From positions 95,466,624 through 95,530,623 of the forward strand of contig CM049308.1 in assembly GCA_026874595.1 (NCBI GenBank): a DNA stretch of 64,000 nucleotides, written 5' to 3'. The stretch comes from Sipunculus nudus. Taxonomy: Eukaryota > Annelida > Sipuncula > Golfingiida > Sipunculidae. A program made the position numbers and the translations under genes. Under the pieces are notes generated by a model. The model was not told the origin of the DNA, made no database searches, and was given only the letters and a program-made list of their open reading frames with translations. How positions within the stretch are numbered: position 1 is the first letter of the stretch; every line of letters starts with the position of its first letter. Of the stretch, positions 1-64,000 are shown in pieces.

Positions 1-1373
1 CTAAAACTATGGTCAAATAGATTATTAACACCATATGGTAAAGATACAATTCTGAATTCTCAGATTCTTTCTCAAATTATTTACTTATTTTCAGTCCTTC
101 CTTCCCCAAGTAATCAATTCCAAAACACATTAAATAAGTTAATAAGAGATTTTGTTTGGTCAAAAGGTAGAAAACGGATAAAAAGAGAAACTTTGATTGC
201 CTCCAAAAAAGAGGGTGGTATAGGTATGACTGACGTTATATCTCAAGAAAAGGCATTAAAAATTAACTGGATAAAACAATTAAAAAATTATACACATTTA
301 AGTAAACTATATATTGTTATCTTAGAGATGCTAAGAAGTGACTTATCTATCTGTCTTTGTAACTTGAAACTGCAAGATGCACATAATGCTTTCAGATACA
401 AATCGCCTTTTTGGCTTAATGTTATAGAAGCCTGGTGTGCATATAATTTTGAAGAGGTAAATGAAAATAACATATTTACTCAGTCGCTTTGGTTTAACCC
501 AAATATTAAAATCAATGGACATTGTGCCTTCTATAAACGACTCAAATCTGTTAATTGTAATTTTATTTACGATATAATTACAAGGAAAACAGAAGGTTTC
601 AGACTTTTAACTTTTAAAGAACTTGAAGACAAATTTCATTGTAAGTGTAATTATATGCATTATATAAGCCTCTTGGATGCTATTCCACTAAAATGGAAAA
701 AAATATTAGATACACTTTCAGACATTAATAAGGAAAAACCCAAATTTGAGTTTATATTGGAACAAAAGAAAGTTTCAAGGTATGTTTACAATAAATTGAT
801 AACAATTTGTGTTAAACACCTGAAATCCACTATGAAATGGAAAAGCTAATTAGGTATAGAGGACGATTTAGTAAGGAGAGGTTTTGAAAACATTTATAGA
901 AATACAATATCAACAAAGTAAAGATATTTTCAGCTTTGTATATTGCACAGATGCTTGACACTCAACCCAATTTTAGTAAAATTTTCAATAAAAGAAGATA
1001 AGAACTGTACCTTTTGTAAGGTAGAGGAAGAAACCATGAAACATCTCTTTTGGGAATGCACTTTTGTGCAAAATAAATGGTCTCAAACTACTGTTTTATT
1101 AAAAAAATATAATATTTTAAAAGATAATAACCTTTACTATGTGCAGGTGATACTTGGTACTTACCATGATATTACTTTAAATGCAGTAATACTTCTGATG
1201 AAAAGATTTATATATATATATGTAGATGTGAGGAAAAGAAACCAATATTTAAGCTATTTAAAAAATTCTTAGCTAAAATTGTAAATATAGAAGATAGAGC
1301 AGCAAAGATGAAAGGTAAAAGAGACACCCACAATAAAAACTGGGAGAGATATTGTGAGATCTTGAAAATTTGA
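1..1373 (+). pseudogene. Degenerate LINE ORF2 C-terminal region
   Basis: The frame is open from base 1 to the TAA at 847-849 and reads through a KEGGIGMTDV motif, which typically follows the RT domain in L1-like ORF2 proteins. A frame change near 850-890 and an in-frame TAA near 921 separate it from the next block, which resumes with CILHRCLTLNP. That block holds a Cys-X2-Cys-X8-His-X4-Cys motif starting at 1006, a zinc knuckle found at the C-terminus of L1/Tx1 proteins. A second frame change falls in the TA-rich run near 1210-1225. After it the reading continues as ICRCEEKKPIFKLF and ends at TGA 1371-1373. With at least two frameshifts and one nonsense codon the copy is dead. Confidence 0.8.
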
Positions 1374-1557
1374 AGAACTGCTATGTGCCGAAATATATAT
1401 ATATATATGTTAAATATATCTCTATATAATAGCCAAGATATATAATGACCATTTGTCATTTTTCCTTTTGTGTTACATGTATGTCTGTATTGTTCATCAT
1501 ATTTGTATTTATCTGTATATGTAAATTTTTCTTTGTATGCAATGAAAAAAAAAATAA
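1..1557 (+). mobile_element. L1/Tx1-like LINE, 3' fragment
   Basis: This is the 3' end of a non-LTR retrotransposon that continues off the left edge. The sequence shows the region after the reverse transcriptase, a C-terminal zinc-knuckle-like motif, an AT-rich 3' UTR (about 1374-1540) and a terminal A-rich tail (about 1542-1555). Long, low-complexity-free open stretches plus the cysteine/histidine motif are characteristic of the L1/Tx1 group. It is a different insertion from the 5' fragment of a similar element at 60110-61765. No target-site duplication can be tested because the 5' end lies outside the window. It lies in intron 2 (or further downstream) of the minus-strand SLC5-like gene, in antisense orientation to it. 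Confidence 0.85.
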
Positions 1558-2240
1558 GGTGGCGCCACCTGCCACAAAATTGAGAAAGCTATCCAGGATG
1601 TATAAACCTGCAAAATTTTAGGTGGATAAGTCCAACCACTGCCGAGATATGAGTGATTTTATCCCAAAGCAGATGAACAGATGAACGTTGTGCAAAAATG
1701 GTTGCAGGTGGAGCCACAAATTTTGTGTATCATGAAGAGCTATGTGAGATCTATACACATGCAAAATTTTGGCCCATCAGTCAGACGGTTTCAGAGATAT
1801 GAGCTTGGATGTCTGTAGCGTAAATGTGAACATAGGTGGCGCCACCATCATTAATTCAAGAAAGCTATCCAGGATGTATACATATGCAAAATTTCAGGTG
1901 GATAAGTCTAACAAATGCAGAGATATGAGTAATTTTATCCCAAGGCAGATGAACAGATGGACACAGTTAATAAATTGTTGCAGGTGGGCCCCACCATTTT
2001 TAATGTATGTTATCAAGCTATCCAATGGCGACATTTGTGTAAAATTTTTAGCCCAATCTTTCAAACGGGTCCAGAGATATGGGGGTTATGTGTGAACACA
2101 GATGCACAAATGGACACAGAGCGCAGAGGAAAGGTCAGAGATCAAAACAAAATCGGGGCGCAGCAGTTCACACGTGACCCAGTCATAATCCAGGGTTTCG
2201 TAAAATTCCACCCAGCGGTTACGGAGGCAGGAAAATAATA
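1558..2240. repeat. Dispersed repeat with GGTGGCGCCACC modules
   Basis: Modules begin with the palindrome GGTGGCGCCACC or a variant at 1559, 1707, 1835 and 1983. They alternate between two types, so a dimer of about 276 bp is repeated roughly 2.5 times. Each module carries recognisable blocks: AAGCTATCCAGGATGTAT, GCAAAATTT, GGTGGATAAGTC and GAGATATGAG. The same blocks recur at 62930-63560 near the opposite end of the window, so this is a dispersed family. The ORFs here (1769-2095 and 1957-2238) overlap in different frames and look like chance. No encoded product is evident. Confidence 0.65.
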
Positions 2241-3300
2241 AAAAAAGTTTGCATCAGATCCTCATATTTTTTATTACATCAATCTTTTTTTAAATCTATA
2301 AATTTTACTATACATTTACAGAATGACATATATACAATGTATCTGAATATTGAAGTTGATTCACATTTCTAAATTGAATCAATATTTATAGCTAATTTGG
2401 TCATAGGTAACATCACATAATACAAAAATGTATTAATTTTTTATTAAATATATTTTTTTTTATTTGCAAAACAAGATACATTCAAAATTGCACTTTTATT
2501 ATCCATGATTTGGCTCATATATTATCAAATTGTGCCTGCTGATGGATTTTATTATAGTTTAATTTGTTTAATTATTCATAAGGAATTTATTCTTTTAAAA
2601 TGCTACATTACCACAACATGGCATCTTCTGGATTACTTCTTGAATTACTATTTAAAGAAAAGTTTTGTACATTGGAGTTGAAACAGCTTTTCAAGAAAGA
2701 AATAACAGTTCAAACAATAACAATTATTGCAATACATTTCTTGGTGGATGGGAGGGGGGGGGGGGGTGATATGAGAATAACTGTACACCTTTGACAGCAG
2801 CTGCATCACTAATAAGATTACCAAGGTAGGGCTGTAGCTAGTGACCAGAAGTGGGCAGCCTGGAGCTTGACATTGCAAATGAATACAATAAAGCCTAAAA
2901 AAAAAAACTTAAAAAATTAGCCAAATTTTTTAGCTTTTATTTTCAAATTAAACAGAATAAATCCTTATGTGTACCTGCTGTGAAAATTAAATCACATGTA
3001 CTTACAGGAAAGAAACGTGCCATGGTCAAAGCTTGGCAAAATTTAAGGTACTGATTTTATATTTATGCTAATAACTTAAAAAATTACAAATTTCAGATCT
3101 AATTTTGAGTATAGAATTGATTTTAGATCATATAAAGTTATATCCCTGAACAAAAAAAGTCTCCAGCTTAAACAATTATCAAGTTGAGAAAATATTTTTC
3201 CTGATTTTGTACAAAGTGCATTATGTTTGGGCCCAAAACTTTTATAAATCACACAATAATGACCACTTATAGTCGCTGAGCTAAAAATGAGAGATGTTGC
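2241..3300 (+). repeat. Dispersed repeat family R1, copy A
   Basis: This stretch aligns by eye along its whole length with 31395-32811 (copy B), and its second half aligns with 35640-36263 (copy C). Shared blocks include a 13-base G run (2754-2766) followed by TGATATGAGAATAACTGTAC, then GTGCCATGGTCAAAG, AATTTAAGGTACTGATTT and CATTATGTTTGGGCCCA. It ends with TTATAGTCGCTGAGCTAA, a degraded form of the terminal palindrome of copy B. There is no coding potential. It is probably a non-autonomous mobile element, but I cannot assign a superfamily. Confidence 0.65.
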
Positions 3301-3561
3301 AGCTGAACAGGGGGTCGCTCTTTATCTGCCACTGACAAACCCCCATATATTATAATAATTTGGGTGATTATAATATCACATACTAGTATCACCAGTGTGA
3401 TAATTTTATGATAATTCAAATCATTATATTTTACCGATTTTCATTAGATATTATAAGGTGATCAGTCCTATGGAATGAAGCAGGTATTTGGTAGACTTCT
3501 GTGCAGGGTAACTTTCTAATTACAATTCAGTTTATTATTTAACTGCCAGCCCTTTGATTAG
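3301..3561. other. AT-rich sequence without recognisable feature
   Basis: This 260-bp spacer lies between repeat R1 and the open frame of the second LINE. The 5' part of the LINE, including any endonuclease domain, is missing, so the element's 5' boundary probably lies in or just after this stretch. I see no gene here. Confidence 0.4.
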
Positions 3562-5856
3562 TGTTCACAGAGATCACAGAGTGATGACAGGCATTATCAT
3601 AACAAGATAAGCCTGAGTCGTGCCAAGGATATTGATATAACAAAATATAAAAGCATAGTGAATACACGAATGAATGAGATCTGTGTACCTGTTTCTGCAG
3701 TATATTGTAGGGATACAATGTGTCATTCAAAAGTTCATAGACAATACTTGGACAAGTTTTATGATGATATCTGTAATATACTGATTAATTCGGCAGAAGC
3801 AAGTATCCCTAAGTGCCAGCCTAAACGTCACTGTAAACCATACTGGGATAGATATGCACAAACAGACAAAAATACGGCCCTGTTTTGGCATCGTCTCTGG
3901 TTGGAGAATGGCCGTCCAACTGAAGGCGTGGTCGCCGACATCAGGAAACGTACGCGTGCGAACTATCACAAATCAGTACGAAAGCTGATAAAACATGAGG
4001 AAAATCTTCGTTACAAACGGATGGCTGATAAGATATTGGAAAACAAATCCCGACATCTATGGACAGAGGTAAATAAACTGAAACTAAGAGCTCGCTCAGG
4101 GGCCAATGTGATTGACAATGCAAATACAGCCTACGACATTGCAGACGTCTTTAAAAATAAATTTGAGACAATTTATAACTGTAACCCCACAGATAAATCC
4201 GAACTTGATGCTATTGAAATGGAGATCATTCGAAGAATAAGGTTTGGTTTATGCGATTCATCTGCTATCATTACGGCAAAAATGGTACAGGAAGCTATAG
4301 ACATGCTGAAACATGGCAAATCGGATGGCGATATCGGCATGGACACCGATAACATCAAACATTCTCCTCCAGTTTGCGCAGTTATGTTATCTTTATTATT
4401 TTCAGGAATGCTTACGCATGGTCACATGCCAGAGAATATGTAAAAGTCTACAATTGTGCCGATTCCAAAAAATAAAAATGGTAATCAGTGTTCTAGTAAC
4501 AATTATAGAGGAATATCGCTTTGTAGTGCAATAACAAAACTGTTTGAAATGATAATCTATAATAGGTTTCATGACTATATGAAAACGAGTGATCTGCAGT
4601 TCACCTTTAAAGCAGGGCATTCGACAACTATTTGTGCAACTGTTTTGAGGGAAGTGGCTATGTATTACAACTCTAGGGGTAGCGATGTTTATTGTTGTAT
4701 GGTGGATGCCACAAAGGCTTTTGATCGATTACAAATTGGTAAACTGTTCAAAGTTATATTGAAAAGAGAATTTCCTCCTTGTGTCATTCGAATTTTGTAT
4801 GAAATGTATAGCAAACAAAGAATAAGCATGAAGTGGATGAACTGCCATTCGTTCAGTTTTTCAGCCACAAACGGAGTGCGACAGGGAGGAGTGGTAAGCC
4901 CACTCTTATTTAATATGTATCTTGATGTTCTTGTCAATGAGCTTAAAAAAGATGGAACAGGTTGCCATATTGGACACTTATTCTCTGGATGTCTGGCCTA
5001 TGCGAACGATCTCACGTTATTGAGCCCTTCGGTAAATGGTCTACAGCGCATGCTAGACAGGTGTGAAATTTTTGGAAAAGAATATAGCGTCAAATACAAT
5101 GCTGCAAAGACTGTTTGTATAAAATTTACGAGTAAATCTAGTCACCGTGATAACACTGAGCGTGAACCAGACCTCACATTGTGCGGAACAAAACTCGAAT
5201 GGCAGAATAGTGTAAGCTACCTGGGGATTGTCATCAGTGGCGAGATGGACGACAAACATGATATTGAGACTAAATGTTGTGACTTCTATAGAATAGTTAA
5301 TGCCTTATGCGCCAATTTTGGAAAACTCCCATGTGAAGTCTTAGGTACGTTATTTAATGCTTACTGCACCTCGTTTTACGGGTCTCAGTGCTGGGATCTA
5401 AATTGTAAAGCCATTGACCAAATCTCAGTAGCGTACAATAAAGGACTGAGGAGGATATGGCAGCTACCGAGGACTACTCATAGATATGTGGTGTATGGTA
5501 CAAGTAAGAACCCAGATCTAAGAACTCAGTTAGAGAATCGTTTTATTAACATGTTTAAAAACATGTTGAAATCTAATAACAATTTATTGAAGTTTGCATC
5601 TACTCGTGCACTGTCGGATTTGTCGAGTAGTATTGGTAACAATTGTGCATATCTAATGGACAAATATAACCTTAGGAAATGTAATATTTGTAGCATAGAT
5701 AATAGAAATATAAAACATATACTGACAACAACACAGATGTGCATCGCTGACGTCGTCCATGAAGCCATTTCTGTGTGCGATGGCTTGGCTGATATACAGA
5801 CACTAGACTATGCTATGATAACAGCTCTAATTGAAGAGCTGTCAACTGAAAATTAA
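3562..5856 (+). pseudogene. LINE reverse transcriptase ORF, inactivated
   Basis: A single reading frame runs from 3562 to TAA 5854-5856 and is interrupted only by a TAA at 4441-4443, just before the first conserved RT motif. Upstream lies a basic linker (about 3700-4400). The RT fingers and palm follow: VPIPKNKNG near 4456, DATKAFD near 4705 and GVRQGGVVSP near 4875. The catalytic box reads YAND (4999-5010). The usual family motif is YADD, so the first catalytic aspartate is asparagine (codon AAC at 5005-5007, one transition from GAC). The C-terminal part has CNIC and a later histidine, perhaps a degenerate zinc motif. Two independent lesions in an otherwise open frame suggest a recent copy that cannot move by itself. 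Confidence 0.9.
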
Positions 5857-5975
5857 CTTACGGCTGTCCAATAGCCTTTCGCACTGTATTCTTTTCTGTT
5901 ATTTATTCACTTTATTGCACATTACTTATGTCTGTACATGTAAATGTACGAAATAAATATTATTATATTATTTAT
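3562..5975 (+). mobile_element. 5'-truncated non-LTR retrotransposon (jockey/CR1/I-like)
   Basis: A reverse-transcriptase ORF is followed by a short 3' UTR (5857-5975) containing AATAAA near 5950 and ending in TA-rich sequence. The RT resembles the jockey/CR1/I superfamily, to judge from the order of motifs: VPIPKNKNG, RGISLCS, DATKAFD, GVRQGGVVSP, then a YADD-type box and a YLGI motif. The exact clade is not determined. No upstream endonuclease is present, which fits 5' truncation during target-primed reverse transcription. It is antisense to the SLC5-like gene. Confidence 0.85.
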
Positions 5976-7330
5976 ATATATATATATTAATAAGCATTTC
6001 ATACATCTGACTGGGTTTACTCTTATAAACCGATAAACTAATTAATTAACAGTTTAGACTTGGGTGTTCACAGGAGGGCAAGAAAGGTGTTGAGTGTATT
6101 ACACAATATGTCTTGTATTAATGCTGTAAGAAATTCCTTAATTGCAATTGTTATTTTGGGCAAATGTATAAAAAGATATACTGGTTACTAAACCAAGGGA
6201 GTTAAGGTTAGAGCTAAAGAGAGGAGAGTCGAAGAGGTAGAGAGCTAGGAGAGAGAGAAGAGACAGGAATACGGACAGGAATTAACAGAGAGAGAGAGAC
6301 AGAGACAGAGAGAACAGAATCAGTTAAGTGGAAAATAGGGAAAACTATCAGAATATATATTTTGGACATTTGTTATTGTTAACTTTGATTGAATAAACTT
6401 GAATGTAAATTACATCTGGACTAAAGAATTTCTATCTGAGAAAATCAGAAATCTGTGAATAAAAGCACATAAACAACAGGACGGTGATACCAGGACCAAA
6501 TATCATCAGTACATGGAAGTCACAGATTATGTTCTCTTAATAGACACATACATTGCTTGTGTTCAGCTCTTATATAACACTTATTATTCATACTAAATGA
6601 GCTCACTGTGCACTGATATGTCCAAACATATAAATAATATATACCTTGACTACGTATGTAGTAAGTACACTGGATGTTCACCAGTTACTAACACTGATCA
6701 TGTTCCCTGGTTATGTACAATACTCATGTTCATGTTATATGTACTGATCATGTTAAGTGGTCATGTATAATACTCAAGTTCATGTGTTATGTACTGATCA
6801 TGTTGACTGGTTATGAACAGTGGCCTTGGTCACTTGTTATGTACAATGGTTAGTACACAGTTCTTGTTCATTGGTTTAGAACTAATAAAGACACTGGCCA
6901 TATTCACTGATAACATTCCTGGTTATGGATACCGGTTATGTTAACATATAATATATACAGTTTGTTTCATCACCATTAATTCCATTTTTATAAGACATAT
7001 GTCTTCTAGTTCAGACTACACTGAATGGAACTAAGTCCAGATATCAGTAGTATTGATTCAGTATGTTATGTATACAATGTATAACGTGTATAGCAAGCAC
7101 CCATATATACACAAACGATAATTATGTTGGTGAGTTATATGGAAACATCTAGGGCTATAATAATGATTATAAGCTTTCTGCAGACATGATGTTTTTCAAT
7201 GTAAACAGAAAGTTTCAATTTTGTTAATTTTCTTTTGGATAAAGCCACCTGTTGTTTTCAATTGAATGGTATGTTTTAAATCCTGCTGATAACCCCTCTG
7301 AAATATAACAGTTGTTGTTGACATTTTGAT
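5976..7330. other. Intronic sequence, mostly featureless
   Basis: This is non-coding, AT-rich sequence. It contains a GA-rich microsatellite (about 6215-6320), an LTR-like stretch listed separately, and a weak threefold repeat of about 60 bp at 6690-6830 built on ACTGATCATGTT and GGTTATGTAC. I searched the minus strand for the expected next SLC5 exon (a stretch resembling VGASLFASNIGS) and did not find it. Confidence 0.5.
6125..6414 (+). mobile_element. Possible solo LTR
   Basis: The stretch begins TGTAAG and ends TTACA, giving the TG...CA ends of many LTRs. It contains a TATA-like TATAAAAAGATATA near 6170 and AATAAA near 6393, in the correct order for promoter and polyadenylation signal. 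Against this, I see no matching short target-site duplication and no convincing primer-binding site after the 3' end. It may equally be chance in AT-rich sequence. Confidence 0.25.
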
Positions 7331-9384
7331 AAATATATATAATACTTAACTAACAGTATTATTAACTGATCCCTGCTGAGGTTAAGAAGTATTACTGAAT
7401 GTGAGAAGATTCATGGTATACTTATATATAATACTTAACTAACAGTATTATTTTGTCTAGTAACTGATCCCTGCTGAGGTCAAGAAGTATTACTGAATGT
7501 GAGAAGATTCATGGTATACTTATATATAATACTTATATAACAGTATTATTTTGTCTAGTATCTGATCCCTGCTGAGGTCAAGAAGTATTACTGAATGTGA
7601 GAAGATTCATGGTATACTTATATATAATACTTAACTAACAGTATTATTTTGTCTAGTAACTGATCCCTGCTGAGGTCAAGAAGTATTACTGAATGTGAGA
7701 AGATTCATGGTATACTTATATATAATACTTAACTAACAGTATTATTTTGTCTAGTAACTGATCCCTGCTGAGGTTAAGAAGTATTACTGAATGTGAGAAG
7801 ATTCATGGTATACTTGTATATAATACTTATCTAGCAGTATTATTTTGTCTAGTAACTGATCCCTGCTGAGGTTAAGAAGTATTACTGAATGTGAGAAGAT
7901 TCATGGTATACTTGTATATAATACTTAGCTAGCAGTATTATTTTGTCTAGTAACTGATCCCTGCTGAGGTTAAGAGGTATTACTGAATGTGAGAAGATTC
8001 TTGGTATACATATATATAATACTTAACTAACAGTATTATTTTGTCTAGTAACTGATCCCTGCTGAGGTTAAGAAGTATTACTGAATGTGAGAAGATTCTT
8101 GGTATACTTATATATAATACTTATCTAACAGTATTATTTTGTCTAGTAACTGATCCCTGCTGAGGTCAAGAAGTATTACTGAATGTGAGAAGATTCATGG
8201 TATACTTATATATAATACTTATCTAACAGTATTATTATGTCTAGTTACTGATCCCTGCTGAGGTCAAGAAGTATTACTGAATGTGAGAAGATTCATGGTA
8301 TACTTATATATAATACTTAACTAACAGTATTATTTTGTCTAGTAACTGATCCCTGCTGAGGTTAAGAAGTATTACTGAATGTGAGAAGATTCATGGTATA
8401 CTTATATATAATACTTAACTAACAGTATTATTTTGTCTAGTAACTGATCCCTGCTGAGGTTAAGAAGTATTACTGAATGTGAGAAGATACATGATATACT
8501 TATATATAATACTTATCTAGCAGTATTATTTTGTCCAGTAACTGATACCTGCTGAGGTTAAGAAGTATTACTGAATGTGGGCAGATTCATGGTATACTTT
8601 TATATAATAATTAACTAACAGTTTTTTTTTGTCTAGTACCTGATCCCTTTTGAGGTTAAGAAGTATTACTGAACGTGAGAAGATTCATGGTATACTTATA
8701 TATAATACTTATCTAACAGTATTATTTTGTCTAGTAACTGATCCCTGCTGAGGTTAAGAAGTATTACTGAACGTGAGAAGATTCATGGTATACTTATATA
8801 TAATACTTATCTAACAGTATTATTTTGTCTAGTTACTGATCCCTGCTGAGGTTAAGAAGTATTACTGAATGTGAGAAGATTCATGGTATACTTATATATA
8901 ATACTTAACTAACAGTATTATTTTGTCTTGTAACTGATCCCTGCTGAGGTTAAGAAGTATTACTGAATGTGAGAAGATTCATGGTATACTTACATATAAT
9001 ACTTATCTAGCAGTATTATTTTGTCTAGTAACTGATCCCTGCTGAGGTCAAGAAGTATTACTGAATGTGAGAAGATTCATGGTATACTTATATATAATAC
9101 TTAACTAACAGTATTATTTTGTCTAGTAACTGATCCCTGCTGAGGTTAAGAAGTAGTATTGAATGTGAGAAGATTCATGGTATACTTATATATAATACTT
9201 ATCTAGCAGTATTATTTTGTCTAGTAACTGATCCCTGCTGAGGTTAAGAAGTAGTACTGAATGTGAGAAGATTCATGGTATACTTATATATAATACTTAA
9301 CTAACTGTATTATTTTGTCTAGTAACTGATCCCTGCTGAGGTTAAGAAGTATTACTGAATGTGAGAAGATTCATGGTATACTTA
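7331..9384. repeat. 98-bp satellite, 21 tandem copies
   Basis: The marker TCATGGTATAC recurs from 7411 to 9371, exactly 20 intervals of 98 bp (1,960 bp), so there is no net length change across the array. Units differ by scattered substitutions such as GGTTAAG/GGTCAAG and TTAACTAAC/TTATCTAGC. The first unit lacks about 9 bp (TTGTCTAGT). The array lies in intron 2 of the SLC5-like gene, and its last unit runs directly into the exon 2 splice donor. On the gene's sense strand each unit carries CTTCTCACATTCAG, which resembles a splice acceptor. Confidence 0.95.
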
Positions 9385-9385
9385 C

Positions 9386-9457
9386 CGGCAGCCATATCAT
9401 AAACCTCCCAGCAAGGAAATACCCACTCACTGTCCCCCGATTAGATCTGCACATAGA
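9386..9457 (-). CDS. SLC5 (SGLT-like) sodium/solute cotransporter, exon 2
   Basis: This 72-nt exon encodes 24 residues. They begin [18 protein letters not shown] and end with a short hydrophobic FMIWLP. Only one of the three frames is open, and it is phase 0 at both ends. Family knowledge: SGLT/SLC5 proteins carry a closely matching segment (NRGTV-G-FLAGR-M-W-P) just after the first membrane helix, leading into the helix that forms part of the sodium site. The acceptor is TTTTATTTCCTTTCAG and the donor is CCG/GTAAGTA, both strong. It joins exon 1 (49622-49705) in frame. The substrate (glucose, myo-inositol or another polyol) cannot be inferred from this fragment. Met and Leu stand where many vertebrate SGLTs have bulky aromatic or Val residues in the final positions. 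Confidence 0.92.
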
Positions 9458-9484
9458 CTGAAAGGAAATAAAATGCTAGTCAGT
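9458..9484 (-). promoter_or_regulatory. Intron 1 splice acceptor and candidate branch site
   Basis: Read on the minus strand, a pyrimidine-rich tract ends in TTTCCTTTCAG immediately before exon 2. A CACTGAC element lies 22 nt upstream of the AG (branch A near 9480) and matches the metazoan branch-point consensus. That CACTGAC already belongs to the first unit of the 27-bp satellite, so the array starts within the splice signal itself. Confidence 0.7.
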
Positions 9485-12400
9485 GTGATGGTTTATTACA
9501 TAAATGTCAGAGTGATGGCTTGTTATAAGATGGTCAGAGGGACGGCTTATTACATGAAAGTGAGAGTGATGGCAGATGCCATTATAGTAAGAGTGTTGGC
9601 TTGTTACATGATAGTCAGGGTGATGGCTAATTACATGATAGTTAGAGTGATGGTTTATTACATGATAGTCAGTGTGATTGCTTATTACATGATAGTGAGA
9701 GTGATGGTTTATTACATGATAGTCAGTGTGATTGCTTATTACATGATAGTGAGAGTGATGGTTTATTACATGATAGTAAGAGTGACGGTTTATTACATGA
9801 TAGTCAGAGTGATGGCTTATTACATGATAGTCAGTGTGATTGCTTATTACATGATAGTTAGAGTGATGGTTTATTACATGATAGTCAGTGTGATGGCTTA
9901 TTACATGATAGTGAGAGTGATGGTTTATTACATGATAGTCAGTGTGATTGCTTATTACATGATAGTGAGAGTGATGGTTTATTACATGATAGTAAGAGTG
10001 ACGGTTTATTACATGATAGTCAGAGTGATGGCTTATTACATGATAGTCAGTGTGATTGCTTATTACATGATAGTTAGAGTGATGGTTTAGTACATGATAG
10101 TCAGTGTGATAGCTTATTACATGAAAGTCACTGTGATAGCTTATTACATGATAGTCAGTGTGATGGCTTATTACATGATAGTGAGGGTGATGGCTTATTA
10201 CATGATAGTGAGGGTGATGGCTTATTACATGATAGTGAGGGTGATGGTTTATTACATGATAGTGAGGGTGATGGTTTATTACATGATAGTCAGTGTGATG
10301 GCTTATTACATGATAGTGAGGGTGATGGTTTATTACATGATAGTGAGGGTGATGGTTTATTACATGATAGTTAGTGTGATAGCTTATTACATGAAAGTCA
10401 GTGTGATGGTTTATTACATGATAGTCAGTGTGATGGCTTATTACATGATAGTGAGGGTGATGGTTTATTACATGATAGTCAGTGTGATTGCTTATTACAT
10501 GATAATGAGGGTGATGGTTTATTACATGATAGTTAGTGTGATGGTTTATTACATGATAGTCAGTGTGATTGCTTATTACATGATAGTGAGGGTGATGGTT
10601 TATTACATGATAGTTAGTGTGATAGCTTATTACATGAAAGTCAGTGTGATGGTTTATTACATGATAGTCAGTGTGATGGCTTATTACATGATAGTGAGGG
10701 TGATGGTTTATTACATGATAGTCAGTGTGATGGCTTATTACATGATAGTGAGGGTGATGGTTTATTACATGATAGTGAGGGTGATGGTTTATTACATGAT
10801 AGTGAGGGTGATGGCTTATTACATGATAGTTAGAGTGATGGTTTATTACATGATAGTTAGTGTGATAGCTTATTACATGATAGTCAGTGTGATGGTTTAT
10901 TACATGATAGTCAGTGTGATGGCTTATTACATGATAGTGAGGGTGATGGCTTATTACATGATAGTGAGGGTGATGGTTTATTACATGATAGTGAGGGTGA
11001 TGGCTTATTACATGATAGTTAGAGTGATGGTTTATTACATGATAGTCAGTGTGATAGCTTATTACATGATAGTCAGTGTGATGGTTTATTACATGATAGT
11101 CAGTGTGATGGCTTATTACATGATAGTGAGGGTGATGGTTTATAACATGATAGTGAGGGTGATGGCTTATTACATGATAGTCAGAGTGATGGTTTATTAC
11201 ATGATAGTGAGGGTGATGGCTTATTACATGATAGTGAGGGTGATGGTTTATTACATGATAGTGAGGGTGATGGTTTATTACATGATAGTGAGGGTGATGG
11301 CTTATTACATGATAGTGAGGGTGATGGTTTATTACGTGGTAGTGAGGGTGATGGTTTATTACATGATAGTGAGGGTGATGGTTTATTACATGATAGCCAG
11401 TGTGATTGCTTATTACATGATAGTGAGGGTGATGGTTTATTACATGATAGTCAGTGTGATAGCTTATTACATGATAGTGAGGGTAATGGTTTATTACATG
11501 ATAGTCAGTGCGATTGCTTATTACATGATAGTGAGGGTGATGGTTTATTACATGATAGTGAGGGTGATGGTTTATTACATGATAGTGAGGGTGATGGTTT
11601 ATTACATGATAGTGAGGGTGATGGTTTATTACATGATAGTCAGTGTGATTGCTTATTACATGATAGTGAGGGTGATGGTTTATTACATGATAGTGAGGGT
11701 GATGGCTTATTACATGATAGTCAGTGTGACTGCTTATTACATGATAGTTAGAGTGATGGTTTATTACATGATAGTTAGAGTGATGGTTTATTACATGATA
11801 GTCAGTGTGATGGTTTATTACTTGATAGTGAGAGTGATGGCTTATTACACGATAGTTAGAGTGATGGTTTATTACATAAAAGTCAGTGTGATAGCTTATT
11901 ACATGATAGTCAGCGTGATTGCTTATTACATGATAGTTAGAGTGATGGTTTATTACATGATAGTCAGTGTGATTGTTTATTACATGATAGTTAGAGTGAT
12001 GGTTTATTACATGATAGTCAGTGTGATGGCTTATTACATGATAGTGAGGGTGATGGTTTATTACATGATAGTCAGTGTGATAGCTTATTACATGATACTG
12101 AGGGTGATGGTTTATTACATGATAGTTAGTGTGATGGCTTATTACATGAAAGTCAGTGTGATGGCTTATTACATGATAGTCAGTGTGATGGCTTATTACA
12201 TGATAGTGAGGGTGATGGCTTATTACATGATAGTGAGGGTGATGGTTTATTACATAATAGTTAGTGTGATAGCTTATTACATGAAAGTCAGTGTGATGGT
12301 TTATTACATGATAGTGAGGGTGATGGTTTATTACATGATAGTGAGGGTGATGGCTTATTATATGATAGTGAGGGTGATGGTTTATTACATGATAGTCAGT

Positions 12401-15400
12401 GTGATAGCTTATTACATGATAGTCAGTGTGATGGTTTATTACATGATAGTCAGTGTGATGGCTTAATACATGATAGTGAGGGTGATGGTTTATTACATGA
12501 TAGTGAGGGTGATGGCTTATTACATGATAGTGAGGGTGATGGCTTATTACATGATAGTGAGGGTGATGGTTTATTACATGATAGTGAGGGTGATGGCTTA
12601 TTACATGATAGTGAGGGTGATGGCTTATTACATGATAGTCAGGGTGACGGTTTATTACATGATAGAGAGGGTGATGGTTTATTACATGATAGTGAGGGTG
12701 ATGGTTTATTACATGATAGTCAGTGTGATTGCTTATTACATGATAGTTAGGGTGATGGTTTATTACATGATAGTCAGTGTGATAGCTTATTACATGATAG
12801 TGAGGGTGATGGTTTATTACATGATAGTCAGTGTGATTGCTTATTACATGATAGTGAGGGTGATGGTTTATTACATGATAGTGAGGGTGAAGGTTTATTA
12901 CATGATAGTGAGGGTGATGGTTTATTACATGATAGAGAGGGTGATGGTTAATTACATGATATTCAGTGTGATTGATTATTACATGATAGTGAGGGTGATG
13001 GTTTATTACATGATAGTCAGTGTGATAGCTTATTACATGATAGTTAGGGTGATGGTTTATTACATGATAGTCAGTGTGATTGCTTATTACATGATAGTGA
13101 GGGTGATGGTTTATTACATGATAGTAAGTGTGATAGCTTATTACATGATAGTCAGTGTGATGGTTTATTACATGATAGTCAGTGTGATGGTTTATTACAT
13201 GATAGTGAGGGTGATGGTTTATTACATGATAGTTAGGGTGATGGCTTATTACATGATAGTGAGGGTGATGGCTTATTACATGATAGTGAGGGTGATGGTT
13301 TATTACATGATAGTCAGTGTGATTGCTTATTACATGATAGTGAGGGTGATGGTTTATTACATGATAGTCAGTGTGATTGCTTATTACATGATAGTGAGGG
13401 TGATGGTTTATTACATGATAGTCAGTGTGACTGCCTATTACATGATAGTTAGAGTGATGGTTTATTACATGATAGTCAGTGTGATGGCTTATTACATGAT
13501 AGTGAGGGTGATGGTTTATTACATGATAGTCAGTGTGATTGCTTATTACATGATAGTGAGGGTGATGGTTTATTACATGATAGTCAGTGTGATAGCTTAT
13601 TACATGATAGTGAGGGTGATGGTTTATTACATGATAGTCAGTGTGATTGCTTATTACATGATAGTGAGGGTGATGGTTTATTACATGATAGTCAGTGTGA
13701 CTGCCCATACATGAAAGTTAGAGTGATGGTTTATTACATGATAGTCAGTGCGATTGCTTATTACATGATAGTGAGGGTGATGGTTTATTACATGATAGTC
13801 AGTGTGATTGCTTATTACATGACAGTGAGGGTGATGGTTTATTACATGATAGTCAGTGTGATTGCTTATTACATGATAGTGAGGGTGATGGTTTATTACA
13901 TGATAGTCAGTGTGATTGCTTATTACATGATAGTGAGGCTGATGGTTTATTACATGATAGTCAGTGTGATTGCTTATTACATGATAGTGAGGGTGATGGT
14001 TTATTACATGATAGTCAGTGTGATTGCTTATTACATGCTAGTGAGGGTGATGGTTTATTACATGATAGTCAGTGCGATTGCTTATTACATGATAGTGAGG
14101 GTAATGGTTTATTACATGACAGTCAGTGCGATTGCTTATTACATGATAGTGAGGGTAATAGTTTATTACATGATAGTGAGGGTGATGGTTTATTACATGA
14201 TAGTGAGGGTGATGGTTTATTACATGATAGTGAGGGTGATGGTTTATTACATGATAGTCAGTGTGATTGCTTATTACATGATAGTGAGGGTGATGGTTTA
14301 TTACATGATAGTGAGGGTGATGGTTTATTACATGATAGTCAGTGTGATTGCTTATTACATGATAGTGAGGGTGATGGTTTATTACATGATAGTCAGTGTG
14401 ATTGCTTATTACATGATAGTGAGGGTGATGGTTTATTACATGATAGTCAGTGTGATTGCTTATTACATGATAGTGAGGGTGATGGTTTATTACATGATAG
14501 TCAGTGTGATTGCTTATTACATGATAGTGAGGGTGATGGTTTATTACATGATAGTCAGTGTGATTGCTTATTACATGATAGTGAGGCTGATGGTTTATTA
14601 CATGATAGTCAGTGTGATTGCTTATTACATGATAGTGAGGGTTTATTACATGATAGTCAGTGTGATAGCTTATTACATGATAGTGAGGGTGATGGTTTAT
14701 TACATGATAGTCAGTGTGATTGCTTATTACATGATAGTGAGGCTGATGGTTTATTACATGATAGTCAGTGTGATTGCTTATTACATGATAGTGAGGGTGA
14801 TGGTTTATTACATGATAGTCAGTGTGATTGCTTATTACATGATAGTGAGGGTGATGGTTTATTACATGATAGTCAGTGTGATAGCTTATTACATGATAGT
14901 GAGGGTAATGGTTTATTACATGATAGTCAGTGCGATTGCTTATTACATGATAGTGAGGGTGATGGTTTATTACTTGATAGTGATGGTGATGGTTTATTAC
15001 ATGATAGTCAGTGTGATTGCTTATTACATGATAGTGAGGGTGATGGTTTATTACATGATAGTCAGTGTGATTGCTTATTACATGATAGTGAGGGTGATGG
15101 TTTATTACATGATAGTCAGTGTGACTGCCTATTACATGATAGTTAGAGTGATGGTTTATTACATGATAGTCAGTGTGATTGCTTATTACATGATAGTGAG
15201 GGTGATGGTTTATTACATGATAGTCAGTGTGATTGCTTATTACATGATAGTGATGGTTTATTACATGATAGTCAGTGTGATAGCTTATTACATGATAGTG
15301 AGGGTGATGGTTTATTACATGATAGTCAGTGTGATTGCTTATTACATGATAGTGAGGCTGATGGTTTATTACATGATAGTCAGTGTGATTGCTTATTACA

Positions 15401-16051
15401 TGATAGTGAGGCTGATGGTTTATTACATGATAGTCAGTGTGATTGCTTATTACATGATAGTGAGGGTGATGGTTTATTACATGATAGTCAGTGTGATAGC
15501 TTATTACATGATAGGGAGGGTAATGGTTTATTACATGATAGTCAGTGCGATTGCTTATTACATGATAGTGAGGGCGATGGTTTATTACATGATAGTGAGG
15601 GTGATGGTTTATTACATGATAGTCAGTGTGATTGCTTATTACATGATAGTGAGGGTGATGGTTTTTTACATGATAGTCAGTGTGATTGCTTATTACATGA
15701 TAGTGAGGGTGATGGTTTATTACATGATAGTCAGTGTGATTGCTTATTACATGATAGTGAGGCTGATGGTTTATTACATGATAGTCAGTGTGATTGCTTA
15801 TTACATGATAGTGAGGGTGATGGTTTATTACATGATAGTCAGTGTGATTGCTTATTACATGATAGTGAGGGTGATGGTTTATTACATGATAGTCAGTGTG
15901 ATAGCTTATTACATGATAGTGAGGGTAATGGTTTATTACATGATAGTCAGTGCGATTGCTTATTACATGATAGTGAGGGTGATGGTTTATTACATGATAG
16001 TGAGGGTGATGGTTTATTACATGATAGTGAGGGTGATGGTTTATTACATGA

Positions 16052-18750
16052 TAGTAAGTGTGATAGCTTATTACATGATAGTCAGTGTGATGGTTTATTA
16101 CATGATAGTCAGTGTGATGGCTTATTACATGATAGTGAGGGTGATGGTTTATTACATGATAGTGAGGGTGATGGCTTATTACATGATAGTGAGGGTGATG
16201 GCAATACATGATAGTGAGGGTGATGGTTTATTACATGATAGTCAGTGTGATTGCTTATTACATGATAGTGAGGGTGATGGTTTATTACATGATAGTCAGT
16301 GTGATTGCTTATTACATGATAGTGAGGGTGATGGTTTATTACATGATAGTCAGTGTGACTGCCTATTACATGATAGTTAGAGTGATGGTTTATTACATGA
16401 TAGTCAGTGTGATTGCTTATTACATGATAGTGAGGGTGATGGTTTATTACATGATAGTCAGTGTGATTGCTTATTACATGATAGTGAGGGTGATGGTTTA
16501 TTACATGATAGTCAGTGTGATAGCTTATTACATGATAGTGAGGGTAATGGTTTATTACATGATAGTCAGTGCGATTGCTTATTACATGATAGTGAGGGTG
16601 ATGGTTTATTACATGATAGTGAGGGTGATGGTTTATTACATGATAGTGAGGGTGATGGTTTATTACATGATAGTAAGTGTGATAGCTTATTACATGATAG
16701 TCAGTGTGATGGTTTATTACATGATAGTCAGTGTGATGGCTTATTACATGATAGTGAGGGTGATGGTTTATTACATGATAGTGAGGGTGATGGCTTATTA
16801 CATGATGGTGAGGGTGATGGCTTATTACATGATAGTGAGGGTGATGGTTAATTACATGATAGTCAGTGTGATTGCTTATTACATGATAGTGAGGGTGATG
16901 GTTTATTACATGATAGTCAGTGTGATTGCTTATTACATGATAGTGAGGGTGATGGTTTATTACATGATAGTCAGTGTGACTGCCTATTACATGATAGTTA
17001 GAGTGATGGTTTATTACATGATAGTCAGTGTGATGGCTTATTACATGATAGTGAGGGTGATGGTTTATTACATGATAGTCAGTGTGATTGCTTATTACAT
17101 GATAGTGAGGGTGATGGTTTATTACATGATAGTCAGTGTGATTGCTTATTACATGATAGTGAGGGTGATGGTTTATTACATGATAGTCAGTGTGATTGCT
17201 TATTACATGATAGTGAGGGTGATGGTTTATTACATGATAGTCAGTGTGATTGCTTATTACATGATAGTGAGGCTGATGGTTTATTACATGATAGTCAGTG
17301 TGATTGCTTATTACATGATAGTGAGGGTGATGGTTTATTACATGATAGTCAGTGTGATAGCTTATTACATGATAGTGAGGGTAATGGTTTATTATATGAT
17401 AGTCAGTGCGATTGCTTATTACATGATAGTGAGGGTGATGGTTTATTACATGATAGTGAGGGTGATGGTTTATTACATGATAGTGAGGGTGATGGTTTAT
17501 TACATGATAGTAAGTGTGATAGCTTATTACATGATAGTCAGTGTGATGGTTTATTACATGATAGTCAGTGTGATGGCTTATTACATGATAGTGAGGGTGA
17601 TGGTTTATTACATGATAGTGAGGGTGATGGCTTATTACATGATAGTGAGGGTGATGGCTTATTACATGATAGTGAGGGTGATGGTTTATTACATGATAGT
17701 CAGTGTGATTGCTTATTACATGATAGTGAGGGTGATGGTTTATTACATGATAGTCAGTGTGATTGCTTATTACATGATAGTGAGGGTGATGGTTTATTAC
17801 ATGATAGTCAGTGTGACTGCCTATTACATGATAGTTAGAGTGATGGTTTATTACATGATAGTCAGTGTGATTGCTTATTACATGATAGTGAGGGTGATGG
17901 TTTATTACATGATAGTCAGTGTGATTGCTTATTACATGATAGTGAGGGTGATGGTTTATTACATGATAGTCAGTGTGATAGCTTATTACATGATAGTGAG
18001 GGAAATGGTTTATTACATGATAGTCAGTGCGATTGCTTATTACATGATAGTGAGGGTGATGGTTTATTACATGATAGTGAGGGTGATGGTTTATTACATG
18101 ATAGTGAGGGTGATGGTTTATTACATGATAGTAAGTGTGATAGCTTATTACATGATAGTCAGTGTGATGGTTTATTACATGATAGTCAGTGTGATGGCTT
18201 ATTACATGATAGTGAGGGTGATGGTTTATTACATGATAGTGAGGGTGATGGCTTATTACATGATAGTGAGGGTGATGGCTTATTACATGATAGTGAGGGT
18301 GATGGTTTATTACATGATAGTCAGTGTGATTGCTTATTACATGATAGTGAGGGTGATGGTTTATTACATGATAGTCAGTGTGATTGCTTATTACATGATA
18401 GTGAGGGTGATGGTTTATTACATGATAGTCAGTGTGACTGCCTATTACATGATAGTTAGAGTAATGGTTTATTACATGATAGTCAGTGTGATGGCTTATT
18501 ACATGATAGTGAGGGTGATGGTTTATTACATGATAGTCAGTGTGATTGCTTATTACATGATAGTGAGGGTGATGGTTTATTACATGATAGTCAGTGTGAT
18601 TGCTTATTACATGATAGTGAGGGTGATGGTTTATTACATGATAGTCAGTGTGATTGCTTATTACATGATAGTGAGGGTGATGGTTTATTACATGATAGTC
18701 AGTGTGATTGCTTATTACATGATAGTGAGGCTGATGGTTTATTACATGAT
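16052..18750. repeat. Higher-order repeat of 621/837 bp inside the 27-bp array
   Basis: The rare unit variant TAGTAAGTG occurs at 16052, 16671, 17508 and 18129. The intervals are 619, 837 and 621 bp, that is about 23, 31 and 23 units, with the same order of neighbouring variants around each marker. The two lengths differ by eight 27-bp units. The 2-bp shortfall in the first interval matches a small deletion at about 16202 (GGCAATACATGATAG). Confidence 0.75.
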
Positions 18751-20656
18751 AGTCAGTGTGATTGCTTATTACATGATAGTGAGGGTGATGGTTTATTACA
18801 TGATAGTCAGTGTGATTGCTTATTACATGATAGTGAGGGTGATGGTTTATTACATGATAGTCAGTGTGATAGCTTATTACATGATAGTGAGGGTAATGGT
18901 TTATTACATGATAGTCAGTGCGATTGCTTATTACATGATAGTGAGGGTGATGGTTTATTACATGATAGTGAGGGTGATGGTTTATTACATGATAGTGAGG
19001 GTGATGGTTTATTACATGATAGTGAGGGTGATGGTTTATTACATGATAGTTAGTGTGATTGCTTATTACATGATAGTGAGGGTGATGGTTTATTACATGA
19101 TAGCGAGGGTGATGGCTTATTACATGATAGTCAGTGTGACTGCTTATTACATGATAGTTAGAGTGATGGTTTATTACATGATAGTGAGGGTGATGGCTTA
19201 TTACATGATAGTTAGAGCGATGGTTTATTACATGATAGTCAGTGTGATGGCTTATTACATGATAGCGAGGGTGATGGCTTATTACATGATAGTTAGAGTG
19301 ATGGTTTATTACTTGATAGTGAGGGTGATGGCTTATTACATGATAGTTAGAGTGATGGTTTATTACATAAAAGTCAGTGTGATAGCTTATTACATGATAG
19401 TCAGCGTGATTGCTTATTACATGATAGTTAGAGTGATGGTTTATTACATGATAGTCAGTGTGATTGTTTATTACATGATAGTCAGAGTGATGGTTTATTA
19501 CATGATAGTCAGTGTGATGGCTTATTACATGATAGTAAGGGTGATGGTTTGTTACATGATAGTCAGTGTGATAGCTTATTACATGATACTGAGGGTGATG
19601 GTTTATTACATGATAGTTAGTGTGATGGCTTATTGCATGAAAGTCAGTGTGATGGCTTATTACATGATAGTCAGTGTGATGGCTTATTACATGATAGTGA
19701 GGGTGATGGCTTATTACATGATAGTGAGGGTGATGGTTTATTACATAATAGTTAGTGTGATAGCTTATTACATGAAAGTCAGTGTGATGGTTTATTACAT
19801 GATAGTCAGTGTGATGGCTTATTACATGATAGTGAGGGTGATGGTTTATTACATGATAGTGAGGGTGATGGCTTATTATATGATAGTGAGGGTGATGGTT
19901 TATTACATGATAGTCAGTGTGATAGCTTATTACATGATAGTCAGTGTGATGGTTTATTACATGATAGTCAGTGTGATGGCTTATTACATGATAGTGAGGG
20001 TGATGGCTTATTACATGATAGTGAGGGTGATGGCTTATTACATGATAGTGAGGGTGATGGCTTATTACATGATAGTGAGGGTGATGGTTTATTACATGAT
20101 AGTGAGGGTGATGGCTTATTACATGATAGTGAGGGTGATGGCCTATTACATGATAGTGAGGGTGATGGTTTATTACATGATACAGAGGGTGATGGTTTAT
20201 TACATGATAGTGAGGGTGATGGTTTATTACATGATAGTCAGTGTGATTGCTTATTACATGATAGTTAGGGTGATGGTTTATTACATGATAGTCAGTGTGA
20301 TAGCTTATTACATGATTGTGAGGGTGATGGTTTATTACATGATAGTCAGTGTGATTGCTTATTACATGATAGTGAGGGTGATGGTTTATTACATGATAGT
20401 CAGTGTGATGGCTTATTACATGATAGTGAGGGTGATGGTTTATTACATGATAGTGAGGGTGATGGCTTATTACATGATAGTGAGGGTGATGGCTTATTAC
20501 ATGATAGTGAGGGTGATGGTTTATTACATGATAGTGAGGGTGATGGCTTATTACATGATAGTGAGGGTGATGGCTTATTACATGATAGTGAGGGTGATGG
20601 TTTATTACCTGATAGTCAGTGTGATTGCTTATTACATGATAGTTAGGGTGATGGTT

Positions 20657-23600
20657 TACCAATGATAGTCAGTGTGATAGCTTATTACATGATAGTGAGG
20701 GTGATGGTTTATTACATGATAGTCAGTGTGATTGCTTATTACATGATAGTGAGGGTGATGGTTTATTACATGATAGTGAGGGTGAAGGTTTATTACATGA
20801 TAGTGAGGGTGATGGTTTATTACATGATAGAGAGGGTGATGGTTTATTACATGATAGTCAGTGTGATGGCTTATTACATGATAGTGAGGGTGATGGTTTA
20901 TTACATGATAGTGAGGGTGATGGTTTATTACATGATAGTCAGTGTGATAGCTTATTACATGATAGTCAGTGTGATGGTTTATTACATGATAGTCAGTGTG
21001 ATGGCTTATTACATGATAGTGAGGGTGATGGTTTATTACATGATAGTGAGGGTGATGGCTTATTACATGATAGTGAGGGTGACGGCTTATTACATGATAG
21101 TGAGGGTGATGGTTTATTACATGATAGTGAGGGTGATGGCTTATTACATGATAGTGAGGGTGATGGCTTATTACATGATAGTGAGGGTGATGGTTTATTA
21201 CATGATAGTCAGTGTGATTGCTTATTACATGATAGTTAGGGTGATGGTTTATTACATGATAGTCAGTGTGATAGCTTATTACATGATAGTTAGTGTGATT
21301 GCTTATTACATGATAGTGAGGGTGATGGTTTATTACATGATAGCGAGGGTGATGGCTTATTACATGATAGTCAGTGTGACTGCTTATTACATGATAGTTA
21401 GAGTGATGGTTTATTACATGATAGTGAGGGTGATGGCTTATTACATGATAGTTAGAGCGATGGTTTATTACATGATAGTCAGTGTGATGGCTTATTACAT
21501 GATAGCGAGGGTGATGGCTTATTACATGATAGTTAGAGTGATGGTTTATTACTTGATAGTGAGGGTGATGGCTTATTACATGATAGTTAGAGTGATGGTT
21601 TATTACATAAAAGTCAGTGTGATAGCTTATTACATGATAGTCAGCGTGATTGCTTATTACATGATAGTTAGAGTGATGGTTTATTACATGATAGTCAGTG
21701 TGATTGTTTATTACATGATAGTTAGAGTGATGGTTTATTACATGAGAGTCAGTGTGATGGCTTATTACATGATAGTAAGGGTGATGGTTTATTACATGAT
21801 AGTCAGTGTGATAGCTTATTACATGATACTGAGGGTGATGGTTTATTACATGATAGTTAGTGTGATGGCTTATTGCATGAAAGTCAGTGTGATGGCTTAT
21901 TACATGATAGTCAGTGTGATGGCTTATTACATGATAGTGAGGGTGATGGCTTATTACATGATAGTGAGGGTGATGGTTTATTACATTATAGTTAGTGTGA
22001 TAGCTTATTACATGAAAGTCAGTGTGATGGTTTATTACATGATAGTCAGTGTGATGGCTTATTACATGATAGTGAGGGTGATGGCTTATTATATGATAGT
22101 GAGGGTGATGGTTTATTACATGATAGTCAGTGTGATAGCTTATTACATGATAGTCAGTGTGATGGTTTATTACATGATAGTCAGTGTGATGGCTTATTAC
22201 ATGATAGTGAGGGTGATGGCTTATTACATGATAGTGAGGGTGATGGCTTATTACATGATAGTGAGGGTGATGGCTTATTACATGATAGTGAGGGTGATGG
22301 TTTATTACATGATAGTGAGGGTGATGGCTTATTACATGATAGTGAGGGTGATGGCCTATTACATGATAGTGAGGGTGATGGTTTATTACATGATACAGAG
22401 GGTGATGGTTTATTACATGATAGTGAGGGTGATGGTTTATTACATGATAGTCAGTGTGATGGCTTATTACATGATAGTGAGGGTGATGGTTTATTACATG
22501 ATAGTGAGGGTGATGGCTTATTACATGATAGTGAGGGTGATGGCTTATTACATGATAGTGAGGGTGATGGTTTATTACCTGATAGTCAGTGTGATTGCTT
22601 ATTACATGATAGTTAGGGTGATGGTTTACCAATGATAGTCAGTGTGATAGCTTATTACATGATAGTGAGGGTGATGGTTTATTACATGATAGTCAGTGTG
22701 ATTGCTTATTACATGATAGTGAGGGTGATGGTTTATTACATGATAGTGAGGGTGAAGGTTTATTACATGATAGTGAGGGTGATGGTTTATTACATGATAG
22801 AGAGGGTGATGGTTTATTACATGATAGTCAGTGTGATGGCTTATTACATGATAGTGAGGGTGATGGTTTATTACATGATAGTGAGGGTGATGGCTTATTA
22901 TATGATAGTGAGGGTGATGGTTTATTACATGATAGTCAGTGTGATAGCTTATTACATGATAGTCAGTGTGATGGTTTATTACATGATAGTCAGTGTGATG
23001 GCTTATTACATGATAGTGAGGGTGATGGTTTATTACATGATAGGGAGGGTGATGGCTTATTACATGATAGTGAGGGTGACGGCTTATTACATGATAGTGA
23101 GGGTGATGGTTTATTACATGATAGTGAGGGTGATGGCTTATTACATGATAGTGAGGGTGATGGCTTATTACATGATAGTGAGGGTGATGGTTTATTACAT
23201 GATAGTCAGTGTGATTGCTTATTACATGATAGTTAGGGTGATGGTTTATTACATGATAGTCAGTGTGATAGCTTATTACATGATAGTGAGGGTGATGGTT
23301 TATTACATGATAGTCAGTGTGATTGCTTATTACATGATAGTGAGGGTGATGGTTTATTACATGATAGTGAGGGTGAAGGTTTATTACATGATAGTGAGGG
23401 TGATGGTTTATTACATGATAGAGAGGGTGATGGTTTATTACATGATATTCAGTGTGATTACTTATTACATGATAGTGAGGGTGATGGTTTATTACATGAT
23501 AGTCAGTGTGATAGCTTATTACATGATAGTTAGGGTGATGGTTTATTACATGATAGTCAGTGTGATTGCTTATTACATGATAGTGAGGGTGATGGTTTAT

Positions 23601-26600
23601 TACATGATAGTGAGGGTGATGGTTTATTACATGATAGTGAGGGTGATGGTTTATTACATGATATTCAGTGTGATTGCTTATTACATGATAGTGAGGGTGA
23701 TGGTTTATTACATGATAGTCAGTGTGATAGCTTATTACATGATAGTTAGGGTGATGGTTTATTACATGATAGTCAGTGTGATTGCTTATTACATGATAGT
23801 GAGGGTGATGGTTTATTACATGATAGTCAGTGTGATTGCTTATTACATGATAGTCAGGGTGATGGTTTATTACATGATAGTCAGTGTGACTGCCTATTAC
23901 ATGATAGTTAGAGTGATGGTTTATTACATGATAGTCAGTGTGATGGCTTATTATATGATAGTGAGGGTGATGGTTTATTACATGATAGTCAGTGTGATTG
24001 CTTATTACATGATAGTGAGGGTGATGGTTTATTACATGATAGTCAGTGTGACTGCCCATACATGATAGTGAGAGTGATGGTTTATTACATGATAGTCAGT
24101 GTGATTGCTTATTACATGATAGTGAGGGTGATGGTTTATTACATGATAGTCAGTGTGATTGCTTATTACATGATAGTGAGGGTGATGGTTTATTACATGA
24201 TAGTCAGTGTGATTGCTTATTACATGATAGTGAGGGTGATGGTTTATTACATGATAGTCAGTGTGATTGCTTATAACATGATAGTGACGGTGATTGTTTA
24301 TTACATGATAGTCAGTGTGATTGCTTATTACATGATAGTGAGGGTGATGGTTTATTACATGATAGTCAGTGTGACTGCCTATTACATGATAGTTAGGGTG
24401 ATGGTTTATTACATGATAGTCAGTGTGATGGCTTATTACATGATAGTGAGGGTTATGGTTTATTACATGATAGTCAGTGTGATTGCTTATTACATGATAG
24501 TGAGGGTGATGGTTTATTACATGATAGTCAGTGTGATTGCTTATTACATGATTGTGAGGGTGATGGTTTATTACATGATAGTCAGTGTGATTGCTTATTA
24601 CATGATAGTGAGGGTGATGGTTTATTACATGATAGTCAGTGTGACTGCCTATTACATGATAGTTAGAGTGATGGTTTATTACATGATAGTGAGGGTGATG
24701 GTTTATTACATGATAGTCAGTGTGATTGCTTATTACATGATAGTGAGGGTGATGGTTTATTACATGATAGACAGTGTGATTGCTTATTACATGATAGTGA
24801 GGGTGATGGTTTATTACATGATAGTCAGTGTGATTGCTTATTACATGATAGTCAGAGTGATGGTTTATTACATGATAGTCAGTGTGATGGCTTATTACAT
24901 GATAGTGAGGGTGATGGTTTATTACATGATAGTCAGTGTGATTGCTTATTACATGATAGTGAGGGTGATGGTTTATTACAAGATAGTCAGTGTGACTGCC
25001 TATTACATGATAGTGAGGGTGATGGTTTATTACATGATACTCAGTGTGACTGCCTATTACATGATAGTTAGAGTGATGGTTTATTACATGATAGTGAGGG
25101 TGATGGTTTATTACATGATAGTCAGTGTGATTGCTTATTACATGATAGTGAGGGTGATGGTTTATTACATGATAGTCAGTGTGATTGCTTATTACATGAT
25201 AGTGAGGGTGATGGTTTATTACATGATAGTCAGTGTGATTGCTTATTACATGATAGTGAGGGTGATGGCTTATTACATGATAGTGAGGGTGATGGTTTAT
25301 TACATGATAGTGAGGGTGATGGCTTATTACATGATAGTGAGGGTGATGGCCTATTACATGATAGTGAGGGTGATGGTTTATTACATGATACAGAGGGTGA
25401 TGGTTTATTACATGATAGTGAGGGTGATGGTTTATTACATGATAGTCAGTGTGATGGCTTATTACATGATAGTGAGGGTGATGGTTTATTACATGATAGT
25501 GAGGGTGATGGCTTATTACATGATAGTGAGGGTGATGGTTTATTACATGATAGTGAGGGTGATGGTTTATTACCTGATAGTCAGTGTGATTGCTTATTAC
25601 ATGATAGTTAGGGTGATGGTTTACCAATGATAGTCAGTGTGATAGCTTATTACATGATAGTGAGGGTGATGGTTTATTACATGATAGTCAGTGTGATTGC
25701 TTATTACATGATAGTGAGGGTGATGGTTTATTACATGATAGTGAGGGTGAAGGTTTATTACATGATAGTGAGGGTGATGGTTTATTACATGATAGAGAGG
25801 GTGATGGTTTATTACATGATAGTCAGTGTGATGGCTTATTACATGATAGTGAGGGTGATGGTTTATTACATGATAGTGAGGGTGATGGCTTATTATATGA
25901 TAGTGAGGGTGATGGTTTATTACATGATAGTCAGTGTGATAGCTTATTACATGATAGTCAGTGTGATGGTTTATTACATGATAGTCAGTGTGATGGCTTA
26001 TTACATGATAGTGAGGGTGATGGTTTATTACATGATAGTGAGGGTGATGGCTTATTACATGATAGTGAGGGTGACGGCTTATTACATGATAGTGAGGGTG
26101 ATGGTTTATTACATGATAGTGAGGGTGATGGCTTATTACATGATAGTGAGGGTGATGGCTTATTACATGATAGTGAGGGTGATGGTTTATTACATGATAG
26201 TCAGTGTGATTGCTTATTACATGATAGTTAGGGTGATGGTTTATTACATGATAGTCAGTGTGATAGCTTATTACATGATAGTGAGGGTGATGGTTTATTA
26301 CATGATAGTCAGTGTGATTGCTTATTACATGAAAGTGAGGGTGATGGTTTATTACATGATAGTGAGGGTGAAGGTTTATTACATGATAGTGAGGGTGATG
26401 GTTTATTACATGATAGAGAGGGTGATGGTTTATTACATGATATTCAGTGTGATTGCTTATTACATGATAGTGAGGGTGATGGTTTATTACATGATAGTCA
26501 GTGTGATAGCTTATTACATGATAGTTAGGGTGATGGTTTATTACATGATAGTCAGTGTGATTGCTTATTACATGATAGTGAGGGTGATGGTTTATTACAT

Positions 26601-28459
26601 GATAGTGAGGGTGATGGTTTATTACATGATAGTGAGGGTGATGGTTTATTACATGATATTCAGTGTGATTGCTTATTACATGATAGTGAGGGTGATGGTT
26701 TATTACATGATAGTCAGTGTGATAGCTTATTACATGATAGTTAGGGTGATGGTTTATTACATGATAGTCAGTGTGATTGCTTATTACATGATAGTGAGGG
26801 TGATGGTTTATTACATGATAGTCAGTGTGATTGCTTATTACATGATAGTCAGGGTGATGGTTTATTACATGATAGTCAGTGTGACTGCCTATTACATGAT
26901 AGTTAGAGTGATGGTTTATTACATGATAGTCAGTGTGATGGCTTATTATATGATAGTGAGGGTGATGGTTTATTACATGATAGTCAGTGTGATTGCTTAT
27001 TACATGATAGTGAGGGTGATGGTTTATTACATGATAGTCAGTGTGACTGCCCATACATGATAGTGAGAGTGATGGTTTATTACATGATAGTCAGTGTGAT
27101 TGCTTATTACATGATAGTGAGGGTGATGGTTTATTACATGATAGTCAGTGTGATTGCTTATTACATGATAGTGAGGGTGATGGTTTATTACATGATAGTC
27201 AGTGTGATTGCTTATTACATGATAGTGAGGGTGATGGTTTATTACATGATAGTCAGTGTGATTGCTTATAACATGATAGTGACGGTGATTGTTTATTACA
27301 TGATAGTCAGTGTGATTGCTTATTACATGATAGTGAGGGTGATGGTTTATTACATGATAGTCAGTGTGACTGCCTATTACATGATAGTTAGGGTGATGGT
27401 TTATTACATGATAGTCAGTGTGATGGCTTATTACATGATAGTGAGGGTTATGGTTTATTACATGATAGTCAGTGTGATTGCTTATTACATGATAGTGAGG
27501 GTGATGGTTTATTACATGATAGTCAGTGTGATTGCTTATTACATGATTGTGAGGGTGATGGTTTATTACATGATAGTCAGTGTGATTGCTTATTACATGA
27601 TAGTGAGGGTGATGGTTTATTACATGATAGTCAGTGTGACTGCCTATTACATGATAGTTAGAGTGATGGTTTATTACATGATAGTGAGGGTGATGGTTTA
27701 TTACATGATAGTCAGTGTGATTGCTTATTACATGATAGTGAGGGTGATGGTTTATTACATGATAGACAGTGTGATTGCTTATTACATGATAGTGAGGGTG
27801 ATGGTTTATTACATGATAGTCAGTGTGATTGCTTATTACATGATAGTCAGAGTGATGGTTTATTACATGATAGTCAGTGTGATGGCTTATTACATGATAG
27901 TGAGGGTGATGGTTTATTACATGATAGTCAGTGTGATTGCTTATTACATGATAGTGAGGGTGATGGTTTATTACAAGATAGTCAGTGTGACTGCCTATTA
28001 CATGATAGTTAGAGTGATGGTTATTACATGATAGTCAGTGTGATTGCTTATTACATGATAGTGAGGGTGATGGTTTATTACATGATAGTCAGTGTGATTG
28101 CTTATTACATGATAGTGAGGGTGATGGTTTATTACATGATACTCAGTGTGACTGCCTATTACATGATAGTTAGAGTGATGGTTTATTACATGATAGTGAG
28201 GGTGATGGTTTATTACATGATAGTCAGTGTGATTGCTTATTACATGATAGTGAGGGTGATGGTTTATTACATGATAGTCAGTGTGATTGCTTATTACATG
28301 ATAGTGAGGGTGATGGTTTATTACATGATAGTCAGTGTGATTGCTTATTACATGATAGTCAAAGTGATGGTTTATTACATGATAGTCAGTGTGACTGCCT
28401 ATTACATGATAGTTAGAGTGATTGTTTATTACATGATAGTCAGTGTGATAGCTTATTAC
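20657..28459. repeat. 2,995-bp higher-order repeats of the 27-bp array
   Basis: A junction variant reading GGTTTACCAATGATAGTC occurs at about 20654, 22624 and 25619. A second irregular junction, CTGCCCATACATGATAG, occurs at about 24052 and 27047. Blocks 22629-25623 and 25624-28459 share variant order almost completely with a 2,995-bp offset. The block at 20657-22628 starts identically but is 1,970 bp long. The last block diverges or is shortened near 28000, where one unit reads GGTTATTACATG. This pattern fits recent block duplication by unequal exchange. Assembly collapse or expansion cannot be excluded. Confidence 0.8.
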
Positions 28460-28740
28460 TTTCTCTTGCAGACATGGGACTGACCTGATGGAAGTGCATA
28501 ATTCAAAATCCAGAATGCTTAGTGATTACACTAATCAGTGATCGCATGTAAAAATATGGAGCTGGAGTTTGATCTGTGTGGACTCTGCCTGGTCATAAAT
28601 TATTGATGGTTTTTATTGTAAGTGATTAAGGACATATGACCTGAATCTTACACAGCTTTAACAGAATTTAATTACCACTGCCAAGTCAGTCAGCTGATCA
28701 GCTGAACACATCACCTGATGTCAAACAAACTTCAGAAGGA
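28460..28740. other. Low-copy intronic sequence after the satellite
   Basis: The array ends at CTTATTACTTTCTCTTGCAG, after which the sequence is non-repetitive. The TTTCTCTTGCAG resembles a plus-strand splice acceptor, but no open exon follows and the host gene is on the other strand. I see no gene here. Confidence 0.4.
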
Positions 28741-29700
28741 AAACAAGGGACCCATGGGTCATGGCGCTCAGCTGATTGTGACTGGACCATCAATGATTCT
28801 CCATTGTGATACTATATCGAGTCGATAAAGCTTATGAATATTATGGACATGTTTGGCTATTATAAAGGAATGTAATGTAATATGTGACTAAATAATAAAT
28901 GAAATAACCTGACTGATGGGTTAATAGAGTAAAATATAGTGGTTTATTTTTTATTTATTTAGGAGGGGTTGAAAATTGCGATATATCTGAGCAAATATGA
29001 ATGCAATGACAGCAGTAATAAGCAGTAGTAGAATGATGAATAGGCTATTTGTTGAAGGATCTATAGTGTATGGCAGTCTGCAAGATTTCAATTTGACAGA
29101 TATGATGTTATGATTTACTATGATGAGGGGATTTATGAATTTGTTACTGTATGACACAATATCTCTTCAGTCTTGACAATGTACATTATTTTGATGCCCA
29201 CTATGTCTACATATTACACAATATTGACATTTTTTCCGGCATGTACATAGGTACCTATGGACGAATAGATATACAAATTATTTAAGTATGAATATATCTG
29301 ATTCATCTTGTTCTTGTTTACTGAGGCTGACATTGGGATGGGGCTCAGAGAAGGGAACAGTGAGGGCAGCTATGAGGTGGATGTAGAGAGAGAAGGAGAG
29401 AGAGAGAGAGAGACAGAGAGAGGGGATGGAGCATTCAACAGTACTTAAACACCTGGTAGGTTAAAATCTAAAATATTATGAAAAGCAGATAAAGTCTGAT
29501 CGGAAAAGGTAATCTTGGCCATGGTTGGTTGATATGATTGAAGAAATTGTTGCAAATAATATTTTGAGATCTGACCATGTGTTTCCATTGGTTACCTTTT
29601 TGATTTATAAGCTGTTGACAGTTCAACAGTTTACAGATTTGTTTAATGAGATCCAATTATTTTAACAAACCTATTTTTTATTTTATCATATGCATACATT
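28741..29700 (+). repeat. Diverged copy of a dispersed repeat (R1 5' portion)
   Basis: The block ACAAGGGACCCATGGGTCA followed by GCTCAGCTGA at about 28744-28776 recurs at about 30937-30965. The stretch 29455-29690, with GCCATGGTTGGTT, ATTGTTGCAAATAATATTTT and ACCATGTGTTTCC, aligns with 30975-31290. A GA microsatellite (about 29388-29425) interrupts it. No coding potential is seen; the ORFs at 28951-29157 and 29468-29656 overlap the repeat blocks and look like chance. Confidence 0.5.
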
Positions 29701-30148
29701 AGCCATAAAATCCCCACTTGACAGGTGGAAGGATTGACAGGGGGAGGGGGTTATGATGGGAGTTAAAACGCCTCAGTCTTTCTGCATATATCATCTTTAA
29801 TTATTAAATTTTATGGAAAAGCAATAGAACTATTGTTCACAGTGCCAAAGAGCAAGGACTCTATAGGGTGGGGGAAGGGGATGGTGGGAGTTACAGCACC
29901 CTTGCATATTCATACAGGATATTAAATTGAATTCAAGTGCTTACAGAGAAAAATGTTTATTCATAATTATTTAATATTTAAGCAGGCAGGTGGAGAAATA
30001 AAGCTAATCAATTTTATTTCCATTCTACTGAGCCAGGAAAAATTAACAATATTTGCCTTTATTCCTTTTTTTCATACATCATTTTTTCCAGGTTTAAAAA
30101 TGTAACTACACATTTACAGTATAATATATATATATATATATATATATA
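29701..30148. other. AT-rich spacer with a weak duplication and a TA tract
   Basis: Two G-rich blocks of related sequence (GGGGGAGGGGGTTATGATGG at about 29739 and GGTGGGGGAAGGGGATGG at about 29868) each precede GGGAGTTA. A (TA)n tract at about 30122-30149 forms the left flank of the inverted-repeat element that follows. There is no gene. Confidence 0.4.
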
Positions 30149-30417
30149 TGTCAAGGCCCAGATCGCGATCTGGACGGATCTTAGATCTGTCCAGCCCAAA
30201 TTGCAATCGCAGTTCAGGCCGGCCCAAACTGCGATCGCAATCCAGGCTGGCCAGATCTTAGATCCGTCCAGCCTATATTGCGATCGCAGTTTAGTCCGGC
30301 CCAGACTGCGATCCTGTCTTTCTTGCTTCAGGATTGCAATCTGGTCTGGACAGATCTAAGATCAGTCCAGCCGAGATTGCGATCCTAAACTTGACCAGCC
30401 CATATTGCGATCCATGC
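30149..30417 (+). repeat. Left terminal inverted repeat
   Basis: This 269-bp arm pairs with 33293-33562 in inverse orientation. It contains several near-palindromic GCGATCGC and AGATCTTAGATCT-type elements. Differences from the other arm are scattered single bases, mostly C/T and G/A at CG dinucleotides, as expected from decay of methylated CpG. Confidence 0.85.
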
Positions 30418-30424
30418 TTTTACG

Positions 30425-30590
30425 ATCACAGGAGTGAAACATTGGTTGTTTTACCAACTCATTTGGTATTGCATTGTACCATTTTCCAATAATAAATACA
30501 ATTATAATACAGAAAGGCAATTTTCACTCCTTCATATCACAGGAGTGAAACATGGGATGTTTCACCAACTCATTTAGTATTGCATGGTTG
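30425..30590. repeat. Short direct duplication inside the TIR element
   Basis: Two copies of a block of about 50 bp start with ATCACAGGAGTGAAACAT and continue with ACCAACTCATTT. They lie at about 30425 and 30536, separated by about 111 bp, directly inside the left arm. Confidence 0.7.
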
Positions 30591-30929
30591 TTGAAAAAAA
30601 GATAACAAGGAACCCATGGGTTTTATATGCTCACAAAATATGATTTGGAAGAGGAGGTAGGCAAGTGCAGGTTTTGTGTGGTAATATAAGCTGTATTATG
30701 AGCTGATGGTGTTAAACTCAAGTTATGTAAGATTATGATAATATCCTTGGAGACAGGGAAGAGGATTGATGTCATTTATATCATTTACAGTTGGAAATGG
30801 TGTGCTGTTTTCACATAGGTTTTGACTTGGCCATATAACTTTATCTACATTGCAGTAGAATTATTTGAAAAAAAAACCTGTCCATTATCAGACATGGTAA
30901 TTCTGATTTTTACAAATGAGAGCTTTTAT

Positions 30930-32811
30930 TTAACAAGGGACCTATGGGTCATTGTGCTCAGCTGACGTTAACCTTGAAGGTAAAAATCTAAAATAATATC
31001 AAATGGAGAGAAAGTGTAAGAGGAAGAGGTTATAAAGGCCATGGTTGGTTTATATGATTGGTTTGAATTGATGAGCAAAAATTGTTGCAAATAATATTTT
31101 GTGACCTGACCATGTGTTTCCTAATGTTGAAACTTAAGCATGTGTGCAGTTTGTGAACAAATGATCTGTACAATTACCATGATGATCATTAGTTGGCTTT
31201 TCGATTAACTATTGACATTTCAGTAGTTTACACATTTGTTCAATCAAATCTTTTTTTGTATAATATATATTATTAAATATATGTTTTTTTTTTATGAAAT
31301 GTATACAGTTGAAATATAACTAATTAACAACATAAAACATGGCAAACAAAGCCTGATCTCAAATTCTGCTGATGCAAGAAAATAATGAACAAATGTTTGT
31401 AATAAATCCTCATTTTTTTATCACATCAATTTTTTTTTAATTTAAGTTTATATTTCTATACATTTTCAATATAACATATATATCTGAATATAAAAGTTGA
31501 TTCATAATTCTCAATTGCATCATCATAAATCTCAATCTTGTCAGATAACACCACATCATGCATACAAATGTTTATTTATTTTTTACCATAAAAATATATC
31601 TTTTAAATCTGCAAAAAAATAAATATCTAAAAAAAATACTTGATTTAGATTTCTCAATTTTTAATTGTGTCTTTATTTATCCATAATGTGCTTCATATTT
31701 TATCATAATTTAAGCATACTGATGAGTTCCATTATGATCGGTAAAATCATTTAAAAGAAAAATGATTTCTTTAAAAATGCTACATTGCATCTTCTGGATT
31801 ACACCTTGATTTACTTTTTCAAGGAAAGTTTTTGCATATCAGAGTGGAAACAGCATTACAATTAAGGAGATACAGTGAAAACAATAACAATACTGCATAA
31901 CACTTAGTAGGTTGGGTTTGCAGGGGGGGGGGGGGTGATTGGGGTGGTGATATGAGAATAACTGTACACCTGTCACAACAGGGGATCTCCCCCAGTGACT
32001 GTAACAAATCAGAAACCCTGGCATAGCTGACTTCCAGTGACCTAGAGTGGGACCCTGCATCTGTAATCTGTAATCAAAGCAAATGACTACAATAGAGCCT
32101 CAAGAAAAAAATCAATAACTAGCTTAATTTTCAAGCTTTTACTTCTAAATTTCAGATTTAAACAAATTAAATATTTATGTTTACATGCTGTGAAAATTAA
32201 ATCAATGGTACTGACAGGAAAAAAACGTGCCATGGTCAAAGTTGGGCAAAATTTAAGGTACTGATTTTATTTTTATGCTAATTACTTAAAAAATTTACAA
32301 AATTCAGATCTAATTTTGGGTAAACAATTGAATCTGAATTAAACATAGTTATATACTTGGGAAAATAGACTCTAGTTTCAAAATTTTTCATGTTAAGTGA
32401 GAAAATATTTTTCCTGATTTTTTACAAAGTCCATTATGTTTGGGCCCATAACTTAAAGAATTTATACTTAACAGACTTAATTTTTGGCATGTACATAGGA
32501 ACTATATAGAAGAATATTTATGGTTAAAATGAGGAAAAATAGATGAGTGGTTTTGATATTAGGCAGTCCTGAAGTGTGAAAATAGGATTTTAATAAAAAA
32601 TTGAGGTTTTTCCTTAATTTTTCAAAGGAACGAAGTCGCAAAGACCCAGTTTTCGGCTTGGTAGGAGATCTTGGGGACATCTAACATTATGTTGAATTTT
32701 GGATTCCTAGGTCTTACGGTTTTAAAACGTGCCAAATCTACGGACAGACGGACGGAGGACGGACAATGGACCACGACTATAGCTCAGATGACTTATAGTC
32801 AGCTGAGCTAA
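30930..32811 (+). repeat. Dispersed repeat family R1, copy B (most complete)
   Basis: This is the longest copy of the family also seen at 2241-3300, 28741-29700 and 35640-36263. It starts near ACAAGGGACCTATGGGTCAT and GCTCAGCTGA. It contains the G run (31923-31935), and its 3' part includes CGGACAGACGGACGGAGGAC. It ends in a hairpin, TAGCTCAGATGACTTATAG then TCAGCTGAGCTA (32780-32811). GCTCAGCTGA near the start and TCAGCTGAGC at the end are inverted, as in many non-autonomous DNA elements. From memory, bivalve genomes hold abundant repeats with a very similar GACGGAC...GCTCA...TGAGCTAA ending. No ORF is convincing. Confidence 0.65.
32780..32810. repeat. Terminal palindrome of repeat R1
   Basis: A 31-bp near-perfect inverted repeat centred on CTTATAG ends the R1 copy; its arms TAGCTCA.CTGA and TCAGCTGAGCTA pair with one mismatch. 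The corresponding site in copy A (about 3273-3292) retains only one arm. Confidence 0.7.
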
Positions 32812-33292
32812 TAATTACTGGTTATTCCTACCCAAGAATAAAACTTAAATAATATAACTATTTATTATAAATTAATAACAAATATTGTGTCAAATATAAT
32901 TTAAATTAAAAATAATAACAGCATCATATGAAAAGATCTTTTAATAATATAATTGAAATAAATGATTATTAAAATAATATTATAGAATATATTCATGAAT
33001 ACATTCATGATTAAATTTTGAAAGTATTTGCATTTGTATTCAAATACTTTCATTTATACCTGTATTCCTATTTTTATGCATGAAATTATGGAGTACATAT
33101 ATTCATATTCGCATTCAAATATATTTGCAAAGTATTCTTATCATGCATGGTATTTATTCAGTTTCAGCAAAACAAAGTTCTTGAGAATCCAGAGAATCCT
33201 ACTTGTCTGAGTAAAATTTTTAAATTTTGACATATTTTTTTTTTTTTAAATTTTAAAATTACTATAAATTAACAAGCTGAAACACTTGGATC

Positions 33293-33557
33293 GCATGGAT
33301 CCCAATATGGGCTGGTCAAGTTTAGGATCGCAATCTTGACTGGACAGATCTTAGATCTGTCCAGTCCAGATTGCGATCCTGAAGCAAGAAAGACAAGATC
33401 GCAATCTGGGCCAGACTAAACTGCGATCACAATATAGGCTGGACGGATCTAAGATCTGGCCAGCCTGGATTGCGATCGCAGTTTGGGCCGGCCTGAACTG
33501 CGATCGCAATTTGGGCTGGCCAGATCTAAGATCTGTCCAGATCGCAATCTAGGCCTT

Positions 33558-33562
<5 letters not shown>
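33293..33562 (-). repeat. Right terminal inverted repeat
   Basis: This is the reverse complement of 30149-30417. It ends in GGCCTTGACATAT and passes into a long TA tract (33561-33600). Confidence 0.85.
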
Positions 33563-33596
<34 letters not shown>

Positions 33597-33602
<6 letters not shown>

Positions 33603-33837
33603 CTCTGGAGAAAAACAACACTTAATTCACAACAGTCTGTTTCACGGGGTCTTTCACATGTCCCCCCCCCCCCCCCCCGACCCGAATCGCACAAAGCATA
33701 ATCTCGTAATCTCGTAAAGTCTCGGCTTTTCAAACCACGCCGTTAGCTTCATTCTAACCACATCCACCTGATGATCGGGTCGCACCCCGTGAAACAGACT
33801 GTTGTGAATTAAGTGTTGTTTTTCTCCAGAGTTATAC
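33597..33837. mobile_element. Foldback/MITE-like element with perfect 50-bp inverted arms
   Basis: Arms 33601-33650 and 33784-33833 are perfect reverse complements (50 of 50), with TATAACTCTGG at one outer end and CCAGAGTTATA at the other. The roughly 133-bp loop contains a C run (33663-33678). The element sits in the same TA tract that bounds the 3.4-kb TIR element, so the two insertions are adjacent. No ORF is plausible. After it comes a small hairpin, GGCCTAGTCTGTAGGCC (about 33845). Confidence 0.85.
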
Positions 33838-35639
33838 CGCTCTGGCCTAGTCTGTAGGCCATAGAGCACTTTACATCGGAGGGTAACACTACCTTCTACT
33901 ATATATATATATATATATATTTGAATATTTCAGTTGATTCACATTTCTAAATTGCTTGAACATTCATAGCTAATTAATCTGGTTTATAGTACCTGTCAAC
34001 AGAATGGGGTGCAGGGAGAATGGGAGGCTTAGGGGTGAGAGAGAACGGGAGAGAAAGAGAGAAAGAGAGAGAGAAAGAGCAAGAGAGAGTGAGCTAGACT
34101 GTCATGGAGAGAGAGAGAGAGAGTGAGATAAGAGAAAGAGAGAGAGAGGCTCTCTGGTAATTACTGCCTGACCCAGCCTGACCCAGACAATCACAGAGGC
34201 AGTGGCTAGGTCAGAAGTTGAACTGGTTATGTAATACTGCCCAAGCACACATTTCACTGACTTGATGATAACAATCAAGGCATGGTGCTTAAAAACTTGA
34301 ATGATATCTTCAGTTTTTGATCAATTGGTTTCAAATTTCAGATTTTAACAGATGAAATGTTTCTGTGTACATGCTGTGAAAATTAAATCCACAGCACTAA
34401 CACTAGTAACAGGAAATAAATGTCCACTTTAAGTCATGTTAATTATCATGCATGCTTTTTACAAATGAGTTAACTGTTATTCAATAATTTCACGTTGCCC
34501 ATAGCCAAAAGTACCACTAGCACAAATGATATGAGAGTTAAACTATTCATTAAAAATTAATTGGAATTATTGGGCAAAATATAATTTTAATTGAAAAATA
34601 TTAACAGTAACATTTGAAAAGATTTCTTTTAATAATATAATTGAAATAAATGATTAAAATAAATTATAAAATATATTCATGAATGCATTAATGAATAAAC
34701 TTTGAAAGTATTTGCACTCAAATTCTTTCTTTTTACCTGTATTAGTATTTGTATTAATTTTCATTGTTGAACTATTGAATTTTGATTGTACTATTGATTG
34801 TAACTACCTAGTTTTATGGCTTTAATTTATAAAAAAAATATTATATTCACATTTGAATACTTTCACATCACTGTCAAGACACTTATGACAATTATTGACA
34901 TTATAGACATCATTATGAGAACCTGTCTTTAAGAACTGATTTTTTTATCACATTTTAAAATTTTTATTTTATTTTTAATTTGTATCAGAAAAAAAGAAAA
35001 TAATCTCTACTACTAAACCAATACATGTGTTAAAAGTAACCCAAGGATAAAAACAAACTAATATATTATACAAGGAGCAAACTGGAGTTGGGAATGTTTA
35101 ATTTTATTAACTGAAATAAAGTTATCAGAAATATAAATTTTGATTATTTACCCAGAATCATGTAACAGCTGATACAGCCATGAGTCTGAATGTTATTATT
35201 CAGAATTGACATCTTTAATGAGCACTTGTCTGAGTAATTTTTTTAAATTTTTGACATATTTCATTTTTTTAAATTTTGTAATAAAAAAACCCTACAAATT
35301 AAACACCTGGAAAAGACATTTAGAATATTTAATATGATCAAATGCATCCTTGTCTATCATTTACTTGCTTCACATAATCCCTTATAGTAAACAACAATTT
35401 TATTTAATTATTTATTTTTATTTTTATGATTGAAATTTAAAAATACCCAATGGTGACTGCATGGTGTCATTAGAAATATATATATTTTCAGCAATCCATG
35501 AAAGATCCATAAAACATCAGTCATTGCAAGGTCCCTGTTACTCATTAACCATAAAATTACTTTTCCATTTATTTTTCTTAAAGTTGTTATTGTAAACCAA
35601 TAATTTTTTAAATTATTGTTTATTGTTATGTTTTTGGCC
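33838..35639. repeat. Mosaic of diverged dispersed repeats
   Basis: The stretch 34510-34740, with AATATAATTGAAATAAATGA and TTTGAAAGTATTTGCA, is related to 32870-33075. The stretch 35220-35310, with ACTTGTCTGAGTAA and GACATATTT, is related to 33200-33285. The stretch 34310-34430, with TGCTGTGAAAATTAAATC, is related to parts of R1. There are a (TA)n at 33900-33920 and a GA-rich microsatellite at about 34035-34150. There is no gene. Confidence 0.55.
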
Positions 35640-36263
35640 AAACAATTACAAGAGGAGGGGGGGGGGGGGGGTTGAATAGCTATATCCAGCTGAGTCCACC
35701 CAAGTGCTGGCTGGCTGCAGTATATGCCTCGCTTCAAGCATGAAAGGTCAATATGGGGACATATAGAGGGGCTTCAGTACAGCCTAGGTGTGACATGGTC
35801 TCATAAAAAATGTTATAAAAGCTACAGTTTTTGGTCAATTCCTTTCAAATTTCAGAATTCAGAAGCTGAAATCCTTACGTGTGCATGATATGAAAATTAA
35901 ACCAACAGTACTTACCGGGAAAAAATGTGCCATGCCCAAATTTGGGCAAAATTTTAGGTACTGATTTCATATTTATGCGAATAACTTATAAAATTTGAAA
36001 AATTCAGATCTAATTTTAGGTATACAATTGAATCTTGATTAAATGATGTTACATCCCTGAAAAAAAGTCTCTAGCTTCAGCCATTCTTATGTCAAGTGAG
36101 TTAATATATTTCCTGATTTTTTATGAGGTGCATTATGTTCCAGCCCATAACTTCAACATATTACGCAATACTGACCTAATTTTTGGTATGTACATAGAAA
36201 ATGTATGGAAGAATATGCATTTTCACTATGATCAAAATCAGATCAGTGGTTTTGATGTTAGGC
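35640..36263 (+). repeat. Dispersed repeat family R1, copy C, joined to the 24-bp satellite
   Basis: A G run (35657-35671) is followed by R1 blocks: TATGAAAATTAAACCAACAG, GTGCCATG, TTTTAGGTACTGATTTCAT, CAGATCTAATTTTAGGTATA and TTTTTGGTATGTACATAGAA. The copy ends at GTGGTTTTGATGTTAGGCAG. From there the sequence is 24-bp satellite. In copy B the same point (about 32566) continues as R1, so the junction truncates R1. Confidence 0.65.
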
Positions 36264-39200
36264 AGACAGTTCAGAACATCCGGTGACACACAGTTAAGAA
36301 CATCAGGTGACAGACAGTTCAGGTTATCTGGTGAGAGACAGTTCAGCACATTACACAACGGACTGTTCATTATATCAGGTGACACACAGTTCAGGACATC
36401 TGATGACAGACAGTTCAGAACATCAGGTGACAGACAAATCAGGACATCATGTGACACAGTTCAAAACATCAGGTGACTGACAGTTAAGAACATCAGATGA
36501 CAGACAGTTAAGGAAATCTGGTGACAAACAGTTAAGATCATCAGGTGACTGACAGAATATCTGGTGACAGACAGTTCAGGACATCAGGTGAAAGACATTT
36601 CAAAACATCGGATGACAGACAGTTTAGGATATCTGGTGACAGAAAGTTCAAAATTACACAACAGACAGTAATTATATCAGGCGACACACAGTTTAAGACC
36701 GCTGGTGACAGACAGTTCAGAACATCAGGTGACAGACAGTTGAGGACCTATGGTGACAGGCAGTTAAGAAAATCAGGTGAAAGACACTCCAAAACATCAG
36801 GTGACAGACACTCCAGAACATCAGGTCACAGACAGTTCTAAAAATTTTACATGACAGACAGTTCATTACAGAAGGTGCCAGACAGTTCGGGGCATCAGGT
36901 AACAGACGGTACAGAACATCAGGTTCCAGACTTTTAAGTAAAACAGATGTGACATATAGTGAAGAACGTCAGGTGACAGACAGTTCAGGACAAATGGTCA
37001 CAGACAGAAAAGAACATCTGGTGTCAGACAATTCAGGACATCTGGTGACACAGTTCATAACATCAGGTGACAAACAGTTCGGGATATTTGGTGACAGACA
37101 GATAAGAACATCAGGTAACAGAGAGTTCAGGACATCAGGTTATAGACAGTTCAGGACATCTGGTGACAGATGTTGCAGGATATTACACAACAGACAGTTC
37201 ATTATATAAGGTGACAGACAGTTCAGGACATCTGGTGACAGTTCAAAACATCTAGTTACCAACAGTTCAGGGCATCAGGTGACAAACAGTTCAGATTATT
37301 ACACCACAGACAATTCATTATATCAGGTGACACACGGTTCAGGACATCCGGTGACAGACAGTTCAAAACATCCAGTGACCGACAGATGGTGACCGACATC
37401 AGGTTATAGACAGATAGGTGACAAAACAGTTCAGGACATCTAGCTGGTGACAGACAGCACAGAACATCTGGTGATAGACAATACAGGACATCTTGTGACA
37501 GACAGTTCAGGACATCTTGTGACAGACAGTTCAGGACATCAGATGCCACAGTTCAGGTCATCTGGTGACAGAAACTTCAAAACATCTAGAGAGCGACAGT
37601 TGAGGGCATCAGGTGAAAGACATTTCAGATTATTACACAACAGACAGTTCATTATATCAGGTGACACAAAGTTCAGGACATCAGGTGACAGAGAACTCAG
37701 GACATCAGGTAACTGACAGTTCAGAACATCAGGTGACAGACAGTTCAGGATATCTGGTGACAAACAGTTAAGAACATCAGGTGACAGACAGTTCAGGATA
37801 TCTGGTGAGAGACAGTTCCGAACATTTCACAACAGACTGTTCATTATATCAGGTGACACAGTTCAGGACATCTGGTGACAGAGAGTTAAGAACATCAGGT
37901 GACAGACAATTCAGGACATCAGGTGACAGACAGTTTAGAACATCAGGTGATAGACAATTCAGGACATCAGGTGACACAGTTCAGAACATCAAGACTTTTC
38001 AGGATATCAGGTGACAGACAGTTCAGGATATCTGGTGACAGACAGTTCAGGACATCAGGTGAAAGACATTTCAGAACAAATGGTGACAGACAGGTAAGAA
38101 TGTTAGGTGACAGACAGTTCAGGACATCCAGTTAGACAGTTCAGAACAACATGTGACAGAAAGTTCAGGACATCTGCTGACAGACGGTGCAGGATATTAC
38201 ACAACAGACAGTTCATTATATAAGGTGACACACAGTTCAGGATGTCTGGGAAAAGATAGTTCAGGCCAACTTGTGACAAACAGTTCAGAACATCAGGTAA
38301 CAGACAGTACAGGACATCAGGTTACAGACTTTTAAGTACATCTGATGTGACAGATAGTAAAGAACGTCAGGTGACAGACAGTTCAGGACCTATGGTGACA
38401 GACAGGAAAGAACATCAGGTGACAGACAGTTCAGAAAATCTGGTGACACAGTTCATAACATCAGGTGACAAACAGTTCAGGATATCTGGTGACAGACAGT
38501 TGAGAACATCAGGTGACAGAAAGTTCAGAACATCAGGTAACAGACAGTTAAGGACATCAGGTTAAAGACAGTTCTGGACATCTGGTGACACATAGTTCAG
38601 ACCAAATGATGACAGACAGTTCAGAACATCAGGTAACAGACAGTTAAGGACATCAGGTTAAAGACAGTTCTGGACATCTGGTGACAGACAGCACAGAACA
38701 TCTGGTGATAGACAATACAGGACATCTTGTGACAGACAGTTCAGGACATCTTGTGACAGACAGTTCAGGACATCAGATGCCACAGTTCAGGTCATCTGGT
38801 GACAGAAACTTCAAAACATCTAGAGAGCGACAGTTGAAGCCATCAGGTGAAAGACATTTCAGATTATTACACAACAGACAGTTCATTATATCAGGTGACA
38901 CAAAGTTCAGGACATCAGGTGACAGACAGTTCAGGACATCAGGTGACAGACAGTTCAGAACATCAGGTGACACAGTTCATAACATCAGGTGGCAAACAGT
39001 TCAGGATATCTGGTGACAGACAGTTGAGAACATCAGGTGACAGAAAGTTCAGAACATCAGGTAACAGACAGTTAAGGACATCAGGTTAAAGACAGTTCTG
39101 GACATCTGGTGACAGACAGCACAGAACATCTGGTGATAGACAATACAGGACATCTTGTGACAGACAGTTCAGGACATCTTGTGACAGACAGTTCAGGACA

Positions 39201-42200
39201 TCAGATGCCACAGTTCAGGTCATCTGGTGACAGAAACTTCAAAACATCTAGAGAGCGACAGTTGAGGGCATCAGGTGAAAGACATTTCAGATTATTACAC
39301 AACAGACAGTTCATTATATCAGGTGACCCAAAGTTCAGGACATCAGGTGACAGAGAACTCAGGACATCAGGTAACTGACAGTTCAGAACATCAGGTGACA
39401 GACAGTTCAGGATATCTGGTGACAAACATTTAAGAACATCAGGTGACAGACAGTTCAGGATATCTGGTGAGAGACAGTTCCGAACATTTCACAACAGACT
39501 GTTCATTATATCAGGTGACACAGTTCAGGACATCTGGTGACAGAGAGTTAAGAACATCAGGTGACAGACAATTCAGGACATCAGGTGACAGACAGTTTAG
39601 AACATCAGGTGATAGACAATTCAGGACATCAGGTGACACAGTTCAGAACATCAAGACTTTTCAGGATATCAGGTGACAGACAGTTCAGGATATCTGGTGA
39701 CAGACAGTTCAGGACATCAGGTGAAAGACATTTCAGAACAAATGGTGACAGACAGGTAAGAATGTTAGGTGACAGACAGTTCAGGACATCCAGTTAGACA
39801 GTTCAGAACAACATGTGACAGAAAGTTCAGGACATCTGCTGACAGACGGTGCAGGATATTACACAACAGACAGTTCATTATATAAGGTGACACACAGTTC
39901 AGGATGTCTGGGAAAAGATAGTTCAGGCCAACTTGTGACAAACAGTTCAGAACATCAGGTAACAGACAGTACAGGACATCAGGTTACAGACTTTTAAGTA
40001 CATCTGATGTGACAGATAGTAAAGAACGTCAGGTGACAGACAGTTCAGGACCTATGGTGACAGACAGGAAAGAACATCAGGTGACAGACAGTTCAGAAAA
40101 TCTGGTGACACAGTTCATAACATCAGGTGACAAACAGTTCAGGATATCTGGTGACAGACAGTTGAGAACATCAGGTGACAGAAAGTTCAGAACATCAGGT
40201 AACAGACAGTTAAGGACATCAGGTTAAAGACAGTTCTGGACATCTGGTGACACATAGTTCAGACCAAATGATGACAGACAGTTCAGAACATCAGGTAACA
40301 GACAGTTAAGGACATCAGGTTAAAGACAGTTCTGGACATCTGGTGACAGACAGCACAGAACATCTGGTGATAGACAATACAGGACATCTTGTGACAGACA
40401 GTTCAGGACATCTTGTGACAGACAGTTCAGGACATCAGATGCCACAGTTCAGGTCATCTGGTGACAGAAACTTCAAAACATCTAGAGAGCGACAGTTGAA
40501 GCCATCAGGTGAAAGACATTTCAGATTATTACACAACAGACAGTTCATTATATCAGGTGACACAAAGTTCAGGACATCAGGTGACAGACAGTTCAGGACA
40601 TCAGGTGACAGACAGTTCAGAACATCAGGTGACACAGTTCATAACATCAGGTGGCAAACAGTTCAGGATATCTGGTGACAGACAGTTGAGAACATCAGGT
40701 GACAGAAAGTTCAGAACATCAGGTAACAGACAGTTAAGGACATCAGGTTAAAGACAGTTCTGGACATCTGGTGACAGACAGCACAGAACATCTGGTGATA
40801 GACAATACAGGACATCTTGTGACAGACAGTTCAGGACATCTTGTGACAGACAGTTCAGGACATCAGATGCCACAGTTCAGGTCATCTGGTGACAGAAACT
40901 TCAAAACATCTAGAGAGCGACAGTTGAGGGCATCAGGTGAAAGACATTTCAGATTATTACACAACAGACAGTTCATTATATCAGGTGACCCAAAGTTCAG
41001 GACATCAGGTGACAGAGAACTCAGGACATCAGGTAACTGACAGTTCAGAACATCAGGTGACAGACAGTTCAGGATATCTGGTGACAAACAGTTAAGAACA
41101 TCAGGTGACAGACAGTTCAGGATATCTGGTGAGAGACAGTTCCGAACATTTCACAACAGACTGTTCATTATATCAGGTGACACAGTTCAGGACATCTGGT
41201 GACAGAGAGTTAAGAACATCAGGTGACAGACAATTCAGGACATCAGGTGACAGACAGTTTAGAACATCAGGTGATAGACAATTCAGGACATCAGGTGACA
41301 CAGTTCAGAACATCAAGACTTTTCAGGATATCAGGTGACAGACAGTTCAGGATATCTGGTGACAGACAGTTCAGGACATCAGGTGAAAGACATTTCAGAA
41401 CAAATGGTGACAGACAGGTAAGAATGTTAGGTGACAGACAGTTCAGGACATCCAGTTAGACAGTTCAGAACAACATGTGACAGAAAGTTCAGGACATCTG
41501 CTGACAGACGGTGCAGGATATTACACAACAGACAGTTCATTATATAAGGTGACACACAGTTCAGGATGTCTGGGAAAAGATAGTTCAGGCCAACTTGTGA
41601 CAAACAGTTCAGAACATCAGGTAACAGACAGTACAGGACATCAGGTTACAGACTTTTAAGTACATCTGATGTGACAGATAGTAAAGAACGTCAGGTGACA
41701 GACAGTTCAGGACCTATGGTGACAGACAGGAAAGAACATCAGGTGACAGACAGTTCAGAAAATCTGGTGACACAGTTCATAACATCAGGTGACAAACAGT
41801 TCAGGATATCTGGTGACAGACAGTTGAGAACATCAGGTGACAGAAAGTTCAGAACATCAGGTAACAGACAGTTAAGGACATCAGGTTAAAGACAGTTCTG
41901 GACATCTGGTGACACATAGTTCAGACCAAATGATGACAGACAGTTCAGAACATCAGGTAACAGACAGTTAAGGACATCAGGTTAAAGACAGTTCTGGACA
42001 TCTGGTGACAGACAGCACAGAACATCTGGTGATAGACAATACAGGACATCTTGTGACAGACAGTTCAGGACATCTTGTGACAGACAGTTCAGGACATCAG
42101 ATGCCACAGTTCAGGTCATCTGGTGACAGAAACTTCAAAACATCTAGAGAGCGACAGTTGAGGGCATCAGGTGAAAGACATTTCAGATTATTACACAACA

Positions 42201-45200
42201 GACAGTTCATTATATCAGGTGACCCAAAGTTCAGGACATCAGGTGACAGAGAACTCAGGACATCAGGTAACTGACAGTTCAGAACATCAGGTGACAGACA
42301 GTTCAGGATATCTGGTGACAAACAGTTAAGAACATCAGGTGACAGACAGTTCAGGATATCTGGTGAGAGACAGTTCCGAACATTTCACAACAGACTGTTC
42401 ATTATATCAGGTGACACAGTTCAGGACATCTGGTGACAGAGAGTTAAGAACATCAGGTGACAGACAATTCAGGACATCAGGTGACAGACAGTTTAGAACA
42501 TCAGGTGATAGACAATTCAGGACATCAGGTGACACAGTTCAGAACATCAAGACTTTTCAGGATATCAGGTGACAGACAGTTAAGGATATCTGGTGACAGA
42601 CAGTTCAGGACATCAGGTGAAAGACATTTCAGAACAAATGGTGACAGACAGGTAAGAATGTTAGGTGACAGACAGTTCAGGACATCCAGTTAGACAGTTC
42701 AGAACAACATGTGACAGAAAGTTCAGGACATCTGCTGACAGACGGTGCAGGATATTACACAACAGACAGTTCATTATATAAGGTGACACACAGTTCAGGA
42801 TGTCTGGGAAAAGATAGTTCAGGCCAACTTGTGACAAACAGTTCAGAACATCAGGTAACAGACAGTACAGGACATCAGGTTACAGACTTTTAAGTACATC
42901 TGATGTGACAGATAGTAAAGAACGTCAGGTGACAGACAGTTCAGGACCTATGGTGACAGACAGGAAAGAACATCAGGTGACAGACAGTTCAGAAAATCTG
43001 GTGACACAGTTCATAACATCAGGTGACAAACAGTTCAGGATATCTGGTGACAGACAGTTGAGAACATCAGGTGACAGAAAGTTCAGAACATCAGGTAACA
43101 GACAGTTAAGGACATCAGGTTAAAGACAGTTCTGGACATCTGGTGACACATAGTTCAGACCAAATGATGACAGACAGTTCAGAACATCAGGTAACAGACA
43201 GTTAAGGACATCAGGTTAAAGACAGTTCTGGACATCTGGTGACAGACAGCACAGAACATCTGGTGATAGACAATACAGGACATCTTGTGACAGACAGTTC
43301 AGGACATCTTGTGACAGACAGTTCAGGACATCAGATGCCACAGTTCAGGTCATCTGGTGACAGAAACTTCAAAACATCTAGAGAGCGACAGTTGAGGGCA
43401 TCAGGTGAAAGACATTTCAGATTATTACACAACAGACAGTTCATTATATCAGGTGACCCAAAGTTCAGGACATCAGGTGACAGAGAACTCAGGACATCAG
43501 GTAACTGACAGTTCAGAACATCAGGTGACAGACAGTTCAGGATATCTGGTGACAAACAGTTAAGAACATCAGGTGACAGACAGTTCAGGATATCTGGTGA
43601 GAGACAGTTCCGAACATTTCACAACAGACTGTTCATTATATCAGGTGACACAGTTCAGGACATCTGGTGACAGAGAGTTAAGAACATCAGGTGACAGACA
43701 ATTCAGGACATCAGGTGACAGACAGTTTAGAACATCAGGTGATAGACAATTCAGGACATCAGGTGACACAGTTCAGAACATCAAGACTTTTCAGGATATC
43801 AGGTGACAGACAGTTCAGGATATCTGGTGACAGACAGTTCAGGACATCAGGTGAAAGACATTTCAGAACAAATGGTGACAGACAGGTAAGAATGTTAGGT
43901 GACAGACAGTTCAGGACATCCAGTTAGACAGTTCAGAACAACATGTGACAGAAAGTTCAGGACATCTGCTGACAGACGGTGCAGGATATTACACAACAGA
44001 CAGTTCATTATATAAGGTGACACACAGTTCAGGATGTCTGGGAAAAGATAGTTCAGGCCAACTTGTGACAAACAGTTCAGAACATCAGGTAACAGACAGT
44101 ACAGGACATCAGGTTACAGACTTTTAAGTACATCTGATGTGACAGATAGTAAAGAACGTCAGGTGACAGACAGTTCAGGACCTATGGTGACAGACAGGAA
44201 AGAATATCAGGTGACAGACAGTTCAGAAAATCTGGTGACACAGTTCATAACATCAGGTGACAAACAGTTCAGGATATCTGGTGACAGACAGTTGAGAACA
44301 TCAGGTGACAGAAAGTTCAGAACATCAGGTAACAGACAGTTAAGGACATCAGGTTAAAGACAGTTCTGGACATCTGGTGACACATAGTTCAGACCAAATG
44401 ATGACAGACAGTTCAGAACATCAGGTAACAGACAGTTAAGGACATCAGGTTAAAGACAGTTCTGGACATCTGGTGACAGACAGCACAGAACATCTGGTGA
44501 TAGACAATACAGGACATCTTGTGACAGACAGTTCAGGACATCTTGTGACAGACAGTTCAGGACATCAGATGCCACAGTTCAGGTCATCTGGTGACAGAAA
44601 CTTCAAAACATCTAGAGAGCGACAGTTGAGGGCATCAGGTGAAAGACATTTCAGATTATTACACAACAGACAGTTCATTATATCAGGTGACACAAAGTTC
44701 AGGACATCAGGTGACAGACAGTTCAGGACATCAGGTGACAGAGAACTCAGGACATCAGGTAACTGACAGTTCAGAATATCAGGTAACAGACAGTTCAGGA
44801 TATCTGGTGACAAACAGTTAAGAACATCAGGTGACAGACAGTTCAGGATATCTGGTGAGAGACAGTTCCGAACATTTCACAACAGACTGTTCATTATATC
44901 AGGTGACACAGTTCAGGACATCTGGTGACAGAGAGTTAAGAACATCAGGTGACAGACAATTCAGGACATCAGGTGACAGACAGTTTAGAACATCAGGTGA
45001 TAGACAATTCAGGACATCAGGTGACACAGTTCAGAACATCAAGACTTTTCAGGATATCAGGTGACAGACAGTTCAGGATATCTGGTGACAGACAGTTCAG
45101 GACATCAGGTGAAAGACATTTCAGAACAAATGGTGACAGACAGGTAAGAATGTTAGGTGACAGACAGTTCAGGACATCCAGTTAGACAGTTCAGAACAAC

Positions 45201-48200
45201 ATGTGACAGAAAGTTCAGGACATCTGGTGTCAGACGGTGCAGGATATTTCACAACAGACAGTTCATTATATAAGGTGACACACAGTTCAGGACGTCTTGG
45301 AACAGACAGTACAGGACATCAGGTTACAGACTTTTAAGTACATCTGATGTGACAGATAGTAAAGAACGTCAGGTGACAGACAGTTCAGGACCTATGGTGA
45401 CAGACAGGAAAGAACATCAGGTGACAGACAGTTCAGAACATCTGGTAACACAGTTCATAACATCAGGTGACAAACAGTTCAGGATATCTGGTGACAGACA
45501 GTTGAGAACATCAGGTGACAGAAAGTTCAGAACATCAGGTAACAGACAGTTAAGGACATCAGGTTAAAGACAGTTCTGGACATCTGGTGACAGACAGCAC
45601 AGAACATCTGGTGATAGACAATACAGGACATCTTGTGACAGACAGTTCAGGACATCTTGTGACAGACAGTTTAGAACATCAGGTGATAGACAATTCAGGA
45701 CATCAGGTGACACAGTTCAGAACATCAAGACTTTTCAGGATATCAGGTGACAGACAGTTCAGGATATCTGGTGACAGACAGTTCAGGACATCAGGTGAAA
45801 GACATTTCAGAACAAATGGTGACAGACAGGTTAGAATGTTAGGTGACAGACAGTTCAGGACATCCAGTTAGACAGTTCAGAACAACATGTGACAGAAAGT
45901 TCAGGACATCTGGTGACAGACGGTGCAGGATATTTCACAACAGACAGTTCATTATATAAGGTGACACACAGTTCAGGACGTCTGGGAACAGATAGTTCAG
46001 GCCAACTATTGACAAACAGTTCAGAACATCAGGTAACAGACAGTACAGGACATCAGGTTACAGATTTTTAAGTACATCTGATGTGACAGATAGTAAAGAA
46101 CGTCAGGTGACAGACAGTTCAGGACCTATGGTGACAGACAGGAAAGAACATCAGGTGACAGACAGTTCAGAACATCTGGTGACACAGTTCATAACATCAG
46201 GTGGCAAACAGTTCAGGATATCTGGTGACAGACAGTTGAGAACATCAGGTGACAGAAAGTTCAGAACATCAGGTAACAGACAGTTAAGGACATCAGGTTA
46301 AAGACAGTTCTGGACATCTGGTGACAGACAGCACAGAACATCTGGTGATAGACAATACAGGACATCTTGTGACAGACAGTTCAGGACATCTTGTGACAGA
46401 CAGTTCAGGACATCAGATGCCACAGTTCAGGTCATCTGGTGACAGAAACTTCAAAACATCTAGAGAGCGACAGTTGAGAGCATCAGGTGAAAGACATTTC
46501 AGATTATTACACAACAGACAGTTCATTATATCAGGTGACACAAAGTTCAGGACATCAGGTGACAGAGAACTCAGGACATCAGGTAACTGACAGTTCAGAA
46601 CATCAGGTGACAGACAGTTCAGGATATCTGGTGACAAACAGTTAAGAACATCAGGTGACAGACAGTTCAGGATATCTGGTGAGAGACAGTTCCGAAAATT
46701 TCACAACAGACTGTTCATTATATCAGGTGACACAGTTCAGGACATCTGGTGACAGAGAGTTAAGAACATCAGGTGACAGACAGTTAAGGACATCAGGTTA
46801 AAGACAGTTCTGGACATCTGGTGACAGATAGTTCAGACCAAATGGTGACAGACAGTTCAGAACATCAGGTAACAGACAATTAAGGACATCAGGTGACAGA
46901 CAGTTCAGGATATCTGGTGACAGACAGTTCAGGACATCAGTTGAAAGACATTTCAGAACAAATGGTGACAGACAGGTAAGAATGTTAGGTGACAGACAGT
47001 TCAGGACATCCAGTTAGACAGTTCAGAACAACATGTGACAGAAAGTTCAGGACATCTGGTGTCAGACGGTGCAGGATATTTCACAACAGACAGTTCATTA
47101 TATAAGGTGACACACAGTTCAGGACGTCTTGGAACAGACAGTACAGGACATCAGGTTACAGACTTTTAAGTACATCTGATGTGACAGATAGTAAAGAACG
47201 TCAGGTGACAGACAGTTCAGGACCTATGGTGACAGACAGGAAAGAACATCAGGTGACAGACAGTTCAGAACATCTGGTAACACAGTTCATAACATCAGGT
47301 GACAAACAGTTCAGGATATCTGGTGACAGACAGTTGAGAACATCAGGTGACAGAAAGTTCAGAACATCAGGTAACAGACAGTTAAGGACATCAGGTTAAA
47401 GACAGTTCTGGACATCTGGTGACAGATAGTTCAGACCAAATGGTGACAGACAGTTCAGAACATCAGGTAACAGACAATTAAGGACATCAGGTTAAAGATA
47501 GTTCAGGACATCTATTGACAGATAGTTCAGACCAAATGGTGACAGACAGTTGAGAACATCAGGTGACAGACAGTTCAGAACATCAAGTAACAGACAGTTA
47601 AGGACACCAGGTGACAGACAGTTCAGGACATCTGATGACAGATGGTGCAGGATATTTCACAACAGACAGTTCATTATATAAGGTGACACACAGTTAAGGA
47701 CATCAGGTGACCAACAGTTCAGGGTATCAGGTGACAGTTCTGAACATTACACAACAGACAGTGTATTATTTAAGGTGACACACAGTTAAGGACATCAGGT
47801 GACACAGTTCAGGGTATCAGGTGACAGTTCAGAACATTACACAACAGACAGTGTATTATATAAGGTGACACACAGTTAAGGTCTTAAGGACATCAGGTGA
47901 CACAGTTCAGAACTTCAGGTGACAGACAATTCAGGACATCAGGTTATACAGTTCAGGACCTCAGGTCACAGACAGTTCAGGATTTTACATGACAGACAGT
48001 TCATTACAGAAGGTGCCAGACAGTTCTGGGCATCAGGTAACAGACAGTACAGAACATCAGGTTCCAGACTTTTAAGTAAAACGGATGTGACATATAGTGA
48101 AGAACGTCAGGTGACAGACAGTTCAGGACAAATGGTCACAGACAGAAAAGAACATCAGGTGTCAGACAATTCAGGACATCTGGTGACACAGTTCATAACA

Positions 48201-48476
48201 TCAGGTGACAAACAGTTCGGGATATTTGGTGACAGACAGAAAATAACATCAGGTAACAGAGAGTTCAGGACATCAGGTTATAGACAGATAGGTGACAAAA
48301 CAGTTCAGGACATCTAGCTGGTGACAGATAGTTCAAGACATCTGATGACAGACAGTCAAGAACATTAGGTGACAGACAGCACAGGGGACCTAGGCACAGG
48401 CAGTTTAGGACCTATGATCACAGACAGTTCAGGACATCAGGTGACAGACAGTTCAGGACATCAGGTGACAGTTGCA
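36264..48476. repeat. 24-bp satellite array, about 500 copies
   Basis: This 12.2-kb array is built on a 24-bp unit with the blocks GACAGACAGTTCAG and GACATCAGGT or ACATCTGGT. Many units carry small indels. As 24 is divisible by three, many short ORFs arise with an eight-residue period (TSGDRQFR on plus, CLSPDVLN on minus). They are period artefacts, repeat at the higher-order interval, and lie in intron 1 of the SLC5-like gene. Each unit holds TGACAG and CAGAC, and many hold the E-box CAGGTG. Whether any is bound by a factor is unknown. Confidence 0.97.
37781..46654. repeat. Higher-order repeat core of the 24-bp array (1,662 / 1,234 bp)
   Basis: An identical block order restarts at 37781, 39443, 41105, 42339, 43573, 44831 and 46655. 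The intervals are 1,662, 1,662, 1,234, 1,234, 1,258 and 1,824 bp. The 1,662-bp form equals the 1,234-bp form plus an internal 428-bp duplication (38681 and 39109 start the same block). Successive copies differ by very few bases, so the core amplified or homogenised recently. The extra 24 bp in the 1,258-bp interval is one added unit (44701-44724 region). Confidence 0.9.
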
Positions 48477-49621
48477 ACAGCTTCTGCATTTGGTTTCAGC
48501 TTATATCTGAGAATATTATGGCTATACCTTTTTTTACCCAACTTTCAAATTTCTCAGTTCAAATACCATCAGTATGTTTGCTGATTTGCTATGGATGATG
48601 GCATTTTCTTCAAGTTACACAAGTCATTTCCATCATGTTAATGGCAATGCCTAGGTAATCGTGTTGGAAACAATGCCAAAAGTAAAGCCTGACGTGTCAT
48701 TAGGAAACGTGTTGGTGTTATCATAATATGCAAATGAGATTTAAAGTGCTCCTAGAATCCAACCATTTGGTAAAGTATTGGAAATTCCCGTTTCTAGAAG
48801 TGTCTGGGTTTGTTTACCAAGTCCCCTGTCACTGCTCCATATGATAAACTATTGGAAAATTCCACTGCGACCAAGCTCCCCATATGCGAACAACCTGTTG
48901 CATATTTTAATATCATTTGCATTGAAAATAATTCGATGTTTTGTTCCTTCAGAGCCCTGGATAACCCTATCAACTGTTAATTAAACTTGATGCAAATCAT
49001 ATATCAAAAATAAACTGCGCGACATACAGTGACCTGGTGACAGTGGAGCGTACGAGGTTTCCTTGGACGTAATCGGGATTACGTTACGGCCGAGTCTTCT
49101 GCGAGTGTTGTTGACACGGCGCGGCTGGATCCACGTGGTCAGCTCCAAACCAAAATAACAAGAGCCTGCTTGCTCATCTGAATACGCCTTGTCGGATTAC
49201 CGCGATGTTATGATTTACATAACTATCATAAGACACTTAGTTGACAAGGCAAAAAGGATAGACCTAATTGCAAGTCCTTTAGGACTTTAAATTTATGTGA
49301 CAAGTAACATTCGTATTTTGTGAGATGACTGAACCTGTCTGTTAATGTTATTTACGATCAGCTGCCGGTAAGGTACAAAATACTGGCCAAAATAAATATA
49401 TATAGCGAGTATTTTTTTCTTTAAATATGGCTCAAATCTGATAAAAGTACCAAAGGTCTTCATACACTTGACATACAGCGAACATGTCAAGTGCAAGTCT
49501 GTGAAGTATTCATGACATAAAGTGATAAACAGTCCTAGAGCATTACGCTCCACGATGCACAACACACACACGAGATGTGAACCGTGCAGACACCCGGCAC
49601 TAAATAAAAGTAAATACTCAC
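48477..49621. other. Low-copy 5' part of intron 1
   Basis: This stretch is not obviously repetitive. It contains an octamer-like ATATGCAAATGAG near 48726, a locally GC- and CpG-richer patch (about 49015-49210), the palindrome ACGTAATCGGGATTACGT (49067-49084) and CCACGTGG (49131-49138). The frame open on minus at 49293-49679 overlaps exon 1 and is simply exon 1 in the wrong frame running into the intron. I see no further exon. Confidence 0.5.
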
Positions 49622-49705
49622 ATATATCCCAGCTCCCAAAACAGCTGCAAAATACAATGCAACCGCCACGAAATCCCAAGTCTCAAGTTTAGATCCCTCT
49701 GCCAT
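49622..49705 (-). CDS. SLC5 (SGLT-like) sodium/solute cotransporter, exon 1 coding part
   Basis: The 84 nt encode 28 residues. A short acidic/basic N-terminus (MAEGSKLETW) is followed by the hydrophobic segment DFVAVALYFAAVLGAGIY, which fits the first membrane helix of an SLC5 transporter. The donor TAT/GTGAGT is a good consensus and phase 0. Joining to exon 2 gives ...[13 protein letters not shown]..., the arrangement expected for the family: helix, short loop, then NRGTV-GYFLAGR. The ATG (CAT at 49703-49705 on plus) is the first in this frame after the presumed leader, and its context GACATGG has G at +4. The gene runs right to left, with the rest beyond the left edge. Family members are plasma-membrane Na+-coupled symporters; the substrate is unknown here. 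Confidence 0.9.
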
Positions 49706-49830
49706 GTCTGACTGTGTGTTTGTGATGATCTGTAAACAGCAGGTCCAGTTATATCAGCTTCTAACCCACCTCGCTTGGCTGTTTGTAATGTGTGCGCCTA
49801 TTCGGGGCCTGTGACCTATTTAAGGGGACC
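49706..49830 (-). promoter_or_regulatory. Probable promoter and 5' leader of the SLC5-like gene
   Basis: Read on the minus strand, a TATA-like CTTAAATAGG (about 49814-49823) lies about 110 nt upstream of the start codon, which would place transcription start near 49785-49790. The sequence between is moderately GC-rich. An alternative is that CTGTTTACAG (ending 49730) is a splice acceptor and exon 1 starts at 49729, in which case the promoter lies further right. The sequence alone does not decide. Confidence 0.35.
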
Positions 49831-50509
49831 GCATGTCGCTGGGAGTGACCTATTTTCTATGTAGGTCAAAGTCCGTACCAACATGCAGAATCAAAAGCAC
49901 AATTTAAGACTTTGTGTTTATTGTGTTTCTTATCATGCACTGCTGCGTTCTCAGTGATATATACTACGGGGTTCATGGATCATAGCTTATATCTGAATGT
50001 AATCATAAATAACCCTGATACACAAAGTTGTACATAACAGCTCATACAAATGGTGTTGTACTCCCTTAAAGAAGATGGACTGTTCCATTTCATTCATAAA
50101 AACTTACGCTCCGCGGGCGACCTTACAGGATAGTTAGACAGCACGTCGATGATAACAAAAACTGCTGACGGGAGTTGGGAAGGAAAGGGGCGGACAGTGG
50201 TTAGTGATGTGAAAGACACTAGGTTACAAGAGATATCACGCAAGCAATGCGGAACATGTCTGGACTGATTGCATCGCTGGCTCCATGTTTATTTTTCACT
50301 TAGATTTGTGTAAATGGTATAGTAGTAGCCTAAAGTTGGTTACCTAAAGCAGTATAGGAGATATATAGTATGTTTTGTTGTTACATATCTTATTTAATGC
50401 GCATTTGAGTAGATCTATATTAGAAAATACATTTACTGCATATTATTATGTAACAATAAAATAATAATAATAATAATAATAAGAAGAAGAATTCTTAAAA
50501 CAGTATATA
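49831..50509. other. Upstream flank of the SLC5-like gene, no gene seen
   Basis: This is mostly AT-rich sequence with a short CpG-rich patch around 50100-50170 and an (AAT)n microsatellite at about 50455-50480. A strong donor-like GAGC/GTAAGT on the minus strand (50102-50111) could mark an untranslated first exon. Confidence 0.4.
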
Positions 50510-50705
50510 CAGGGGCGGATCCAGGATTTAGGAAAGGGGGGTCCAATCAAGGAGGACTAATGAAAACCCTAAAAAAAGGTCCCCAGGTCTGGAAAAGGGG
50601 GGGGGGGGGGGGAGGGGAGGTCCAGGCCGCCAAATTTTGTCTGAAGCCCTTAAAAAACGTTGCTTCTGATGAAAAATGGGGGGTCCGGACCCCCTGGACT
50701 GATTT
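50510..50705. mobile_element. Partial non-autonomous element starting CAGGGGCGGATCCAGG
   Basis: The stretch begins CAGGGGCGGATCCAGGATTT and contains long G runs (about 50597-50611) and GGGGGGTCCGGACCCCC near its end. From memory, CAGGGGCGGATCCAGG is a common terminus of hAT-like non-autonomous elements in invertebrate genomes, but I see no intact opposite terminus here. It should be treated as a fragment. Confidence 0.45.
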
Positions 50706-52330
50706 ACATGTATAATCTATATTATAACTGACGGTGGTGGCACTGGACTTTTGTCACGGAACTCCTCTTTGGCACCCCTCGGATATGCACGTTATCGGTC
50801 TTGAACTCTCGGGGTGATACAGAGTATTTCCATTGCAAGGGAGGAGGATGGGGTAGTTCCCTTATTCATCCATAAATCGATAGTTCTTTAAAATTATTTC
50901 TCGAAGGAGCTATATGGTAGCGCTCTCTGTCGCCATTTACGATTGTGATTCAAGGCAGATAGCAGTTTCTTCCTTTGAATGAAGGCCTCAGGCTTATCTT
51001 TAAACTTTTTCCACCAAAACCAAATAGCAAGGATGGGTACATTTTTCGAGATTCATAATGTCAAACATAACAAAATGTCTAGTTATTCTCTACCATAAAA
51101 AATAATAATAATCTTAATACAATATGTGTTAAGTTTGTAAAGTAGTAGTGGAAATATTTTTTTTTTTGTTTTAACTATGCTTATTAATTTTCAAATTATC
51201 TTTAGGCATGTTATTCCTATGTGACATGTGCAGCAAATTGTTCACCTGGCACCGGTGTCTTGTTTTGTTGTTATAAATATCAAAACTTTAACAATCTCGT
51301 GAAATTGAACTAACCACTTGTCGTGAAATTAAACTAGAGCGTCTGCAAGTGCAATATGATGAAAGGGCATGCAGGGTAGGCTAGTTTATTTAATTGGTCT
51401 AGCTTCCAACTGTGTTTGTCAATAAAATTTATTTTTAGTTAGATTAACTTTATCAGTGCGTTTGCTTCTCATATTCTATTCAATGAAGAAAACCCGGCCC
51501 TACAGAGCAGGGACGGACCCGACAAACCACCACAGGAAATAGTCACAATATTTAGCCCAAGCCCAGGCCGATGAAAGACTCGTTGCCAGGTAAATATGTA
51601 TAAATGATTGTGTTTGTTTAAATGAATACACTTTACAGATCATTGTTGACGTTGGCTACATATCGATCTCAAGAAAGACGTGTCAATAGAAATAGCCGCA
51701 TTCATGATAGCCATGCATGGCCAGAGGTAACACACAACAAATGCGGTACACCGCATAGTGCGTTCTGCTCTGCTGTTATACTTTCCATCAAGGAAAACGA
51801 ATACATGCACCAGGCCACAAAGCTGGTCTGAATTGTTCACCTCAACGCAAGGTTTACATTCTCAGCATACATCAAGTGTCTTGTAGCTCAAAGAACGTTA
51901 TGAAAATTTGCAACTAATTTCTGCCTGGTTGTGTTTATTATCGTAAGACTGTAAACCCAGAATGCACATTTTTACTATTATTAGTTCTGAAGGATAAGAG
52001 GTTAATCACTTGGGAGTTAAAATAGAATATGAGTTATAAACAATTTGGATTCAACAATTTGGATATGCATGAACGAAGGTATTGGGGCACAAAAAAGTTT
52101 CCTTAGTTTTGTTTAGCGAGCATTCCCGGAATACACAACTCGCGCTGGCTCCCGTACTATACGTGTCTCAGCCGTGCACCAGTCAGAGCAGTGTGGGAAT
52201 CATCTGGAAGTCACGTGTTATGGTGCAGCGACCTTCAAGAGAAAGAGAAAGAGAATATATGACCAGTTCATGGAAATGTCTAAAAATAAGAAGGTTCAGA
52301 ATGTCCAATAAGTCTCAAATAACGAGCTGA
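50706..52330. other. Non-coding sequence, no feature recognised
   Basis: Two overlapping opposite-strand ORFs near 51622-51840 and one at 52082-52330 show no domain, no splice context and no conservation signal that I can judge. There are short poly-T and AAT runs. Nothing is supported as a gene. Confidence 0.4.
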
Positions 52331-52344
52331 GCGTTGACACCGAT

Positions 52345-52370
52345 ATACATATACATATATATATATATAC

Positions 52371-52453
<83 letters not shown>
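52345..52453. repeat. (TA)n microsatellite
   Basis: About 110 bp of nearly pure TA, with a few interruptions (ACATATAC, TAAATATA). Confidence 0.95.
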
Positions 52454-52454
<1 letters not shown>

Positions 52455-52540
52455 GACAGTCAAATTACAAACTATCAGATTTGAACCAGCTTAAGCTAAC
52501 AAAAAAAAAAACAAATAAACTAAACGACCATAGGTCGAAC

Positions 52541-53633
52541 GCTTGCCGGAAATCGAAAGTGAAAGACAGACGAGAAAACATATTGTCAGTTTTTTTATCA
52601 ATGGAATGACTCTTTCGGCCATAGCTAAGAAGTTGTGGCCCCTAGAATGACATATGAGACAAAAGAACAGGCAAGCAGACAAATGCTAGAATGCTATATG
52701 TGAGACAACTGTACGAGCAAGCAGGCGAATCTGAGGACAACTGGCAAACAGACAGACATACTGACAAAGTGACACAAGACTGAGACTAGATGACTTACTC
52801 AGGTTATGGAAAAGACTCAGAGGAAGAAAATAAGCTTTAGTTTCTGAAATTGAGATTTATAGTTTTGGAGATGAGGGCAAATAATGATATGTTAGGGAGG
52901 TTAGAGTGCAGCGCCCCCAGCGACCATATCCGGAAAATGACAAATCTATTTCGAGATATGTGTAAGACAATAGGTGTATCAGTTTCAAAATGATTCTTGC
53001 ATACTTGTGGACTCCAGGCTATCAATAAGGGATATATCGAAATATCTCGTTTGACGAGATATTGTATGAGACATTGCAAGACTTTTTTTATATCATCAAA
53101 TAACACTACTTGTATGCTACCTGATGCAAAAATCTAGAACTCTCTAGCTTTAAAACTGACAAAGTTAGAAAAATAAGACCCCTTATTTTCGAATATCATG
53201 ACGTTTTCCCCAAAATGCGTAACCATGGTTACATCAAATTTGAGGCAGCTACACACTAAATGAAAGGCCTTGGAATGACGAATAAAATGAGCTACAGTTG
53301 AACTAGATACGACTAAAAGTGACGAAGATATGAAGAAAAACCCGTTTTGCAAACGTTTGATGACCTTGACCATGACCTTTCACCTAAAATGACCAAAAAA
53401 ACGATAGGCTTCCAGGACTTTTGGTTATTCATCAACCCTATTAGTTTTAAAAGCGATCTTGCAAAATTGCGACCTGTAGAGCGCACACAGAAAAAACAAA
53501 TAGACAGACCTTCAAACATACAGAACTGACCAACATGCTAGCCGAAATCTTTGATTCCGGCGAGCAACAAACAGACAGACAGACATACGGAACTGACCAA
53601 CCAACTTGCCGAAATCGAAGATTTCCGGCAAGC
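52541..53633. mobile_element. Dispersed element with inverted GCTTGCCGGAAATC ends
   Basis: GCTTGCCGGAAATC at 52541-52554 is inverted as GATTTCCGGCAAGC at 53620-53633, followed by a poly-A-rich stretch. The interior contains two GACAGACAGAC-rich segments and two copies of a GAACTGACCAAC-type block (about 53523 and 53590). It also contains a block shared with 61860-62230: GCAGCGCCC, CCATATC, AAATGACAAA, TTCGAGATAT and CTCTAGC.TTAAAA.TGACAAAGTTA. CAAATAAACTAAACGACCAT (52512) recurs almost identically at 53861 and flanks the whole. The internal ORFs are not credible as genes. Confidence 0.5.
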
Positions 53634-54990
53634 AAAAAAAAAAAAAAAAAGAAAAAAAAAGAAAAAGAAACAATTTAAACTCCGTCAATGCGTGAGTCAT
53701 TTAAAGTGGAATCAGGTCCAGATCAAACTGAATATGGTTTTCACAAACTAAGACATATTCAGCAAATTTTAAAAATAGACAGTTTATTTCACATTCTATG
53801 CGTTTTATAAAGCCCTATCATAATTCATTGATAACAACAGGCTAGCTTTTTAAAATTTCTCAAATAAACTAAATGACCATTGGATTTTAATTTTTTTATT
53901 TTTTCTTTTTGGGGGGGGGGGGGGAGGGGGGAGGGGGATCCATAAATTCCATGAAACAAGTCCTCGCGAACAATTTAAAATCCACAGTATCGATTAATAT
54001 GCGCTCTTTTGTGTGTTTGTGCGTCTGGTTTAGATGGGGTTCAAGGAACTTTATCTATTATATCTATATGTATATTTCTTCCTCTTATATGAACTGCATT
54101 CTGCTCAGGTGGTTTCGACAAGAATTAAAACGAGCATGGCTGGATTTAACCAGAAACAAAACGATTATCAATGGCGCTGACAAGAATCGATATGATTTCC
54201 GATGGCTAAGACAAATACTCATGTGAAAATGGATGCCTCTGCCAAGAAAAATTTCTTTTTATTATTGAATAATTACGAGCATATTACGAGCATCGATGGC
54301 TCTGATAGAAAAAAGGTCTGATTAATGGTATCTCTGATAAGGGTAATTTATGAACATAAAGAAGATAACTTTTTTACGTGTGTGCGTCGTTACATGTAGG
54401 GTATACACATCAATTCAAAGCAATTTTTCTGTCTTACTAAGTTGGTCATTGATCCTATATCTATATACGAAATATAGTTCCTCTTGAACACAAGAATCAT
54501 ACACATTTTTGCATTTGACTTACAATATAAAAATATTCCTGCTTTAGGTTTACTGTCTGTTTTGTTTTTTTTTTTTTGTTTTTTTTTTTCATTTTAATTA
54601 CTGTGGCATGTTATTTTGCATCAATTGCATCTGTATGATATTTTACATAATACATTTCATAAAAGGTACGCTTTATAGAAAGATAACTAAACCCCTGTAT
54701 CATAAATAAATGCCAGTTTTTACTATGCCTCCCTCCTAGAATTTTAGGAATAATTGATAACACATTGTGAGCAATCCGATTCTCCATAGTTTAAACTTTT
54801 TTTCGGACCAGAGGTTTTACCTTACATAACGTATGTGCAACCGAGAGATGGTTATTAAATGTTGAATGTGACTTAATCGGTGGAAAATATAGTAAACATA
54901 TTAATAATAGGACATATGATAACAACGTTATAATATCTGACTTTCCATAATGATTTATCAGTGCCATTTTAATACTACCAATTCTGTGGC
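53634..54990. other. AT-rich non-coding sequence with poly-A, poly-T and poly-G runs
   Basis: The stretch contains A-rich tail-like sequence at 53634-53675, a G-rich run at about 53910-53937 and poly-T at about 54565-54590. No gene is supported. The ORF at 53909-54226 starts inside the G run and reads low-complexity Gly, so it is discounted. Confidence 0.45.
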
Positions 54991-54994
54991 TACC

Positions 54995-55047
54995 CATAGT
55001 TTTAAAGCGCTATAAACATGTTGTAAAATAATAATAATAATAATAAT
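54995..55047 (+). mobile_element. 3' tail of a LINE/SINE-type retroposon
   Basis: TTTTAAAGCGCTATAAACAT is followed by (AAT)n at about 55028-55047. AAAGCGCTATA followed by a trinucleotide microsatellite is, from general knowledge, a common 3' end of LINE-dependent retroposons in marine animals. The body upstream is not recognisable. Confidence 0.45.
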
Positions 55048-55424
55048 CTAACCTATCAAATTAAGCCTTATAAGCCGGTCAGTGTCTGGTACATGAGTTC
55101 TTGTTCTGGCTTTTGTGAACAGTATGCATTTTATTTATTTGATTGACAGTAGTGATTTACAGGCTTTTTCATTATTCAGGAAACAGATGCCCGAGTGGCT
55201 CATTAAATCAAGTTCTGTGAGGATGAGGCCACAGACTTGAGAGCATGTAGATGTATCAGAGCACTGGTATTAGTCCGTGGACTGGAGGGACAAACCTTGC
55301 CTCATCCCACAAATTAGTCAAACCTATTTTTTTTTTATTGCTATATGCCTTTACTTTGATTTTAAGAATGTTAACATTGAATAAACTGGGATTCAGACGT
55401 GGTTCGGAACTGTTTTTTTTTTTT

Positions 55425-58245
55425 TCACTTTAACAACTGAAGATTTCATCACCCTTTTTAATGGTAGGGGAAATTAAAATGATCATAACTCCATATCCTT
55501 TTGTCCTAGGATAAAAAATAACATTATAAATTTTTTTTTTACCAAGCCCATTCAGAAAATAGATAAATTATGCAAATAAGGTAAATATTGAGCTCAGACG
55601 AGGCCAAGAGGTCGTGAGATTTTCCCTTAGGCCAAAATCTAGAAACTGGCGGCTGATTATTTCTCTGTATGGAGGAAATACATCAACTGATAAATTTATG
55701 GCCTGATTTGGGTTTATATCACGCAAAGTTTTGGCTTACACATAATCAAGGATTATACTCATAACTGCATTAATATTCAACCTAGAACAATACAGTACCC
55801 AATTGAATTGCTGCTTTAGTCAGGTCCAATACGTTGATATACAAACCATGCAAATATGGTTGGTATAGAGGTCAGTAGGGGTCAACAGATCAATAAATCT
55901 AAGCCCCGGCCAATGTATAGAAACTAGCAACCCATAAGTATTCTGTATGTTGGATACAGATTAAATCATGAGATCATGGCCTGGAATAGGTTTGTAACAT
56001 ACATTCAGACTGGTTAACATATGTCCAAGGATAACTCATAAGATCGTTATCAAACGACATTGGTGTGGTGCAATTTTAAGATTTTTGTTTAAACTTCATT
56101 TTAGTTGACGGCAAATTCAAATAATAATAACTCCAAAGTGTATGACAATGGTCAATAACTATCATGTATGTGTTTTTTTTGTCAGTTATATTGATATATA
56201 AGATAATGAAGTAATTTGTCAGTGTTGAGATCAGCAGGAATCATCAAAATCTCGTCACATCTAGAAAGGATTCTGCACTCCCTCTGCACTAAAATATTTT
56301 TTTCGATAACCTTAAGTGTCCTTTAACACATTTTAAATGGTAAGACAAAAAAGGGGATCATGCTATGCAAAACCAAAAAAATTAGACAAGGTATTTTTCT
56401 TTTAGGTACATATATAAGGGGAAATTGCTAATTATAAAGTTTTTTAGCAATCAGGTGTTAGTATCAGGAGGTCTATGACTGATTTTTTACATTTCTTGTT
56501 AAAATGTTTACTTACAAAATTATAAAAAAAAATGCTGCCATTATGACGCCTACCCGGTGGTAAAGGCACATCCTTTCATTATATTTTATTCATCACATGA
56601 ACTATTTATGTCGATGCTAATACAACTGAGCATTGTCTGTTTCAGTGTGATTAATGTCACCCTGGATCATTCACTGTAAAACAAATGCTGTTCAGGTGCC
56701 GGAATTAGTATTGTAGCTGCATGATTCTAGGATGAACTACTCTATCACCTTACATTTTCTTTATTAGGAAAGTGCGTGATGGCCATTCATCATGACATGA
56801 ATAAATACAATTTTTGATCCCCACAGAGCCATTTAACACATTTTGGATTTTAACAGAATACAATGTAGCCGCATTATGTAAAATCCAAATTGATAGTCAA
56901 TGTAGTGCATGGCAAAGAATTACCTTATCTTTAAAGTGCCCTGCATACTATGTTGATACTCATGAAACATTGTTTTAATAGCCAGATGTTGGCATCAGCA
57001 CTCTTTTGAATAATGGTAGATATTTCAAGCAAACGGTTATAATTAAGAGTAAAAAAAAAAATTGCTGTTAATATGGCCACCACAGTAATGTCACCACATG
57101 TTTATGAATTCTTAGATGTTGCATTACTTGGTTGTTTTATGCACTCCGTGATTGAAGTTTTTTTTGTTCCTTCAAGTGTACTTGATCACATTTTGAACGT
57201 TAACAGATTGTAAAAAAATAAATTTGAAAGGAAACATAAATCATTCAAAATAGCTGCAATATGACCACCACAATGGCGAAAATGGAGAATTACTGCATTC
57301 CAATTATAGCATCATCAAGGTCCTTCTGCAATATTAGGTGATATTTATGTTATACATGCATGTAGCTTGTCCTTAGATTAATTTTGATGGTCATTGGATG
57401 GGCATACGAAGTAGATGGAAGGTAAAAACGAAGAGAATTTTGGCATAAATAGAGAACTTTTGGACCGCCATGTCTCTCCACAGAGACTGGGCGAAACCGA
57501 CTTAGAGTTTCCCTTATAAACTCTATAAAAGTGTGCATATTAACCTAATAAAATATTCGCAGTCTGCTAAAACCCCAGATTGCAGATAAAATTGCAATTG
57601 CCTATATATGTCTCTTTAACCAATTTTCACCATACAAAGTATTGATTTACTACTACTTTCAAGATTATTTTTACACATGCTGACCCCAATACATACTTAA
57701 AGGCATATCATTAGAATGGGCTTACCATAGAACTAGCACTGTCGCTATGTATGTTATAAACCGATTTCGGGCCATATCAATTCGCACACTAAAGGGAACA
57801 ATGAGTAGTTGCTAGATTTTAGCCGTGATTAATTCTAATTACCCTTTGACCTTTGCTAACCTCAATACTGACATATAATATTTGTTCGTTTTATATAGTT
57901 TTATTAATTTAAATACAAAACAAGATTCGATCGATAACTATCGTTCTAGGTCAATAGCCAAAGAGTTATGACCATTTCCCCATCCCCTAACAGGCATTTC
58001 TCACAATTTTTTAATATTGCACCAATGTCCTCTATTCAGGTGGTTTTATTAACCTTGGGCATATGTGAACGAGAACTGTCTGAATGTATGTTACAAAGTT
58101 ATTTAATGGCCATAAATTGGTCATCTGATATATTTCAACCAAACAAAATACTAATGAGCCGGTAGTTTCTTATGTTAAAGTCATATTTATTCCTCTTACC
58201 CCTTAAAAGGGTGACGAAATCTTCAGTTGTTATAGCGCAAAAAGC
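55425..58245. repeat. Long diverged inverted repeat (foldback-like)
   Basis: AACAACTGAAGATTTC at about 55433 is inverted at about 58219 (GAAATCTTCAGTTGTT). The outer arms (55425-56100 and 57650-58245) share further inverted blocks, such as TGTAACATACATTCAGAC and ATGGCC. The left arm also holds a tandem duplication of a module of about 275 bp (GAGGCCAAGAGGTC at about 55598 and GAGGTCAGTAGGGGTCA at about 55869). The centre (56280-57230) holds three diverged copies of a TTTAACACATTTT block. There is no coding sequence. Confidence 0.55.
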
Positions 58246-58726
58246 ACCTGAACAACTACTAAGTCTAAGTATAGTCATGTAGGACTAAGGAAAAGTTGGT
58301 TTGGCTAATTGTTTTTGTTGTTGTTGTTTTGTTTTTTTTGGGGGGGGGTACGCAAGGTGTACAGTGTACTTAATACATTTTGTTTTAATATTCATAACAT
58401 AGCGCATTAAAATGAATATAAATATTCCTACAGTTCATATGCAAATGGAAGGAACACTGAAGCAGCTTTAAAATGGTACATACAGTATGGGGATATTATA
58501 TGAATTTTAAACTTTTGAATTTTTTTCCTCAGAGATGCTACATAAAGTTACTTTATATTATTACCGAGGGCCTTTTCCATACAAAACTATTCATATATTT
58601 TGCTTTACGCTCTTTGTAATTTATCTTAACTTGTTCTACTGGTTAAAAATAAAGAAGGTGGTTTTTGCCATCAGAAATGTATGTGCATACAATGTGATTT
58701 AATAATCTGTTCAAAGCAGGCATCCT
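58246..58726. other. AT-rich spacer, no feature
   Basis: A T-rich/G-rich run lies at about 58318-58349. Nothing else is recognisable. Confidence 0.4.
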
Positions 58727-59110
58727 TCATGAATTGCTCCTTTGAATGCTTGTATGGTTACATGGTTTCAGATATACAATGCCGTTCTGGCTGGTTAAAC
58801 GAATTCCTAGGTAAAGTTTTTCATGTCGCCTGAGCAAATGTCCAAGATAAATTGAGTACGTTGATATATAGTAATGTATCAAAGACGATGTCAGTAATGA
58901 TCGGAAAAAGCAACAGTCTTTCTTCATGAATTGCTCTTATGAATGCTTTATGGTTACATGGTTTTAGATTTGAAATTCAGTTCAAGCAAATTAAACGCAT
59001 TCCTATGTACAGATTTTTTTTATGTCGCCTGAGCCTGAGCAAATGACCGAGGTAGATTGAGTATGTTCATATAGTGGTATATCAAAGACGAGGTCAGGTT
59101 CATCCGATAT
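58727..59110. repeat. Tandem duplication of about 196 bp
   Basis: Two diverged copies start CTTCATGAATTGCTC at about 58727 and 58922. They continue with GGTTACATGGTTT, ATGTCGCCTGAGC and ATCAAAGACGA in the same order. A long G run (59146-59165) follows shortly after. Confidence 0.75.
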
Positions 59111-59413
59111 ACATATCTTTGGTCAGTACAGGCATAACATGTAAGATGGGGGGGGGGGGGGGGGGAGCAAGTCCATCATACATTGCGGTTGTTACTAATC
59201 TACAATTATATTATATTATTACTGATCTCCAAACATATGACATCTCCCTTTCTTTATATAGCTTGTTGAATATCCTTATCATTCTTATTTTAGCACATAA
59301 ATATATATGAAAAACTGATCGCTTCAAAGTGTCCGTGGCATGTATCATATATCAGTGACTGACCGAAAAGAAGTTTTTCGCTTTGTCCAGCAGCTAGCTA
59401 CAGGCTGCTGTGG

Positions 59414-59671
59414 TCAAGACCCCAGCCCTGTGCGCTCCTGAAGCATAATTTTGAGAGCCAACAGACGTGATGCCACCAAGCCAAGCAGGGAGCCGCGCAA
59501 GACCGCCATCATTTTACCGCAACGGTGACTGAGGAAAGCCAAAGCACCCACAGACACGAACGCAGTAGCAGCATGAATTCCCTCCACCGATCCCAGCAGC
59601 GGAGACTCAGCCATGCCAGTCGAGAGCCGAACTCGATCAGTGAAACGATAGAACGTCGAGACGAATGCCAT
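59414..59671 (-). CDS. Hypothetical small hydrophobic protein ORF (85 aa)
   Basis: An 85-codon ORF starts with ATG and ends with TGA in a stretch that is clearly more GC-rich than everything around it, often a sign of coding or of a retroposed gene. The product has a basic N-terminus (MAFVSTFYRFTDRVRLSTG). A first hydrophobic segment follows around residues 31-46 (IHAATAFVSVGALAFL) and a second around residues 54-75, with several Arg/Lys between and after them. I do not recognise the family. An overlapping 61-codon frame (59509-59694) on the same strand begins with its own ATG upstream, so the true start or frame is uncertain. There is no clear polyadenylation signal nearby. It lies upstream of the SLC5-like gene on the same strand. 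Confidence 0.35.
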   Translation of the reverse strand: MAFVSTFYRFTDRVRLSTGMAESPLLGSVEGIHAATAFVSVGALAFLSHRCGKMMAVLRGSLLGLVASRLLALKIMLQERTGLGS

Positions 59672-59699
59672 TTTATACTTGCAGTTTCTGCCATTTAGA

Positions 59700-60109
59700 C
59701 AAGGTTAGCAAGTTTTTTCTTCATACATTTTACGCAAAAATAAAATAAAAACATTTGTTAACAGTCCTCAGATTCATCTTATACTCAAATATAACTATAT
59801 GAAGCAAGTAATTGTCTAATTGTTCATTTAGAGTGTGACCAACAAAGTTTTGTTCATTCACATCATCATTTGAGTGTATATTATATTATCTAATTCAATG
59901 TACACTATTGATGCGAGAGGCATTTGCATAGCAGTATTGCTGTTTGCCAATCGCATGTTGACAATGAAGCATGTTTAAACTTAAATTACTGACCTTTATG
60001 TTATTTGTCACAACCAATGAGCAATATGACGTGTAATAATATTTAAGGTGTAAACCAATCCCTTAGGTCTACAATCACCTTTGTAAACTAAAAATAGTCA
60101 TTCAGTAGA
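59700..60109. other. AT-rich spacer, no feature
   Basis: This is non-coding sequence between the small ORF and the third LINE. I see nothing in it. Confidence 0.4.
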
Positions 60110-61765
60110 TGGCGATCGGAGTGGGGACATTATATTTTAATTAATAGTGGAAGTATTAACTCAAGAGGAGTGGCTTTTTTGATTAAAATTATCTTAGATA
60201 TGATATACACAGCACCGTTTATGACGATTGTGGAAGATACATAATTTTAGATATTACAGTTAATGAGACCAGATTTACATTATGTAATGTGTATGCTCCA
60301 AATAATTCAGAAGAGACGTTTTTTAATAATTTATTCCATGATATAAAAAATTTAGTTAATGAAAGTGTTATCATGGGAGGGGACTGGAATATTGTGTTAA
60401 AACCTTTTATGGATCGCTCTTACAATAATCAGACTCGTAAAAAAAATTCAGGAATGGATGAAAGAGTTAGATATCGTTGATAATTGGAGAAACAATAATC
60501 CCAATATTAAAAATTACATATGGTCAAGAAACAACCCCTCATGGACAGCAAGTAGATTAGATTATTTTTTAATATCATTAGGTCTTATAGGTTTTATAGA
60601 ATCAACTAATATTGTTCCAGGATATAAAACAGATCATAAAGGTATCACATTACAAACTTACCATCATAGAAGAAGGCCAGATTTCTGGAAGTTTAAAAGT
60701 TCACTGTTACAAGTTCAGAAATATATAAATTTGATTAAACAAAGCATAGAAAACACAGTAAAAGATAATGAAGGATCAGACCCGGCACTTCTCTGGGACA
60801 CTATAAAAATGTCAATCAAAGGTTCAAAAATTAGTTACTCTTCATATGTTAAAAAGAAAAAGAAATGTGAAATATCTGCATTGGAAAAGAAATTAATAGA
60901 TTGCAAAATTTGGATAACTCATACATAAATTTAAATAATTTGGAATCTGCAAAATTTGAATAAGAAAAAATGCTGGAAGAAAAAACTAAAGGAGCAATTT
61001 TTAGAAGTAAAATAGATGGTATAAGGAAGGAGAAAAGCCAACTTTATATTTTCTCAATCTAGAGAAACGCAACTTTAACAGAAAAATTATTAATAAGTTA
61101 TAGATAAATGATAAAGTAGTTTGTGATCCAAAATAAATCTTAATAGCCGAAAAAATTTCTACAGTCAGCTCTATACTTCTGCTAATAATAACATCAATGT
61201 TTTAAATACCTTCTTTTCAAAATATATGGACAAAATACCAAAGATCAACACTTAAACAACTGAAGAACTTGTGGAGCATGAACTATTTAACGGCTTGAAA
61301 AACATGAAAAAATGGTCAATCCCCAGGCAGTGCTGGCTTAACAGTAGAATTTTATATTTTTTTTCGAATTATATTAAAAAAGTATTTTATAAAGGCTATG
61401 CAATATTCATTCAAAGTAGGACAATTTTAAATTACACAAAGACAAGGAATTATAAGCTTGCTACCCAAAAAAGGCAAAGATCTAACATTTATAAAAAAAA
61501 AACTCGAGACCATTAACTTTGTTAAATACAGACTATAAAATTAATACTCAAAGTTAAGCTAACAGGATTAAAAAGAAATTACCAGATTTAATTCATGAAA
61601 ATCAGACAAGTTTTATGAAAAAAAAGATACGTTGGTGAAAATATAAATAAGATTACAAGTTTTATAAGATATGCGGATCATTATAAATTAAATACAATGT
61701 TAATGGCCATAGATTTTGAAAAAGCGTTCGATTATTTAGAGTGTGATTACATTTTTAATACGGGA
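60110..61765 (+). mobile_element. L1/Tx1-like LINE, fragment spanning endonuclease and early RT
   Basis: The fragment has APE-type endonuclease motifs, then a linker and the start of the reverse transcriptase, then stops abruptly after an AIDFEKAF-type motif (about 61705-61735). It therefore lacks both the 5' end and the 3' half. It belongs to the same broad group as the 3' fragment at 1-1557, but the two do not overlap in sequence. Confidence 0.85.
60124..61765 (+). pseudogene. Degenerate LINE ORF2: endonuclease and N-terminal RT
   Basis: The endonuclease motifs in order are SRGVAFLIK (about 60160), NVYAPN (60286), GGDWN (about 60379), SRLDYFLIS (about 60550) and a TDHKG box (about 60633). 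These correspond to the catalytic and metal-binding blocks of the APE family. Frameshifts lie near 60225 and at the A8 run 60439-60446. Several more frameshifts and stops follow after 60928, where fragments of RT are still readable (GLKNMK, RPLTLLNTDYKIN, MAIDFEKAF). The copy is inactive. Confidence 0.85.
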
Positions 61766-61779
61766 TATATCTTTTTAAC

Positions 61780-62260
61780 AAATAAAATATAAATTTTAAA
61801 AAGATTATTTCATAACTTGGGCCTTGAGGGCGTCATTTATGAAATCTCGCAACGATATCTTTTAGCGCCCCCTAGTGGCCATATCCAAAACCTGACAAAA
61901 ATCGTGCAATTCTTATGAAACCGTATTTCGTGGAAAAATGGACCTCTCTAGCCTTAAAAATGACAAAGTTACAAAAGCTTATGTAAAAATAACAAGACTT
62001 TTACTTGAAATAGGTCACCATGGTAACAGCAGAATGAGGTCAAGTGTACCCAGGAATAAGCTCATTGACCGTAGTTTAAGATTCCGTAATAAAAGTTGAG
62101 ACATTGTATATAGTTTTGAATCTGTGAGACAAAAATCATATTTTGAAGTGTTTGCACTGCAGCGCCCTCTTGTGGATATATTAAAAAAAAAATGAAAAAT
62201 TTCATTCGAGATATTTCTATTTAACATATAATGTATGAGTTTTTTAAAAGATTATTTCAA
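61780..62260. repeat. Dispersed repeat with GCGCCCCCTAGTGGCC motif
   Basis: AAAAGATTATTTCATAACTT at about 61799 recurs as AAAAGATTATTTCAAAACTG at about 62246. In between are AGCGCCCCCTAGTGGCCATA (61863) and CAGCGCCCTCTTGTGGATAT (about 62160), each followed by a TGACAAAA- or TGAAAAAT-type block and a TTCGAGATAT or related block. The same family forms part of the element at 52541-53633. Confidence 0.6.
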
Positions 62261-62880
62261 AACTGAGGGCCATTTCGTTTGATCTTACTAGACTAGGGTT
62301 ATTTGTTATTACATTGTATCATCATTAACCAATGCTTTTGAACAAATAAATATTATTACCTTTCTTACAATCAAAAATATTACTCCATGTACATTCGTTG
62401 TCTAGGTTATCTGGTACATGTCTGAAAATGAAGCTTTCGTCCGAAAAAGCCGTGGGTTTTTAATGTTTTGAGAAACCTATTACCAATCGGTTGTGACAGA
62501 AATTAACATACACCGCTTTATTTTAAAGGTTTATCTTATAAACTTAAAACTTAATTCAGACAGAATGACTCAGTTTATACTGTTGATTTTTGGATCAGTT
62601 ACTCCTATCATTATCCCTTCATGAGTAAAAAATTCAGAATACAGAAAACCTTTAATAACGCTTAAACCAAACACAGGTATAAATATAGGTCTAATTTGTA
62701 TTGAGACTCGATAAGAAGTATAAGTGAGTCTTGGCTGTCATTAAGTGATATAAATATTGACGTCGAATCTTCTTGGAAGACAAGTTCAAACTAGAATATG
62801 CCTGTCAACAAGCGCCTACGAATATTCCCCGATTCTCGGAGGCCTATATAAAGTGAAACATTAGGGAATGACGTGACAGC
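62261..62880. other. Non-coding sequence, no feature recognised
   Basis: This is AT-rich sequence with no ORF of interest and no repeat shared with other parts of the window that I could see. Confidence 0.4.
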
Positions 62881-63560
62881 CGTCAAAATTAATGATATCA
62901 GAAATGCCAAAGATGGACGAAACTAAAAACATTTTCGTAGGTGGCACAACGAGCCATGTACACGAAATAAATGATAGCTTTGGACATGCACTATTTCGGA
63001 CATGCGCAGGTTGGACATTAAAATCCCAGGCTGATGCATCACACCACCCCTTTTATATATTTGGATTTATACCAAATATACACACACAGATGTACAGCTT
63101 GCATGCAATAAAAAATCATCAGAAATGAATCATTGATTTCAGGCATGTACATCGAACCACTTCTGAGATAAATGCATGGATATATTCAAGGAGTACGTAT
63201 ATATGATTGTAGATAAAGCCATACGTTTTGTGTAAAAGAAAGCCACGGAAGATGGGTGGACATGCAAAATTTCAGGGCGATATGCCAAACCACTCTTGAG
63301 ATAAGGCTATCAATGAATTCTACGCAAATAAGACTGTAGGTGGTGCCATCAGCCTTGTCTACGACAAATCTATCCAAGATAGATAAATGTGCAAATTTTC
63401 AGGCTGATGCATCTATCTAATCGTGAGATATGTGTAATGCCCCCCCCCCACACACACACAAAAAAAAACCCCATAAAATAATAGGTGCAAAAATGATTGT
63501 AGGTGGCGCCACCTGGCAAATGTAAGAGATTAAGATGTCCAGTAATGAGAAGAGCACCGT
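62881..63560. repeat. GGTGGCGCCACC module family, second locus
   Basis: Module starts at about 62939 (GTAGGTGGCACAAC), 63330 (TGTAGGTGGTGCCATC) and 63499 (GTAGGTGGCGCCACC) are followed by blocks such as TCTATCCAAGATAGATAAAT, GCAAATTTTCAGG and GAGATATG. These match the repeat at 1558-2240. The ORFs here (62892-63128 and opposite-strand ones) follow the repeat and are discounted. Confidence 0.55.
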
Positions 63561-63599
63561 AAATGGGGCATAATATTATAATATGCATAATAATATAAT

Positions 63600-64000
63600 A
63601 TGCATATTTTGTGACCTCTGACCTCATTAAATATGCGTGAATTCGCTGAGATTGTAATTCAGGTGAGAAACTGTATTGATTTATATATACTCATCATGAG
63701 TTATATGAAAATCCGTAAGATTTTTTTGTAAGTCTGGGTGTCGCCACCATGGTGACCTCTAACCTCATTAAATATGCATGCATTTTGCTGAGAATTTAAT
63801 TTAGGTAAGAAACTCTCTTGGCAAATATATGTAAGTCACCACGGTGCCTCCAAAGTGCGTTGACCTCTGACCTCATTAAATAAACGTGGATTTGCTGGAA
63901 ATCGAATTTAAGCGAGATATTTTATTGATTAACATTTCTTATAAACTTTATCAAAATCCATCACATTCCTCTTACGTTATCACGGCGACACCACAAAGTA
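63600..64000. repeat. Tandem modules with TGACCTCTGACCTCATTAAAT
   Basis: Three diverged modules start at 63611, 63752 and 63860. Each has GACCTC..ACCTCATTAAAT, then a TGCTGA- or TGCTGG-type block and a GTGAGAAACT-type block. The array runs off the right edge with a further GGCGACACCAC. It probably continues the GGTGGCGCCACC family. Confidence 0.55.

Follow-up and report, generated by a model that had tools for sequence, protein, structure and literature searches.

How two very short exons, facing each other across some 40 kb of mostly tandemly repeated DNA, can open a working transporter gene is the question raised by the window, the stretch of 64,000 nucleotides from Sipunculus nudus analysed here. 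Exon 1 (positions 49622-49705, minus strand; 84 nt) contains the start codon and the first SGLT helix and ends in a TAT/gtgagt donor, whilst exon 2 (9386-9457, minus strand; 72 nt, 24 codons) is entered through the acceptor tttcag/TCT and left through the donor CCG/gtaagt; both are in phase 0 and are separated by the GT-AG intron 1 (9458-49621, minus strand; 40,164 bp). The preliminary description had recognised these two exons, with their consensus splice sites and SLC5 N-terminus, and had predicted an exon 3 left of the window. Both points are borne out by a predicted gene of 14 exons spanning 179 kb, on the minus strand in the window, which has its third exon at that side; 12 of the 14 exons lie left of the window, which itself holds exons 1 and 2. 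All 13 introns are GT-AG with consistent phases, and the reading frame of 715 amino acids has no internal stop, the exon ends having been chosen with frame and SGLT similarity as guides.

The identity of the product is consistent at both short and full length. The 52-residue join of exons 1 and 2 finds the SGLT2 chain 7vsi_A (E 5.6e-13) and the SGLT1 chain 7sl8_A (E 6e-9), and gives no Pfam SSF match at this short length. In a six-frame search of 234 kb, exon 1 is the top match to the SGLT first helix (score 46, with the runner-up at 30) and, among the 12 matches listed, the only one followed by a consensus donor. In the whole product, the SSF domain PF00474 is matched over its full profile (1-406 of 406, 451.5 bits) and the SGLT1 chain aligns to residues 11-551 (E 1.6e-223). 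SGLT1 and SGLT2 score 747 and 685 bits, as expected of an SGLT1/2-type protein, and the multivitamin, monocarboxylate and iodide SLC5 chains at most 50.7 bits. The SGLT sugar-site residues N78, H83, E102, Y290, W291, K321 and Q457 are identical at all seven positions when read off the SGLT1 alignment, and the nearby SNIGSGH motif reads SNIGSEH. Exons 1 and 2 are thus predicted to open an intact SGLT-type (SLC5) gene, which sits near a contig end, probably that of a chromosome.

Intron 1 is, as had been proposed, mostly two arrays, which occupy 31,196 of its 40,164 bp (77.7%) and which a working copy of the gene must remove with the intron. A minisatellite of 54 bp (2 × 27; 9473-28459) has 352 copies and stops 16 bp short of the exon 2 acceptor. 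It contains neither the acceptor AG nor exon sequence, and its last unit carries a branch-point-like CTGAC motif, the A of which lies 23 nt before exon 2 and may serve as the branch point; the array as a whole has 696 YTNAY motifs, a count that has no control beside it. A 24-bp minisatellite (36263-48471) has about 514 diverged copies, of which neighbours agree at only about 66%, shows recurrent matches at 1,662 and 1,234 bp and ends 1,151 bp from exon 1. Since one array ends short of its exon and the other lies at this distance, neither spans an exon-intron boundary or copies a splice site. A third array, absent from the preliminary description, is a 98-bp minisatellite of 20.6 copies (7363-9384) that starts at donor position +2 of exon 2. 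Its donor-proximal motif has 15 exact matches, 13 of them ATAAGTATACC and two GTAAGTATACC, and the authentic exon 2 donor is one of the latter two. Exon 2 is accordingly a 72-nt island with a 19-kb array on one side and a 2-kb array on the other.

The intron had been described as satellite DNA, which stands as far as tandem arrays are concerned; the notion of a satellite family does not. In searches of the whole assembly that allowed up to 3 mismatches, a 46-base pattern of the 54-bp array and a 37-base pattern of the 24-bp array matched 314 and 61 times respectively, every time inside the window, and neither pattern matched at any of the further loci that satellite DNA would occupy. Because no match lies elsewhere within 3 mismatches, the arrays are local minisatellites. 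Rfam gives no match within the window, and the arrays of the gene are not GC-rich.

Nor is intron 1 unusual within its gene, given that introns 2, 3, 5, 6, 9, 11, 12 and 13 also contain minisatellite arrays. The informative feature is the position of arrays at exon edges, of which intron 1 is just one case. With thresholds that were fixed after the map of the gene had been viewed, 10 of the 15 minisatellite arrays overlap an exon or lie within 110 bp of one, where 0.52 are expected and 20,000 random placements reach a maximum of 4; the remaining five are farther than 110 bp from every exon. Among repeats of long period (111-500 bp), one of 19 is near an exon, and this is a near-exon minisatellite called at another period. 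At the acceptors of exons 7, 10 and 12 and at the exon 12 donor, the repeat units span the boundary and copy the splice site with adjoining exon sequence, as do the “mirages” of lancelets discussed below.

These copies amount to decoy splice sites, defined here through similarity to the true site, and by that definition all 51 acceptor decoys and 70 of the 80 exon 12 donor decoys would give a frameshift or a stop if used. Where arrays duplicate exon ends, the duplicates carry differences that break the frame, and the authentic exons keep frame. Strand counts are mixed. Donor-like sites in the two intron 1 arrays number 3 in sense versus 538 in antisense, the sense counts of 0 and 3 comparing with shuffle means of 17.9 and 5.1. 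Across 13 intronic arrays there is an antisense excess in seven, a sense excess in two and equality in four; 73 donor-like sites lie in sense in the array at the exon 12 donor. Acceptor-like sites in the 24-bp array (34 sense, 0 antisense) and donor-like sites in an array upstream of the gene (26 sense, 0 antisense) fall on the sense strand. Each array being one unit repeated, selection against decoys in arrays is suggestive at most.

A similar pattern is found at other loci. In P2, an SGLT paralogue picked for its nearness to a contig end, four of five arrays within the exon 2-12 span are near exons (0.62 expected, p 0.0013), or four of seven if one counts two minisatellites beyond that span, which are roughly 200 and 310 bp away from exons. 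Arrays of the mirage type are present at its exons 7, 8 and 10. One SLC6-type exon, picked for its clustered matches, also has an array that spans the boundary and copies the splice site. The interior SLC5 paralogues P1 and P3 show no such arrays where read (P1 from exon 3 and P3 from exon 5), so that the contig-end comparison sets two SLC5 loci and one SLC6 locus with such arrays against two partly read interior SLC5 loci. A common origin of the arrays in the SLC5 gene and P2 was considered and dropped, as units at the same exon edges differ in length (69 versus 43 bp at exon 10, 91 versus 44 bp at exon 7) and in sequence; for this reason the two sets are treated as independent.

Separately from the transporter loci, a degenerate FMRF-G motif matches 62 times in the whole assembly, and 22 of these matches fall in one 950-bp run on contig C14, where all 21 spacings are multiples of three, i.e. 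in frame, and the reversed pattern used as control gives 43 scattered matches (19 + 24). In five of these 22 matches, those read letter by letter, FMRFG precedes K or R. The run may represent a neuropeptide precursor pattern of mollusc type; the Pfam FMRFamide model matches neither this sequence nor the controls. By itself this one gene would point to a lophotrochozoan host, most likely a mollusc though perhaps another lophotrochozoan, and away from a lancelet, which the mirage precedent had suggested. A search of the assembly for mitochondrial COX1 yields nine bacterial-type copies with almost equal scores, one on contig C123 that looks bacterial on inspection and a fragment of 51 residues, and inspection of the first 9 kb of contig C153 reveals no mitochondrial gene. 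For the bacterial contigs, the 80 relatives retained out of 582 come from mixed phyla at 52-58% identity.

Several explanations of the locus can be weighed against these observations. Introns in a repeat-rich region could gather arrays anywhere and touch exon edges by chance, as the long-period repeats without edge preference and the five distant minisatellites would suggest, but such passive accumulation is rather unlikely in view of the excess near exons in both the SLC5 gene and P2 and of repeat units carrying duplicates of splice sites and exon ends. Tandem arrays are difficult to assemble, and the recurring 1,662- and 1,234-bp blocks of the 24-bp array, together with several near-alike bacterial contigs in the assembly, leave some room for array lengths that were inflated or misplaced; the low agreement between neighbouring 24-bp units and the similar arrays at several unrelated places make this very unlikely. 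Very little credence is given to a decaying gene, or to an exon 1 that belongs to another transcript, with no splicing over the 40 kb. The large introns are indeed crowded with decoy sites, the exon ends were guided by frame and similarity, and an array copy taken as exon 7 breaks the frame, yet the full 715-codon frame with 13 consensus introns, the lack of an equal of exon 1 within 234 kb and the intact authentic exons beside frame-breaking copies all speak against it.

The reading preferred here, and considered quite probable, is that of an intact SGLT-type gene near the contig end with arrays seeded at exon edges, of which intron 1 would be spliced as an ordinary large intron in spite of the 31 kb of arrays in the pre-mRNA. 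In a repeat-prone region, short tandem duplications would arise at splice junctions or across them, and would then expand via slippage or unequal exchange. Selection would keep the junction copy that is still joined to the rest of the exon, leaving the remaining copies to drift as intron, and exon definition would select the authentic junction as the sole copy that has the opposite exon end for a partner, use of decoys mostly producing frameshifts or stops. The 54-bp array probably grew out of the exon 2 branch-point region, and its last unit may consequently still supply the branch point. Edge seeding falls short of accounting for every array, given the 24-bp array at 1,151 bp from exon 1 and the five of 15 minisatellites beyond 110 bp. 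A broader proposal, possible but put forward tentatively, is that splice junctions of near-chromosome-end genes in this animal are birth sites of minisatellites that grow to many kilobases, with duplications perhaps seeded by the processed nascent transcript or by a nick or break at the junction. If true, exons would be left as small islands under selection, amid as many as dozens of decoys for splicing to ignore.

With ten edge arrays, about 80 decoy donors beside exon 12 and interior paralogues that are array-free where read, the gene provides a natural experiment on three questions, namely in what way splice sites give rise to minisatellites, by what means the splicing machinery turns down near-perfect decoys, and whether location at a chromosome end drives edge arrays. 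Junction-spanning minisatellites figure in the available portions of the literature as a lancelet curiosity and as a human disease-risk VNTR, and the SLC5 gene is evidently an extreme case of them. The mirages of lancelet Adh3, TnC, globin BflGb6/BflGb9 and PGBD5 are, in the excerpted reports, minisatellite-like repeats over exon-intron boundaries, on either side, that copy splice signals and leave splicing undisturbed where examined (PMC3087553, PMC3902484). Four arrays of the SLC5 gene resemble them in spanning boundaries with copied splice signals. The arrays of the gene as a whole differ in size, the excerpts giving 2-7 units for BflGb6 and PGBD5 versus up to 352-514 copies and 12-19 kb here, in number, with ten edge-associated arrays in one gene and four spanning junctions with exon sequence, and in host, a lophotrochozoan rather than a lancelet.

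The VNTR in intron 18 of human ABCA7 reaches about 427 units and 10,678 bp, and exon 19 skipping was measured to rise with its length (PMC5954066, as far as the excerpt goes). It is termed subtelomeric in the extracts of another report, which describe human subtelomeric VNTR enrichment as one of GC-rich repeats (PMC7608644), whereas the arrays of the SLC5 gene are not GC-rich. ABCA7 thus offers, by these partial accounts, a single array in a single gene with measured effects on splicing, and the SLC5 gene many arrays known from sequence alone. Long tandem repeats between coding exons are shared with the gigantic introns of Drosophila kl-3 and kl-5 on the Y chromosome, which, according to the part of the report available, are transcribed and hold megabases of simple satellite (PMC6508621), far more than intron 1, which the preliminary description had called unusual for the first intron of a transporter gene. 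What sets the SLC5 gene apart from this transcribed megabase satellite, as partially described, is a set of local minisatellites on the kilobase scale, read as sequence and placed at exon edges.

The 14-exon SGLT-type SLC5 gene occupies the minus strand of contig CM049308.1 (C3), with exons 1 and 2 inside the window (C3:95466624–95530623) and the other 12 to its left. Exon 1 (window 49622–49705, 84 nt) and exon 2 (window 9386–9457, 72 nt), both phase 0, have the positions, lengths, phases and splice sites of the preliminary description when read off the sequence, and their 52-residue join, proposed there as an SLC5 N-terminus, matches PDB chains of SGLT2 (5.6e-13) and SGLT1 (6e-9). Against SGLT first-helix references, exon 1 scored 46 and the runner-up 30 in all six frames of 234 kb. 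Exon 3, predicted to the left of the window, was found there and reads [35 protein letters not shown].

The gene model was built from the window and its flanks, 150 kb on the left and 20 kb on the right. Exons 3, 5, 10 and 11 were located by SSF matches, exon 13 from a list of ORFs and most others by an SGLT1 probe, and exon boundaries were chosen with frame and SGLT similarity as guides; a trial model with an array copy in place of exon 7 had a broken frame. The final 14 exons run from C3:95516328 down to 95337214, with GT-AG at 13/13 introns, consistent phases and a coding frame of 2,148 nt that gives 715 residues and no stop, and this intact model bears out the proposal that exons 1 and 2 begin a real gene. 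In a sequence search the predicted protein hits 7sl8_A, an SGLT1 chain, at 1.6e-223, and a profile search finds an SSF domain in it at 451.5 bits. All seven residues that we take to form the sugar site of SGLT are kept in the alignment to the SGLT1 chain, and a neighbouring glycine is replaced by glutamate.

Intron 1 is 40,164 bp long, and the large repeat load ascribed to it stands: a 54-bp array (window 9473–28459) and a 24-bp array (window 36263–48471) total 31,196 bp. Their description as satellite DNA has to be given up, since at up to 3 mismatches all 314 assembly-wide matches to a 46-base pattern of the 54-bp array, and all 61 to a 37-base pattern of the 24-bp array, fall in the window; at this stringency both are local minisatellites, and in that respect ordinary. 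Adjacent units agree at about 91% in the 54-bp array and about 66% in the 24-bp array, and the latter has higher-order structure, some pattern matches repeating at 1,662 and 1,234 bp. The 54-bp array ends 16 bp from exon 2, and its last unit contains a CTGAC whose A lies 23 nt upstream of the exon; we infer that this unit supplies the exon 2 branch point (the sense strand of the array holds 696 YTNAY motifs, a count made without a control). Intron 2 holds the reverse-transcriptase ORF (RVT_1, 3.7e-28; window 4444–5853, plus strand) of a retroelement, antisense to the gene, and upstream of the gene, right of the window, lies a 5.8-kb minisatellite of 32-bp units (C3:95531856–95537612), the plus strand of which has open stretches of up to 801 codons.

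What makes the gene unusual is that most of its minisatellites lie at exon edges. Under thresholds chosen after a first view of the repeat map (period 10–110 bp, at least 4 copies, at least 150 bp), the gene contains 15 arrays, 10 of which overlap an exon or lie within 110 bp of one, against 0.52 expected (20,000 random placements, maximum 4). Among longer-period repeats the figure is 1/19, that one being a minisatellite re-called at another period. A 98-bp array (window 7363–9384) begins at donor position +2 of exon 2, and, judged on the units nearest each exon, array units include the splice site and adjacent exon bases at the acceptors of exons 7, 10 and 12 and at the donor of exon 12. The array at this donor also holds a partial exon 12 copy (C3:95353694–95353780). 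The exon-proximal units at exon 7 have common changes not present in the true exon, which suggests that the units of the array evolved together while the authentic copy stayed apart.

Decoys, defined as sites with at most 8/32 or 10/27 mismatches to the true splice site, would cause a frameshift or stop if used in 4/4 cases at the exon 7 acceptor, 22/22 at the exon 10 acceptor and 25/25 at the exon 12 acceptor; 10 of the 80 exon 12 donor decoys would preserve the frame.

Similar arrays occur in an SGLT paralogue, P2 (C7:686–719 kb), 0.7 Mb from a contig end. The end of its exon 8 is repeated with the donor in a 59-bp array of 73 copies, arrays also cover the acceptors of exons 7 and 10, and a further array lies 86 bp downstream of exon 2. 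Of the 5 minisatellites in the exon 2–12 span, 4 are no more than 110 bp from an exon (p 0.0013), with exon ends placed by eye, some off by a few bases; this count leaves out two more minisatellites beyond the span, one preceding exon 2 by about 200 bp and one following exon 12 by about 310 bp. Intron 9 carries a small relic array of exon 10 acceptor-like units (C7:710020–710177), 5.9 kb upstream of exon 10. At an SLC6-type exon (C16:60.09 Mb; 60091949–60092336 with units), 3.4 Mb from a contig end, upstream tandem units of 117 bp (39 codons) repeat the acceptor together with about 75 bp of the exon; with the frame open through these units, alternative acceptors could insert 39 residues. The choice of P2 rested on its position, and that of the SLC6-type exon on its clustered matches; the two serve as examples, not a survey.

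No such exon-edge arrays were found in 19 kb of the interior paralogue P1 (C7:62.8 Mb; exons 1–2 outside) or in 17 kb of the interior P3 (C7:72.65 Mb; exons 1–4 outside). A 125-bp TATTA run adjoins P1 exon 12, and P3 has two runs of 31–34 bp units, each of fewer than 4 copies, together with AAT and CT runs. P1 exon 7 is present in three tandem versions (C7:62790162, 62791161 and 62792581) whose matches lack stops; these look like alternative exons, possibly mutually exclusive. Many SLC5 paralogues (C9, C1, C7, C2 and C11) match as a single open frame of about 510–680 codons and exist beside the multi-exon SGLT-type genes.

Across the whole assembly, a degenerate FMRF-G motif has 62 matches (43 for a control with the pattern backwards), 22 of them within one 950-bp run on C14, where 21/21 spacings are multiples of three and the five matches with residues displayed all have K or R after FMRFG. 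Precursors with many FMRFamide copies of this type are described in molluscs, with 28 copies in Aplysia (PMC4208409). This one neuropeptide gene suggests that the host is most likely a mollusc, or possibly another lophotrochozoan, and not a lancelet. Several bacterial contigs among C60–C89 give near-equal scores for the same genes, and C89 carries both its SSF and its COX1 gene again about 2.04 Mb further on, a repetition that may come from a circular cobiont genome traversed more than once.

The assembly comprises 1.43 Gb in 153 contigs, and C3 measures 97.9 Mb, which places the gene about 2.4–2.6 Mb from a contig end; contig ends are assumed to be chromosome ends. Two studies, one reportedly on tandem repeats and the gene structure of duplicated human genes (PMC2812944) and the other on C. 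elegans minisatellites and alternative splicing (PMC4039745), may bear on junction-spanning minisatellites. Among the titles and abstract openings returned by a full-text literature search, a term for such minisatellites appeared only for lancelets, which is not proof of absence. An intronic 27-bp minisatellite is reported for an abalone gene (PMC6905558). Human VNTRs with GC above 60% and units longer than 15 bp are enriched 21-fold within 5 Mb of chromosome ends (PMC7608644), whereas the arrays here are not GC-rich. The mirages of lancelets, minisatellites that cross an exon–intron boundary and copy its splice site (PMC3087553, PMC3902484), and the human ABCA7 VNTR (PMC5954066) are the same kind of structure as the exon-edge arrays of this gene.
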